DNA from: Yponomeuta sedellus
Taxonomy: Eukaryota > Arthropoda > Insecta > Lepidoptera > Yponomeutidae
NCBI GenBank assembly: GCA_934045075.1
Contig: OW203723.1
Location: 23,711,615 to 23,775,614, forward strand
DNA length: 64,000 nucleotides
Direction of reading: 5' to 3'
Shown here: positions 1-64,000 of the stretch, in pieces
Layout: each line of letters begins with the position of its first letter
How positions within the stretch are numbered: position 1 is the first letter of the stretch
Program-made: the position numbers and the translations under genes
Notes under the pieces: model-generated
Told to the model about the DNA's origin: nothing
The model's input: the letters and a program-made list of their open reading frames with translations, nothing else
The model's database searches: none

Positions 1-476
1 AACACACACTAGCGCCCAAGCAAATAAATTCTGTCATCACCAGAAGAACGACTAGTCACAATAGATGTGAATGTTTTTATAGCTTTTGACCGGGTCTCAT
101 ACCGTCAAACAAAATGCTAAGTCAATTTCAAAATTTCAAAGTATATTTATAGTCGCATAGTAGGTTCTATATAAGGGCTGGATTTACACAATGAATTTGG
201 ATGGTATGAAAATCTTTAATCGAGTTGAGAAAGCTAATTTAATGTTATTGAGAAATTTTCTGCGAAAAATTAGTCCTTCCCCTCCGTGAATCAGACAATG
301 GCGGTACGCAGATACCGCTCTGTCTGGCTACTAATAATTTCATTTCATTTCATATATTTATTGAGAAATAATTAGCATTGTATTTGAAATAATACCGTTA
401 AAAATATTAAATTTTTTGTATTTTGAAAAAGCCACTTTCCAGAACTATTTTGACAAAAACTGGAATCTATTAGAAA
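1..476. other. AT-rich stretch, no gene seen
   Basis: No open reading frame with coding character, no splice-bounded exon and no recognisable repeat was found here. It may be an intron or intergenic DNA. Confidence 0.4.
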
Positions 477-854
477 CTAGCTGACCCCGCGAATTTCATA
501 CCGCCTAACAGTCGATTCTTAATTTTTTTTTATTTTTCTAGCCGTAAGAACCATCCTCGTACTTCAAGGAATATTCTAAAAAAAGAATTAGCGAAATCGG
601 TTCAGCTGCTCTCGAGATTTGCGCTTATCAACACAGTCGAGGATTCATTTTTATATTAAAGAAGACTAGCTGACCCAGCGAACTTTGTACCGCCTAACAG
701 TGGATTCTTTAATTTTTTTTATTTTTCGCTCCGTAAGAACCATCCTCGTACTTTAAGGAATAGTCTAAAAAAATAATTACCGAAATCGGTCCAGCTGCTC
801 TCGAGATTTAGGCTTCCCAACACATTCAGCGATTCATTTTTATATTATAGAAGA
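477..854. repeat. Interspersed repeat, two tandem copies
   Basis: Two head-to-tail copies (477-664 and 665-854) of a unit that begins CTAGCTGACCC and carries CCGCCTAACAG, CGTAAGAACCATCCTCGTAC and TCTCGAGATTT. A third, truncated copy lies at 30,729-30,797, about 30 bp past the donor of pigeon exon 10. Dispersed copies show that it is a mobile-element fragment. The family is not assigned. Confidence 0.7.
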
Positions 855-1164
855 TATTAGTAGCCAGGTGTGTGCGTACCGCTATTATCTGATAGATGGG
901 GCGGCAGGACTAATAGTTAAAGCAACAAGATTTCATAACATTCCTTAAATCAAAACAAGTTTTTCCAATTTAGTTTTCATTACGCATTTACTTTAAAAGG
1001 TTTTTAAAATGGGTTTTTAAAATTGTCCTCAGCACGGGATTTTTAATACACATTAAAAATAATATAGTCCAAATATATGCAATTTTGAATTACTAATTAA
1101 ATAACTGCGGCTTTTAAATCATCCAGATATCAAGGAAAGGAAATGGAATGGAGGACACCTCAGA

Positions 1165-1345
1165 CATTCAGGTTTTTCCAGCGTGCTTTCCTTCACAGAT
1201 AGCGAGTGGTATTGATACTATAACTTTACAAATGTACATAACTTCGAAAACCAAGTCGAAAAACATGCCGGGATTCGAATCCACGACCTCCCGATTGAGA
1301 AGCCGGAGTTCTACCGCTCCGCAACCACCGCTCCCATGTAAGATA
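1165..1345 (-). mobile_element. tRNA-like SINE (family E), antisense
   Basis: On the minus strand a B-box-like GGATTCGAATCC follows a tRNA-like A region with GGAGCGGTAGAA. The same layout is found on the plus strand at 30,337-30,560. This is a SINE head and not a working tRNA gene, because the cloverleaf is incomplete and the sequence continues into a shared non-tRNA tail. Confidence 0.6.
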
Positions 1346-1938
1346 AGAATATTCTTTATTGTGCACTGGAAAAACAACAAATACAAAATAATAATAAATA
1401 TACATAGTACAATTGGCGGCCTTATTGCTTAAAGCAATTTCTTCCAGACAACCTTACGATGGAAAGTTGCTGAAGGAAATTAGAAAGACGGGTAGCCAGT
1501 GCAAATATGAATATTGATACATACTTACACTTAATAATAATATACTTACATACCGTACTTATATAAACTTATAATGTATTATAAACATACATATACCTAT
1601 ATCTTATAATAAAATACGTATATATAAAGAGAAAATGCACATAAATTCTGGTAACCTGGTGCCTTGGCACTGACTAATCAAACATCAATCAATATCTACC
1701 CTCCCTGAAGCCGCCTAAGAACCTTCTAGTATCTAAGTTCTAAGGCACGTCTAAGGCCGTGTGTAAACAGTCCGTCCCGGCCTGCGTTACATAATTTCAT
1801 AAATCGCTATTTGCCGGCGATAATCAATAGGCAATCACGAGGGTTATTCACGAAGCCGTGTGGCTGGCCAAGCCGCAATATTGCCCCGTACGCGCGTAGC
1901 ATAAAACTTCATATAATATAGGCATGTACTCGTACCTA

Positions 1939-2066
1939 CAGTCTATTTTATCCTTGCTTGTCCAATTTAGTAAACAAGATTCTGACCTCAAAATGGAGAG
2001 TTAATACCAAAACTATATATTTTCTCGCAAGTTCATGAGCTTTGTTTATAAAATTGGCAGCGTGTT
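1939..2066 (+). mobile_element. Half copy of a TA-flanked MITE
   Basis: It matches the left half of the palindromic element at 23,189-23,449: the shared stretch starts ACAGTCTATTT, includes CTTGTCCAATTTAGTAAACA and ends with ATAAAATTGGCAGC. The right inverted repeat is missing, so this is a fragment. Confidence 0.65.
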
Positions 2067-4328
2067 TATATTAATTTACAAAAAATTATTTTTGTTTTTG
2101 GATCATCATCAAAGTAACTTTTACCAAGGAACAATGTCAAAGTACTTTTTATGTTTATAAATAAAAAACCGCCTTAAAAACTTTACACCGATCTGTGACA
2201 CGGATGCACGCGGGCACCAATTGGCTGGAAACTTAGTCAGAAGCGGGCAAGACGTATTGCTCCGAAATATACAACTGGTCAATCTTTGTATTACCTAGCA
2301 ATCTTGTAATACTATAGTGTCTAATTCAAAAGATTAGCGTCCGATCGAGTGTACAACCAAAATTGATTTGGTTTTTCAAACTCTAACTGCATTGAAAAAT
2401 TATGTCTAGTAAGGAGCGAAAGCTGCCCAAGATCGATTACGATCCGAGATCTAATGGAATTTGTTTACCAGACAGACTAAATTGAAACGTCTAACTAGAT
2501 GGATTAACGTGTTTTTTCGTTGTTTGGAGCTATCTACTAACACCAATAATGATTGCATTGTAGTCTGAAATGCTTTTTCTATTTCAGATCCAAATTAAAT
2601 TTCAGATTCCAATTTTTTTTCAATTCCATTACGGACAAATAAAACTGACATTTTAAATGAAGTCTGTTGTTCACATCAAACTATTCGTTCTTACAAACAT
2701 GACCCAGGTGGCAAACATGACTCATCAATCAACATATTGCAGACAGTATTTGTAAGGTGCAGGAACATTCTTTGAGAGAAGTTAATACACTGGCAGTGGC
2801 CACGCAAAATATTATTATTTAACCCTAAACGAAATTAGTTTTCGAGCGGGTTAGCCTAAGCATTATGATAGTAATAAAACCTCAAATAACCGCTGCAGCA
2901 GGCAATAACTACTATAAGGCATATTCCAATAACGGATGAGATAATCCCTTGTTGCAAGAAAAGACCTCGTTGGGTTTGGTAAAGCTGCAAGGTTTTTAGG
3001 GCTCTTTTGTACATAAAAAAATATATGTATGTATATAAAAATATTAATAAGCTGTCTACTTGGTCGTGCTTCCGAGTTTCAATTCAATCCTACGTTCCTA
3101 CGTGAAGGTTTCAATTAGATACCAAACTTTTCTTTAATAAATGGCATTTTGTAATTATACCAATAAAAAGTATTTCTTCGTTTTTTTTGTAGGCACTACC
3201 GCCAACCAGCCAGACAGATAACGAAAAAGTATGGTGTGTAGGTAAATAAATTGTTCTATGCTATGATTAATCTTACAATATGGAACAAGGCTGTCTGGCG
3301 ACTTGCAATAATTTGTATTTGTATGCAACCGCTTGTAGGCTAGAGACAGCCTCCTCATTAATGGGTGTACAATCGACAATATCGTTTCTTTTCTTGAGAA
3401 ATGCGGGGCTAGGGACGCCATTACGGCGGCAGGCGGTAGTATGGCGGCGCGATCCGGCACACGATGACTTTAAAAGTTAGCTTAAAACTGGCTTGGTGGC
3501 TTAGCCAACGTTAAGACTGATTTTAGCTTTTGGCACTGAGGTCTGTTTCGGTAGATACCTATGTGGTTTACTAATGACAAACTGGTTTATTTAACTCAAA
3601 TTATTTTATTCAGATACTATAGAGTTAATTGTCTTGATAGTTGTAAGCCCCTCCTTAAAACCTTAAAAGTATTAACAGTACCATGTCTGTAAATTCAGGA
3701 ATTTTGCATTTTTGTTAAAAAATACGCTCATATTTTTAAAAAGAACCACGTGCAACGCAAGTCAAAAACTAGCATCACAATTTACATTCTCGCAAATCTT
3801 ATTGTATGGCAATACAAAAATATAATCACTTGCCACAAAATATCTCAATCTTGCCCCTAACCAAATTTAAAACACAGTTAATGTAAATTCCAATTAGACA
3901 GATTACTTTTGCTAATAATAAAAAAAATATTATGATACACATTTTATGTTCTTTTTAAGTGTTATTTACTCAGAGTTTGTTTTTAATAGTCATTGTCAGA
4001 TTGTAAATTTGTTATATTTACACACCTTAACTGGTAGAGCATGCACATCCTACTACTAAACTGTACCAGCTACTTCAATTTATATACCTACCATGCAGTA
4101 GCAAATAAAATGTTTTATATTTTATCTTATTTAACTAATTACTTCAACTTGGGACACATTAGGCTGGCCATATTCGTTCATCCCCTGCACCTATGTAAAT
4201 AAAAAAAGTGTTTAACGTCACCAAAATATGGAATGCAAACAAAAATGTATGTTATATGTTGCTCTGTCTATGAAATGGCCCCAATTCATAGAATTAAAAT
4301 ATTTGCTGATCTATAATAATTCAATATT
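2067..4328. other. Long AT-rich stretch, no supported gene
   Basis: A 27-codon ORF from an ATG at 2,402 has charged residues but no convincing donor and no recognisable domain. The short ORFs near 3.2-3.5 kb lack coding character. Nothing else is supported. Confidence 0.4.
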
Positions 4329-4339
4329 ATATTACGGTG

Positions 4340-5124
4340 TTCAGGCTCAGGTTCGCTGACGACTTGATCATCGTAGCTCAAGATGTAGATGGCCTACAAT
4401 GTATGCTCATAGAGTTACATGAAGCATCCATGAAGGTGGGCTGGAAGATGAACATGTCCAAGACCAAGACTATGTCTCAAAACACCATAGACGTTCCCAG
4501 CATTAATGTTGCGAACTGTCCCATTGAGGTGGTAGACAAGTATATCTATCTTGGACATTGTTTATCTTTCGGGCCACAAGGTCAGGAAAAGGAGATCGCT
4601 CGTCGCATTCAGCTTGGGTGGGCCGCATTCGGTAAGCTCGAGGATGTGCTTAAATCGAAAATCCTACTGAGCCTTAAAACCAAGGTGTTTAACCAATGTG
4701 TCCTGCCCACACTCACGTTTGGTTCCGAAACATGGACTTTGACTCAGGACGCAGTGCACAAAGTCAAAGTCGCACAGAGAGCAATGGAAAGAGCTATGAT
4801 AGGAATCACACTTCTGGACCGGATCCCGAATGTCGAAATCAGACGCCAAACAAAGCTGGTAGACATCGGCAAACGGATTGCGACTCTGAAGTGGAAGTGG
4901 GCGGGACACTTGGCCAGGCGGAATTATGGCAGATGGACGAAGGCAGTGACAGTGTGGCGGCCGTGTGAGGGGGAACGGTCGGTGGGCAGACCAGCAGCCA
5001 GATGGTTAGATGACCTAAGTAAAGTGGCCGGCAAACAGTGGATGAGACTAGCGCGAGACCGTGCTGGCTGGCGTGGAAATGAAGAGGCCTATACCCAGCA
5101 GTGGGGTTTAACGGGCTGATGATG
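4340..5124 (+). mobile_element. 5'-truncated RTE-like LINE, reverse transcriptase C-terminus
   Basis: An ORF (4,337-5,119) carries the catalytic FADD box of a reverse transcriptase near its start, then the thumb and a C-terminal stretch with RWLDDLSK and QWMRLARDRAGW, as in insect RTE-type LINEs. The upstream endonuclease and most of the polymerase are missing. An 11-bp direct repeat, ATATTACGGTG, flanks it (4,329-4,339 and 5,125-5,135), and the 3' end is a short TGATGATGA run. That fits target-primed insertion of a truncated copy. The ORF is still open, so the insertion is fairly young. The RTE assignment rests on motif memory. Confidence 0.85.
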
Positions 5125-5201
5125 ATATTACGGTGATATTGCATTGCCGATTAACCCACAGATTTACAAATAGGAAGATTAAATACGCAATGCAATTAAT
5201 T

Positions 5202-5570
5202 AGCGCTCATAGCCTAGTGAAACCGAGTGATTGGAATAAATCACTAGGGTTAAGCAACAACAGGTGCGGTCAGGTGCTGGATGGGTGACCATTCCGTGGC
5301 CACCGCTAGTGCCATTTTTCCGAGCGCTTCCGTGCTTCGCAAGGTATGTTAATCCGTTGCTGCCGGCTGTCATGTAATGACAGTCATTAAGCTATGTCAA
5401 AGGCCTCATGGGCTGCTTGATAACTTCTGACAGTAAGGCCCGCCACTGTCTCACAATCCTCCGCCAACCCGGACTTAGCCCCCGTGGTGGACTATATCCT
5501 AATCTTCCTGCGATTCAGGAATATACCCGTGCCCCAAACAGTAGGGACGTACAAAGGGTTGATATCAATT
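5202..5570 (+). mobile_element. 5S-rRNA-like SINE (family 5S)
   Basis: It contains GTTAAGCAAC and, 22 bp further on, GGATGGGTGACC. These are in the order and near the spacing of the internal promoter (A-box to C-box) of 5S rRNA. A body shared with copies near 38.7, 47.4, 56.5, 58.9, 60.0 and 60.9 kb follows, with a 3' end GTTGATATC. I infer a 5S-derived SINE (SINE3-like). Confidence 0.75.
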
Positions 5571-5751
5571 AGTTGTGTGAAACGTGGCCCAAATCACAAT
5601 TTTTTGTCAAAAAAAAATCGTGATGAAAAAATAATTATAGGCTGGCTAACGCATTATTAGGAATACTTATTAACTACCTACTAACAAGTTAGTACTCAAG
5701 TGGGTAACTACCTACCTACTACTCAAGTTAACAACTTTTTACTTGCCTCAG

Positions 5752-5943
5752 GGTAGGTATAGCGCAGAGCCGGATCGCTCGTCGACAGACAAAAGAAAGT
5801 CCGGCGCAAGCGCAGCGCGGCGCGGGATGATAGCGTCGGAGCACAAAGTACTTCGCTGCGGCGTCGGAGCCGGCGGGGGACCGGCTCGACCGGTTGCGAC
5901 CGGCGAAATTACAACCGACGACGCTGCCGATTGCTGCCTTTAG
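5752..5943 (+). CDS. Possible 3'-terminal exon of an unrecognised gene
   Basis: An isolated GC-rich island in AT-rich DNA. It is preceded by a good acceptor (pyrimidine run, then TTGCCTCAG ending at 5,751), stays open for 63 codons and ends in TAG. A canonical AATAAA follows at 5,960-5,965. The peptide is basic and Gly/Ala/Arg-rich and ends in Cys-Cys-Leu, with no domain I recognise. No upstream exon was identified, so the remainder would lie in a long intron distance to the left or outside the window. It could instead be a CpG-rich promoter element or chance. Confidence 0.35.
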   Translation, partial: GRYSAEPDRSSTDKRKSGASAARRGMIASEHKVLRCGVGAGGGPARPVATGEITTDDAADCCL

Positions 5944-5965
5944 ACCTTAGTCTTCAAGAAATAAA

Positions 5966-7244
5966 GATATTTTTTGCTGTTTCGTTTGTTACAGACGTAA
6001 GTCTATATTTTGGTGTCTTGGAGCAAGGTTTTTAATGAGTCAAAAGTTTTTGGATTTAAATTGATGCTTCTTTTAGTCCACATCAGCGGTTAATGGCGGA
6101 ACGAGGTATGGCAGTACAATTTTGGTTTATGTTGTTGATATGAGTGTTCGTTACTCAATTGCTCCAGATGGGCTGTAAAGATATCTACAACTCGTAGTTT
6201 ATAGTCTGGAATCCCTATCCCAAAATTGCCAAGCAAACATAGTCGCATGTTACTGCTAGTAATAATTATAATGGTATTGCCTAACTATAACAATACACAT
6301 TCCCTAGTACTGGCCGCAAAATAGGATACCTATGATATTGTAACCCGGCAAGGACATCACAAATATGAAAGTGAGATGGGATCGACTCGACCCCACGACA
6401 TCTATTTTGATAGTCAAGCATGTTAACCACTAGGTAGAGGCTGTTCACAAGTTTGAATCATTTTATAGCCGATTTTGTATTAGACTACTAAAAATACTTT
6501 ATTTGCTTCTTGGTCTTGGTTATTGGTAGATATAATATAAATAAATAAAAATTGCAAGTAGGTTACTAAAACCATAAATACAGGCTACTAGATAGTCTAG
6601 TTATGTTAGTAGTCACATAAAACTGCGTTTTTGTTATGTTTTTCTTCTAGAATAATATAAACACAAGAATGTAAATCTTTGGAACCATTCCTTTAAAGAA
6701 ATATTTTTCATTTTATCATTGAATTTTTAAAATACTGGGTTTCTGAACTTGTCCATTTTCTCAAATTAACTAAACCCCTACGTTATGTTCAATGTTTTCC
6801 CTACATTTTTTTTTAGTTTTCACTCATGTTTTTCCTTTGTGAGAAAATTAACTGATGTTTTGGCATGTAGAATCATTGGTGGCAATCATTGAATTTTAAA
6901 CGTAGCAACTTATGTAAGTAGGTACCTGTTAGCTTTATTATGATTTGAGAAAAGATTTTACGAAAGGATTTTTAATCTCTTTGCCTTTTTCCCCTTTACA
7001 ATAGGGCCCGAAGGCAGCGGCTTACATTCTACATTGACCTTCAATAAACAGAATGAAGATACTTTACGTTGAAATACAAAAATAATTTGATTTCATTTAT
7101 AAAACAAAACGTTTCGTGCAGCATTGGTGTAGGTGTCAACGAAACATAACCTTTGTGCCATAAAATTTCAATTTCTTGAATTTATACGGCTCTTATTCAA
7201 TACCTACCTAATGTTTTAAATTGCGCTAACAGCCAAACTAAACT
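5966..7244. other. Intergenic, no gene seen
   Basis: AT-rich sequence without convincing ORFs. A short tRNA-SINE-like scrap may lie near 6,340-6,450, but it is too decayed to assign. Confidence 0.4.
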
Positions 7245-7252
7245 TATTTTAC

Positions 7253-9618
7253 CGTAGAGGGAGTAAAACTATAGAGCAAGCCACAGCGCACACATACAAG
7301 TTTTGAAATGAAACAAACTTCGTAGCGACCATGGGTGAGAAAGAGATAGAGTAAACAGCAAAAGTGTAACTGCTTTTTTTGTTTGCCCCCAGTGTCAAGT
7401 TGACGTTTTTGGGGGCAAACAAACGACAAGATTTTGAAAATTTTATCATATTTAACGCTACGCTAGCCGTTTCGAAGAGCAACCGTGTATTTGTGAAATG
7501 ATATATTAAAAGTGACCTAAATAGAGAAAGTATGGTGAATTGTAGTGTACTCGTATGCAGAAATCGTTAAGAAAGAGCTTTGGGGGAAGTTTCCTTTGAT
7601 AGGTAAGTAATTATTGTGTTTCAATTATTGTTAAGCCCAAAGTTGCCTTATGTTGAGTATTTTAGTTAAGTTTCAACTAGTAGCTTTGCAACTAGTCCGT
7701 AAGAAAAGCAATTTAATAGAATTTTCTTTCCTAACCTAAAAAAACGAAGAGTAAAAAAATGTTGCCATCCGTTTATGTCGAAAATCCCGATCATTACTTG
7801 ACCGTGTTGGCAGACGTTATAAGCGACCGTACGATGGGAAAATAAAAAGTAGTATTCCCTAAGAAGGCTGCTAAAAAAACAGAACGTTTTCAAAACCTTT
7901 GTTTTATTACTTTAAAGTAAACAATCGATTAAACATAAACACACTATTTTTAGGTTTTTATTTATCCCCGTAAAGGGTTTTACTTTTATGTTAATATTAT
8001 TGCTCATGTTTGAGAAAAATCCACATAACACCCATAGCGCTTAATATGTTGTTTTGCCAAAAGTGTGCCGTTTAGAGTTTCATTGCTCAGCCTATTTCGG
8101 ATCTTTGTTTTAATAAGATTGACTGAAATGAAGCAGCGTTCATAATCTCTGTCACAAAAACGAGTAACCGGTAACGTCGCACATTAGTTAGATTTACCTT
8201 AAGGGTTGCTACTTAGTAAGTAAAAGAATAAATAGTGACGTGCTATGTTGGTATTAGTACTTTGGTTGAATAAAATCTAAAAAAAGTCGTATGTTTACGT
8301 ACGATTTCTGCCCCTTGATCGTACGAGTATATGCAACATAAATGTAAAACATCGTATGAATACGATTTAAATCGTATATCTGGCAACGCTGCGTGATCAT
8401 TACTTAACTCGAAGTCCCAGACTTCGACGGCTTGTCCTTGTACAGATATTAAGTTACAAACGTAATCAAAATATATGAATCTTTTATACTTAATGTATTG
8501 TTATTAAAAATCAAATGTACCTAATATAACCCGGGCTTGGCCCCTGCGGTGGAGTATGGCCTAACCTTTCTGCGATGCAGGACCCGTGCTCCAGAGTTAT
8601 GGACATACAAGGGTTGATATCGAAATCTATAATAAAAACAATAGAGACAGAAACATTACGGCTACAGCACTGAATTATCAAATATAATATCCTGATGCTT
8701 TGTTAGATAGCTGCATCGCCTTCCTATGTGACTTGTTGCCCATATAATTTTTCAGCATTCATTCCACTCAGCAGAAAATGTGTCAACTCGAATTTATCGC
8801 AAGAACCCTTTCGGTGTTTTTGTGCATTCTGTCGCAAGCAATGTGCCCTTGAATTCAGTATAGAATTCAAATTTGAATTTGTATCAATGAATCTCGTACA
8901 ATACCGTCTAGCCGCGATCGTTTATTAGGTAAAACGTAATTACCTTATTTCCCTAATAAATAATCGACCCGTTCAATATACAACATCTATGTATGAGTAT
9001 CGCGAATAATAATACTAAAGTTATTACTTATTATATTTTAATGTATTACAATATTTATTAATATTAGCAATGTTTCTTTTCCAGATTTCTTCAAAATAGT
9101 TCTGTTCTGGAAAAATGGGTGCTAGCATTTAGAAGAGAGAACTGGTCACCTACATCAAATGCTCGAATATGTTCTCTACATTTCGACAAAATGTACATTT
9201 TGGTGGTCTGAGGTACCCTTCGAAAGATTTTTTATATGGTGAATTTTTATATGAAAAAAACTTATTAATAAAACAGTTTATGATTGTATTCCATTGGTGG
9301 TCCTAGATAGCGTCCCTAAGCGCCTTAACTTGTAAAATTTAAACGTGTAAAATAAAACGTATTTTTAATTATACAAAATGACAATTGTTTATAAAACGTT
9401 TGCTACGTTCTGCAAACAATTGTCAGACATGTATGATTAATAAAATTCAAAACTAAATCTGCATTTTTATTCATGGCCTATGAACGACTGAAATATTTTA
9501 TCCCTCATTATGGCAATTCACTTTTACTGTGGCAACATTCACGCACACAAACAAGTAATATTCACCGACGTGAAAACGGTTACACTGTGCCTTGATCTAT
9601 AGTTCTACTCTATCTACG
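7253..9618 (+). mobile_element. THAP-bearing TIR transposon, copy 1 (P-superfamily-like)
   Basis: The element is bounded by imperfect terminal inverted repeats of about 34 bp. The left end starts CGTAGAGGGAGTAAAACTAT and the right end, read inward, starts CGTAGATAGAGTAGAACTAT. A perfect 8-bp target duplication, TATTTTAC, flanks it (7,245-7,252 and 9,619-9,626). Inside are two vestigial THAP zinc-finger exons. THAP plus an 8-bp duplication is the signature of the P superfamily. No catalytic transposase domain is visible in its 2,366 bp, so the copy is non-autonomous. Its right end lies 213 bp upstream of the Mic19 start codon. A 2,372-bp sister copy sits at 14,638-17,009. Confidence 0.88.
7532..9211 (+). 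pseudogene. Vestigial THAP-domain exons in transposon copy 1
   Basis: Exon A (7,532-7,602) starts MVNCSVLVCRNR, the usual beginning of a THAP domain with its first two Cys ligands. It then hits TAA, and the continuation (GKFPLI) is in another frame before a GTAAGT donor. Exon B (from 9,085, after TTTCTTTTCCAG) encodes EKWVLAFRRENW and then CSLHF, the second ligand pair (Cys-x2-His), before a stop at 9,209-9,211. The two exons do not join in one frame, and the same TAA is present in the second copy. The THAP domain is therefore broken in both. Confidence 0.8.
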
Positions 9619-9831
9619 TATTTTACCAACAACTACCGCCATCTGCTGCCGAGTAGCGTAACAAAAGCAACAACTGTTATCTATGGCTAGAGCTAGATGG
9701 TAATCTGTGAATTTTGACAGTTGTGCTGAAAAAGCATAGACAGACTCGTTTCAGTCGAAGAACTGTCAAAAAAATGTCTGCTTGACTGATGTGATCTGCC
9801 GAAACCTTATTTGAATAACATTTTTGGAAAC

Positions 9832-12024
9832 ATGGGAGGGCAACAAAGCACCCGCAAAGTAACTGTGGACAATGATAACGCCATTCAAGTATCCCAAGAG
9901 GCGTTAGAGAGGATACAGACACATCTAGCCGCACAAGTAAATATAAGACGCTCCATTACATAATTTAGATCAATGTCATATCTTATTGAAACAACTTGGA
10001 AGCTTTATCTTATCATCAAACATTAGCCCCCATTACCAACTTTCTATCCAAGCATTGACTCAAAGCTAATTTCAACTATTATTGCTCTATGTAAAACGAT
10101 AACAATTTTAGGTTAGATTCAATTTAATCCGGTTTTTCCACGAATGAAAAGTAAATTGCAACATCCTACGATGGTTATTCGCCTCAAAATACGTAATCGT
10201 GTCTATGCTACGTTTTACCCTGTTCTTATTACAGAAAGAAAATTTCTCTTAAAACGTATTTCAAACCTTATAAACAGACCTAAACTAGAACAAAAATTCC
10301 TGGCCGAAACAAGATCCAATCCTTCGTCTTTACCACACTATGTCCCTGCTCTATTACCTAGTTGAAAATCGATTAAAAACATTGTAAAGATTCTAGAGCA
10401 CCTTCTGTACCAACATTGAGCCACTGTATTTTTAATTCAAATTACTTTTTTTTCTACTTTCAGCCCCAACCAGCCAGGCAGCAACCTCAGTATGCACCCC
10501 CACCACCATATTATGACCAAAAGCGGCACCAAGACTTCGCAAAGGAGGAGGCATATTGGGCACGGCGTATTGAAGAGCTTAAACGTGCCCACGAGCAAAT
10601 CAACAGTGGCATGATCAACGAGTATCAGAAAACTTTGAAAGAGTCCAATGAGCTATTTAATTTAGTTCAAGGGGACAAGGTTGTTAATAAGCTGCCACCA
10701 TGTCAAGAGGAGAAAACTAAGGTAAGTTCACCTATATCTATATTTAATGTGTTTCTTGCTGAGCGCTTATTAACATAGATCTATTATCTATATGTTTTGG
10801 TCCACTAGTTGGCTAGAATAAGGTCTATTTTATGTCTTGTTAACCAAAAAAATTTATAGATGGTGAGCACTTACACAGTAATCTGTTTTTAATGACAACT
10901 AAAAAACTGAGAGGCAGAAAATTTACACTGTTATTTAATTATTTGTTCTTAAGTTTAAAATAAGTAAATAAACAACTTTTTTTCCAAATCAAAGAGTGCC
11001 TTGTAGATTTAAAAAGTACATTCATCTGTACATATATCTGGCATGGATAGCCATAGGCCGCGGGTTCGAATCCCGGCATGGGTTGATTTTTTAGCCTCTA
11101 AATAGGTTGTTTAAAAGTACATACATTACTTATCAAGATTATTTGTCTAATAATGAGCCAAAGAGTTTACCTAGATATAAGTAACTCCCACTCCAAAATA
11201 TAAATCACATTTGTAATTCTTAAAATTGCTTATATTCTTTTGTGTAGACGTACCAACAAAGTTCTATGTTTGTGATGCTCCTGCCATGGTGGCGAAGCAC
11301 AGACCATCCTAGCACAGCCCCAGGATAAGTGATTGTGTTGTTATTTTATTACATAATTCTAGTCTCTAGTATTTATTGGCTAAATCGAAAACCAAGGTAA
11401 GTTTCTCTAATAAACAATTACAATTACAAAATGATTCCAAAGATGATTTTAGTACATAGATAATGTATCAGCATTGCGAATAATAAACACAAAGATAGAT
11501 AAATAAATTATTTGCATTCACACACACACACTATAAAACAATATTAAGCAGATTATACAGTAGTAAGAAAACCAAACACATACAAAACACAATGAGGTAA
11601 TATTAAAAATTAACATCAATAACAATTTAGGCACAGAGCTAACTTCTACAAAGTTCTGTATATAAATAAATATAGTAGATAACATTCACATAATACAATT
11701 GCTTATCCTGATCCCATTCGAGGATACCCTGTACTATAGTAACCAGGCAGACATCACAAACTTTGATATTACCAGACAAAGGCAATTTGTACAGATCAAG
11801 TACAGCAACCTTAGCAAAATTCTTTATTCTTTATTAACCGTAAATTTTTGACGAAAACGGAAGAACATTCCTAAGATTTAGTCACCAACAATTTGTATGT
11901 CTCCTTCCAGGTCCTCCAATGCTACTCAGCAAACCCAGACAAGTCCCTGCTCTGTTCAGTGCTAGTGAATCAGTTCAATGACTGTGTATGCAAGAGTCGA
12001 GTCTCAGCCATCTCAGCGTCCTGA
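9832..12024 (+). CDS. Chchd3: MICOS complex subunit Mic19 (CHCHD3 homologue)
   Basis: Three phase-0 exons, 9,832-9,936, 10,464-10,721 and 11,911-12,024, with donors GTAAAT and GTAAGT and acceptors TTTCAG and TTCCAG, give 158 residues. The protein starts MGGQQSTRK, a Gly-2 N-myristoylation context seen in Mic19. A Pro/Gln/Tyr-rich linker, a charged coiled-coil region (about residues 55-105) and a C-terminal CHCH domain follow. The twin Cys-x9-Cys motifs are intact; the first is split across the exon 2/3 junction. Mic19 is an inner-membrane protein facing the intermembrane space that helps hold cristae junctions. At 158 residues it is shorter than human CHCHD3 (227). AATAAA lies at 12,049-12,054. 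A transposon ends 213 bp upstream of the ATG. Confidence 0.93.
11035..11120 (+). mobile_element. tRNA-like SINE (family D) fragment
   Basis: It lies in intron 2 of Mic19. It carries GGTTCGAATCCCGGCATGGG followed by TTTTTAGCCTCTAAATAGG, the 3' half of family D seen in full near 44.3 kb and 57.8 kb. The A-box half is missing. Confidence 0.7.
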
Positions 12025-12633
12025 GCATTTCCGTACCGCTGCTGTGTAAATAAATAACATAGATAACAAACTTATATTCCATCATCATCATCAATAACTT
12101 AGGGAGATTGGAATTGGATGCTGTTGAACATCTGCATGGTTTAGTAGTAATATATTATTGATATTCTAATTGCTGTATGATTAAACTGTTAATTTAAGTT
12201 TTGGATGATTTATTTCAGTTTTTGTGAATGTGGGTAAAATGATAGATCTTGATAGAATATTTTCTTCAATTACAAGAATGGGAAGTTCATTTAATGTCTT
12301 TATTGTGGTCTATATTCAAACAAGCCAAGTTGAATAATGTTTAATTAATATTATGACCACTGACCTCCAAGAGTACTGGTGAATGAAAGTCAGTGAAGAT
12401 CACTCTTGAGGTCCGTACACGGTCCGTCCACAGATGAATATTGCAAACGTGGTAAACAATCACCATGGCAACCAAACATGTCAGTGTCATTCTTTAGACA
12501 ATTTTCTTGTGCTTTTGTACAATTTTATACCATGTGTTTCTGTTATCTCCAAGTTATTGATCTAACATAGCCCATAGCCAGCCATTTCCACTGTTGCACA
12601 GAAGGCCAGTTGTAAACTTTAAATTCTAAAGAG

Positions 12634-13291
12634 ATGGCAGCAGTATTGCCATCCCAAAAGAAGGAAACCAGGGAGAAGTACCGGGTACCTCTGTACCCTG
12701 GATTCCCTGAGTTAGCCAGATCAGATGTCAGCATATACCCTTCTTATACCAACCTCCATTTGGCCTAGTAAGTAACTAATTAGCTCCACCTAAGTATTTT
12801 AACACCTGCCTCAATCCTCAGTCCAGTCCCATAACTTACCTCTGGGCCATATTAAACTATGGATGTAATAGGACTAGCTGGTCCTATAGTAAAAATGGTT
12901 CTCAAAGAACCTTGTTGAGTTTTTCATTAACCCTGATAGACTTTGTTTATTTAGCGAGTCGAAAGTTGTCCTATATGTTTAATGTGGTCTAGTATAGTAC
13001 GATATGGCCCTAATGCCAGAGTCCCCTTCCAGCCGCGTAGTCTGCCGCCACCGCTACCACCGGGCCACGGTGACCCAGCATAAGCAATTCATGCGCGAGC
13101 TCCACATGTTTGAGCGTCTGCAGCCCAACGCCCTCGACGGCGTCAGAGTCCACCGCGAATTCTCCCAAGGCATCCTGTCACACAAGATCCCACCACGACG
13201 CTACGTTAATAAGCTTACGCCGGACCCGCTGACGTCACGGCAAAGGATGCGAGTGGAGAGCATTATCGCAGGCAAAGAGCATTTTGGTTAA
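12634..13291 (+). CDS. Two-exon gene, 130-residue basic protein of unknown function
   Basis: Exon 1 (12,634-12,767) starts at an ATG with an in-frame TAA upstream and ends in a GTAAGT donor. Exon 2 (13,033-13,291) follows the acceptor CCTTCCAG, and the 2+1 phase closes a Tyr codon. Together they give an uninterrupted 130-residue frame with strong coding bias (C/G at third positions in exon 2), unlike its surroundings. The protein is rich in Arg, His, Pro and Tyr (YPGFPELA, YPSYTNLHLAYR) and has no signal peptide, membrane segment or domain I recognise. AATAAA is at 13,575-13,580. It lies between Mic19 and ABT1 and converges with ABT1. Small Tyr/Pro-rich proteins of this kind include axonemal inner proteins, but that is only a guess. 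Confidence 0.72.
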
Positions 13292-13828
13292 TGTGTGGGT
13301 CAGAGATATTAGGGGTAATGCTCTTAGTACAATAACCTATCTACTAGCACAAAATTGATATTACTATTATATAGCAAAAGAAAACTTTCTCAGTCTCTGA
13401 AAAGTCAGATTGTATGTCATATTATGTAGTGAATTTATGATATAATGCTATTCAATTCAACTAATACTCTACTTGATGCTCAGGAGTAAGTTAATTATTA
13501 TCTGTAATGTATGCTTTGAATTTTCCATGGCAATACATTCAGATATTTTCTGAGGTTGTTATTATTTATAGACCAATAAATAAAGGCATTGGTCTATGAA
13601 TTTTGCATACACAAATGTCTGAATACTTCAGTGGTAAACTGGGTAAAATTATTATTGAAATAAAACAATATATTAGACAGGACCAACTATTATTGTTTAT
13701 TAGACTACCTCTCTTAAGAATCTGGTAAATTTACAACCAATTATTAAGCAACTGACACCCAGCCCCCTCCAAAAAAAATTACCTAAGATTATCAATACGT
13801 CAACAAGCATGCCTATTTATAAGCGAAA

Positions 13829-14514
13829 TTAATCAGCAGTATCTTTTTTCTTTTTTAGTTTCTTGCTCCTCTCGACATTAGTCTGCAAGTAGTGTGCTTC
13901 CTTCTTTGCTTGCGAAATCTCAGCCCGGAGTCTCTGTTTCATCGCTGCCCGCTCGTAAGCTAGCCTTTCGCTCAAATGCACCCATTTGAATCGCGGAATG
14001 TACTTTATGTTCCAAATCATGTCATAGTAGCGCGACCTTTTTCGTGTCCCGATCTTAGTGTTGTTTAGTTTGTTAGCGACCAATTTGGCTACTTTCTTCT
14101 TCTGGAATTCGACCCAGCCTTCAGTGAATTGTTTAGGTACCCGTTTTCGTCTTTCGCCGGGCTCTGAAATAGAAATAGTGTAAATTCGCGAGCTGATGAA
14201 CAACATGAAAGTTTTTATTATAACCTCAAATACTCACTTCCACTTAGCTGAAGATAAATCCGTCCGACTTCGCCAAACTCACTGAATATCTCTCGGATCT
14301 TAGCAACGTTCATGTAAGGCGGGATTGTGGATAAATAAATAATACCACGCTTTTTGGTTTTCTTAACATTTACACTTTTTTCTCGTGGACCATCGGATTC
14401 GTTTCCGAAACTATTTTGGGACTCACTATCAACTTCAAGTCCATTTTCAGGCACTCGTCTGTCTGTCATCTCGAACTCCGGCATAATATTAATATTTTTC
14501 TTATTAGTTTTCAC
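13829..14514 (-). CDS. ABT1/ESF2 family ribosome-assembly factor
   Basis: Two exons on the minus strand (14,514-14,238 and 14,163-13,829) joined by a 74-bp intron (GTGAGT donor, TTTCAG acceptor, phase 1) give 203 residues. An acidic/Ser-rich N-terminus leads into an RRM-like domain starting about residue 50 (RGIIYLSTIPP, FGEVGRIYLQ) and the signature block FTEGWVEFQKKKVAK, then WNIKYIPRFKWVHLSERLAYE. A Lys-rich tail ends the protein. ABT1/Esf2 acts in the nucleolus in early 18S rRNA processing with the SSU processome. Human ABT1 is 272 residues; this one has a short tail. Start choice: 14,514 gives the longest frame and the next Met is codon 11. A minus-strand AATAAA lies at 13,701-13,696. 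A THAP transposon begins 123 bp upstream of the ATG. Confidence 0.93.
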
Positions 14515-14637
14515 AAATTATTTCGCAAAAATCTCTGAAAATCCGAAAGAAAACTCATGAACATTTTTGTGATGATGACATCACAGAATACAGATGGAGA
14601 TGGTCAGGATATGTTAAGGCAGTTGTTCGTCATTATC

Positions 14638-17009
14638 CGTAGAGGGAGTGAAACTATAGAGCAAGCCACAGCGCACACATACAAGTTTTAAATGAAACAA
14701 ACTTCATAGCGATCATGGGTGAGAAAGAGATAGAATAAACAGCAAAAGTGTAACTACTTTTTTTGTTTGCCCCCAGTGTCAAGTTGAGTTGACGTTTCTG
14801 GGGGCAAACAAACGACAAGATTTTGAAAATGTAATCATATTTAACGCTACGCTAGCCGTTTCGAAGAGCAACCGTGTATTTGTGAAATGATATATTAAAA
14901 GTGACCTAAATAGAGAAATTATGGTGAATTGTAGTGTACTCGTATGCAGAAATCGTTAAGAAAGAGCTTTGGGGGAAGTTTCCTTTCATAGGTAAGTAAT
15001 GATTGTGTTTCAATTATTGTTAAGCCCAAAGTTGCCTTATGTTGAGTATTTTAGTTATGTTTCAACTAGTAGCTTTGCAACTAGTCCGTAAGAAAAGAAA
15101 TTTAATAGAATTTACTTTCCTAACCTAAAAAACCGAAGAGTAAAAAAATGTTGCCATCCGTTTATGTCGAAAATCCCGATCATTACGTGACCGTGTTGGC
15201 AGACGTTATGAATAAGCGATCGTGCGATGGGTAAATAAAAAGTAGTATTCCCTAAGAAGGCTGCTAAATAAACAGTACGTTTTCAAAACCTTTGTTTTAT
15301 TACTTTAAAGTAAACAATCGATTAAACATAAACACACCATTTTTAGGTTTTTATTTATCCCCGTAAAGGGTTTTACTGTAATGTTAATATTATTGCTCTT
15401 GTTTGAGAAAAATCCACACAACACCCATAGCGCTTAATATGTTGTTTTGCCAAAAGTGTGCCGTTTAGAGTTTCATTGCTCAGCCTATTTGGATCTTTGT
15501 TTTAATAAGATTGAACTGAAGTAGCGTTCATAATCTGTGTCACAAAAACGAGTAACCGGTAAAGTCTAACATTAGTAAGATTTACCTTAAGGGTTGGTAC
15601 TTAGTAAGTAAAAGAATAAATAGTGACGTGCTATGTTGGTATTAGTACTTAAGTTGAATGAAATCTAAAAAAAGTCGTATGTTTACGTACGATTTCTGCC
15701 CCTGGATCGTACATGCAAAATAAATGTAAAACATCGTATGAATACGATTTAAATCGTATATCTGGCAACGCTGCGTGATCATTACTTAACTCGAAGTCCC
15801 AGACTTCGACGGCTTGTCCTTGTACAGATATTAAGTTACAAATATAAAATATATTATGAATCTTTAATACTTAATGAATCGTTATTAAAATCAATGTACC
15901 TAAAACTATAACCTGAGCTTGGCCCCTGCGGTGGAGTATGGCCTAACCTTCCTGCGATGCAGGAAGAGACCCGTGCCCCAGGGATAAGGACATACAAGTT
16001 TTGATATCGAAATCTATAATCAAAACAATTGACACAGAAACTTTCGGCTACAGCACTGAATTATCAAATATAATATCCTGATGCTTTGTTAGATAGCTGC
16101 ATCGCCTTCCTATGTGACTTGTTGCCCATATAATTTTTCAGCATTCATTCCACTCAGCAGAAAATGTGTCAACTCGAATTTATCGCAAGAACCCTTTCGT
16201 TCTTTTTATGCATTCTGCCGCAAGCAATGTGCCCTTGAATTCAGTATAGAATTCAAATTTGAATTTGTATCAATGAATCTCGTACAATACCGTCTAGCCG
16301 CGATTGTTTATTAGGTAAAACGGAATTACCTTATTTCCCTAATAAATAATCGACCCGTTCAATATACAACTATGTATGAGTATCGCGAATAATAAGGAAT
16401 ACTAAAGTTATTACTTATTATATTTTAATGTATTACAATATTTATTATTATTAGCAATGTTTCTATTTCAGATTTCTTCAAAATAGTCCTGTTCTGGAAA
16501 AATGGGTGCTAGCATTTAGAAGAGAGAACTGGTCACAAACATCAAATGCTCGAATATGCTCTCTACATTTCGACAAAATGTACATTTTGGTGGTCTGAGG
16601 TACCCTTCGAAAGAATTTTTATATGGTGAATTTTTAGATTAAAAAAAACTTATTAATAAAACAGTTTATGATTAAATTCCATTGGTGGTCCTAGATAGCG
16701 TCCCTAAGCGCCTTAACTTGTAAAATTTAAACGTGTAAAATAAAACGTATTTTTAATTATACAAAATGACAATTGTTTATAAAACGTTTGCTACGTTTTA
16801 CAAACAATTGTCAGACATGTTGTATGATTAACAAAATTCAAAACTAAGTAAATCTGCATTTTTATTCATGGCCTATGAACGACTGAAATATTTTACCCCA
16901 CATTATGGCAATTCACTTTTACTGTGGCAACATTCACGCACACAAACAAATAATATTCACCGACGTTAAATCGGTTACACTGTGCCTTGATCTTTCTACT
17001 CTATTTATG
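14638..17009 (+). mobile_element. THAP-bearing TIR transposon, copy 2 (P-superfamily-like)
   Basis: A near-duplicate of the element at 7,253-9,618 with only small indels and scattered substitutions. Its ends are the same imperfect inverted repeats, and a different perfect 8-bp duplication, TCATTATC, flanks it (14,630-14,637 and 17,010-17,017). The two copies are therefore independent insertions and not a segmental duplication. It lies between the 5' end of ABT1 (123 bp away) and a THAP-like exon at 17.5 kb. Confidence 0.88.
14921..16598 (+). pseudogene. Vestigial THAP-domain exons in transposon copy 2
   Basis: Exon A (14,921-14,991) again reads MVNCSVLVCRNR and then TAA. Exon B (16,472-16,598) again encodes the Trp-containing helix and CSLHF. 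The shared stop shows that the parent of both copies already had a broken THAP frame or used another start, so mobilisation would need transposase in trans. Confidence 0.78.
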
Positions 17010-17534
17010 TCATTATCTCTATTTAGTTAGTCTGTTCTGTTATGGGTCTGTGATTCAATTTACCAAACATTGTGATTCACTAATTCCAATTCACTCACTT
17101 GGCACTAAGTCCCTATAACAGAATGAGGGCTTTTCAATGACGGCTGTCAGTGGAGTTCCACACAGACGTAATAGATGGCGCTAGCACGGAGTCCCTTTCA
17201 CAGAACAATTAAACCAAGTCCCTTTATAGTTGCTACGATTTTTTTTCTGTATCACTTGGTAGGATCACAGAGTATAAAGTTAGGAATGAGTTCCACAGAT
17301 AAGAGAGACTACATTAGTTCTCACAGAGTTTCAGAGTTTTGTATCGTCCATCGGTAGTAGTACTACTCTTTCCTTTCATAGTAGGTACATAGTCTGGTTT
17401 TTTTAAATAGTTCAACTTTCGCCTCTTACGTAGCCGTAGTAGAGTGTAGGGCTAGACCTCAAAACAATAACTAAAGCTAGACGTTCTCTGCTCTCCTGCC
17501 TAATGTAAACAACGAATTAAAATCGAGTGCAAGC

Positions 17535-17765
17535 ATGGATAAGAAAATTAATAGAGTTTGCATTGTAAAAACTTGCAAAAATTGTGGCACTCACTTGTTC
17601 CCAAAAGATAAACAGAGAAGAACATTGTGGATTAAAGCTATCGAACAGCTGAAGTCTGGGTTGACGATAAAAAAATACAGTAGAATTTTCTCAAGTCATT
17701 TTAAGCCAACTGATTTTGTTCAAAGGAAGCCTTTACTGGCCTTTAGCCCAACTACAACCAAGTAA
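17535..17765 (+). CDS. THAP-like zinc-finger exon lacking a ligand Cys
   Basis: An ATG-initiated frame of 76 codons runs into a consensus donor (GTAAGT, beginning at 17,761), so it looks like a first coding exon. It has the THAP layout: Cys-x4-Cys (CIVKTC), FPKD, the conserved Trp in LWIKAI, and SSHF followed by Pro and DF. In the usual Cys-x2-His pair the Cys is Ser (SSHF), which should weaken zinc binding. No second exon was found. It differs in sequence from the THAP in the neighbouring transposon. It could be a decaying THAP gene, a host THAP gene with a diverged finger, or a piece of another P-like element. Confidence 0.55.
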   Translation: MDKKINRVCIVKTCKNCGTHLFPKDKQRRTLWIKAIEQLKSGLTIKKYSRIFSSHFKPTDFVQRKPLLAFSPTTTK

Positions 17766-19499
17766 GTTTGTTATTATTTAAAGACACTTTGAATATGCAA
17801 CTATGCCTTATTTTGAATTATATTGGCCCCGTTGTCGGCTAATATAAATTTTATTGATCTAAACAAATATATTAAAAACATAATTCTTAAGTATTGTTTT
17901 TGCGTTTCGCACCTTCAACTCCATTTTAAGGTCCGCGAGAGAGCACTCCCCATATATTTTGTCCATTATACAGGCCGGTGTCGTTGATACAAGAAGAATC
18001 GTGGTCCAATAGGCAGGCTCGGGTCAATCAGGTGAGCAATCAGGTAGTCCGGGTCACAAGCGTTGTTTTCGTCGATTAAAGAAAGTATCACGGTCCGTAG
18101 GCAAGCAAGGTCGTAAATAAATGAAATATTCAAACAAACGAAAACGTAACGACGCAACCAATAGTATTGTTTCGGTCATGTACGAAGTGAGTCTTTTTAA
18201 TCTGTGGTACGAAGTACGATTAAGATACGTTACCATGCAATGACCGAAAGGAAACGTTTCCCAGTAATAATCGGACATTCGGTCTATTCGTTTATTGCTC
18301 TCGCGATCACGGATTGACTGAATGAATAAATGAACCGGACCGGGTGACGAATATGGCCGAGAGCGAACGAACGCTGCATGAGATAGAGTGTGGTGATTGA
18401 ACTGAACGGAGCGAAATTGTTTCGATCGGTCTCCCTTCAGCCTGTCGGTCTTTTCCGAACTTTAGAAGTAGGTCGTATGTCATAGCCATAAAGATTGTTT
18501 TTACTTGTTTTGTTTCATTCATTGTGTCAATTCTGCGCTGCTGGTTCGCGCGCTAATCCAAGTAGGTACTTTTGTAAAAGTAATACCGTGTTGTTTTCTT
18601 GATGTTAGTTTCTCTAACGAATATAACATAATATTTTCACTGTGTTATTATAGTGAATTATTGGTGAAGGAGATTTTTCTGTTTCGTGCGCTTCGGGACG
18701 CTTATTTCTGTGGTAGTAATCTTGTTCTGCAAACTACTTTTGTTCTTTGCAAATAACAAAAGTAGCTTATGATAATCTAGATGGTAATATTAATATAATT
18801 CATTGTACGGAAAAAAACTACTCGATTTAAAAATATTTTTTGATTGATTTTTATCATAGTACCTACTTCTAATATAATGGTGGCACGGCAACATTAAAAA
18901 AATTAATCATAAATTAATGGTCCTGTAAAAATACAGATATAAAAAAAGCATATTTTATGGCTGAAAGGTCAAAACGTTAACGTTGAGATGGTTCTACTAT
19001 GAGGTCCTAATAGTCCGAATAGTACTAATATACAGTACTAGTACATTGTCTCAAATGTAACAGTACGGAGCGATCTTTAAGATGTCGGAGCAGGCCCAAT
19101 ACTAGCAACTAACAGTCAACACAATCAACACGCTACGCTCAGCTACGCACGATTACTCAGCAGTCAAACGGAACACACACATTTTTCCTATAATCTATAG
19201 TCATAGCTATGCTGTGACGACTCCGTCGTTGGCATTAAAAAAAAAAAGTTCAGTTTCCATACAGAAGACTTGCAACGCCATCCATCGAGAGAAAAAGGAA
19301 GTATTTTTACTTTTTAATAGCTGTCCGAAAAGAGCTCATTGAATTGTGATTCACTTGTGATCACAAATTAAACAGGCTTGTGATTGTGATTTACACTCAG
19401 AAGAACTTTAGTTATTATTCTGAGGATTTACACAACAAATAGGTACGATTTCTGTATTTCCATATTTTCTGTAAAGTTTTCTCTTTAACTGCCTCTACG
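17766..19499. other. Intergenic region upstream of RTF2
   Basis: ORFs here are short and lack splice support. No clear repeat family was recognised. The last few hundred bases must contain the RTF2 promoter, but no TATA-like or other element stands out. Confidence 0.4.
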
Positions 19500-21148
19500 A
19501 TGGGTTGTGATGGTGGTACCATCCCACGGCGTGATGAGCTCGTTCGCATGAAGAAGAAACCCGAACAGGTATGTACGACTAATCAATAGACACGTCGATA
19601 ACAATTGATGTCTAACATCCATCCACTAATATCCCGTATAAATCTCCATTACAGAAAGACAAAGACGCAGAGCGATCGTTCAAGTGGCGTAACTGTGCTT
19701 TGTCGCAGCAGAAGCTGCAGGCCCCAGTGGTCGCGTGTGGTTTAGGCCGACTTTACAGCAAGAGCTCAGTTTTGGAAGCTCTCTTGGATAAAGAGACTAA
19801 ATCTGAGTCTATCAACCACATCAAAAACATGAAGGTAATTAGTATATGACATTACACTATGATTCAATAAAACAGTGAGGCGCTCACACTTGTATCCCAA
19901 ATAAAGTGACCACAGTCCTGACAAACCTATTTCACTTCCTCATCATTCAGTCAGTCACTTGTTGTGTTGTGCTTTGTGTGCAATAGAGGTAAGTATCTTC
20001 TTCTTTAGTCCTTTATTTCCCACAGTTTCCACTTTTGACGGTGGTTTGCAGCAGCTTCCAATAGCAATAGAAGTATAATAATACCCTTTTTGAGCCTTTC
20101 TCTTTTTGCAGGACATCAAAGACCTCCAACTGACTAAAAACCCAGCATTTAAAGACTCTGAGCACACAGAGGGGACAGTTGGTGATGGCAGTGCTCCGTA
20201 CATATGTCCCATCAGCGGACTGGAGATGAGTGGAAAGTTCCGGTTTATCTTTCTGTGGAGCTGCGGCTGTGTCTTGGCTGAGAGAGCGCTCAAGGAGGTC
20301 AAGCAGAACATATGCCACATGGTAATACTTTTTGTCTTTCATAGCCATATCATGTGAAGAAGAAGATGGTCATATTAATGACCTTTAGAACATTTCCCTG
20401 GATAACGCACAGACAGAAAAGCTAGATTAGATGAATATCTCCTAATTTAACTCACTAAAAATTTGTTTGTTTTCATTTATCCAGTAAATCAACAATAGCA
20501 GACCTCCGATGGGAGATGGAAGAAGTAAATTAATACTTTAGATTACATGACGTAGCAAGTATATAAAGGTTATTTCTTGGAATACTAATAACAATTTATC
20601 TTTGTCCTCAGTGCCAGAAACCCTTCACAGACAATGATGTGATAGTCCTTAACGGAACTGATGAAGACATCGCCATTCTTCAAGAAAAGATGGACATTCG
20701 TGTTGCTAGTCGAAAATCTAGCAAAACATCTAAAGTTGACAAAAATAAGAAGGTTAAGGTTGAATGTACAGTGACATCAAACCCTTCTGCTACAACCTCC
20801 ACAGAGTCTGGCGATACAGAGATTAAAGAAGAAAACAATGTAAAGCAGGAATCGGATGCTGGCCCAAATTGCAGCAGTGCCACAAAGAAAGAAATTATTG
20901 ACACCATTCCGCTATCTTTACCCAAGTTTAACCCCCTGAAGCAAGGGCGCGGTCACTTTGGTTCCTCCAAGCGTGCTATCTCCAATGATTTAGTACAAGA
21001 TCCATCATATAAGAAAACAAAGAAAGACTACAGTGTAGCCACAGACCCACAAAGCAGTGAGGTGTACAAGTCACTATTTACATCCCATCAAAATGATAAA
21101 GCGCAACAGAGGGCCCATTGGGTTACTTATAATCCTTTTTATAACTAA
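19500..21148 (+). CDS. Rtf2: Replication termination factor 2 (RTF2)
   Basis: Four phase-0 exons, 19,500-19,568, 19,655-19,834, 20,112-20,321 and 20,612-21,148, each with GT/AG borders, encode 331 residues. The N-terminus MGCDGGTIPRRDELV is characteristic of the family. Two RING/U-box-like segments follow: CALSQQKLQAPVVACGLG, and the pair YICPISGLEMSGK and SCGC with CHMCQKPF across the exon 3/4 junction. The acidic, Lys/Ser-rich tail ends in QRAHWVTYNPFYN. RTF2 acts at stalled replication forks and is shuttled off by DDI1/2 in mammals; fission-yeast Rtf2 also affects splicing. Human RTF2 is 306 residues. AATAAA is at 21,285-21,290. No break was seen. Confidence 0.96.
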
Positions 21149-21849
21149 TCTCACAATTAATTAATTAAATTGATTTTAATGTTTAATTTTAATAATCTCA
21201 AGTGCTGATACCTACTCCAAACCTCCATAATTGGATCAATTGATTTTTAGTTTCTCTGTTATGTATATAAAAAATGGTGTGTAAAATAAACATGTTTGAT
21301 TCAAAAATCCTCTATTAAAACTTAAATCAATATTGCAATTACACTCTAGAGAAAGATTACACAAATTTTCGAATGTCTTCTTCAAGAAAAGAAACATTCG
21401 AAAATTTCTCAATAACAAATAGAACGCAAAATCTGAAAATCGTATGTTCAGTATCGATTTTAAAGCACTACCAATACATATCAAAGTTTGAAATCTTCAA
21501 TCTTTATCTTTCATAACTAAATTGAGAATTTTATCTTTCGCTCATAGGAAGTGGTTTTATTTGTGGTTTCAGTTTTAACGTTATCTCAATACCACATATA
21601 AACATGGGCGTTGCCACATTTTGATAGAGTGAGGCAAACAATACAATAAATACAAGACTCGCCCTCAACACGGACTGATTGAGTAACCCTCTAAAAAATG
21701 CATTGCATGCGCAACAAGCGCTTGATAATGCCTTTTTACAATCTTCGAGTATTAACAGTACATATTTTGCTAGTGTCAGGCGGCGCGAAGTCACGCGTTT
21801 ATACCTAGCTCTAAAATGACAGAATTTTATATAATTGACGAGCTGGAAA

Positions 21850-22360
21850 GTCTCAATTTTAGACATTTATTTAGCGAATACATCATTTACCTATGTACTT
21901 TTAAATCTATTACGTTTACGTAGCACTCCACTCTATCGAGTGAAGCATTTAGACGACTCCTTAGTGTCAAAAAATGTATGCAATGCATCTGACAGCCGGA
22001 GTAGCTTAAAAAAAGTAAAAATCAACGTCACGCAACTCAGTGGATACTTACGTAATAATGCCCCTGGTCATGCGAGAATATTCTCCCACGGCACATCTAT
22101 ATAGTATAGTCTGTTAGCTTTTAGAATATACCTCGGGCTCTAGAGTAGGCTTTGGTTTTCGCCAATTTTCGCCGGTTTTCGTACTGATGATAGAGTTCTG
22201 ATTTCGAAATTAATTAAGTGTCATATTAGTTCCGATTAAGTTCCGATATTTCTATTACACGAATATATCCGATAGTAGCCGACGTAAATTCTACACGGAT
22301 GGCCCGGGGAGAGTATTCTCGCATGACCAGATCTAAAAGTTGATAAATGATGTATTCGCT
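21850..22360. mobile_element. Inverted-repeat element with a nested MITE
   Basis: The left arm contains TTAGCGAATACATCATTTA (21,870s) and GGTCATGCGAGAATATTCTC (22,060s). Their reverse complements recur, slightly diverged, at about 22,306-22,360. Between the arms (about 22,103-22,295) lies a copy of the MITE found at 40,574-40,807, which starts TAGTCTGTTAGCTTTTAG. The arrangement is a MITE inserted in the loop of an older palindromic element. Confidence 0.65.
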
Positions 22361-22884
22361 CAAGGAATTCTGCTTAGTTATTGACGATAATCGACAACAG
22401 CTCTGAATTTACTGTAAATTCTAAAGATATTCGCACTTTCCAATTTTAAGAGAACATTCGCCAGTTCATCACTACATTTAAAACGCGCGACCCGCATCGT
22501 CATGGTACCAATGCTGGGTCAGATAAGAAAAAACTATATTTTATTATAACGTAGGTAATGAAAATACATTCTGTTGAATTTCAGGGTAGAATGTTAGTAT
22601 AAAACGTTTAAAAAAAACTAATGTGCGACGGGACATACAATTTTGTGCTTTGGAAAAATAATTGTTATGGAATGTAATAAGATCAGTTTTACAAAACAAC
22701 TCTAACATCTTCAGACAAGTTAATAATCGAATCACTAAAACTATAATAATCTATTGACTTCTCAGTCAATAGAAAAATAATTTTTTACTCCTCTATCAAT
22801 CAATCAACTGGCCCGAGTTCGTTCACTGCTGGGCACGTGACTTTCTTCTGCACTGGGAAGGAAGAATGATGATTATTTAAGAAG

Positions 22885-23125
22885 AATGAAAGTGCCCGCG
22901 GTGTTCCCGCGATTTATCGATTTTCCCATGGGAATAAGATATTTTCCCGCCAGTAAAACGTAGCCAACGTGTTAATCCAGGGTGTCAGCTAACTCCATGC
23001 CAATTTTTATTAAAATCGCTCCAGCCTTTATCACGTGAACGAGTAACAAACATATACACTCACAAACTTGCGCCTTTATAATTTTAGTGTGATGTGATAG
23101 TAGAATAGATTTTTAGAATTAAACT
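22885..23125 (-). mobile_element. Widespread lepidopteran repeat, antisense
   Basis: On the minus strand it reads through TATAAAGGCGCAAGTTTGTGAG, then GGCTGGAGCGATTTTAATAA, and ends near an ACCGCGGGCAC-like motif. A better copy in the other orientation is at 56,876-57,085. Many moth and butterfly introns carry relatives of this repeat. Its class is not assigned here. Confidence 0.55.
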
Positions 23126-23188
23126 TCAATAAAATTTTCTAAACTACATAGTAAAATCAATCTTTGGCTACATGTGCAAATTACTAAG

Positions 23189-23449
23189 TACAGTCTATTT
23201 ATTTTTACTTGTCCAATTTAGTAAACAAGATTCTAACCCTAAAATTGAGATTAGATGCCTAAACTAGACATTTTCTCGCAAATTCATGAACTATTATGAA
23301 CTATGTTTATAAAATTGGCAGCCTGTTATCTAAAAGACTGTTCCAAGTTACTTCATTTATGAAAATATTGCAGTTTTGGACTAAAAAGTCACACTTTAAG
23401 GGTAGAATCTTGTTTACTAAATTGGACAAGTAAGAATAAAAAGACTGTA
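23189..23449. mobile_element. Palindromic MITE, Tc1/mariner-like ends
   Basis: About 50-bp inverted repeats face each other. The left starts CAGTCTATTTATTTTTACTT and the right, read inward, starts CAGTCTTTTTATTCTTACTT. TA dinucleotides abut both ends, which fits TA target duplication. It lies 220 bp beyond the pigeon stop codon. A half copy is at 1,939-2,066. Confidence 0.75.
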
Positions 23450-23668
23450 CCTATTAACATTTACCGTTATTGTATTGCTGTGGATGTCTGTTAAATAAAT
23501 TCAATATAATATATCAGTACTATACCTAATGATACAGATCTGTACTATAATGGTACAGATATATATTTTCAACGATGGCCGGTCAGCGATCTATACGCAA
23601 AACATAAAGAGAAAACTTGCAACATCTCGAAGGTGTTAAAATTAATAAGCCTGCCTCCATGAGACTGC

Positions 23669-26600
23669 CTAAGCGCCAGTCTCAGCCTGCATGGTGGCCA
23701 TGGTAGCCTCGATAATGAGGTTGAAGTCCAGCTCGTTGAGACTGGCCTTCGCGGTCAATAGATCCAGAAAAGTGTCGAGAGGAGAAATCCGCTCGCCCGA
23801 GGGAAGAGCCGCCATGCCTGGGAAACAAAGTATCAGTTGAAATCATGAAATACACTCAGAGGATGTACGAGACTTTGCTTTACCAATACAGACTTTGCCA
23901 CGCTAGATAATCTCCATAGAAAGGCTAGAGCGGACACAGCCTCATTACGTTCCGCGTTAGTACACGCCCAAAACGCACACATAGGCAAATTTGGTCCGTA
24001 TCGGGGAGGTATCAGGCGGTAATCACACGGGTTGCCCCCGGCCGGCACGCCGAGTTCAATATTATTCAACATCCACGCATGAAGATTATTGGCAAGATGG
24101 AACTATTTTTTGGGTTTTAGCAAGGGAATGGGATGCGTGGCCCAAATCTTCTCCTTGACACGGATGGTGGAGAAGCTTTGCGGCCAAAAGTCAAAGAATT
24201 TTCTGTACGTTGGTTGTTGTATACTTGTATCTATCGTAAGCTGGAGGAGGCTTACGATAGAGTGGTGAAGAATGACTTGTGATCGACACTCTATGTATGG
24301 GGTGGACAACATCTTGCTGCGAGCTCGGATGTCTCTCAATGAAGACTTCAGTGCTTGCGTTAGAATTAATGGGCTAGTTTAGCACCCGCAAGGGTGTGAA
24401 ACAGGGAAGTATCGCCCGTGGTTGTTCAATTTATTCATGGGCAGCTGCCTGACTGATTTGAAAGAGAATAACCGTGGGATAAGGATGAGCGAGCTACTAG
24501 TAAACTGCTTGTTATACGGCGATGGTTATGTTGTTTTCTCATCTCCTAAGAACTGCAGACACACGTAACAGTAATGATGAGGCATTTAAAAGGAAAGGTA
24601 TTAACATAAATGTGTGTAAGACGAAAGTAATGGTCTTTGAAAAAGATGATGAAATGTGCAAGATAACGAGCGCGGTGCTTGGCGGGCGGGCGGCTAGTGG
24701 GTGTACGTACCGGCGGCGGTGCTTGGCGGTCGGGCGGCTAGTGGGTGCACGTACCGGCGGCGGCGCTTGGCGGTCAGGCGGCTAGTGGGTGCACGTACCG
24801 GCGGCGGCGCGCGGTGCTTGGCGGTCAGGCGGCTAGTGGGTGCACGTACCGGCGGCGGCGCGCGGTGCTTGGCGGGCGGGCGGCTAGTGGGTGCACGTAC
24901 CGGCGGCGGTGCTTGGCGGTCGGGCGGCTAGTGGGTGCACGTACCGGCGGCGGCGCTTGGCGGTCAGGCGGCTAGTGGGTGCACGTACCGGCGGCGGCGC
25001 GCGGTGCTTGGCGGTCAGGCGGCTAGTGGGTGCACGTACCGGCGGCGGCGCGCGGTGCTTGGCGGGCGGGCGGCTAGTGGGTGCACGTACCGGCGGCGGC
25101 GCGCGGCGCGCGGTGCTTGGCGGGCGGGCGGCTAGTGGGTGTACGTACCGGCGGCGGTGCTTGGCGGTCGGGCGGCTAGTGGGTGCACGTACCGGCGGCG
25201 GCGCTTGGCGGTCAGGCGGCTAGTGGGTGCACGTACCGGCGGCGGCGCGCGGTGCTTGGCGGTCAGGCGGCTAGTGGGTGCACGTACCGGCGGCGGCGCG
25301 CGGTGCTTGGCGGTCAGGCGGCTAGTGGGTGCACGTACCGGCGGCGGCGCGCGGTGCTTGGCGGGCGGGCGGCTAGTGGGTGCACGTACCGGCGGCGGCG
25401 CGCGGCGCGCGGTGCTTGGCGGGCGGGCGGCTAGTGGGTGTACGTACCGGCGGCGGTGCTTGGCGGTCGGGCGGCTAGTGGGTGCACGTACCGGCGGCGG
25501 CGCTTGGCGGTCAGGCGGCTAGTGGGTGCACGTACCGGCGGCGGCGCGCGGTGCTTGGCGGTCAGGCGGCTAGTGGGTGCACGTACCGGCGGCGGCGCGC
25601 GGCGCGCGGTGCTTGGCGGGCGGGCGGCTAGTGGGTGCACGTACCGGCGGCGGCGCGCGGTGCTTGGCGGTCAGGCGGCTAGTGGGTGCACGTACCGGCG
25701 GCGGCGCGCGGCGCGCGGTGCTTGGCGGGCGGGCGGCTAGTGGGTGCACGTACCGGCGGCGGCGCGCGGCGCGCGGTGCTTGGCGGGCGGGCGGCTAGTG
25801 GGTGCACGTACCGGCGGCGGCGCGCGGCGCGCGGTGCTTGGCGGGCGGGCGGCTAGTGGGTGCACGTACCGGCGGCGGCGCGCGGCGCGCGGTGCTTGGC
25901 GGGCGGGCGGCTAGTGGGTGCACGTACCGGCGGCGGCGCGCGGCGCGCGGTGCTTGGCGGGCGGGCGGCGCGGCTCGCCGCTGAGCAGCGTGCTGGCGTG
26001 GTCGCGCGCGCGCAGCAGCAGCGCGGCGCGGTGCGGCCACGCGGCCAGCGAGCGCCGCGCGCGCCCAGACCCCGCCAGCTGCAAAAGCCGCAGCTTGCGG
26101 TCCACCGAGGCGGGGCCGTCGTCTTTGCCTGGAACGGGAGAAAATTGGAGCCACCTCTATAACATCCGTACTCTGTGAACGGAAAGCAAATTGTTGTTCA
26201 AAAGAAATATAACATTTTACATACAGGCACATACATTGCTTCTGGCCCTATACTAAGATAACCTATGTCGTGGGAACCGGAAACAACGACATCACAAACA
26301 TGTAAACTTCCAAGACCTGGACTTTTTTTTTTTTGTTTCCAGCCGGGATTCGAACCCGGGACCTCTTGCATGGTAGGCAGACGCGCTACCGCTACGCCAT
26401 AGAGGTCGACTTGGAATCTTATCATAAGCATAGATGGCAACTGATATACCTATACGGCTTAAGATGACATGACAAAAGGTAATCAGAGTGGAGGTTTTTT
26501 CCCCGCTGCCCTTTTCTCCACTACACTACGACCCGAAGGCAGCGGCTTACATTTTACGTTGACATTTAGCCACAAAACAAAAACGTTGAAATAAAATTTA

Positions 26601-29600
26601 CTTGATTTGATACAACCAAATACAACACAGTTCGGCTCACTCACCAGTTATTATGGCCTTCAGCACGTCGATATGCAGCTCCAGAACATTCCTGTGCACG
26701 TATTGAGCAAACTGCTGCGGCGGAAGTGCTCTGTATGCCAGGTAGGTGAAAAACGAGGCGAATCCCTGAGGCAGAGGGAACGCCACACTGTCAACCGCCA
26801 GGTAGTATTGCTCCAGTACTTTGAACACGATCAGAGCGTGCGTCGGATCGAGGTCGTCACTGGAATTGGTAAAAGAAGGGTTTAGTTCACAACTTCAAGT
26901 AAATGTTACCTACCTACATAAAACAGAAGAGCAACGAAAAATAACAGCACATAACACTGACCCACCCGCTCGTTCCAATTTCAAACCGGAAACCAAAAGT
27001 AATGAAACAAAACAACTCCATTCTTCTCCACTGTATACAAAGTATGTTCTGTGGCCCTTGTATACGGGGGAGAACCCCGTATACAAAGGCCACAGAAAAA
27101 ATAAAGGCGAATACCTGTGTTAACAATACATCAGCACCACACCAAAACATTGACTATAAAAAGCAGCACAAATATAATAGTTGATTTAATTCAACGAAAA
27201 TATGAATATTTCGAGAAGGAGACCAAGAGGAGGATCCAGCTGGGCTAGGCAGCGTTTGGGAAACTACGCCGAGTCTTCTCGTCATCCATACCGCAATGTT
27301 TGAAAACGAAGGTTTTCAATCAGTGCGTCCTACCTGTGATTACCTACGCAGCCGAGACATGGACACTCACGAAAGGGCTGGTCCACCAGTTCAAAGTCGC
27401 TCAGGGAGCTATGGAGAGAGCTATGCTCGGAGTTTTCTGAAGGATAGGATTCGTAATGAATGCATCCGACAGAGAACCAAAGTTATATTAGTTAGAGAAC
27501 CAGAGACATAGCTCAGAGAATCAGCAAGCTGAAGTGGCAGTGGGCTGGCCATATCTCGCGAAGAACCGACAACCGTTGGAGTAAACGTGTTTTTGAGTGG
27601 AGACCGCGACTCGGCAAACGTAGTGTCGGACGCTCTCTGACAAGGTGGGAAGACGATCTGCGAAAAACTGCTGGCAGATGCTGGATGCGGCAAGCTGAAG
27701 ACAGGGCGCTATGGCGCTCATTAGGGGAGGGCTATGTCCAGCAGTGGACTAAATAATATAGCCTGAAGAAGAAGAAATATGAATATTTAATAAAATAAAA
27801 ACAAAAACAGAATGAATATTACTGAATTTATTTATTTATTTTACTTTAAATAATGTACGCTTTTTTGTGTATAGGTGTACCTACACTAAAGCGTACCTAC
27901 TCTGCTTAAACATATTCCACATGCCGCATCGCTATTGTAGTCGCCAGAAAAAGCCGAAAACAAAATGGATACCATACCTGCACCCACACGCGTAACATTG
28001 AACTAAACATGTTTATACAATAAAACAACAGCGAAAAAAGCAGCAATCAACAATAACTCGTCTCCCCCATATATGAAGGCGAAACTCCTCTGGTTACTAC
28101 TACTACTACATACATTAAGAGAGTACATACATACCAGACTCTAGATTTCGAAAAGCAGCACAGAGAGAATCGTTTAATTTACTCAACGAAATGATGAAAT
28201 CAAAAGAGCAACAAAGAAAAACTGAACACTTTTGAATATAGGAACTATTTTCCGTCCTTGTATGAAGATACAAAAACCAACAAGAATTGTACAAAACAAC
28301 AACGTAAAAGAACGGCACATAACAAGAACGTAAAAGGCGCAAAACAACAACGTAGAAGAACGGCAAAAAACAACAATGAAAAAGAACGGAACAAAGCAAA
28401 AACGAGAAAGAACCACACGAAACAACAACCAAAAAGAACGGCACAAAACAACAACCAAGAACGGTACAAAACAACAACCAAAAAGAACAACTAAAAAGAG
28501 CGGCACAAAGCAACAACCAAAAAGAACGGTACAAAACAACAACCAAAAAGAACGGCACAAAGCAACAACCAAAAAGACGGCACAAAACAACAACTAAAAA
28601 GAACGGCACAAAACAACAACCAAAAAGAACGGCACAAAACAACAACCAAAAATAACAACTAAAAAGAACGGCACAAAACAACAACCAAAAAGAACGGCAC
28701 AAAACAACAACCAAAACGAACAACTAAAAAAAACGGCACAAAACCACAATGAAAAAGAACAATACAAAACAACAACGTAAAAGAACACCACAAAACTACA
28801 ACCAAAAAGAACGCCACAAAACAACCACCAAAAAGAACGGCACAAAACAACAACCAAAATCATGAGCACACACAACAACCGGTGTTATTCCCCGTACATA
28901 AAGGCGAATCCCCTCTGCGGCCCCGCGGGCAGCGCGCCGACGGGGCGGCACAGCGCGCGGCAGAGCGCGCGCGCCGCGTCCAGCTGCGCGGCCGCCCAGC
29001 GCGTGCCCGCCGCGTGCGCGTGCGCGCCGTCGCCGCCCGCGCGCACCAGGTGCCCCGACACCTCGCGCAGGTTCTGCCCCAGGGTCAGGCGTTACGTTCG
29101 ACTTGTGCCGTCATACATACGTATATATTACACGGGTCTAATGGTACCTCGCGCAGGTTCTGCCCCAGGGTCAGGCGTTACGTTCGACTTGTGCCGTCAT
29201 ACATACGTATATATTACACGGGTCTAGTGACACCTCGCGCAGGTTCTGCCCCAGGGTCAGGCGTTACGGTCGACTTGTGCCGTCATACATACGTATATAT
29301 TACACGGGTCTAGTGACACCTCGCGCAGGTTCTGCCCCAGGGTCAGGCGTTACGTTCGACATGTGTCGTCATATATACTTAACACACGGGTCTAAGGGCA
29401 TCTCGCGGAGGTTCTACCCCCAATATCAGACGAAACGTTCAACTGGTGTCGTCATACAAAATTTTCTATTGAAGTGCATAATTTTTAAACTTTAATGAGT
29501 CGATGGCCAACTGGAATGCTATAGTACCTCGGCACTAAGTAGCCTTTCCCAGCCAAGTAGTAGTTTCGGCGCTTAGCCTCCATCGATGGTACAAAAAAAT

Positions 29601-32600
29601 TAAGACTAGGCCAGGCGCGCACTACGATATTTTTGTCGCAGAAATATAACGTACCTATGAGTTATCATGTCAGTGCGCGCATAAGCTACAAAAATATCGC
29701 AGTGATTTTAAAATTGTGATTTGCGCGACTACTCGCGACGCGATTGTCGTAATACTAAACTGTAGCCTATGGAGTTGTACGGCTCCGCGCGCATTTCGAT
29801 AATAAAATTGCATACACCGATTTTTAGTATTTTTATATTTAATTTGAGTCCAACAATTCTCAGTAATTTGTCAAATGTTTGAATCTTTATTCGATAATAG
29901 CCACAGAATTTTTTGGAATATAGCCGAAGATCGTTGTATTTTAGATAAAATAAACCTTTGACACATCTTTCTGCTGTGAAAGGATGAATTCAATATTGAC
30001 GAATACCTTCTCTCTTTTTTTTCTTCTCCTCAGAAGTAAAGCAAGACAGGCAATTTGTACGAAATCCATGTGGGAAATGAACAATCCATCGATTTTTTCA
30101 TCGCAGTGCGCGCAGTGATTTTTTTACGATAATAAACAGCGCGATTTTAAAATCGTGTCGCAAAAGTTGAAATCGTAGTTGAAATCGCGCCTGGCAGTTT
30201 CTACCCCCAGTATCAGGCGTTACGTTCAACTTGTGCCGTCATACATACTTATATATTAGACGGGTGTTAATGGCACCTCGCGCAGGTTCTACCCACCGCC
30301 GGCCGGACTGACAGCTCGTTAGTTGTATATCGAAAGAGCGGTAATAGCGGAGCGGTAGAACACCGGCCTCTCAATCGGGAGGTTGTGGATTCGAATCCCG
30401 TGGGCATGTACCAATGACTTCGTTGTCGCAGTTATGTACATATATGAAGTTATAGTAGCAATACATACTTTTTATAAGAATTAAATGTGTTAGAATGTGC
30501 GACTGTGATGCTAGATGTATCAGCAGCCTTACACGTGCTGTAGAGTCAATAAACGCCATACAAAAGTAGTCTTGGTTTTCATAATTTGTAAAAGATCATC
30601 ATCAGTAATTTGACGCCCACTTTATGACAGTAGCCTGCTTCTTGGTTTTCCAAGCCTCCTTTGAACTTAAGTGATGAATAAAGTCCGATTATTTATTTTT
30701 AATTACATATTATCATTATATAATATAACTAGCTGGCCCAGCGAACTTCGTACCGCCTAACAGTCGATTCTTAATTTTTTACTTTTTTCGCTCCGTATAT
30801 GGATAATGCAATTTATTAGACTCACCGCAGCGACGATGTGCTCCTGCTTGCTAGCGGTGCAAATATCGAGCTCGTGGAAGGGCAGCGGTTCGTTAGCGGC
30901 GAGAGAGGTGCGGCGAGGAGGCACCGCGCCCACGCACATAGGGCCGGCCGCTTGCGGCGAGTGCGGGGTGCTGCACCGGGATAGCGCCTCTGGCTTTGGA
31001 AACAAGACAAAGGTTAGGTTAGGCACGGCGTGTTGCAGTTGTGTCATGGAGGCCACACACGCTAGGGTATGCGTGATGGTTTAAGCCGTACATGCATAAC
31101 CGACACGCAAGCCCTAGCGTGTATGTGATAAAACTGTACAGTTATCGGTGCATGTACATGCAAACGAGCAAATATCAAGCGCGAGCATAACAGTTCTCAG
31201 TTTTAGTTGTCTGTGAGGGCGGAAGCTCACGCGCGCGCTACGTCGCGTCGCTTCGAAAATGGCGAGTCGCAAGCGCAATGTCACTTTAGTTAGAGGAATT
31301 TATAGAAATTTTTAAGTCGGAACCATGTCTGTGTAATCCACTGATGTATACCTCAATTAATTTATTAAATTTACGTGGGAGAAACGCTTTCTTTTCAATA
31401 ACCAGGGCTTAGACCATTCAGTGCGATCTCTTTTTCTTTTTCTGTCCTGCAGAACAAGTGTTAAGCCAAGTACAGCTATCACATCGTCGTCGTCCATAGT
31501 TTGGTAGGTATATACCGTACACGGGCGTCCTACACACACCGTAACGTAGCTAAACTGAGAGTTTGTAGAAACTGTGCATGCAAACTGAACGTGTATGTGT
31601 TCTATGAAACTCGGTTATGCATGCAAGGTTAAAACCATCATGCATACCCTATCGTGTGTGGCCTCCATCAGGCACGGTTTGTCGCGGTTGTATCTCTGGC
31701 CTCGCCCGAAACGCGACGTGGCCTTGCCCGAAACGCGACGTGGCCTCGCCCGAAACGCGAGTTGGCACCGGGGGTTTTAAGTCAGTAATTACATTACCAG
31801 TTCTTGTTTCAAGGTGCTGGTATCCATGAAAGATTCACGGTTTATCACTACGCGATGACGCATTTTGTAAATTTTTATGATGTCTAATATCAATTTTAAT
31901 GTATAACATAGTGTAGGTATGTACAGTTCTTCGGTAGATATAAGCTCACTATGCTATCGGTAACACGGTCGGCAAGTAGGAGCAGTATTAGTGTTACACG
32001 GAGTGGGAGTGCCTGCGTTGTCCCATATCTGTGGCGCGAAGCGTGTAGTAAGGGCAATACTTTACAAACCTATTTAGAGGCTTAAAATTCCACCCATGCA
32101 GGGATTCGAACCCGCAACCTCTGGCTATCCGTGCCAGCGCTCTACCAATTGAGCTAATGGGCGACTCACCGGCATCAGTGAAATTTCGAACCTCTTTACA
32201 CTATTCTCTGTATTACGTACAGAATATCACATGCCATGTGTGGTATGTGTCTGTCAGTCACATGCCACAGGTGAGGTGGGTGTGTTTCCCCGTCTCCCGG
32301 CTCGTTTACCTGGTAGCAGTGGAGGCTGACGCGCAGCTTATGGAGCACGCTGTCCGGCTGGAAGCGCGGGCGCGCGCGTCGGGTGAGCGCGCCACACTAG
32401 CCTCTCGCCTGCCCTACGCCGCTTGGGTTTAGTCAGTCACACGCCACAGGTGAGGTTGCGTGTCTTATAGGCCGGCTGGAAGCGCGGGCGCGCGCGGCCA
32501 TTGAGCGTTCCACACTACCCTCTCGTCTGCCCCACGCCGTTGGGATTCAGTCAGTCACACGACATAGCCACGAACAAGAGGTGTGTTTCACCGTCTCCTG

Positions 32601-35600
32601 GCTCGTTTACCTGGTAGCAGTGCAGCTTCTGGAGAACACTGGCCGGCTAAAAGCGACCATTGAGCGCTCCACACTAGCCTCTCGCCTGCCCTACGCCGCT
32701 TGGGTTCGGCCAGTCACACGACATAGCCACAAACGAGAGGTGGGTGGGTCTCCCCTTCTCGTGGTCCGTTTACCTGGTAGCAGTGCAGGCTGACGCGCAG
32801 CTTGTGCAGCACGCTGTCCGGCTGGAAGCGCGGGCGCGCGCGTCCGTTGAGCGCGGCCCACAGCCGCGTCCACAGGTCCTCGGCGAAGGGGCACACGCGC
32901 TGCCGCGGCGCCAGCACCACCACCGCGCTGTTCCACAGCTTCTCCTGGCTCACTGACACTACCACGTCGCGCACCTGCGCGTCACACCTTGCATATAAGT
33001 ACCGAATGTTTGCAAAGGTACATAGTACAATTTAACGTAGTTTAGCAGAAAGGTTCCAACCCACAGTGAGTTTTGAGATATTTCACTTTTTAGGTTAAAG
33101 CTGATTCACGCTCTCGATACTGTGGGTTGGTGTAACATGTGCTATAACTTTGCAAATACGCATCGGATATCTTCGGAGTATGGCCTAACCTTCCTCCGAT
33201 GCAGGAAGAAACCCGTGCCCCAGCAGTGGGGACATACAAGGGTTGATAACGATAACGATCGGATCTCTATGAACGTCTTTGGTTCAGTGATCATTTTGGT
33301 ATATTAACTCAAAAATGACTATGTTGTGGGTTGGAACCTTTTTGCTAAACTACGTCCCATAGGTATTCCTAAAAGCCGGAGAATGGCATTCGAAATGGCC
33401 GTTATGGAGAATGAACTTGTGTCGAAAATAGCCGAACCACCATTTTTGGCAGTCGGACCAGCCCCGGAGCACTATTCCTCAGCTCCCGACCTGACTGAGA
33501 TTGCTGCTAATATTACCTCACGGAAGAAGCGGAAATTCGATGAGGACTCGGGTTCGTCGACTTTATCTGCCTTAAAAGAAACTCTTGAATCTCTTGTCAA
33601 GTCCCAGGAAAAGCGTCTAGATTTACTTCAGTCCACTATCAATACCATTAAGGACCAAAACATCGAGCTCACCAATAGCGTAGTTATGATGTCAAGCAAA
33701 TATGATGAGTTCCTTAAGCGAATCTGTCAGTTGGAAACTGAAAGACTGGACGACAGAAAGACCATCCGAGCACTCGAAGATAAGCTTGAGCACCTCGAGA
33801 GGAAAAGCCGGGCCCCAGGATTAGAAATCCGTAATATAGAGAAACCTCCTCGAGAAACAAAAGACGATTTATGTGACGTAATTGTTGGGTTGGGAAAAGC
33901 GGTAAACATTGATATTCAGAAGTCTGACATCAAAGATGTGTACAGAATGGTTTCTAAAAACAATTCCCATCCAATTGTCGCAGAGCTAACCTCTGTTATA
34001 AAGAAGGAAAATCTCTTAATGGCGACAAAATCCTTTAATAAGTCCAAAAAATCAGGTGACAAACTAAATAGTAGTCATATTGGTCTGAAGCAGCCCACCA
34101 AACCGGTTTTCGTTTCGGAGACGCTAACATCCAGGAATCAGAAACTATTTTTCATGGCAAGAACGTTCCAAAAGCAATCCAACTACGCTTTTTGCTGGAC
34201 ATCTCACGGCGTCGTCTATATACGTAAGGAAGAAAATGCACCCCAAATTAAGATATCTTCAGAGGCTGACCTTGACAGTCTTCGTAAAGATAAACAGTGA
34301 CTAGTAACGCTGCCGCTACTACCTTCAAGTGCACGCACTATTTTGGTTTTACATTGTAAGCATAACTGTAAGTTTTTTTATCCTTCGTATGCAACACTAC
34401 AAGATACTACACACATACACAAAGCATTAGAACATACTACAGCCACACACCCACACCCACTAGCCCTTACACGAATCACAATCAATGTAAGCCCTACTAG
34501 TATGAACTTGAAATTCCATAGCTTAGCCCACATTTTAAATAGGCAAATATTCTGTTCAATTATTCCTCTAATTAAAATTCGCTCCTTTTAATACTATAAT
34601 AGCTTCAGAAATAGACCATTCCAATGACATTATATGTTACAATATTGATGACCCTGCGAATTGCTCCACAATACTCGCTTCGAATAGATCAAGCTCAAAT
34701 ACACTTTGTGTCGTAACTGTTAATATCCGCAGTATTAGGCAAAATTTTGACGCGTTTCTAGTTTTCGTTAGCAGGCTTGAGATAACAGTGGATATTTTTG
34801 TCCTAACAGAGTGTTGGTCTAGTGACAATTATTCACCGCCTAACATAAATGGATACAAAATGTTTCAAACTAAGATAAATCTGAACCAAAACGATGGGAT
34901 AGTGGTCTATGCAAGTGAAAATCTCAACGTTTCGGCACACGAGCCGAATATGGTGGAGGGCAATTGTCTAATAATTAACATTTTGGACCAATACTCCTTG
35001 ATATGTTCGTACCGTCCGCCATGCTTTCGTAATCCATCAAACTATATTGACTCACTTGACGTCATCTTAAGCAATATTCAATCTAAAAATATCATCTTTA
35101 CAGGCGACATCAATTTAGATATTCTCCCAGATAACGTGAATAACCATACTAATAAATACTTGAATCTCATGGCTTCATATGGACTCAAATCGGGCATAAA
35201 TCGTCCAACAAGGCAAAAGACTTGCATTGATCATTTTATGGTCAAAACTCAAAAAAAATGCCAAACGCTCATATTTGATGAATTAACAGATCATTCACCT
35301 ATTCTCCTTCACATTAGCAATGCGCAAATCAAAACCAATGCTGTCCCTCATGAAAAAGTCAAAGTAGATCTACTTGCTGTTCAGGACTGTCTAAAGGAGG
35401 AGACATGGGAGGATTATTTTTCTATAACCGACGTGAACAAAGCGGCGGAAAGTCTTACCAACAAGATACAAGCTATAGTTAATAAAAATACCACTGTAGC
35501 TAAGATTCCACGGAAAAAATTGCCACTTAAACCATGGATCACAATTGGAGTAGTTAGATCTATTCGTAAAAGAGACAAACTGCACAAAAAGATGAAAAAT

Positions 35601-38600
35601 AAATTAAATGACGAACAACTGAAACATGAATATAAAACATATAGAAATATCTGTAACAAAATAATTAAAACTCTGAAAAAGCAATATTATGAAACCGAAC
35701 TAGAAAAAAATTTTGGGAATATTAAAGAGACATGGAGAATTATAAAAGAAGTGTGCAGCATGAATAAGAGTAAATTACCTTCAAATGAACTTCTAAGCAT
35801 TAGGGATAGTAAAATAAAATCACTGGACGAAGTTAACCAGTATTTTTCTACTATAGGATATAAACTTGCCAAAACTACTCTTGATAAAATAAATTGTACT
35901 GATAAAGATCTTGCAGCAACTGCCAAAACAAAATTTGCGCCGCTAAAATCTATGTCTCTTTATATGACTGACGCATGTGAAATAGCATGTATTATACGAG
36001 GACTTAAATCCAATAGCGCTCCGGGGTGGGATAGTATCGCTACTACTATGGTCAAAACTTTTTGTAACTTCCTAGCTGAACCAATCTCTTACCTCTGCAA
36101 TCTTAGCTTAGAGCATGGAGTGTTTCCTGTTCTATTTAAGCGTGCAATTGTTTGTCCGATCTTTAAATCTGGTGATAAGTACCTTCCCACCAATTATAGG
36201 CCGATCTCTTTGCTGACCGTTCTTACGAAAATCCTCGAAAAAATTGTAAATAAGAGACTGGTCAACTATGTGGAGAATCATCACATGTTAGGAAAAAACC
36301 AATATGGATTTCGGTCGGGCAAATCCACAGAGGACGCGGTTTTGAATTTTACTAGCACAGTTGCCTCATACCTCGACAAGAAACAAAAGTGCGTAGGAGT
36401 CTTTCTGGATCTACAGAAGGCATTTGATACAGTTTGTATTCCAATTCTACTCACTCGCCTCGAAAACTTTGGAATAAGAGGAATAGCCCTTCTGTGGTTC
36501 CAGGACTACTTAACTAACAGACAACAGCGTGTCCGCATAGACAATCATTTAAGTAACGACACGATCTGCTCATACGGAGTCCCGCAAGGCAGTACACTTG
36601 GACCGACATTATTCTTAATCTACATTAATGAACTATGCAATACTGAACTGCGGGGCGCCGACATTCAGATGTTTGCAGACGACACTGTCATTCTGTTTCA
36701 CGCTAAAACCTGGGAAAGTGTGCGCCAACAAGCCGAAAGTGGTATGAGTACTGTTTCCACTTGGCTTGAGAACAGTCTCTTGACATTGAATGTAAACAAA
36801 ACAAAGTACTTGTGTTTTGGCATAACCTGCGCAAACAACCCTGATAAATTTGAATTGACTATACACACATATCCATGCAACCGCAATAGCTTATGTCACT
36901 CAAACTCACACAAATGTCACTGTGAAACTCTGACCAGGGTTTCGAGCATCAAGTATCTTGGGGTTACTATTGATGACAGACTTAGTTGGGGTCCTCACAT
37001 CTCTGCAGTCACTAAGCGAGTTCGAAAGTTAATTTACATTTTTAAAGACCTACGACAAGTTGCGAGTCACAAACTTTTGATACAGACCTACAAGGCACTG
37101 GGTGAATGTATAATGAGCTATTGCATCTGCGCTTGGGGAGGAGCCTCAAAATCCTATCTTATAGAGGCAGAAAGGGCGCAACGGGCGGTTTTGAAAACTC
37201 TTTTGTCCATGCCGTTTCGACATCCCACTACTGATATTTATGATAAGTCTAGAGTTCTTACAGTGAGAAAACTTTTTATTTATCAATGCGTCAGAAGGTA
37301 TCATAAGACTGTAGTTCCATTCCTCCCAAAAACACATAAAAGAGTTGACCGCTGTCCGGTTCCTTTTACCAAAACCTCATTCGCACAACGACAGTATAAC
37401 TTTTTGGCACCTCGATTTTATAACACACTTAATGCTTTAGGCCCAATAAAGAAACACACAAATTTTAAAATCAAGAAAATAATCAAAGACTGGCTATATC
37501 CACTTAATTATGAGGAAACTGAAGCACTTTTGCTCACTATAAAATAAAATAAAAATCAATTGTAAACTCCATACGTTGCCTCGTATGCAACAATACATAT
37601 ATATATATATCCATATATAACTACTAATATCAACAATTATTTCCAAAATATCACTATTAACCTAAATAAATATTACCATATTACCATTGTACGAAGGGCT
37701 TCCAAATACACACACACATACGCGCGCGCACGCACACACACACACGCACATACACACACACATACACACACACATACACACACACATACACACACACATT
37801 ATTGCATACAACATAATAATTAAACTAATCATTTCATTCATTTTTAATCACTAGGTCTTTTTGAAATGTCCTAGCTTCTCTGTTTTTGCTTTGTATAAAA
37901 TTTATAACTCTTTGTTTTACTTTTTTGTATGGTACATTGTTTAGCACTAATTTGCACTTGATTGTTACACTTAGTTAAGGGAAGACACTTGCTCTTGACG
38001 CACAGGTTATCCTAGTTCGAGAGCAAGGGCTTCATAAATAACTGTGGCAAATTGAATTTCTCAATAAAGATATTTCTATTTTCTATTTCTATTCATGCCG
38101 TAAACGGGCTGCGTCACTGACGCAGCGAGCACGTGGTAGCGCTAACAGCAGCCTACGTGCAATTGCCGATAGGCCTGGTTGTGCAGTCTGGGCACACTTA
38201 ATGCAGCTACATGGAAGCAAAAACTGCTCACAGACTTTGCAACTTTAGTGTACATAGTGGAAATAAGTTTTGTTGTTTTTGTACTAACATAGGTTAGATT
38301 ATACTAACAACTTTATGGGTGTTTTACGCCTGAAATAAATAAGTAAAATAAAAAAAAAGAAGCAATAAAGTATTTTTACCAGCGCAATGAATAAATAAAT
38401 ATTCATGGACATATTACACAGATCTCGTTAGCCCTATACTAAGTACAACTAAATGACTTTTATTACTCGACGATAGATTTAACACAATGAATACATACGA
38501 GTAGATAACATCCAAGACCCGAGACAAACTAGAAAAGGTTCGTTTCCTAGTTTGACCCGGCCGGGGATCGAACCCGAGACCTTCAGTTTTACAGTCAGCG

Positions 38601-41600
38601 TGCCAAACTGCTGCGCCACCGAGGCCGTCATTCATCATTGTTTCATTCATTCATGAAGATACTGATTATTTTACTGAGTCATCGATCAAGATTTAGTGAT
38701 TCACTAAGTAAGTCAGTGAAGCGCTCGTGGCCTAGTGGAACCGAGGAATTAGAATCAATAACTAAGGTTAAGCAACAACAAGCGTGGTCAGCTGTTGGAT
38801 GGGGATGTGTTTCAGAGCGCTTCCGTGATTCGCAAGGCAAGGTAAGCAGTTGATGCCTACTGTCATATAATGGCAGTTGTTAAGCCATGTCAGAGGCCCT
38901 ATAGGTGGCTTGATAACTTCTGGACCGCAACTGCCTTACAATCCTCCACCAACCCGGACTTGGCCCTCGTGGTGGAGTATGGCCGAACCTTCCTGCGATG
39001 CAGGAAAAGACCCGTGACCCAGCAGTGGGCAAATACAAAGGGTTGATACCAAGGAACTCATTAATTGAGCCGCTAAAATATTACGATACCGATTTATTAA
39101 GTAACTGGTTTACCGAGTAACTGTTCTGATTCACTGACCAATGAGACACATATCGACCGATCGAAGTTACTATGGCATATAACCAGTAAAAGATGCATAA
39201 ACGGAAGTGCGCGCAGCGACAGCCGGGTGATCCCGTGTGCCGCGTTTACTAGGTATTGTTACATAGCGCGGTCATTCATTTATCACGTAGTATTTTTACC
39301 ACTGATTCATGGATTGACACTCCGGTTCATGTGTTAAGAAGTAACTGATACACTTCGTTTTGTTATTGATTAATTTATTCACTGATTCATAGACTTATTC
39401 ATTATTGAGCCTCCAAAGCCAACTCAAGCCTACTCCATCAAAAACAATGTCGCGTTTGGGTAATTCCTTCGCCCATCTAGTGTTAAGTGAAGGTGCCTCT
39501 AGACCCTTTCAAAATCATATCTATACGTAGACAAAGGTCAAAGTTCATATAACCTCCTAAGTCGTGACCTTAGAAATAACAATCGAAAACCGTTGTTATT
39601 TTCAAGATACGGATTTAGCAAGGATGTTGGGTAAAATGTCCTTGGGATTTAGGAAGTAAATTTAGTGTAGCCTTTGAACGAAGGACACACTGAGTCACTG
39701 ATTCACTGACCTTGACCTGAGCGAAGTTGTGATGGCACGTGAATGGCAGCAGATCCATAAGCGGCACTGCGGCGGCGGGCAGCGACCGCCTGGTGATGGC
39801 GTGCGCCGCGCCCACCAAGTACTCCTGCATCGCGCGCTGGAACGAGCCCAGCCCCTCGCGCTGGTTCAGGCACATCCACGAGATCAGCTGGAAGACGCGA
39901 GGAAGTGTTACGGCTGCTTTGGCATCCGGCATTCGTAAAGTCACGCCTATGTCCCAAAGGGGTAGGCTGAGACGAACACAACTCTTGCGCGTCATCAACA
40001 TTCTATATTCGAGGTTTGAAACTGACAGTTTTAGAACAAACTTTGGGGCCAATACTTTTGTTATATTATATAGTGGGTGTCGGCCTAGAGAATAGCACCA
40101 AACCAAATTCTTCCCGCGGGTGTCGTAAAAGGCGACTAAGGGACACAAACCGGGGGTTGGGCAGCAGCGCCCCCTGCAGTACAATTCCACCAAACTGCGA
40201 CCCCCAACCCGCATGCTCAGCGTGGGGAATATCGGCATTACCCCCCAATTATGGAACAACCTTCCGCCATTGCTCTTATTAGGGGAGGGCTATGTCCAGC
40301 AGTGGACTAATATAGCCCGAAGAAGAAGAAGAACTATAATAGCGCCAAGTTTAACACATCTGACAGAAAATGCCATATAGTGAAAATTCGATACTCTTAA
40401 ATTCAAAAGCTTCCTTCCTTCCTTACCCTTTCCACAGAGGAACTCAGGGATGCATACAATGTATGTATAAACCACAGCTCTAGCACCAAGGTTGGTTCCA
40501 ATACCAAAACACGGTTTGCTGTCGCAGTCGATATAAAACATGTTTTAAATCCACGTCTAAATCCAGCCTATTATAGTCTGTTAGCTTTTAGAATATACCT
40601 CGGCTACTATCGGATAGAAAGTAAAAGTGTCATATTAGTTCCGAAATATCGGAACTAGTATTAGTTCCTGCTTTGTATAAATGTAAAAGTGTCGTATGAC
40701 ACTTTTACATTTATACAAAGCAGGAAGTAATATTACACTCGTGTGCTTTCGGCGAAAACCGAAGACTACTCTAGAGCCCGAGGTATATTCTAAAAGCTAA
40801 CAGACTACGTCCTTTTGTGCAGGGCATACACATTATCATTGAATTTTAAATAGGGATTCAATGGTACTATGTAAGAGACAGAGATTAAGTAGTCTCACAG
40901 ATTAAAAAGAGAAAGTCTCACCTCTTCAGCCAAGTCAAAGTTTCCATCATGCAGCAGCAAGTAATGTAATATCGCCATCTTGTTCTCCACACAGCACATA
41001 CTCTTGAAAGCCGCGACCAAATCCTTCTCCGGTACATTTAACGTAACCACGTCCAAGGTATTGAGGTCGACCATGGCATTGGGCCCCCAGCCCAGGATTG
41101 GCGCCAAGCTTGGCCCAGCGTCAGTTTCTTCGCTTGGCAGTACGATGTGGTTGCAAGGCTCATGGGTCACGCTCACGTCCAATAGGTGGGTGAACAGCAT
41201 GGGAATGTTTACAAGGAGGTGGTCGTCTGAAACGAGATGAGCATTTCAAAACAAACATCACAGATGCACACAAAACATTGCAGCCCATGTGAATCTGTGA
41301 CCTTTTTATATCTGGCCAGAGTGTAATGTTAAATTAGTCTTCCTCCGGAATGTGGTCCACTTAACAGATTCTTCCGTAAAGTCCAAGTCTTAAAACTACT
41401 GGACTCTACTCACCAACACACAGGAAGTAGGGGCTTAGGTCAAATCGCGTCGAAGGATCTGTCCATACATCAGTTGTCGAAGTCCTAGACTTATCGGAGT
41501 GTACTCGACAGCATACAAAGTGTAGGGGTGTATGTCCAATCGCGTCAAAGGACATGGTCATAAATCAGTTGTCGAAGTTCTAGACTTATTGGAGTGCACG

Positions 41601-44600
41601 CACCAGCATGCAGGGTGTAGGAGTGTAGGTCAAATAGCGTCAAAGGGATTGTCCATACATCAATTGTCGATGTCCTAGACTTATCGGAGTGCACGCACCA
41701 GCATACAGGGTGTTGGGGTGTAGATTAAAACGCTTCAAAGGACCTGTCCATAAATCAGTTGTCGAAGTCCGACTTATCGACGACGGCCTCGGTGGCGCAG
41801 CGGTTTGGCAAGCTGACTGTAAAACGGAAGGTCTCAGGTTCGATCCCCGGCCGGGTCAAACTAGGAAACGAACATTTCTAGTTTGTCTCGGGTCTTGGAT
41901 GTTTTCTATGTATTTATTGTATTAAATCTATCGTCGAGTTAGCACCTGTAACACAAGTCATTTAGTTGTACTTCGTATAGGGCTAACGAGATCTGTGTAA
42001 TATGTCCATGAATATTTATTTATTTATTTTTTTTATTTATCGGAGAGTACTCACCAGCATACAGGGTGTAGGAGGGGCGCAGACTCTTGGCCAGCGACCA
42101 GGGCAGGTCAGGGACCACGCTGTGGACCACGCAGCCGTGGTGCAGCACCGTCACGGAGTACGCGAAGTTCACGCCGCTCTCCTTCAGTTCTGCGCTGTCT
42201 TCTAGCGGGAGAGAGGACGTGGAGTCGTCTAGGGGCTGTAGGAAACGGACGGGATGGAGGAAATGTTGTTTATACTCAATAAACGAGTATATTGAGTATT
42301 AAAAAAATTGACACACAAATAGAAACTATGCAGTACTTTTTATGGTTCCGAAGGGCGCCAAGGACCCTATTAATAAGCCTACCACGACTGGCCCTTTTTT
42401 TATTTATGAATGTTAGACTGTTATTTAGGAATGTGTTACACCGTGATAAGACCTTAAAATACCTCAAGAGAAATAGAAAACCATCGTTATTTGCAAGTTC
42501 AGGACTTAGGAAAATAAAGAGCTTTTCTCTTAAGCGGTAACAGGTAGTCAGTTGGGATTTTTACAGAGTGTTATTCGGCGGATTGCCGACCAACATAAAA
42601 AGATATGCAAATGTATACATAAAAGAGTTTTCCATTATAGTATAACCACGTTCTGCGAGTATAAGCGGGCAAATGTCAGTCGAACGAACTCATTGGTAAG
42701 AATACCGAATTGAGTGAAAACAAACACATGTTTTTAATAAGGAACCATTGTACTCGTGTACTATTTCCTTCCGACTGCGAAATAACATTCATAATGTCTC
42801 ATCATCAACGGCCCACCGCTGCGCTCTGCTGAATACACGGCCAGGTCTCATAGTCTCTTGCCGTCCGCATCCACGGACCTTCCGCCGACTGAAGACCTGT
42901 GCAGACGAGGGACTTTTGTCCCCAAGGGACAAAAGTTCCTGAATCATAAAAAAAATTCTCAGAGTACTTGTCGCGGACTCAACGCCTACGGTGTGCGGTC
43001 ATTTGTTCCCCGGAAATTGAGTAAAGAATATGCTATGGAAGCAAATATTCTGAGATTACATGTAATTGTAATTTACATGAAGTTGAAAAAGAAAGAAAAC
43101 ACCGAACTTTTGTCCAGTCCGGTCTCTTGATATCCTCGGTAACTTGGGGGACTTTTTGTACGCGGTACTTTTAGTCCTTCATGTAAAAATAAAAAAAAAA
43201 TGATAAAATATTGTTTATTGCACAAAAAAAAAACAAGAATATAAAATCCAAAGAATTTTGCATACGTATACACCATAAATATCAGAATTAAGGTGCATGC
43301 TATGAGTTAAGTAATAGAAGTTCCAGGGGTCCCCACACTAGGCTAGGCCTGTAACGTGGGGAACCAGTTGTATATAAAAGCGAAAACAAATTAAATGTTA
43401 TTAAATATTAGCTTTCACAATTAATTTAATTTAACAATTGTGCGTTATTCGATACATTTTATAAGAGATCTATATAGACGGACAAAAAAGTACCCGGGGG
43501 ATAGTCCCTCGTCTGCGCAGGCCTTCAACGATGTCATCTTCCCATCGGGCTGCTGTTCTGACCACTGACCTCTTACTGTTATCGACCTCCACTCTGTGCT
43601 ATGGTCTAACTGCCGACTTGTCACCTAGCTGGGTCTCCTACCCATTATTTCCGCCTCGAGACTCTTTCGCCAATGTCGTCGAACTTATAGTGCTTACCAA
43701 AGTTTCAGTCCAGGCACGTACCTTATAGAGATAGTGATGACAGATGCAAAGGACCCCATGCGGGTCCGCGACTATTTGCAGGTCCAGACTGCAGTCGTGC
43801 AAACGCAGCGGTACCGGGTCGTCTTCGTACTCGCCGCACGCCGCGCCGCCGCCCCAGCTCGGCAACTGCGGCAGGCTTAGCGGGATGTTCAGCTGGATGA
43901 AGGGAATTAGGGGCTAAGACCATGATGTTAAGGTATAATTTGAAATAAACCGGCGCATAGTGTTATCTGGGTTCAGCTGGACGTTGGAACTGAGGCAGTA
44001 AGGTCGAATATGAAAAACCCTTCAGCGGACGGTCCGTCTTCGTACTCGCCGGCGAAGACAGAACTTGGCGGAATGTTCAGCTGAATAAGGGGATTAGGAG
44101 CTAAAGTTAGGACAGACAGGTCGGATATGTAAAGGGCAAGCGCGTCGTTTCATCTGGGTTCAGCTGGATACATTAATCGGCAGCTCGTCTTGGTTCGTCG
44201 GGAAACATTAATAAAGGCTATAGCCTGCCTGTACGTAATGAAGGCTATAGCTGCCTGTACGAAATACAGAGAATAGTGTAAATAGATGTCGCTGCCTGTA
44301 CGTAATACAGAGAATATTGTAAAGAGGTTCGAAATTTCACTGATGCCGTGAGTCGCCCATTGGCTCAATTGGTAGAGCGCTGGTACGGATAGCCAGAGGT
44401 TGCGGGTTCGAATCCCGGCATGGGTGAAATTTTTAGCCTCTAAATAGGTTTTTAAATTTGTTCCTTAGCACGGGTTAGTGCATTAAAAATAAAAATAGTG
44501 TAATCATGTGGGTACAGTGATATCGTTCCGATGTTAAACCTAACTGCAAAGTAGGTAGTCGGGGCTGTAAGTATTGCAATTTGCTTAAGTCAGATGTCGC

Positions 44601-47600
44601 TGCCTGTACGTAATACAGAGAATATTGTAAAGAGGTTCGAAATTTCACTGATGCCGTGAGTCGCCCATTGGCTCAATTGGTAGAGCGCTGGTACGGATAG
44701 CCAGAGGTTGCGGGTTCGAATCCCGGCATGGGTGAAATTTTTAGCCTCTAAATAGGTTTTTAAATAGTGTAAAGAGGTTCGAAATTTCACTGATGCCGGT
44801 GAGTCGCCCATTAGCTCAGTTGGAAAGAGCGCTGGCACGGATAGCCAGGGGTCGCGGGTTCGAATCCCGGCATGGGTGGAATTTTTAGCCTCTAAATAGG
44901 TTTTTAAAAAAGGCTATAGCATCAAAGTCGAATTTGTAAGACTCTCGCAACGGGATCTGCCTTACAAGATCGGAAGCTGCGGCAGGCTTAGCGGGACGTT
45001 CAGCTGGATAAGGTGAAATAAGAGTTGAGGTTATGGCAGTAAGGTATAATTAAAAAATGACCAGCGTGTCCTTCTTTGTTTCTTTCTTTGTATCTGGACC
45101 TCAAGTGAGAACTGAAAGCTGTGGCATCAAGCTCGAATTTGAAAGACACTCGTGTGGCGAGCACATGTCAAGTCTGCGCGCGCACTACAAACTCCAACAT
45201 TCCTGCATCGCGCAATCAAAGTGTTTCAATGACATAGCATAAATATAACTATACTATTTTTATTTTTAATGCACTAAGGAACAAATTTAAAAACCTATTT
45301 AGAGGCTAAAAATTTCACCCATGCCGGGATTCGAACCCGCAACCTCTGGCTCGGATAGCCAGAGGTTGCAGGTTCGAATCCCGGCATGGGTGAAATTTTT
45401 AGCCTCTAAATAGGTTTTTATAAATATAACTTCCGACTAACAATAGTTGGACCGGCCGTCCCCAGGCATACGATCTGCCTGGCGGGAAATATCCCTATAT
45501 AGTGGAAGAGCACGATCACCCGCTCTTCCGTATAGGTACTCGCAACGGAATCTGCCATCCCAGCTCGGGTTCTGCGGAAAGCTTAGCTGATGCGGATGTT
45601 CAGCTAGATAATGTGACAGAAGAGCTGAGCTTATGCCAGTAGCTCTAATTAAAAAAATATGAGCGAGTCCTTCTTTGTTTGTAGCAATACCTCAATTCAG
45701 AGCTGCTGTAGCATTAAGCTCGGATTTGGAAAACACTCCAGCGGACTCGATCGTCTTCATACTCGTAATTACTGTAAATGAAAAGACTCATTTCGGTCTC
45801 ACATCGTTATCCACTCAATAGAAAAAATCCACTCAAGGTCTTGTCTAATGCTCGCAAATCCGCAGGACATGAATGACACGTTCTTACGGGAGGGCCATCC
45901 CTATCGTTGTACTGACCATTTAAGCAAAGATAAAATGCAGACAGAGTTGTGATGATCCCGTTTCATTCCGAACTCGTGAATTTGGTAGTCAGATGCGCGC
46001 TCTGGGGTTAATGCGAGTCGCAAGTGGTCGAGTCAAGGATCGCATATTTGCAAACGGGGTCACAAGATTGATCTCTCTCGTTAGATTGCAAGACGGGATG
46101 GGAGACAAGTAGGTAGATCGTCAAGAGATATATTGGATGAATTGAAACGCTATTTTATGCTGTCTATGTTTGTGTGGTGCAAGATTTAGAGTATTGAAAG
46201 TATAATGTGATCTTCGAATAGACCACCTGATGCCTCTGAATGTCTACATTTAAATATTTTGGATAGATATTCGTCAGTTTACCCTTCTTGGCTTCCCATC
46301 GCTGGTGCTAAACAATAAGCCTAGCGTTAGGCTTAGTAGATTTAGTTTAAGCCGCAGCTTGTAACTACTCATTAGACAGAAACCGGCAAGAAACTCGTCG
46401 TGTCGTGCTGTATCTATATCGGCAAACCTACTTAAACCTACAGCAAACCTACAACCGATTCCACGTATGGGAGTGCGCGCTCGCGTCCGCGGAATCGCGC
46501 ACGGTGAGAAACTAACTACAGGTGAACAAGCAGACATGCGCGATTGCATGCGCCATGAGAATCCACTGGCGGACGAGTAGAGATGCGCGATGCATACGCA
46601 GAAACGCGGACTGTAAAAAGAACATTTCTTCGTCCGAACTATCCATCATTGACAACACAAGCACAACCTACACAGCAGCCAGTCGCCGACTTTCGATTCG
46701 TCTGTAATGAACGCACACGGAAATAAATGCGAGTCAGCGCGATTCGACGCGGTTCCAATGTAGTCGACGCCAGCCTTAAAGTTAGAATCTAGATGCGGAC
46801 GAGCACGGGCAGCCACGCACCGCACCGAGTCTCTAATGGTATAACAGTGCCACAACAGAAGTCGACAGAAATAGTATATGTAAGGCAACACCGGTAGGTC
46901 CACAAATTCAAAAAGCGATCCACAATCATGCAACGATAAAGAAAACCTCTTCTACTTCTTTAACATTATTATGTTAGCCGCTGCATAAGTCCGACGATGT
47001 TCACCTGGGGACGTCCGTCTGTATATTTTATTACGGAATAAAAGAGTATTGAAGGCTGGAGTGTAGAGAAGTAAATAGTCTTACCACAGTCTCATGCGGC
47101 AGCGAGGCGTGGAACTGCAGAGCGGAGAGTGTGGGCGTGGCCTCAGATGGTGACGTCACTTCCTCCCCCTCCGCGAAGCTCTGCGCCGGCGACCGGTAGT
47201 GGATGTAGTAAAGCACCTGGCGAGTAAAGAGTGAAAAGTATTCATACAATATTATATTAATCGACAGCCCGCCCACAGCTGGATATAAGCCCACATCCCA
47301 TCACGCCATCTTCATATTCTAAGAGTAGATACAGACGGCACAAAAAGCTATTTATTTTTATTTTTTGATAAACAGTATAACCAATACGTGGCATTTTTCC
47401 GAGCGCTTCCGTGCTTCGCAAGGCACGTTAAGGCGTGGTTGCCGGCTGTCATGTACCTAATGGCAGTCGTTAAGCCATGTCAGAGGCCTTATGGGCGGCT
47501 TGATAACTTCTGAGAGTAAGGCCCGCCACTGATTTACAATCCTCCACCAACCCGGTCTTGACCCCCATGGTGGAGTATGGCCTAACCTTTCTGCAATGCA

Positions 47601-50600
47601 GGAAGAGACCCGTTCCCCAGCAGTTGGGACATAAAGGGTTGCAATCGATAACCAATACCGCGAAGTAAGTACTTGGTAGTGCAAATTAGCAACGGAATTA
47701 TACGAATGCGAATGATTCCGTCTTATAATAAGTATTGTTGGTCATACTCTATCAATCTTCTAGATTCTAGAATATATACGATGCTATTTATAAAAACACA
47801 ATTCCGTTCTAAATCACTCCTTAAACGCAGCATAAATAGCCTGCGGTTAAGGCTTTCCGTTGTACCAGAGACTATTTTCGGGGATTCCTAGGGTATTTTA
47901 ACAAATCGAGTTTTTTTTTTATTTTTAGTCAAAGAAAATTTGAGTTTGTGGACGAAGCATTAGTAAATGAATTTTTGGTTGTTGCTTATATTGTGTGCAT
48001 GCAGGTAGGTATATAATTCAATAACTTTACGTGTTTTTTTGTAACTGTCGTCATTATTTTTGGTGTACTCATATTGTGATTATTTCAATATAAATTCTTT
48101 AAAAACGACCTTAGAAAATACTATTTCAATAAATGTAAATTACAAATTCCTCGTGTTTTATATATATATTATAAATACATAATGGTGAGATCGCAATGCT
48201 TTTCACAGCAGCCAGTTTACCTGATTGACGCAGTCCCACTGCGCCCACGAGAAGACCCTGACGATGGTATCGGGCTCCGGCAGCTCACCGTCGAAGCTCC
48301 ACTCCTCCGTACCATCGTCGCAATCTCTAGACAGCATCGTGGTGCTGTAGATCTTGATGCCTGGAACGCAAGATACTTGCTACTGGCTGGCAGATATATT
48401 TTAGAGATTGCGACGCCTTTCTATATTCTAGACAAATGCCCTCATCTTTGAAGTGAAAAGACGAACTGCTCCTATATTTCGCGAAATTCTGAACGATTCC
48501 AATCGTCTAACCAAATTAGCTATCGAAATTACTATTAGCCAAATTAGTATCGCTTCCACTTCCTTCTGTTATCGAAGATCCTTATCAACCACTCCAATCA
48601 GTCTGCCTCATGTAATCTGACTCGTCGGTCCAGCGCTGTTGGGAGCCCTACGCTGCGTTTGCCAGTTCGTGGTCACCACTCGAGAGCAAGGGTTCTCGAG
48701 TGGTGACCACGAACCCCATCGACCATCAGCTTTTCTGCGTATGTGACCAGCTAACTGCAACATCTAATCTTGTAGGCTGTGTGAGTTAGCAAACTTATAC
48801 CCTGCAAACAACAGTACGCGGTTTCCCGTTGCGGTTTATAAACGGGACTAATCGGCCGGCGGTATCAAACCGCAGCTGATAGCCGCTCGTTCGAGTGATT
48901 ACGGTTTTTTTTATTTTGTTGTACATACATACATACATACATACATACATACATACATACATACATACATACATACATACATACATACATACATACATAC
49001 ATACATACATACATACATAACCTCACGCCTGCACCAGGGACTGCCACGTTCCTGACAGATCACCTTCGCTTCATCAACGTTCATAAGTCGTTGCATGCAC
49101 GCACGCCGGTTCCGGGTACTTTTTATCTTTCCCTTTGCTAATACATCCCCTATTTGGTCGATGTAAGTCCGTTTGGGACGGTTTTTTGTACATTAAACAT
49201 TAAATGAAATATTTCTGAAATTAAACAATTACTTTTGTACTTTGCAAAGGCTCATATCGCAACATAACGCTCTAGCCAAGTCTATTGACATTGACATAGT
49301 CTCTGATAGCTGTGCAAAGTTTAAAAGGAGTATTCTGTCTACCCTCTGAAACTTAGACTTATACTTTGTTAAATTAAGACGACCTCTGTGGCGTAGCGGT
49401 AGTGCGTCTGCCTACCATGCAAGAGGTCCCGGGTTCGAATCCCGGCTGGGAACAAAAAAAACCCAGGTCTTGGATGTTTACATGTTTGTGATGTCGTTGT
49501 TTCTGGTTCCCACGACACAGGGTATCCTAGTGTGGGGCCAGAAGCAATGTATGTGCCAGTATGTAAATGTTATGTTATGTTAATTATCTCATGAGTTTAT
49601 TAACTTAACAATAAACCAGTGTAAACTATAATTAATACATTAAGTCCTCAAGTAACTTCATACTTACGGTGCATGTTGTGAGGTAACGCTTAGAAACTTA
49701 AGAAATAAAATATTTTAAAGTTTCTTAGTTTATGAGAGATTAAAATAAATTAATATAAGTTTTCAGTCTAATCTAGTTGCTCTAAGTGCATGCTAGGTAC
49801 ACAAGTTTAGGGTTATAGGCTAGATCTGATCTATAATGTAAATGTATGTCAATTTGGTAAATATGTCTGTAACCTGTTTTGTGTCCTAAATAAATAAAAT
49901 AAAATAAAATTTCTAGTTATGGTCTACTGTATTGGTGTATATCTTGTTGGTAGTCCTAATAAATAAAAATAAAACAAATAAATAAAATGACTGCTTTAAA
50001 CTGAAAGGTGAGAAACGGGACCCGATTAATATATCTACGACGTCTGTCTGTCTTTCCGTCTGGCCTATGAACGGCTTTAGAGTTTCAAAAAATAAATATT
50101 ATTTTATTTTCTATTTTTCTTCCGCTTCTTCTAATCTTACCGTTTGTAGTAATAAAATCTGTATTTTATTACTACAAACGGTAAGTAACTGTAAGTAAAA
50201 TAATGACACGAAAAAGCCATGGGTTAGTCTCGCAGTTAGCACTAAATTTAGACGAAGAAGAAAGGGGAAAATATGCTTTGCTATAAGATTGCCCAAAAAT
50301 AAAAAAAAGGAAACAAACAGGTTAGTTTTAGTTTCTAACTTGATGAGAGAGTCAAGTGTGTGTTTCGAATCTGGTAAAGCTGATTGTAAGCAAATACATT
50401 TTTGGTAGATAAAGATTGAAAGTTACAAACAGATAGAAGTAGACTACAATCTGTGTTGTCTGATGGTCTGCCACACTGCTTACTGAGTGTTTTCAAGAAC
50501 CTTCTGTGTAGCAAGGCTCCTAATTTATACATTTTATAATTTATTTATATAATGTATATTTGCCTAGACGAAAATCTTAACTTGACATATGAAAAGGGCA

Positions 50601-51711
50601 CCAGATGAAGGAAAAATTTCACCATATTACTCTAGGGCTTGCCGGAGGTGGCCCTTGTAATCAGTTATTTGTTAATTAGCAAGCAGTAGCAGGACAATAT
50701 TCATTTACTTAAGCAGCCTGTACATCCATCTGCAAGGCTCACTCTTTCTCATAGAGAGAGAGACATGTGCTCCTGGCTGCATGTGCCTGGATGCCACATC
50801 ATGCTATTATCATATAAAAAATCATACATGATACATGAACATCTGTGAATGTAAAGCTTCTAACATGCCTACTAGTGCTTGGAGATTTCTAGAGCTGAGG
50901 AATGTGAACACTTAAAACTCAGATTTCCTTACAATGTTTTCCTTCACGTCTGAGCTACTACCATAAATTTACAAATGTAAGTACACAATTTAGAAAACAA
51001 AATCATGGCTTAGGTTGCCTAAATGCTAAAAAGAAATATAGTAAAAATAAAGTTTCCTCACATTCCAAATGCTTGAACATCAAGAATCTGTCGTTCCTCA
51101 CTCCTGGGCTATACTTGTGACTCTTCCCATAGATATACTGCACCATAGTCTGCTTCGTCGACCCTTCCTCGACTTTGATAGGCTCATTCTCTTTGCCATA
51201 CTCCAAAGGGAGCAAAAATGGACAATACAAGGCTTCCTTCCCGTTGGAGCCTTCAGTTGGCAACACCTTCACAACATACACCAACAAACTGTGACTGAAA
51301 TTTACTGACGCTTGAATGATGTTCAGCTTTTCGTTGAAAACATGCAGTGTGTACAAGGACTTGGTTTTGTTAGTATATACACCGATGTGCTGTTGTTCGG
51401 TGTTGTTATGGCTTGTAGACACCCAAGTGAGGAGCTGGCATCCATCTAGCTCCTGTCCAATAAGACGCCACTCGCGCGCTGTTATTTCTGTGAAGAAGTT
51501 AGGCCGAAGTTAATGTTATTTCATGGTTATTTTTCCAAACAACTGTAGTAACAGCTGCCTTGAGGCAGTTTATTCACGCTGGCAGCCAGTACATTAAACG
51601 TAAGCAAAGAATATGAAAATGATCGTAAAAGTAAACAATAAAAAACTTACCTTCTTTGCTCTCCGCTTGCAGAATCCCGCATAGCTTAACTGCAAGATTC
51701 TGCACGGCCAT
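23669..51711 (-). CDS. pgn: Pigeon / gamma-secretase-activating protein (GSAP) homologue, complete CDS
   Basis: Fourteen coding exons (first to last base): 51,711-51,651; 51,487-51,062; 48,360-48,221; 47,216-47,085; 43,892-43,722; 42,235-42,055; 41,226-40,922; 39,887-39,711; 32,974-32,774; 30,993-30,826; 29,073-28,898; 26,859-26,645; 26,128-25,928; 23,817-23,669. They total 2,703 bases, or 900 residues, with every junction in phase; human GSAP has 854. Landmarks: [11 protein letters not shown] (exon 3), [20 protein letters not shown] (exon 7), [14 protein letters not shown] (exon 12), [10 protein letters not shown] and [12 protein letters not shown] (exon 14, the conserved C-terminal GSAP domain). 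GSAP binds gamma-secretase and the APP C-terminal fragment in mammals; Drosophila pigeon affects learning. Exons 9, 11 and 13 are extremely GC-rich. Several exon edges are duplicated in the introns. The start is chosen because exon 1 begins [10 protein letters not shown] and upstream sequence is promoter-like. Confidence 0.93.
24231..24668 (+). mobile_element. Decayed LINE reverse-transcriptase fragment
   Basis: Pieces of a polymerase domain can be read in shifting frames: [30 protein letters not shown], a degraded YGDG box in place of YADD, and [12 protein letters not shown]. Stops and frameshifts break it. It abuts the exon-13 minisatellite directly on the right. Confidence 0.75.
24669..25968. 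repeat. GC-rich minisatellite built from the pigeon exon-13 donor
   Basis: Twenty-five copies of a 44-, 50- or 58-bp unit. On the minus strand each contains CCGCCGCCG|GTACGTGCACCC, the end of exon 13 plus its donor. The rightmost copy (donor at 25,927) is the genuine exon end by phase; the other 24 lie in intron 13. Units vary at TCG/TCA/GCG after CTTGGCGG and in the number of GCGCGC blocks. A variant with GTGTACG recurs at about 24,702, 25,140 and 25,440, so there is a higher-order repeat. If any copy were retained, the minus-strand frame would hit TAG just after the donor (CACTAG). Confidence 0.95.
26223..26408 (-). mobile_element. tRNA-Gly-like SINE (family B)
   Basis: The minus strand begins GACCTCTATGGCGTAGCGG, with B box GGGTTCGAATCCCGGC, followed by a T/A run and a body with GTTTGTGATGTCGTTGT. 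The sister copy at 49,380-49,580 is in the opposite orientation. The head resembles tRNA-Gly with an altered anticodon (loop CTACCAT). It lies in pigeon intron 12. Confidence 0.75.
27049..27095. repeat. Near-perfect hairpin
   Basis: CTGTGGCCCTTGTATACGGG and its reverse complement flank a few bases, giving a stem of about 20 bp in pigeon intron 11. The sequence next to it (ATAAAGGCGAATAC) resembles the region around the exon-11 donor. Confidence 0.75.
27212..27774 (+). mobile_element. Truncated, frameshifted RTE-like LINE with 14-bp target duplication
   Basis: It is homologous to the fragment at 4.3-5.1 kb ([45 protein letters not shown] in different frames) but carries several frameshifts and stops. 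The 14-bp repeat AAATATGAATATTT lies on both sides (27,198-27,211 and 27,775-27,788). The tail is GAAGAAGAAG. It sits sense-plus in pigeon intron 11. Confidence 0.8.
28250..28860. repeat. A-rich minisatellite, about 26-bp unit
   Basis: About twenty diverged units of the type CAACAACCAAAAAGAACGGC. Long ORFs on either strand here (for example a Cys/Phe/Leu-rich minus-strand frame) are artefacts of the repeat. It lies in pigeon intron 11 next to exon 11. Sequence similar to the exon-11 donor edge also occurs at 28,068-28,094, on the far side of the array. Confidence 0.85.
29057..29485. repeat. Tandem repeat carrying copies of the pigeon exon-11 acceptor
   Basis: Five units of about 85 bp starting near 29,059, 29,145, 29,230, 29,316 and 29,399. 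The first is the genuine exon-11 edge. On the minus strand each has CCCTGGGGCAG|AACCTGCGCG or a decayed form (the acceptor plus about 15 bp of exon), followed upstream by a shared ATACGTATATATTACACGGG. A sixth unit lies at 30,197-30,290, separated by an inserted inverted-repeat element. Confidence 0.9.
29610..30195. mobile_element. Inverted-repeat (MITE-like) element inside the exon-11 acceptor repeat
   Basis: It starts GCCAGGCGCGCACTACGAT and ends with the reverse of GCCAGGCGCGATTTCAACTACGAT, so short inverted termini are visible. CAGTGCGCGC and TCGCAGTG motifs are mirrored inside. No ORF of note. It splits the repeat array in intron 10 into five units plus one. Confidence 0.6.
30337..30560 (+). 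mobile_element. tRNA-like SINE (family E)
   Basis: The head has GCGGAGCGGTAGAACACCGG, an anticodon-arm-like GGCCTCTCAATCGGGAGG and B box GGATTCGAATCCC. The body continues to about 30,560 and ends near CAATAAACGCC. The same head occurs on the minus strand at 1,165-1,345. Confidence 0.65.
31047..31667 (-). mobile_element. PIF/Harbinger-like element with long TIRs and transposase remnant
   Basis: Inverted repeats of about 57 bp (both ends start TGGAGGCCACACACG) and a 3-bp duplication TCA on each side (31,044-31,046 and 31,668-31,670). On the minus strand an ORF starting at 31,496 encodes [12 protein letters not shown], then [18 protein letters not shown], the Trp-x-x-Pro-Trp region that opens Harbinger transposases. 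It then shifts frame and stops. So this is a 621-bp internally deleted copy with an N-terminal remnant. The superfamily call rests on the 3-bp duplication and this motif. Confidence 0.7.
31697..31764. repeat. Three 22-bp tandem repeats
   Basis: CTCGCCCGAAACGCGACGTGG occurs three times in a row with small changes, in pigeon intron 9. Confidence 0.8.
32062..32226 (-). mobile_element. tRNA-like SINE (family D), antisense
   Basis: On the minus strand GCCCATTAGCTCAATTGGTA (A box) and GGGTTCGAATCCC (B box) are followed by TTTTAAGCCTCTAAATAGG. The upstream body has ACTGATGCCGGTGAGTC. Lies in pigeon intron 9. Confidence 0.75.
32280..32760. repeat. Tandem partial copies of pigeon exon 9 and its donor
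   Basis: Three diverged units at about 32,280-32,440, 32,441-32,560 and 32,570-32,720 precede the genuine exon (32,774-32,974). On the minus strand the first and third retain CACTGCTACCAG|GTAAACG, the exon end and donor; the second has lost it. Units 1 and 2 also keep the GC-rich CGGCTGGAAGCGCGGGCGCG of the exon body. Each unit ends with CAGTCACACGACATAGCCAC or similar. Confidence 0.9.
33035..33355. mobile_element. MITE with 30-bp TIRs
   Basis: The arms ACGTAGTTTAGCAGAAAGGT (33,035) and its mirror (ending 33,355) match over about 30 bp. Inside is a fragment of the 5S-SINE tail (CCTTCCTCCGATGCAGGAAG). The element abuts the 5' side of the LINE that follows, so a naive ORF1 start at 33,326 actually lies inside the MITE arm. 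Confidence 0.75.
33383..34300 (+). CDS. LINE ORF1 protein, coiled-coil and FP25K-like
   Basis: An open frame of 305 codons from the ATG at 33,383; the longer frame from 33,326 begins in the neighbouring MITE arm and is unlikely to be the real start. The N-terminus is Ser/Lys-rich. A long coiled coil follows ([20 protein letters not shown] to [10 protein letters not shown]), then [17 protein letters not shown] and [13 protein letters not shown], the pattern shared by LINE ORF1 proteins and the baculovirus FP25K family. There is no zinc knuckle. By family knowledge it would be a nucleic-acid chaperone that coats LINE RNA. No breaks are seen. Confidence 0.85.
   Translation: MAFEMAVMENELVSKIAEPPFLAVGPAPEHYSSAPDLTEIAANITSRKKRKFDEDSGSSTLSALKETLESLVKSQEKRLDLLQSTINTIKDQNIELTNSVVMMSSKYDEFLKRICQLETERLDDRKTIRALEDKLEHLERKSRAPGLEIRNIEKPPRETKDDLCDVIVGLGKAVNIDIQKSDIKDVYRMVSKNNSHPIVAELTSVIKKENLLMATKSFNKSKKSGDKLNSSHIGLKQPTKPVFVSETLTSRNQKLFFMARTFQKQSNYAFCWTSHGVVYIRKEENAPQIKISSEADLDSLRKDKQ
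34788..37547 (+). CDS. LINE ORF2, endonuclease-reverse transcriptase
   Basis: Open for 919 codons from the ATG at 34,788, but the frame continues upstream in the family's usual way ([12 protein letters not shown] near 34,720) with no obvious ATG; the true start is therefore upstream, possibly by reinitiation. The APE endonuclease shows [13 protein letters not shown] and [10 protein letters not shown]. The reverse transcriptase shows [60 protein letters not shown], the catalytic [10 protein letters not shown] and IKYLGVTID. It nicks target DNA and primes cDNA there. The catalytic Asp pair and the endonuclease motifs look intact. Confidence 0.95.
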   Translation: MDIFVLTECWSSDNYSPPNINGYKMFQTKINLNQNDGIVVYASENLNVSAHEPNMVEGNCLIINILDQYSLICSYRPPCFRNPSNYIDSLDVILSNIQSKNIIFTGDINLDILPDNVNNHTNKYLNLMASYGLKSGINRPTRQKTCIDHFMVKTQKKCQTLIFDELTDHSPILLHISNAQIKTNAVPHEKVKVDLLAVQDCLKEETWEDYFSITDVNKAAESLTNKIQAIVNKNTTVAKIPRKKLPLKPWITIGVVRSIRKRDKLHKKMKNKLNDEQLKHEYKTYRNICNKIIKTLKKQYYETELEKNFGNIKETWRIIKEVCSMNKSKLPSNELLSIRDSKIKSLDEVNQYFSTIGYKLAKTTLDKINCTDKDLAATAKTKFAPLKSMSLYMTDACEIACIIRGLKSNSAPGWDSIATTMVKTFCNFLAEPISYLCNLSLEHGVFPVLFKRAIVCPIFKSGDKYLPTNYRPISLLTVLTKILEKIVNKRLVNYVENHHMLGKNQYGFRSGKSTEDAVLNFTSTVASYLDKKQKCVGVFLDLQKAFDTVCIPILLTRLENFGIRGIALLWFQDYLTNRQQRVRIDNHLSNDTICSYGVPQGSTLGPTLFLIYINELCNTELRGADIQMFADDTVILFHAKTWESVRQQAESGMSTVSTWLENSLLTLNVNKTKYLCFGITCANNPDKFELTIHTYPCNRNSLCHSNSHKCHCETLTRVSSIKYLGVTIDDRLSWGPHISAVTKRVRKLIYIFKDLRQVASHKLLIQTYKALGECIMSYCICAWGGASKSYLIEAERAQRAVLKTLLSMPFRHPTTDIYDKSRVLTVRKLFIYQCVRRYHKTVVPFLPKTHKRVDRCPVPFTKTSFAQRQYNFLAPRFYNTLNALGPIKKHTNFKIKKIIKDWLYPLNYEETEALLLTIK
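37702..37800. repeat. CA-rich microsatellite
   Basis: (CA)n with ATACACACACAC blocks in the LINE 3' region, followed by the AATAAA and the TTTCTA-type tail. Confidence 0.9.
38391..38628 (-). mobile_element. tRNA-like SINE (family C), antisense
   Basis: The minus strand starts CGGCCTCGGTGGCGCAGCAG, with B box GGGTTCGATCCCCGGC, a central CTAGTTTGTCTCGGGTCTTG and the tail ATATTTATTTATT. Two plus-strand copies are at 41,784 and 62,083. It lies in pigeon intron 8. Confidence 0.8.
38722..39050 (+). mobile_element. 5S-rRNA-like SINE
   Basis: GTTAAGCAACAACAAGCG with a decayed GGATGGGGATG box, then the shared body to GGGTTGATACC. More diverged than the 5.2-kb copy. Confidence 0.7.
39121..39250. repeat. 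Diverged copy of the pigeon exon-8 donor half
   Basis: TGATTCACTGACC followed by GCATAAACGGAAGTGCGCGC, GCAGCGACAGCCGGGTGAT and GTGTGCCGCG parallels 39,700-39,812 in exon 8 (TGATTCACTGACC, CCATAAGCGGCACTGCGGCG, GCAGCGACCGCCTGGTGAT, GCGTGCGCCGCG) in the same order. The copy lies in intron 8, about 0.5 kb downstream in the gene. Confidence 0.65.
40077..40325 (+). mobile_element. LINE 3'-end fragments
   Basis: TTCTTCCCGCGGGTGTCGTA and GGCGACTAAGGGA belong to a repeat 3' region common in moths. From 40,278 it carries GGGAGGGCTATGTCCAGCAG with a GAAGAAGAAG tail, the same 3' end as the LINE at 27.2-27.8 kb. Intron 7 of pigeon. Confidence 0.65.
40574..40807. mobile_element. Palindromic MITE with 30-bp TIRs
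   Basis: TAGTCTGTTAGCTTTTAGAA at the left is mirrored at the right end. A perfect internal palindrome centred near 40,697 (CTGCTTTGTATAAATGTAAA and its reverse) would form a second hairpin. A related copy is at about 22,103-22,295. Intron 7 of pigeon. Confidence 0.85.
41405..41775. repeat. Tandem repeat carrying copies of the pigeon exon-6 donor
   Basis: Four units of about 94 bp with the junction motif near 41,411, 41,508, 41,604 and 41,697: CACCAGCATACAGGGTGT or a variant. The genuine exon-6 edge is ACTCACCAGCATACAGGGTG at 42,050-42,069. Between units lies CAGTTGTCGAAGTCCTAGAC and CTTATCGGAGTGCACGCACC. Only the genuine copy keeps the AC of the donor GTGAGT intact; the copies read GTGCGTGC, GTCGAG or GTTGGTGAG. 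A SINE (41,784-42,039) has since split the array. Confidence 0.88.
41784..42039 (+). mobile_element. tRNA-like SINE (family C)
   Basis: Head CGGCCTCGGTGGCGCAGCGG, B box GGTTCGATCCCCGGC, tail ATATTTATTTATTTA. It ends about 15 bp from the exon-6 donor, inside the donor-derived repeat. Confidence 0.85.
42888..43530. mobile_element. Inverted-repeat element
   Basis: GACCTGTGCAGACGAGGGAC at the left and, reversed, AGTCCCTCGTCTGCGCAGGC at the right give arms of about 28 bp with few mismatches. A small hairpin (TTTGTCCCC/GGGGACAAA-like) lies just inside the left arm. Intron 5 of pigeon. No ORF. Confidence 0.6.
44278..44908 (+). mobile_element. Three clustered tRNA-like SINE (family D) copies
   Basis: tRNA-like cores at about 44,351-44,424, 44,660-44,733 and 44,807-44,878, each with TTGGTAGAGCGCTGG or a variant, and GGGTTCGAATCCCGGCATGG followed by TTTTTAGCCTCTAAATAGG. 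The anticodon loop position reads ACGGATA without the universal U33, so these are SINE heads. The last copy starts directly on the tail of the second. Confidence 0.85.
45153..45515 (-). mobile_element. Fragment of the TG...CA element, split by a SINE
   Basis: TGTGGCGAGCACATGTCAAG at the left and, from 45,425, ACTAACAATAGTTGGACCGG and GATCACCCGCTCTTCC match the element at 60,089-60,500 in the opposite orientation. A family D SINE (45,252-45,419) interrupts it with an 11-bp duplication, TAAATATAACT. Confidence 0.75.
45252..45419. mobile_element. Fold-back family D SINE
   Basis: Two inverted arms (about 45,280-45,347 and 45,352-45,419), each carrying the SINE tail, B box and anticodon arm (CCAGAGGTTGC), meet at a 4-base centre. 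TAAATATAACT flanks the whole structure (45,241-45,251 and 45,420-45,430), so the inverted pair was inserted as one unit. Confidence 0.8.
45770..47084. other. Intron 4 of pigeon, no other feature recognised
   Basis: Short ORFs only; none has splice support or a domain. GC content is locally raised near 46.4-46.9 kb (GCGATTGCATGCGC and similar), but no coding frame is convincing. Confidence 0.4.
47394..47650 (+). mobile_element. 5'-truncated 5S-rRNA-like SINE
   Basis: It begins at GGCATTTTTCCGAGCGCTTC, after the 5S-like head, and runs through the shared body to GGGTTGCAATCGATA. Intron 3 of pigeon is on the other side of exon 4. Confidence 0.75.
48665..48714. repeat. Perfect hairpin
   Basis: GTTCGTGGTCACCACTCGAG and its reverse complement around an 8-base centre; stem 21 bp without mismatch. 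Intron 2 of pigeon. Confidence 0.85.
48922..49019. repeat. (ACAT)n microsatellite
   Basis: About 24 uninterrupted tetranucleotides in pigeon intron 2. The Met-Tyr-Val-Cys ORFs across it are artefacts. Confidence 0.97.
49380..49580 (+). mobile_element. tRNA-Gly-like SINE (family B)
   Basis: Head GACCTCTGTGGCGTAGCGGT, anticodon region TGCCTACCATGCAAGAGG, B box GGGTTCGAATCCCGGC, an A7 run, then GTTTGTGATGTCGTTGT and a TATGTTATGTTA end. Matches the minus-strand copy at 26.2 kb. Confidence 0.8.
49600..51000. other. Pigeon intron 2, AT-rich, one hairpin
   Basis: A perfect hairpin lies at 50,136-50,185 (CTTACCGTTTGTAGTAATAA and its reverse, 4-base loop). Repeated AATAAATAAAATAAAAT-type runs occur near 49.9 kb. 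Nothing else is recognised. Confidence 0.6.
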
Positions 51712-52454
51712 TGGACTTTGATCGAGAGCACAGGTGTTGATCTTCACTTGTTTACCACAAGTTTTGAAACAAATATCGACTTTTCGCTCCCAACCTCTTT
51801 TTTGTTTTTTTCTGTCAGCTGGCGCCCAGCTGTAGTATCACACGAAATTAGCCACGAGAACTACCAACATTACAAAATGGAAAACGAAGCCAAGCGCAGC
51901 CCCTCCACTCTATCGCAACAGCCAATCAGAGGTTGTATGAATCGTTCCCTTCTCATAACTGTATCTTAAAACGCCAAATTGTTCTTAGTAAAACAAATTG
52001 AATTCTTTTCCAACATACTACTGCATGGAAAGGGGGTAAAAGTATTACATGAAAGTTAATCTCATTGCATTTTTTGCCGTTTTTAAGAAATTTAACATCA
52101 TTTCGACGACGACGATAATTATGTTGTCTTTGTAAAACGGAACGTCTTATTGGTGTCGTCATGAAGAAACAAACGTGAAGTTGGCAATTGTCATTCCAAA
52201 TTGTGCGGAGGTTTTGCCGCGGCATTTTCGCGCGGAAAGCCGGACGTTATTGAGCCGTGAAAAATTGAAATTTACAGTGTATTGTGAACAAAAATAACAA
52301 GTGTACAAAGAAACCTACTTCCTATTCGTAAACAAAGTATTCGGATATCAAAACCACCAGAAATACCGCTTTACAGTGCCTTTTTCATACCCTTGATATC
52401 TTGGATCCATGGACATTTTGTTCGCATTATTTTTCTGAATTTGTGAATGATCAG
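51712..52454 (+). promoter_or_regulatory. Divergent pigeon/Cyclin E promoter and Cyclin E 5'-UTR exon
   Basis: Pigeon starts leftward at 51,711, and a non-coding exon on the plus strand ends at 52,454 with a GTATGT donor. That exon feeds a second leader exon after an acceptor TATTTTTTAG (from 53,229) that holds the Cyclin E ATG. The transcription starts are not resolved. An E2F-type octamer TTTCGCGC is at 52,226-52,233 in TTTTCGCGCGGAAA. Exon assignment is by splice signals only. Confidence 0.6.
52226..52233 (+). promoter_or_regulatory. E2F-type site 1
   Basis: TTTCGCGC fits the E2F consensus TTTSSCGC exactly. Its position at the inferred 5' end of Cyclin E, a classical E2F target, makes it plausible. 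Confidence 0.6.
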
Positions 52455-52765
52455 GTATGTTCCTTTGCCACCTCATTGATTTTGAGAGTGTAGATAATCT
52501 TTAGAAATAGTTAAATTATAGCATTATTTCAGTCAACGGTCGTAATTAGGTTATAAATTCGAGGCGGTTGATAAGGGTAGCCGCCCATGTCAACCGATCT
52601 TAAGTATAGAGATCGTTCTATATCGCTTTTATTTGTAGTAATTGAGGAAAAATGGTCTTTGGAAATCTTATTCTAGTGTCTGAGTGCTATTTTTATCAAT
52701 TTCCATAAGTGGATTGGTGATAGCAACGCCAACCCCGCTACGTGTCCAATGGCGCTGGCAGTGCT

Positions 52766-52773
52766 TTTCGCGC
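52766..52773 (+). promoter_or_regulatory. E2F-type site 2
   Basis: A second exact TTTCGCGC, inside TTTTCGCGCGCGA, in the first Cyclin E intron about 540 bp from the first. Confidence 0.5.
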
Positions 52774-53268
52774 GCGATAGTGACGGATTCGTGGCATTTT
52801 TCTGAGCAGCTGATCGGGTTATTTCCAAAATTAGACTGCCCCAAGGCAATCCCGGTCTATCGTAGACAATATATGTATAGTTAATTCCAAATTTTTCGAA
52901 GATTTAGTGGCAAAAAAAGGCTTCGAAAAAAAAACTCCCGCCACCCGTGGGGGGCACGCCGATGTGACTTCCTCCCGGATTTTCTACTTTACACGCTGTA
53001 TTACGTTAATTACCTCGGGCCTGTTCATTCCTAGTGCTATCAATTTGCTAAAGAGCCTCTTCATTTGTGATAATTGGTCGCAAAACAGCGTAAAAGACGG
53101 TCGTCTAGTGACATAACCCTATTTGCAGTTCGAACGTGACATGCGGTAATTTTACATGTATTTTGGACAGTGTTTATGCTATTTTGCACTATTAGTATTT
53201 CTTAATATTAATCAGTGATATTTTTTAGGCCTGTGGTGATCTAAGCCAGTTGTGTAGCAGCCCTTACT

Positions 53269-54995
53269 ATGGCAGGAACTGGGTGTGTATTGGGCCATTG
53301 CATTTCATTACCTATCACTGACCTTGGTGTATGTTTACTTAATTTGATGAACACCTGTTTGCAGTTCCACCAGCGACTCCAATGAAAAACATATGAATTT
53401 AAAAAGGAAAAGAAACTCTACTGACGATGAGGTAGGTTTAAGGCTAATCATAATTGTTTATAACCATCTCTTGACCTCCCAATGCTTTGAAGAACCAATT
53501 CACACTTTTAGGAACAGGAGAACATGCCACCATGTAAAATATCCTCCAAGCTAGAGGAGGAGTTGAATGATCAGCCTGCACACAACCTCATAGTTGACGA
53601 ATCCTGCTCTAGTGATGATGAGATCTCTCACTGTGAACTCACAGACATACAACCTCTGAGTGTGCTCACTGACACCGATTACAACCCTGACAGCTTTCTC
53701 AGCCCCCCTAGCCTGCCTGAGCTACCCAACTGTGTGCTCAGTCCATTGGAAAATGTGGCGAGGGGGGACTGCACACCACACTCCAACAAGAGGCCCAGGT
53801 AGGTGCCTTCCTACTTTCAAAAATGACCTATCCTTTTCTCAATCTCAAGTTGTACAATGATGCTTTAGCAAATGTGACCACTTGCAAAAGGGTCACCCAG
53901 AAAAAAACTATTTTTCCATGCAACTTTGATTATGGAAGATCGGAATCTTAACAAAAATTTAGTCCTACTTTTAAAAATATGTAGTGAATCTATGACCATC
54001 TCTTGTAGATAAGTAATGAAGTAAATTGTTATCATTTGGGGATGCTATCCAAGTTTCCTTCTGTGTCATTTGTGAGTTGCTTCCATGCATGTATAAAATT
54101 CCCATGTGATCTTATCATGTTGACCCAGTTATAGTAATTCTACATTAGACAGAAGAAGTGATTGTAATTTCAGAGAAATTATTACTGATACAAACATTAA
54201 GGTAACTTAAGTCTTGCAGTCAACAAAAGCCCACACCCTTACAAATATTGCTATGTATGTTGAGGTCTTATAGTTGTTTGTGACAAATGGATATTGTCAT
54301 ATTTACCTCCAGTTTCTTGTATTCTAACATGTGTTTTAGATAAACAGCTGTCACTTTGCTACTGTCACAAAACATATCAACTATATAACGGATTTACCTG
54401 TATATTAACATTTTTTTTTGTGTATGAGAAACGAGGGGTTATCTTTATATCAAACCCATTGTCTAGCTGAGTTGTAGGTATTTTCGCTAGCCTATTCTTT
54501 TCCTATGTTTCCCCATGATGGCAGTCCGTTAATTCTGGTGCCCAAGTGTTTGTGCAGTAAATAAACAGCATATTTTCTATGGGTGTTGCTCTTTGTAGAC
54601 CCTTCTTTTTTAGACAGCCATAATTAATAGTTTTTGTAAGAATTCCGTTTTCATATTTTGCTATATGTTTGGTTTCTGTCTTCACCTGTCGAGAAGTCTT
54701 GCCTTGGACAACAGTGTTTTTTGAGTTGCAGCCAGCTTCAAGCCCTGGCCCAAACCAACGCAAGAAAGCTAACTGAAGCCCCCTAATTTTTAGCACCAGC
54801 AAAGCGGAATGTCCTGAGTCCCCTAAACGCAAATGCCCCCTGCCTGGGCTCACCTGGGCGGACCCCACAGATGTGTGGAGGCGGATGTGTGATGATGACA
54901 GAGAAGATAACTCAAAGAGGAACCCAAATATGTTTGACAATCACCCCAGCTTGCAGCCCAGGATGAGAGCTATATTACTGGACTGGCTGAATGAG
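53269..54995 (+). CDS. CycE: G1/S-specific Cyclin E, N-terminal part (gene continues past the window)
   Basis: Four coding exons, 53,269-53,282, 53,365-53,431, 53,512-53,798 and 54,794-54,995, all phase-consistent, give the first 190 codons and end in phase 0 at a GTAAGG donor. The N-terminus has the KRKR cluster typical of cyclin E (LKRKRNSTDDE), an acidic, Ser-rich exon 3, and SPKRKC. Exon 4 then opens the cyclin box with TWADPTDVWRRMC and HPSLQPRMRAILLDWLNEV, which includes the MRAIL docking patch. Cyclin E activates Cdk2 for S-phase entry. The next expected exon (CEVY- and HRET-like) was not found before 64,000, so intron 4 exceeds 9 kb. The 14-bp first coding exon is the least certain; if wrong, translation could begin at Met-15 in exon 2. 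Confidence 0.93.
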
Positions 54996-55031
54996 GTAAG
55001 GTGTACTGTTTTTTACTACTCATACACTAGG

Positions 55032-55076
55032 AGGGCTATGTCCAGCAGTGAACTAATATATAGCCCAAAGAAGAAG
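55032..55076 (+). mobile_element. Micro-insertion of a LINE 3' tail
   Basis: Only about 45 bp of the LINE end (GGGCTATGTCCAGCAG to GAAGAAG) between copies of ATACACTAGG (55,022-55,031 and 55,077-55,086). It sits 36 bp past the Cyclin E exon-4 donor. Confidence 0.8.
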
Positions 55077-55086
55077 ATACACTAGG

Positions 55087-55948
55087 TGGTGGTGGCATCG
55101 GATGTTGGCTTGCCCTTGGAAATCAAACAGTATAAACCTTCAAATCGCCCAAGAAGATATGATTACAGAAATTTAAATTCCTTAGGCCTAAAAACTATGG
55201 TGAGAAAATCTTTACTTAGCAGTTTCTCATAGGATTAAAATGAGTACCTCTGAAAAAATTACAGACCTTTTAAACCCTCTACAATGTACCCATTCACATT
55301 TGCAACTATGATTCGGCCCACGCCAGTTTCCTTTTTACATTGTCAAAATAATAAGGACCATTAATTAGCTACTAATGACTGAATTATGATTTTGGGAATA
55401 CCTTGCTTGGTATAGTGAATGGTTTAATTAAAGATAGGTAATTGATAGTGAATTCTGTTTTATTTTTTTATTTTTCATGCTGCCATTAGAATATAGAGGA
55501 AACAAAAAGAGGTAAGCTGTGCGTCGTTTTTTACTATTTGTATTAATTAGTTTAACAGTTATTTTTCAAAGTCGTGCAATTCCAAAGAGTAACTGCGTGA
55601 CATTTTCAGTGAATTCCGTTTTAAAAGTGTAACTTTAGTTTGTCTGTGGCACTGAGGTAATATTGGGGCCGCTGACCCCTTTTTTGCAATGTTCATTGAC
55701 CTCATCAGAGCCGTCGTGTTTGCAGATGTACGCTATAATTGTTGCTGACTTATTACTTTCCAGTTTTACGTAAGTGTACTTTATTACAGAAGTAGAATGA
55801 AGCCCTAGTTGCAAAGCTACTTCAGTTATTTTCTATAGTTTTGATGACTTATACCTTCGGAGATATTTTGTGGAACGTTATTTTATTAAAGATCAGGCTA
55901 TCTCTAATTCAATCGTATCTCAGTCATGCCTTATCGTATTGTTATTAA
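55087..55948. other. Cyclin E intron, no feature recognised
   Basis: AT-rich, no supported ORF, no repeat family seen. Confidence 0.4.
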
Positions 55949-56470
55949 AAAAACCGGCCAAGTGCGAGTCAGACTCGCGCACCGAGGGTTCCGTACAAAC
56001 CTGTATTATAGACCTGAGTATTTGGTATGAATTTCAATTTAATACCTCTACGCGTTTATGAGGAAATGGGTAGTAAGTTTAAAATTATTAAAAAAATATA
56101 TATTATGTGATGTAACTAAAAATTTATGGTTTTCGTAATTTTTCCTTTATCTATGCTATAAGACGTTGCTTCGTACCAAATTTCAAGATTCTGAGTTCAC
56201 GGGAAGCACCCTGTAGGTTTTGATTCCCTTGCAAGTGTCGAAAATTTGCGGCATAAACGGCTGTATCTTTTGATTGCGTTGGCTTAGAAGTTTGATTTTT
56301 TCACAGCTTTAAGGGACAGTAGACCTGAGTAATTGATATAAATTTCAGCTTCATACCTCCACGCGTTCCTGAGAAAAAGGGTCTTGACAGACGGACGGAC
56401 GGACAGACGGACAACAAAGTGATCCTATAAGGGTTCCGTTTTTTCCTTTTGAGGTACGGAACCCTTAAAA
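55949..56470 (+). mobile_element. Lepidopteran interspersed repeat with GGGTTCCGTAC ends
   Basis: It starts AACCGGCCAAGTGCGAGTCA and GCACCGAGGGTTCCGTAC, has a GACGGACGGACGGACAGACG stretch near the right end and closes with GAGGTACGGAACCC. GGGTTCCGTA is thus inverted at the two ends. This repeat is very common in moth and butterfly introns. Class not assigned. Confidence 0.75.
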
Positions 56471-56477
56471 CGTACGA

Positions 56478-56712
56478 CAGTGGCGGGCCTTACTGTCAGA
56501 AGCTATCAAGCCGCCCATAAGGCCTCTGACATGGCATAACGACTGCCATTACATTACAGCCGGACCAACGGCCTAACATCCTTGCGAAGTACGGAAGCGC
56601 TCGGAAAAAAGCCACTAGCGGTAATCACGGGACGGTCACCTATCCTGCACCTGACCGCGCCTGTTGTTGCTTAACTCAAGTGATGATTCCAATCACTCGG
56701 TTCGAATGTGCC
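56478..56712 (-). mobile_element. 5S-rRNA-like SINE, antisense
   Basis: The minus strand carries the GAGTGATTGGAATCATCACT head, GTTAAGCAAC, then GTGACCGTCCCGTGATTACC and the body to AAGGCCCGCCACTGTC. The 3' tail after that is missing. Confidence 0.75.
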
Positions 56713-56875
56713 GAGCGCGTCTTAATAAAACTTAACTAATTACAATTAAATAATGTTACCCCTGCCGGTATCGGTCCTACAGTTTAGTCCTGTGATTTCG
56801 TGACACACAAATATCCAACTCCATAGAAACTTAGTACATTAGTACACTAATATTATATCACACTTGACATCACCC

Positions 56876-57085
56876 TATCACACTAATATTATAAAGGCGA
56901 ATGTTTGTGAGTGTGTATGTTTGTTACTTCTTTACGTCTAAACGGCTGGAGCGATTTTAATAAAATTCGGTATGAAGTTAACTGACACCCTGGTTTATCA
57001 AATTACGTTTTACTGCGAGAATATATTTTATTCCCGTGGGAAAATCGACAAACCGCGGGTAAAACCGCGGGGTACAGCTAAAAGC
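56876..57085 (+). mobile_element. Widespread lepidopteran repeat
   Basis: ACTAATATTATAAAGGCGAA, then GGCTGGAGCGATTTTAATAA and ATTCCCGTGGGAAAATCGAC to ACCGCGGGGTACAGCTA. Same family, opposite orientation, as 22,885-23,125. Confidence 0.7.
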
Positions 57086-57802
57086 TGACTTAAATAGCGG
57101 GATGCACGCACGATGCAAACTTTTTCGGACTCAGTGTTGCAGGCAATCGCATTTAGAATAGGATGATCGATCTGATTACCATGCCGGGGTTCGTGGTTCG
57201 TAGGCCGCGTTTTTCCATGTTTATGTTGACCTTGCCTAGTGAACACAGCATAGGATATCCTAGTCAGGGACCAGGACAAATGGTTGTGTCGTGTGGAAAT
57301 TATTGTTATTATAGAACAAGTGCCAGGGCCAGGCTACCCTGGAAAATAACTCTAGATACACCAATAGCCCTGTTCTATGGTAAACAGACGAAGACAACGC
57401 TGTAACGGTGCAAACCTCTTTACACTATTTTTTATATTTCTTTTCAGTCATTCATTTTCAAAATTTTAAATTACGTCACCCATTTTGAGATTCATATTCA
57501 TTTATTGCATTGTCATGTCTCATTACAGTTCGTATTTGTAATTTTAAAAGTAGGTACATGACACCCTGTAAGGGCACTACAATAATATTAAAACATATTA
57601 AAACAACAGTATTTAAACGTAATAGGTATAACATTGAGCCCTAAATTATTCATCTATATTATCCAGTATCTTCATGCAGAAACATTATCATCATAGGTAT
57701 ATTATAATATTGTTAGAATATTATGTTAGATTTCCCTCATTGTTAGCATTACTACTCACATCTTGACGAGACTTTACTACTTTTGCCTGCGTATTCCATT
57801 TT

Positions 57803-58079
57803 TAAAAACCTATTTAGAGGCTAAAAATTTCACCCATGCCGGGATTCGAACCCGCAACCTCTGGCTATCCGTGCCAGCGCTCTACCAATTGAGCCAATGG
57901 GCGACTCACGGCATCAGTGAAATTTCGAACCTCTTTACACTATTCTCTGTATTACGTACAGCCAGCGACATCTGACTTAAGCAAATTGCATTAGTTACAG
58001 CCCCGACTACCTACTTTGACTAAATAGGTTTTTAAATTTGTTCCTTAGCACGGGTTAGTGCATTAAAAATAAAAATAGT
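57803..58079 (-). mobile_element. Complete family D SINE with inverted tail ends
   Basis: TATTCCATTTTT lies on both sides (57,791-57,802 and 58,080-58,091). On the minus strand the element opens with CTATTTTTATTTTTAATGCA and AACCTATTTAG, runs through GTCGGGGCTGTAAC and the tRNA-like core, and closes with CTAAATAGG. Both ends therefore carry inverted copies of the same tail. Confidence 0.85.
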
Positions 58080-58149
58080 ATATTCCATTTTTATCCAGTT
58101 TTCTGTTTTTTTTATAAATAAAACAGTAAAACATACTATAAAACAGCAC

Positions 58150-58260
58150 AAAGTCAAAGTCGTTCCAGTTTTATTATTTATAAAAGTTTCACTACACTAC
58201 ATTGGCGCCCAACGTATAAAGAAGCCCAGCAACACCCCACGGCTTGATACGCCCAGACGT
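58150..58260 (+). mobile_element. Possible LTR-retrotransposon edge with tRNA-Lys primer site
   Basis: CACTACAT is followed by TGGCGCCCAACGT (58,202-58,214). The 13 bases match the reverse complement of an insect tRNA-Lys 3' end, a known primer-binding site of insect LTR elements. No pol gene follows, so at most a solo edge remains. Confidence 0.45.
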
Positions 58261-58855
58261 CACAATGATAACAACCCAGTCTTAAAGTCCATCCACGTCA
58301 CAACGAGCCGGCGACGTCACGGCGGCACGATTTCAATCCAAAATAATCCTAATACCTGTGTGGTTAGAGAACACAATACAAGTGCAAATTAATGCTCGTT
58401 CCCGGTACCTGCTCGTCGGCCGCAGGCTTTTGCTCGTAGTTTCTAACCTTAAGGTTTATTTTAGTTTGTATCGTGGCACCTGCACGTCGTCGGCCCGTTT
58501 TAATGTGTACAGCCCTTTAGGCTATTCGCATTAATCAATAAGCGATGATCCCGACGGTAATAGAAAGCGAAGTCTGCCTTGGCCGACAAGTTAACGGCTG
58601 TTCCAGCGAGGCAGTCAACTGTTATAAGATTCACTTTACAGCCACCATCATGTGGGGCCTCAGATGTTTTATTGCCTTGAATAATAAGATAACATTATCA
58701 TCAACAACATCGGTCAGGAACACAATTCTAATTCGAAGTCGGTGTAGTATTATTGAGATTTAAGGGGGCCTTATGCCGTATCAGTGCTTTGAAAATATGG
58801 AAAAAATATTGCAAATTTTGGTAGTGTGTCAAAGGTATTGTTAATCATCATTAAA

Positions 58856-59185
58856 CCATTATGTCCCCACCGATGGGCACGGGTCTCTTCTACCACGTGG
58901 GCCAAGTCCGGATTGGTGGAGGCTTGCAAGACTAGTGGCTGGTCTTACTGTCAGAAATGAAAATCCGCCCTAAAGCCTCTGACTTTGCTTAACGACTGCC
59001 ATCTGTGGATGGCAGCCAGCACCAACTGCTTAACATGCCTTCCGAAGCACGGAACCACTCGGAAAAATGCTACTAGCGTTAGTCATATACGGTCACCCAC
59101 CCATGCACTGAACGCGCCCTGTGTTGCTTAACCTTTGTGATCGATTAAGATCACTCAGGCAGCCGGGACTGCAAGCGGTTTGTTA
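58856..59185 (-). mobile_element. 5S-rRNA-like SINE, antisense
   Basis: It has the 3' part (ATGTCCCCACCGATGGGCAC), the body and a decayed 5S-like head (TTAAGCAACACAGGGCGCGT on the minus strand). More diverged than the 5.2-kb copy. Confidence 0.7.
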
Positions 59186-59413
59186 ATTTATTAAAACTCA
59201 ACTAATCTTTCATGTGGGCTAGGCCGACTAAGCTGTCAGGATGGTATAGGTGCTGGGGTTGCCTGTACCATTTATAAAACAATGTTCCAGGCACTGCAGC
59301 GTTCGAGTAGTCCCTTCATCCATCTTGTGTAAGTGAAGGTGCCATGGGACGCTGCTTAAATCATCTCATTACGTAGATGCAAAGGCCAAAGATTAACGTA
59401 ATTTGCTACATTA

Positions 59414-59527
59414 TACTATTTTTATTTTTAATGCACTAACCCGTGCTAACGACAATTTTAAAAACCTATTTAGAGGCTAAAAATCTCACCCATGCCGGGA
59501 TTCGAACCCGCGACCTCTGGCTATCCG
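59414..59527 (-). mobile_element. Truncated family D SINE
   Basis: It opens TACTATTTTTATTTTTAATG, includes CCTATTTAGAGGCTAAAAAT and the B box, and stops in the anticodon stem. Flanks CGTAATTTGCTACAT and CGTAATTTACTACAT are a 15-bp duplication with one change. Confidence 0.8.
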
Positions 59528-59984
59528 TGCCAGAATTTCCGTAATTTACTACATTTCAAAGATGTAACTTGCATGTAAACGTGCTAGTAAAAGAAGTGTT
59601 TATTCTAATGGAGTCAGAGGCAAAACCTGAAAAGATACAAAAAAAATTATCGCAGACAATTTTTCTAGTCCATTGGCATTCCGAAACAGGTCGAGTGGAG
59701 TCTCCTTAACACGATATGAATAGACCCATGCATATCATGCAAAGATGATTCGATTTCGTAGACGGTCGAAATTGCGTGATAGAGATCTTCTCACGCGATA
59801 TTTCAAATATTGAAATGGAGTCAGGGAAATGGTCGGTCGTCCTCTCTTTCGCTTTATTTATTGGCCACATTGAGTTGCATTTTCGGTTTATTGGAAAAAG
59901 ACCCCGAAAATACCATTGAAAAGGGAGCCCTATTCCCATAATAGTCGAAATTAATCTATTTCTACTTTTAGATATTCGATATCA

Positions 59985-60765
59985 ACCCTTTTATGTCCCC
60001 ACTGCTGGGGCACGGGTCTCTTCCTGTATCGCAGGAAGATTAGGCCAAACTCCACCACTGGGGCCAAGTCCGGCTTTGTGGAAGATAGTGTGGCGAGCAC
60101 ATGTCAATCCTCTCGTTTTTGCTAAAAGTTTTCCTTTATGTAAATATAATTAGTCTCTACTATTTTGTCTTTGTACCTTTACGCCGGCACCAACCAACAA
60201 ACCTACACTGGTGACCCCGACGTGATCACCACTATAGGGAAGAGCGGGTGATCGTGCTCTTCCACTATAAAGGGAAGTTTCCCGCCAGGCAGATCGTATG
60301 CCTGGGGACGGCCGGTCCAACTATTGTTAGTCGGAAGTTATTTACTTTATTTTACTTTACTTTCTATAAATTATATTTAGTTATTTAGTTATTTAGTTAT
60401 ATAGTTATATTTATGGTATGTCATTGAAACACTTTGATTGCGCGATGCAGGAATGTTGGAGTTTGTAGTGCGCGCGCAGAGTTGACATGTGCTCGCCACA
60501 ATAGTAAGACAGTGGCGAGCCTTACTGTCAGAAGTTATCAAGCCGCCAATAAGGCCTCTGACATGGCTTAACGACTGCCATTATATGACAGCCGGCGCCA
60601 ACGGCTTAACGTGCTTTGTAAAGCATGGAAGCGCTCGGAAAAATACCACTAGCGGTAGTCACGGGGAGGTCTCCCATCGTGCACCTGACTGCGCCATTTG
60701 TTGCTTAACTCAAGTGATTGGTTTCAATCACTCGGTTCGACTAGGCCACGAGCGCTTTGGCTACT
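59985..60765 (-). mobile_element. 5S-rRNA-like SINE split by a TG...CA element
   Basis: The 3' part (59,985-60,088) and the body and head (60,501-60,765) are contiguous parts of one SINE once the 412-bp insert is removed. The head on the minus strand reads GTTAAGCAAC with CAGTCAGGTGCACGATGGG. Confidence 0.8.
60089..60500. mobile_element. TG...CA element, 19-bp TIRs, 4-bp target duplication
   Basis: It starts TGTGGCGAGCACATGTCAA and ends with the exact mirror. ATAG flanks both sides (60,085-60,088 and 60,501-60,504). It contains CTGGTGACCCCGACGTGAT, similar to LTR-retrotransposon primer-site regions, and a GAAGAGCGGGTGATCGTGCT/CTTCC palindrome. A second copy is near 45.2-45.5 kb. It could be a small LTR-derived element (TRIM or solo LTR) or a TIR MITE. 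Confidence 0.75.
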
Positions 60766-60889
60766 TAGCTGTGATCTAAAGCTGTAGTTAGTGATGTGAG
60801 GCTAATTAGCTGCCGGTTTCAGAACTGAGAAATTTGTCTATGTTGAATATTGGAAAGTATTGATATTGATTCCCAATACTTAGAACTAA

Positions 60890-61232
60890 AAGCGTGGCCT
60901 AGTAGAACCGAGTGATTGGAATCAATCACTTGGGTTAAACAACAACAGGGGCGGTCAGGTGCTGGTTCGGTGACCATCCCGTGACTACCGCAAGTGGCAT
61001 TTTTTTCGAGCGCTTACGTGCTTCGCAAGGCGTTGGTGCCGGCTGTCATGTAATGGCAATGTCAGAGGCCTTATGGGTAGCTTGATAACTTCTGACAGTA
61101 AGGCCCGCCACTGCCTTACAATTCTCCACCAAGCCGGATCTGGCCCCCGTGGTGGAGTATGGCCTAACAATCCTGCGATGCAGGAAGAGACTCGAGCCCT
61201 AGCAGTGGGTAAATGCCAACGGCTGATATAAA
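60890..61232 (+). mobile_element. 5S-rRNA-like SINE
   Basis: AGCGTGGCCTAGTAGAACCG, GTTAAACAACAACAGGGGCG, a GGTTCGGTGACC box, the body, and a CAACGGCTGATATAAAAAAG end. Confidence 0.8.
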
Positions 61233-61234
61233 AA

Positions 61235-62080
61235 AGACTTAGAACTTTCAGACGAACCTAGTGTCACCTACCTACGACTCCCACTGATTTCCGCTTAATC
61301 CGACCGTTTTCTGCAAAATCCTTTGGCAAAGACCTAGGTTCTGAAAATAGCTGTCACCCAACCCAAACTGAGGTTAGCTGGAAGGAAATACTCATTAGTA
61401 CTAAGCTCGCCTTTGTACAAATATGATTATTGTGCAATAAATAATTATGTAATCTAATCACTATTAATCTAATATACACTCATAATATCTAATCAATATT
61501 ATGATTTTGCAACACGTTTTTAAAACCGTATTATTTATTTATTTGTTATCTATGGAAAACCAACAGCTGAAAAACAAACTACATACAAAACTATAAACTA
61601 GTTAGTGAGCCATTTACAGGTTTTCACCTATAGCAAAAGACTGCTAGATTTCTGCAAAGAAACAATTATAGTAACCCAATAGTTACATTAAGCATGCACC
61701 GCAATATGTTAGATTGAAATAGGTAACCATGTTTTTTTTTACGTAGCCTCGTTTGTGTCCCACTGCTGTGGCAAAGGCCTCCCCAAACCATGATTATCAG
61801 TTTTTTTTTACATTGCATGAAATAAGAATTTGGTTGTTGAAGAAGTTATCATTGAAGTGTTGAATTATAAAGTAATATACTTATTTTTCATTGATCCTGT
61901 TAGTTAGCTCCCACGTAGCCCCTTAAGACTACAGTTACGTGTGTGAAATCTCTCTGTCGCGCATATTCTAGCCTTTTTAATTTTGACGAATGTTGTCTCA
62001 GGCATTTCTGGAGAGAAAGTCGGGAACATTTTTGGTATCCTGTACTTGGTTTTTAATAAAGAGAATTGCCTACTACAATT
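61235..62080. other. Cyclin E intron or intergenic, no gene seen
   Basis: AT-rich. A short piece at 61,735-61,795 (GTGTCCCACTGCTGTGGCAA) resembles a common moth SINE tail. No ORF is supported. Confidence 0.4.
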
Positions 62081-62082
62081 AT

Positions 62083-62329
62083 CGGCCTCGGTGGCGCAGC
62101 GGTTTGGCACGCTGACTGTGCAACCGAAGGTCTCGGGTTCGATCCCCGGCCGGGTCAAACTAGGAAACTATCTTTTCTAGTTTGTCTCGGGTCTTGGATG
62201 TTATCTATGTATTTATTGTATTAAATATATCGTCGAGTCAGCACCTATAACACAAGTCATTTAGTTGTACTTAGTATAGGGCTAACGAGATCTGTGTAAT
62301 ATTGCCATGAATATTTATTTATTTATTAT
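62083..62329 (+). mobile_element. tRNA-like SINE (family C)
   Basis: Best-preserved of three copies: head CGGCCTCGGTGGCGCAGCGG, B box GGGTTCGATCCCCGGC, CTAGTTTGTCTCGGGTCTTG, tail ATATTTATTTATTTATT. Confidence 0.85.
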
Positions 62330-62589
62330 GAACTTCTCTTCTTTCTTTTCTTCGTACTAAAAAAATATAGATAATATAATATGATGTTATCACACCCGCA
62401 AACTGCATTCTTGTATTGTCTGTTGATTTGCTTGTGTTTGCTGTTACTATTCTTGTGTGCTTACTTGCAGTACAATTTTGCTTTGTGTTAGTCGTACTAT
62501 GACTTGTCGATATAGCTTTCCACCTTTTAGTAGACCGCGAGTAGATTAGTGGGAACCATACACAATTGCCTAGACAAAATATTCGTGAT

Positions 62590-62950
62590 TTTTTTTTTAG
62601 CCCTATAAAGGGCACCCTCCGGAGGACACGGGGGAGGGAGGTGGTGAATGCTCATGCATAACAGCACGGACCCGGCCGTGCTGCCAATGTGGGACTCACA
62701 AGAAGTGCGCCTACCCACTAAACACCACCATGAGGCTGGTTTTGGTCCTAAGGACCCCTAAACCCACATCGGGAGCGACCCCCCTCGAGGCCGAGGAGGG
62801 CGCACATATTCGTGACTTAAAACCACAACACGAGAGAGCGTTACATTTTTGCTCCTTTATGCCCTTTCGATCGACATTAAACCAACACCACGCCTGTGTC
62901 CCGGGAGTGTTAGGAGGAGGTCACGGTTTGCACGAAGAGATCCGGTAATT
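62590..62950. other. GC-rich, probably transposon-derived stretch
   Basis: CACCCTCCGGAGGACACGGG, GCACGGACCCGGCCGTGCTG and CCCCCCTCGAGGCCGAGG are unlike the AT-rich surroundings and have GC palindromes. The 72-codon ORF across it has no recognisable domain. It is probably a LINE 5' or 3' region. Confidence 0.4.
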
Positions 62951-63334
62951 TCATCAGTATTTTCTATTTTACTAGAAAGGCCTAACCTAAGTCAGTTTCT
63001 CAAGAGTTTTTAGTGCACCCCTCCAAGACCAGTTGTAACGTTGAATGGACTTAGACCCGTTCTTGAATGGGGTGCATAATTAGGGGTGGCACCCAACGTA
63101 CTGTACTAGCTACGAAAGAAGCACAGCTGCACTACAAGAAATTCTGTCTGTCGTTTGCGATATTAATTTTTGATGAATTTGTCTGCTGGAATGAAACAAC
63201 TCTGTCATACCTATGTTTTACAAATAAATGCATCTTATCTTATCTGGCTGTTAGGAATGCTTCAAAATTAGGTGTGCATATTAAGGCGCTCCGGACCATT
63301 AGATACAAGTTTTTTATAGATCCAAGTTCATTAT

Positions 63335-63440
63335 TGATCCAATTCCCATTTCACCCAATATGCGTTTCAACCAATTCCCATTTTACACAATTCTCATTTC
63401 ACACAATTACTTTTTTATAAAATTTCCATTTCACTTAAGT
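63335..63440. repeat. Short diverged tandem repeat
   Basis: Four to six units of the type CCAATTCCCATTTCAC, about 17 bp apart, directly upstream of the FLYWCH ORF. Confidence 0.65.
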
Positions 63441-63596
63441 CCCGTTTTCATCTTTCTTCTTTTTAAAAAAAATCCTCTTTGCTGCTTTATTAATATTGAA
63501 GTGCCTGATTTGACATTGTCAAGAAGAAAACTATTAAAATCGTATTGAATTATAGAATGTTTGCGTCCCAAAAAACCAAAAGTCAGTTCAAATAAA

Positions 63597-64000
63597 ATGG
63601 AGTTCAAATTCGTCAAAACGAAAAGAAACCGAGATTCGATATTAAAAGATCCGTACCGGTTCAATTTGCATAGCAAAAATAAGTCCGGCTCGACAATATG
63701 GGTGTGTATAGAAGAAGACTGCGGTGCGTCCATAACACTAGATGTTACGAGGGCAAAAATATTACGTGAAAATAAAAGTCACTGCTGCATAACTCCCGAA
63801 GATTCATGCGAAAATAAAATAAAAATGCTAATTGAACAATGCAAGAAAGATGTCTGCGAAAATTTCAATCCAGTACAACAAATATTTGAAAAAGTCTTCG
63901 AAAATTTTTCATGTGCCCAAATTTTTCATGTGCCCAACACAAGCCGTCATTTGAGTCGTACAAAAGCATGCTGTACAGGGAGAGAAAAAGGTTTTTGGAA
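63597..64000 (+). pseudogene. FLYWCH-type ORF of a Mutator-like transposon, frameshifted
   Basis: From the ATG at 63,597 the frame is open to the window end. It encodes a FLYWCH-like finger (RFNLHSKNKSGSTIWVC, then EEDCGASITLD, then ENKSHCC) with Trp-x-Cys, a second Cys and a terminal His-Cys in place of the usual His-x-His. A helical stretch with QQIFEKVFENF follows, as in FLYWCH proteins next to MULE transposases. A perfect 17-bp tandem duplication (63,902-63,918 and 63,919-63,935) shifts the frame. Read without it, the continuation (SFESYKSMLYRERKRFLE) is typical of the family; read with it, the frame turns to unrelated sequence. The rest lies outside the window. Confidence 0.7.

Follow-up and report, generated by a model that had tools for sequence, protein, structure and literature searches.

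Minisatellite-like tandem duplications that take in exon-intron boundaries have been described in lancelet globin genes and named mirages, after the Adh3 case (PMC3087553). In the parts of these reports that are accessible, the repeat units measure 10-160 bp and lie at 5' or 3' boundaries, a globin mirage counts 6 units in one haplotype and 3 in another, with splicing apparently undisturbed (PMC3087553), and many of the copies are intronic and bear splice signals (PMC3087553, PMC3902484). Lancelet PGBD5 has two repeated boundaries, TnC is also mentioned, and the authors suspected that gene predictors had turned the PGBD5 copies into false exons (PMC3902484). In the accessible portions of the sources, repeats across splice junctions are suggested as material from which new introns could form (PMC3087553), the examples coming from scattered lancelet genes; tandem genomic duplication as an intron source has been both reviewed (PMC3443670) and treated in Drosophila (PMC2891723).

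Here we describe exon-edge copies in the pigeon/GSAP gene of Yponomeuta sedellus, found in a stretch of 64,000 nucleotides (the window; all coordinates are positions in it). As in the lancelet mirages, the unit spans the exon-intron boundary (at 6 of 26 junctions), the units form minisatellite-sized tandems (except at exon 8, with its single copy; exon 9 has two copies only), and donor as well as acceptor boundaries are copied. Unlike the lancelet mirages, they sit in an insect and at six junctions of one gene, with clearly different divergence, whereas the lancelet affected boundaries, in the accessible text of those reports, number one per gene in BflGb6 and BflGb9 and two in PGBD5. The same text gives RT-PCR and haplotype evidence for the lancelet globins, whereas the pigeon/GSAP arrays are read from one sequence. 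There is a further likeness to the Rogers model of intron gain by AGGT duplication, in which a short tandem duplication within a gene also creates extra splice signals; in the accessible description of that model, however, a duplication within an exon yields a new intron, whereas in pigeon/GSAP existing junctions are copied into introns. Like ordinary intronic minisatellites, the pigeon/GSAP repeats show head-to-tail units, higher-order periods and near-identical neighbours; unlike them, their units include a splice site along with coding sequence, and in each array the functional exon edge is itself one of the units. The initial annotation of this DNA had stated that no described process predicts such a pattern, which the published, partly accessible lancelet work contradicts (PMC3087553, PMC3902484): repeats across junctions are known, though seldom reported, and what stands out is the number of edges affected in one gene. 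Literature searches on insects or Lepidoptera and on the repeat type, covering titles and the beginnings of abstracts, showed among the papers listed neither an insect case nor a case of six junctions in one gene, which is weak evidence of absence.

The host gene and the junction scans

The exon model was built from the sequence, with GT/AG borders at all 13 introns and an open frame (Table 1). Exon 12 matches PF14959 (gamma-Secretase-activating protein C-term; Pfam, E=2.2e-25), and 251 proteins matched the translation of the joined exons at E<=0.001. Of the 120 listed, the best 45 are lepidopteran or of unnamed source; lepidopteran pigeon proteins among them are 56-72% identical to the model, the closest match listed reaching 72%. 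A close relative of the species is therefore most likely absent from the listed matches. In an alignment of 40 related proteins with the model (the rows shown include moths, butterflies, a cockroach, a beetle and a bee), 16 of the 17 rows shown have LNIPLSLP, exact or slightly varied, at the exon 4/5 junction, and the Bombyx row is gapped. Because this motif is conserved, the exon 5 acceptor was set at 43892 and the protein at 900 residues. The 14 exons join into an uninterrupted frame that can be aligned with the orthologous proteins, and the splice sites of the model are probably those in use.

Table 1. Positions of the pigeon/GSAP gene, of the exons with copied edges and of the associated repeats in the window
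Feature	Position	Strand	Remarks
pigeon/GSAP gene	23669..51711	-	14 coding exons, 900-aa open frame
Exon 5	43722..43892	-	Real acceptor 43892, based on ortholog alignment and intact frame
Degraded exon 5 acceptor-edge copies	43893..45690	-	tRNA-Ser-like repeats interspersed
Exon 6	42055..42235	-	Real donor 42054
Dispersed repeat	41782..42028	-	Between exon 6 donor and array; relatives at 38386-38629 and 62083-62327
Exon 6 donor array	41411..41779	-	About four 95-bp units with exon 6 end and donor
Exon 8	39711..39887	-	Real donor 39710
Exon 8 donor copy	39091..39272	-	Single, diverged; up to 128 bp of exon end and 65 bp of intron
Exon 9	32774..32974	-	Real donor 32773
Exon 9 donor copies	32221..32670	-	32515-32670 and 32221-32427, both with GT; exon-only fragment 32470-32514
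Exon 11	28898..29073	-	Acceptor 29073 sits within innermost repeat unit
Exon 11 acceptor array	29057..29486	-	86-bp units with acceptor and 17 bp of exon
Outermost exon 11 acceptor copy	30181..30294	-	About 0.7 kb beyond rest of array
13/26-bp minisatellite by exon 11 donor	28270..28859	-	Mainly intron sequence; array membership doubtful
Exon 13	25928..26128	-	Real donor 25927
Exon 13 donor array	24670..25943	-	1274 bp; 25 donors including the real one

All 26 junctions of the gene were scanned against their own introns, with dinucleotide shuffles of each junction's own intron as the null. In the first scan (one 80-bp probe per junction, n=26; own intron up to 4 kb; 40 shuffles; the exon 5 acceptor placed 27 bp downstream of 43892), z reached 19 to 45, with both sides of the junction covered, at the exon 5 and exon 11 acceptors and at the exon 6, exon 9 and exon 13 donors. 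The exon 11 donor gave z 5.5, the exon 8 donor z 4.2 and every other junction less than 2.7. The short-probe scan (120-bp probes, exon 5 acceptor at 43892, 100 shuffles) gave z 19 to 58 at the same five junctions, 3.6 at the exon 8 donor, 10.4 from intron bases only at the exon 11 donor, and no more than 2.4 at the remaining 19.

The long-probe scan used probes of up to 170 bp on the exon side and 100 bp on the intron side, 60 shuffles and a cut-off of the mean plus 4 sd. It reached about 4 kb from each junction, which for either junction of intron 8 (6.7 kb) is only the nearer part, and at the exon 13 donor, where exon and array adjoin, the target started 10 bp past the donor. Seven of the 26 junctions exceeded the cut-off, and six of them have two-sided intronic copies (best z 11 to 53): the acceptors of exons 5 and 11, the donors of exons 6, 9 and 13, and the donor of exon 8 with its single copy, so that both kinds of boundary are represented. 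Within introns searched to about 4 kb, the other 19 junctions gave no intronic match. The initial annotation had claimed that this one gene repeatedly shows copied exon edges, with exon bases and the true splice site in the copies; that claim holds, with matches above those of shuffled sequence.

As controls we used 15 hand-annotated junctions, a small sample, in neighbouring genes of the window: an Rtf2 gene (PF04641), a cyclin gene (PF00134) that we take to be cyclin E, a gene presumed to be ABT1-like on reading, with a sub-threshold RRM match only, and the gene that precedes an exon with DUF4790. The DUF4790 and ABT1-like exons are flanked by the two copies of a 2.4-kb direct repeat (7252-9619 and 14637-17010; 94% identity). 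With short probes 12 of the 15 fell below z 2 and three reached z 3.8, 4.2 and 5.2, none covering 8 bp on both sides of the junction; with long probes, run on a fixed 3-kb flank in place of the intron, none exceeded z 2.5. The highest of these, cyclin donor 2 (54995; match at 55506-55536, about 0.5 kb downstream), scored z 5.2 with the short and 1.2 with the long probe and is probably a chance match. A short-probe z near 5 therefore proves nothing, and the exon 8 donor case rests on the long-probe scan. The remark that other genes of the window lack such copies agrees with these controls, and the comparison of 0/15 with 6/26 junctions is suggestive only.

The aligned copies extend 17 to 128 bp into their own exons, which are 171-201 bp long, and so stop short of the 170-bp probe limit; whole-alignment identity to the functional edge runs from complete at exon 13 down to about 62-65% at exons 5 and 8. 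Head-to-tail unit lengths are 44, 51 and 58 bp at exon 13, 86 bp at exon 11 and 95 bp at exon 6, and the edge patterns near exon 5 are spaced 83-104 bp apart. We also considered whether the copies could be remnants of whole tandem exon duplications, that is, of former alternative exons. The exon 8 copy aligns with up to 128 bp of its exon and lies within a 53-codon stop-free, exon-like stretch, as such a remnant might; against this, no aligned copy reaches the end of the 170-bp probe, still less the opposite exon boundary, and the periods at exons 6, 11 and 13 are shorter than the exons themselves, which makes this origin very improbable.

Copies at the individual junctions

All 25 donors of the exon 13 array read GGTACGT, at spacings of 44, 51 or 58 bp, with 58-bp units in the four positions closest to the exon; Tandem Repeats Finder gives higher-order periods of 248 and 299 bp, which suggest that the array may turn over. 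The last 42 bp of exon 13 (25928-25969) together with 60 intron bases match a stretch of the array exactly. Array and coding sequence may evolve together; the unit forms differ in steps of 7 bp, and transfer of such a step into the exon would cause a frameshift.

The length of this array (1.27 kb), its 80% GC unit and its many identical units mean that its copy number may be misassembled, and the inner exon 11 units are likewise near-identical. As an account of the set, however, an assembly artefact of collapsed or repeated reads is hardly credible, given that the copies at exons 5, 6, 8 and 9 are, over most of their length, only some 60-80% identical to the functional edge and that other sequence is inserted among some of them, a pattern no assembler would generate.

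At the exon 11 acceptor there are five copies (29159, 29245, 29331, 29413 and 30200). The donor of the same exon is ambiguous. An 80-bp probe found a match from -20 to +8 at 28065-28092 (z 5.5), with the 13/26-bp minisatellite lying between match and donor; the array of that minisatellite ends 38 bp from the donor, and sequence similar to the minisatellite begins 17 bp past the donor. The long-probe scan gave five matches, mainly to the intron minisatellite, of which one enters the exon by 14 bp but has CA at the splice dinucleotide. We left this donor out of the affected set because its strong matches are mainly intron minisatellite; the match may be the remnant of a seventh case, and what had been put forward as a hint stays a hint.

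Copies of the exon 5 acceptor are more degraded. Three can be aligned (44022-44168, 44927-45114 and 45500-45679), at 62-65% identity over the whole alignment and 50-68% for exon and intron parts taken separately, and a ten-base edge pattern occurs at five places (43976, 44080, 44163, 45003 and 45603); at 43976 and 44163 the exon side is limited to CTGAACCC. Among these copies lies a 133-bp palindrome (95%; 45288-45420) made of two inverted tRNA-Ser-like repeat pieces.

In the exon 6 array the GT is retained in three of the four units. The dispersed repeat lies inside the first unit and separates the real donor from the remainder of that unit; CGATAA occurs on either flank and looks like a target-site duplication. 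The exon 8 copy aligns at 64% over 194 columns with z 25 in the long-probe scan; its donor dinucleotide is AT in that alignment but GT in a second one. Being single and offset by 566 bp, it is not a minisatellite-sized tandem. Upstream of exon 8, intron 7 contains an 80-bp palindrome (92.5%; 40656-40735). The two copies at exon 9 do not form a regular Tandem Repeats Finder array. Intron 9 also holds a 58-bp inverted pair, 90% identical (31046-31103 and 31611-31668).

These counts can be set beside those of the initial annotation. Its four units at the exon 6 donor and one diverged copy at the exon 8 donor are as we find them, and its roughly five pieces at the exon 5 acceptor correspond to the three aligned copies and five pattern occurrences. 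Copying of the exon 9 donor and exon 11 acceptor is also borne out, with two copies and an exon-only fragment where three units had been claimed, and five copies where six had been.

Placement, detection and composition

Self-BLAST of the 64 kb (same strand, dispersed repeats removed) yielded nine local duplication loci, five of which span an annotated junction by a strict test (0.81 to 1.16 expected, P 3.8e-4 to 2.1e-3). The pigeon/GSAP gene holds seven of these loci, five of them junction-spanning by the same test (P 4.8e-4). With unit-specific placement, 6/7 loci of the gene span a junction when exon 8 is counted (0.87 expected, P 1.3e-5) and 5/7 when it is not (P 3.5e-4); adding three intronic arrays found by Tandem Repeats Finder only gives 6/10 (P 3.9e-5). 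Assuming exon edges to be 2, 3 or 4 times more prone raises P for the ten-locus set to 0.002, 0.018 and 0.08. All of these P values were computed on a locus picked for its oddity, with no correction for the picking, and some placement inputs were assigned by us (the exon 5 unit, 190; the probabilities for exon 8, for the 27159-28198 locus and for the three Tandem Repeats Finder arrays). Read in that light, chance placement alone appears to under-predict the junction-spanning loci in pigeon/GSAP.

It is possible, if doubtful, that ascertainment accounts for the excess: duplications would fall uniformly at random, an odd locus was chosen, and copies of constrained exons stay recognisable longer than intronic ones. 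The exon 8 copy, for instance, is detectable solely through its similarity to the exon edge, and P values of about 1e-5 to 2e-3 weaken if many genes were looked at. Most of the loci, however, can be recognised from their intronic copies alone, so that their detection is independent of exon constraint: in their intron parts the exon 6 units are 62-83% identical among themselves and the exon 9 copies 73% identical to each other, the exon 5 copies c45.0 and c45.6 share 76% identity, and the exon 11 and exon 13 arrays are recognisable in the same way.

A different possibility is that transcription or splicing makes exon edges prone to duplication, by way of breaks, R-loops or stalled polymerase, with arrays starting at junctions. 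The six of seven junction-spanning loci and the recurrence of very differently diverged duplications within one gene are what such a process might leave. Yet 19 of the 26 pigeon/GSAP junctions are clean, the long-probe scan found nothing at the 15 control junctions, and the coding-strand GC skew does not favour R-loops, averaging -0.14 at the six junctions against -0.02 elsewhere (P=0.27); we regard this explanation as unlikely. Distinctly unlikely, in our judgement, is the form of it in which splice junctions of this locus, or of the genome, are preferred starting points of tandem duplication, through a transcription- or splicing-coupled process that has hit the one gene repeatedly and reached coding sequence too, the last because the end of exon 13 is an exact match to an array unit.

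Both causes suggested in the initial annotation bear on composition. R-loops gain no general support as a cause, as there is no general coding-strand G-skew: five of the six affected junctions have a negative skew, and only the exon 11 acceptor has a positive one (+0.14). Slippage at GC-rich edges fares better in part. Exons with copies have a GC content of 0.71 against 0.56 for those without (exact Mann-Whitney P=0.008, 6 vs 8 exons, a post hoc comparison), although the difference is weaker when centred on junctions (P=0.06), and the copies at exons 5, 6 and 8 have a GC of only 45-46%, which speaks against general GC-rich slippage. There is mild support for pigeon/GSAP as an unstable GC-rich locus.

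Duplications across one junction and their probable fate

The arrays, together with the single-copy case at exon 8, are probably mirage minisatellites, that is, junction-spanning tandem duplications at the DNA level kept by selection at the exon edge. By this account, a tandem duplication unit would happen to span one splice junction, and most such duplications would later be expanded and homogenised through unequal exchange or slippage. The copy attached to the exon body would be spliced and maintained by selection, and the other copies would be intronic and free to drift. Where a duplication lay inside an exon or took in all of it, the protein would be changed and the duplication removed, so that the survivors would be either purely intronic or span one junction. 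The excess at pigeon/GSAP would then stem from a persistent instability of this locus, plausibly linked with its GC-rich exons, and not from a mechanism that targets splice sites.

The initial annotation had also proposed that each array grows outward from its exon into the intron. That direction is indeed seen, with donor copies downstream and acceptor copies upstream, but it is not a separate fact, since the geometry of a one-junction duplication and the reading-frame constraint produce it under any mechanism. The arrays have diverged unequally: identity of the intron part to the functional edge is 97-99% for the two nearest exon 11 units (71-89% for the outer ones), 72-81% at exon 9, 65% at exon 8, 62-69% at exon 6 (26 columns only) and 51-62% at exon 5. 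This spread suggests recurrent events, rather than a single burst, as the probable history.

If copy sites replaced the real ones, an early stop would follow at the three exon 6, two exon 9 and four of 24 exon 13 donors tested, and at the five exon 11 and five exon 5 acceptors tested. With the copy donors the stop falls in the first intron bases, ahead of any copy, and offsets of 1-4 bases in the exon 6 and exon 9 test positions are therefore harmless. The copies are thus decoys that splicing must ignore, and the splice site adjacent to the exon is presumably under selection.

Judged by its sequence, the pigeon/GSAP observation is real, correctly described, beyond chance and of a known kind; what sets it apart is its concentration in one gene. 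The six differently diverged junctions look like a time series, from fresh (exons 13 and 11) through ageing (exons 9 and 6) to relics (exons 5 and 8), and gene predictors may convert such junction copies into false exons. The exon 13 array raises the question of how the spliceosome passes over as many as 24 decoy donors beside the real one, and the arrays as a whole allow us to ask whether coding sequence is homogenised by adjoining arrays and whether mutation is concentrated at exon edges.
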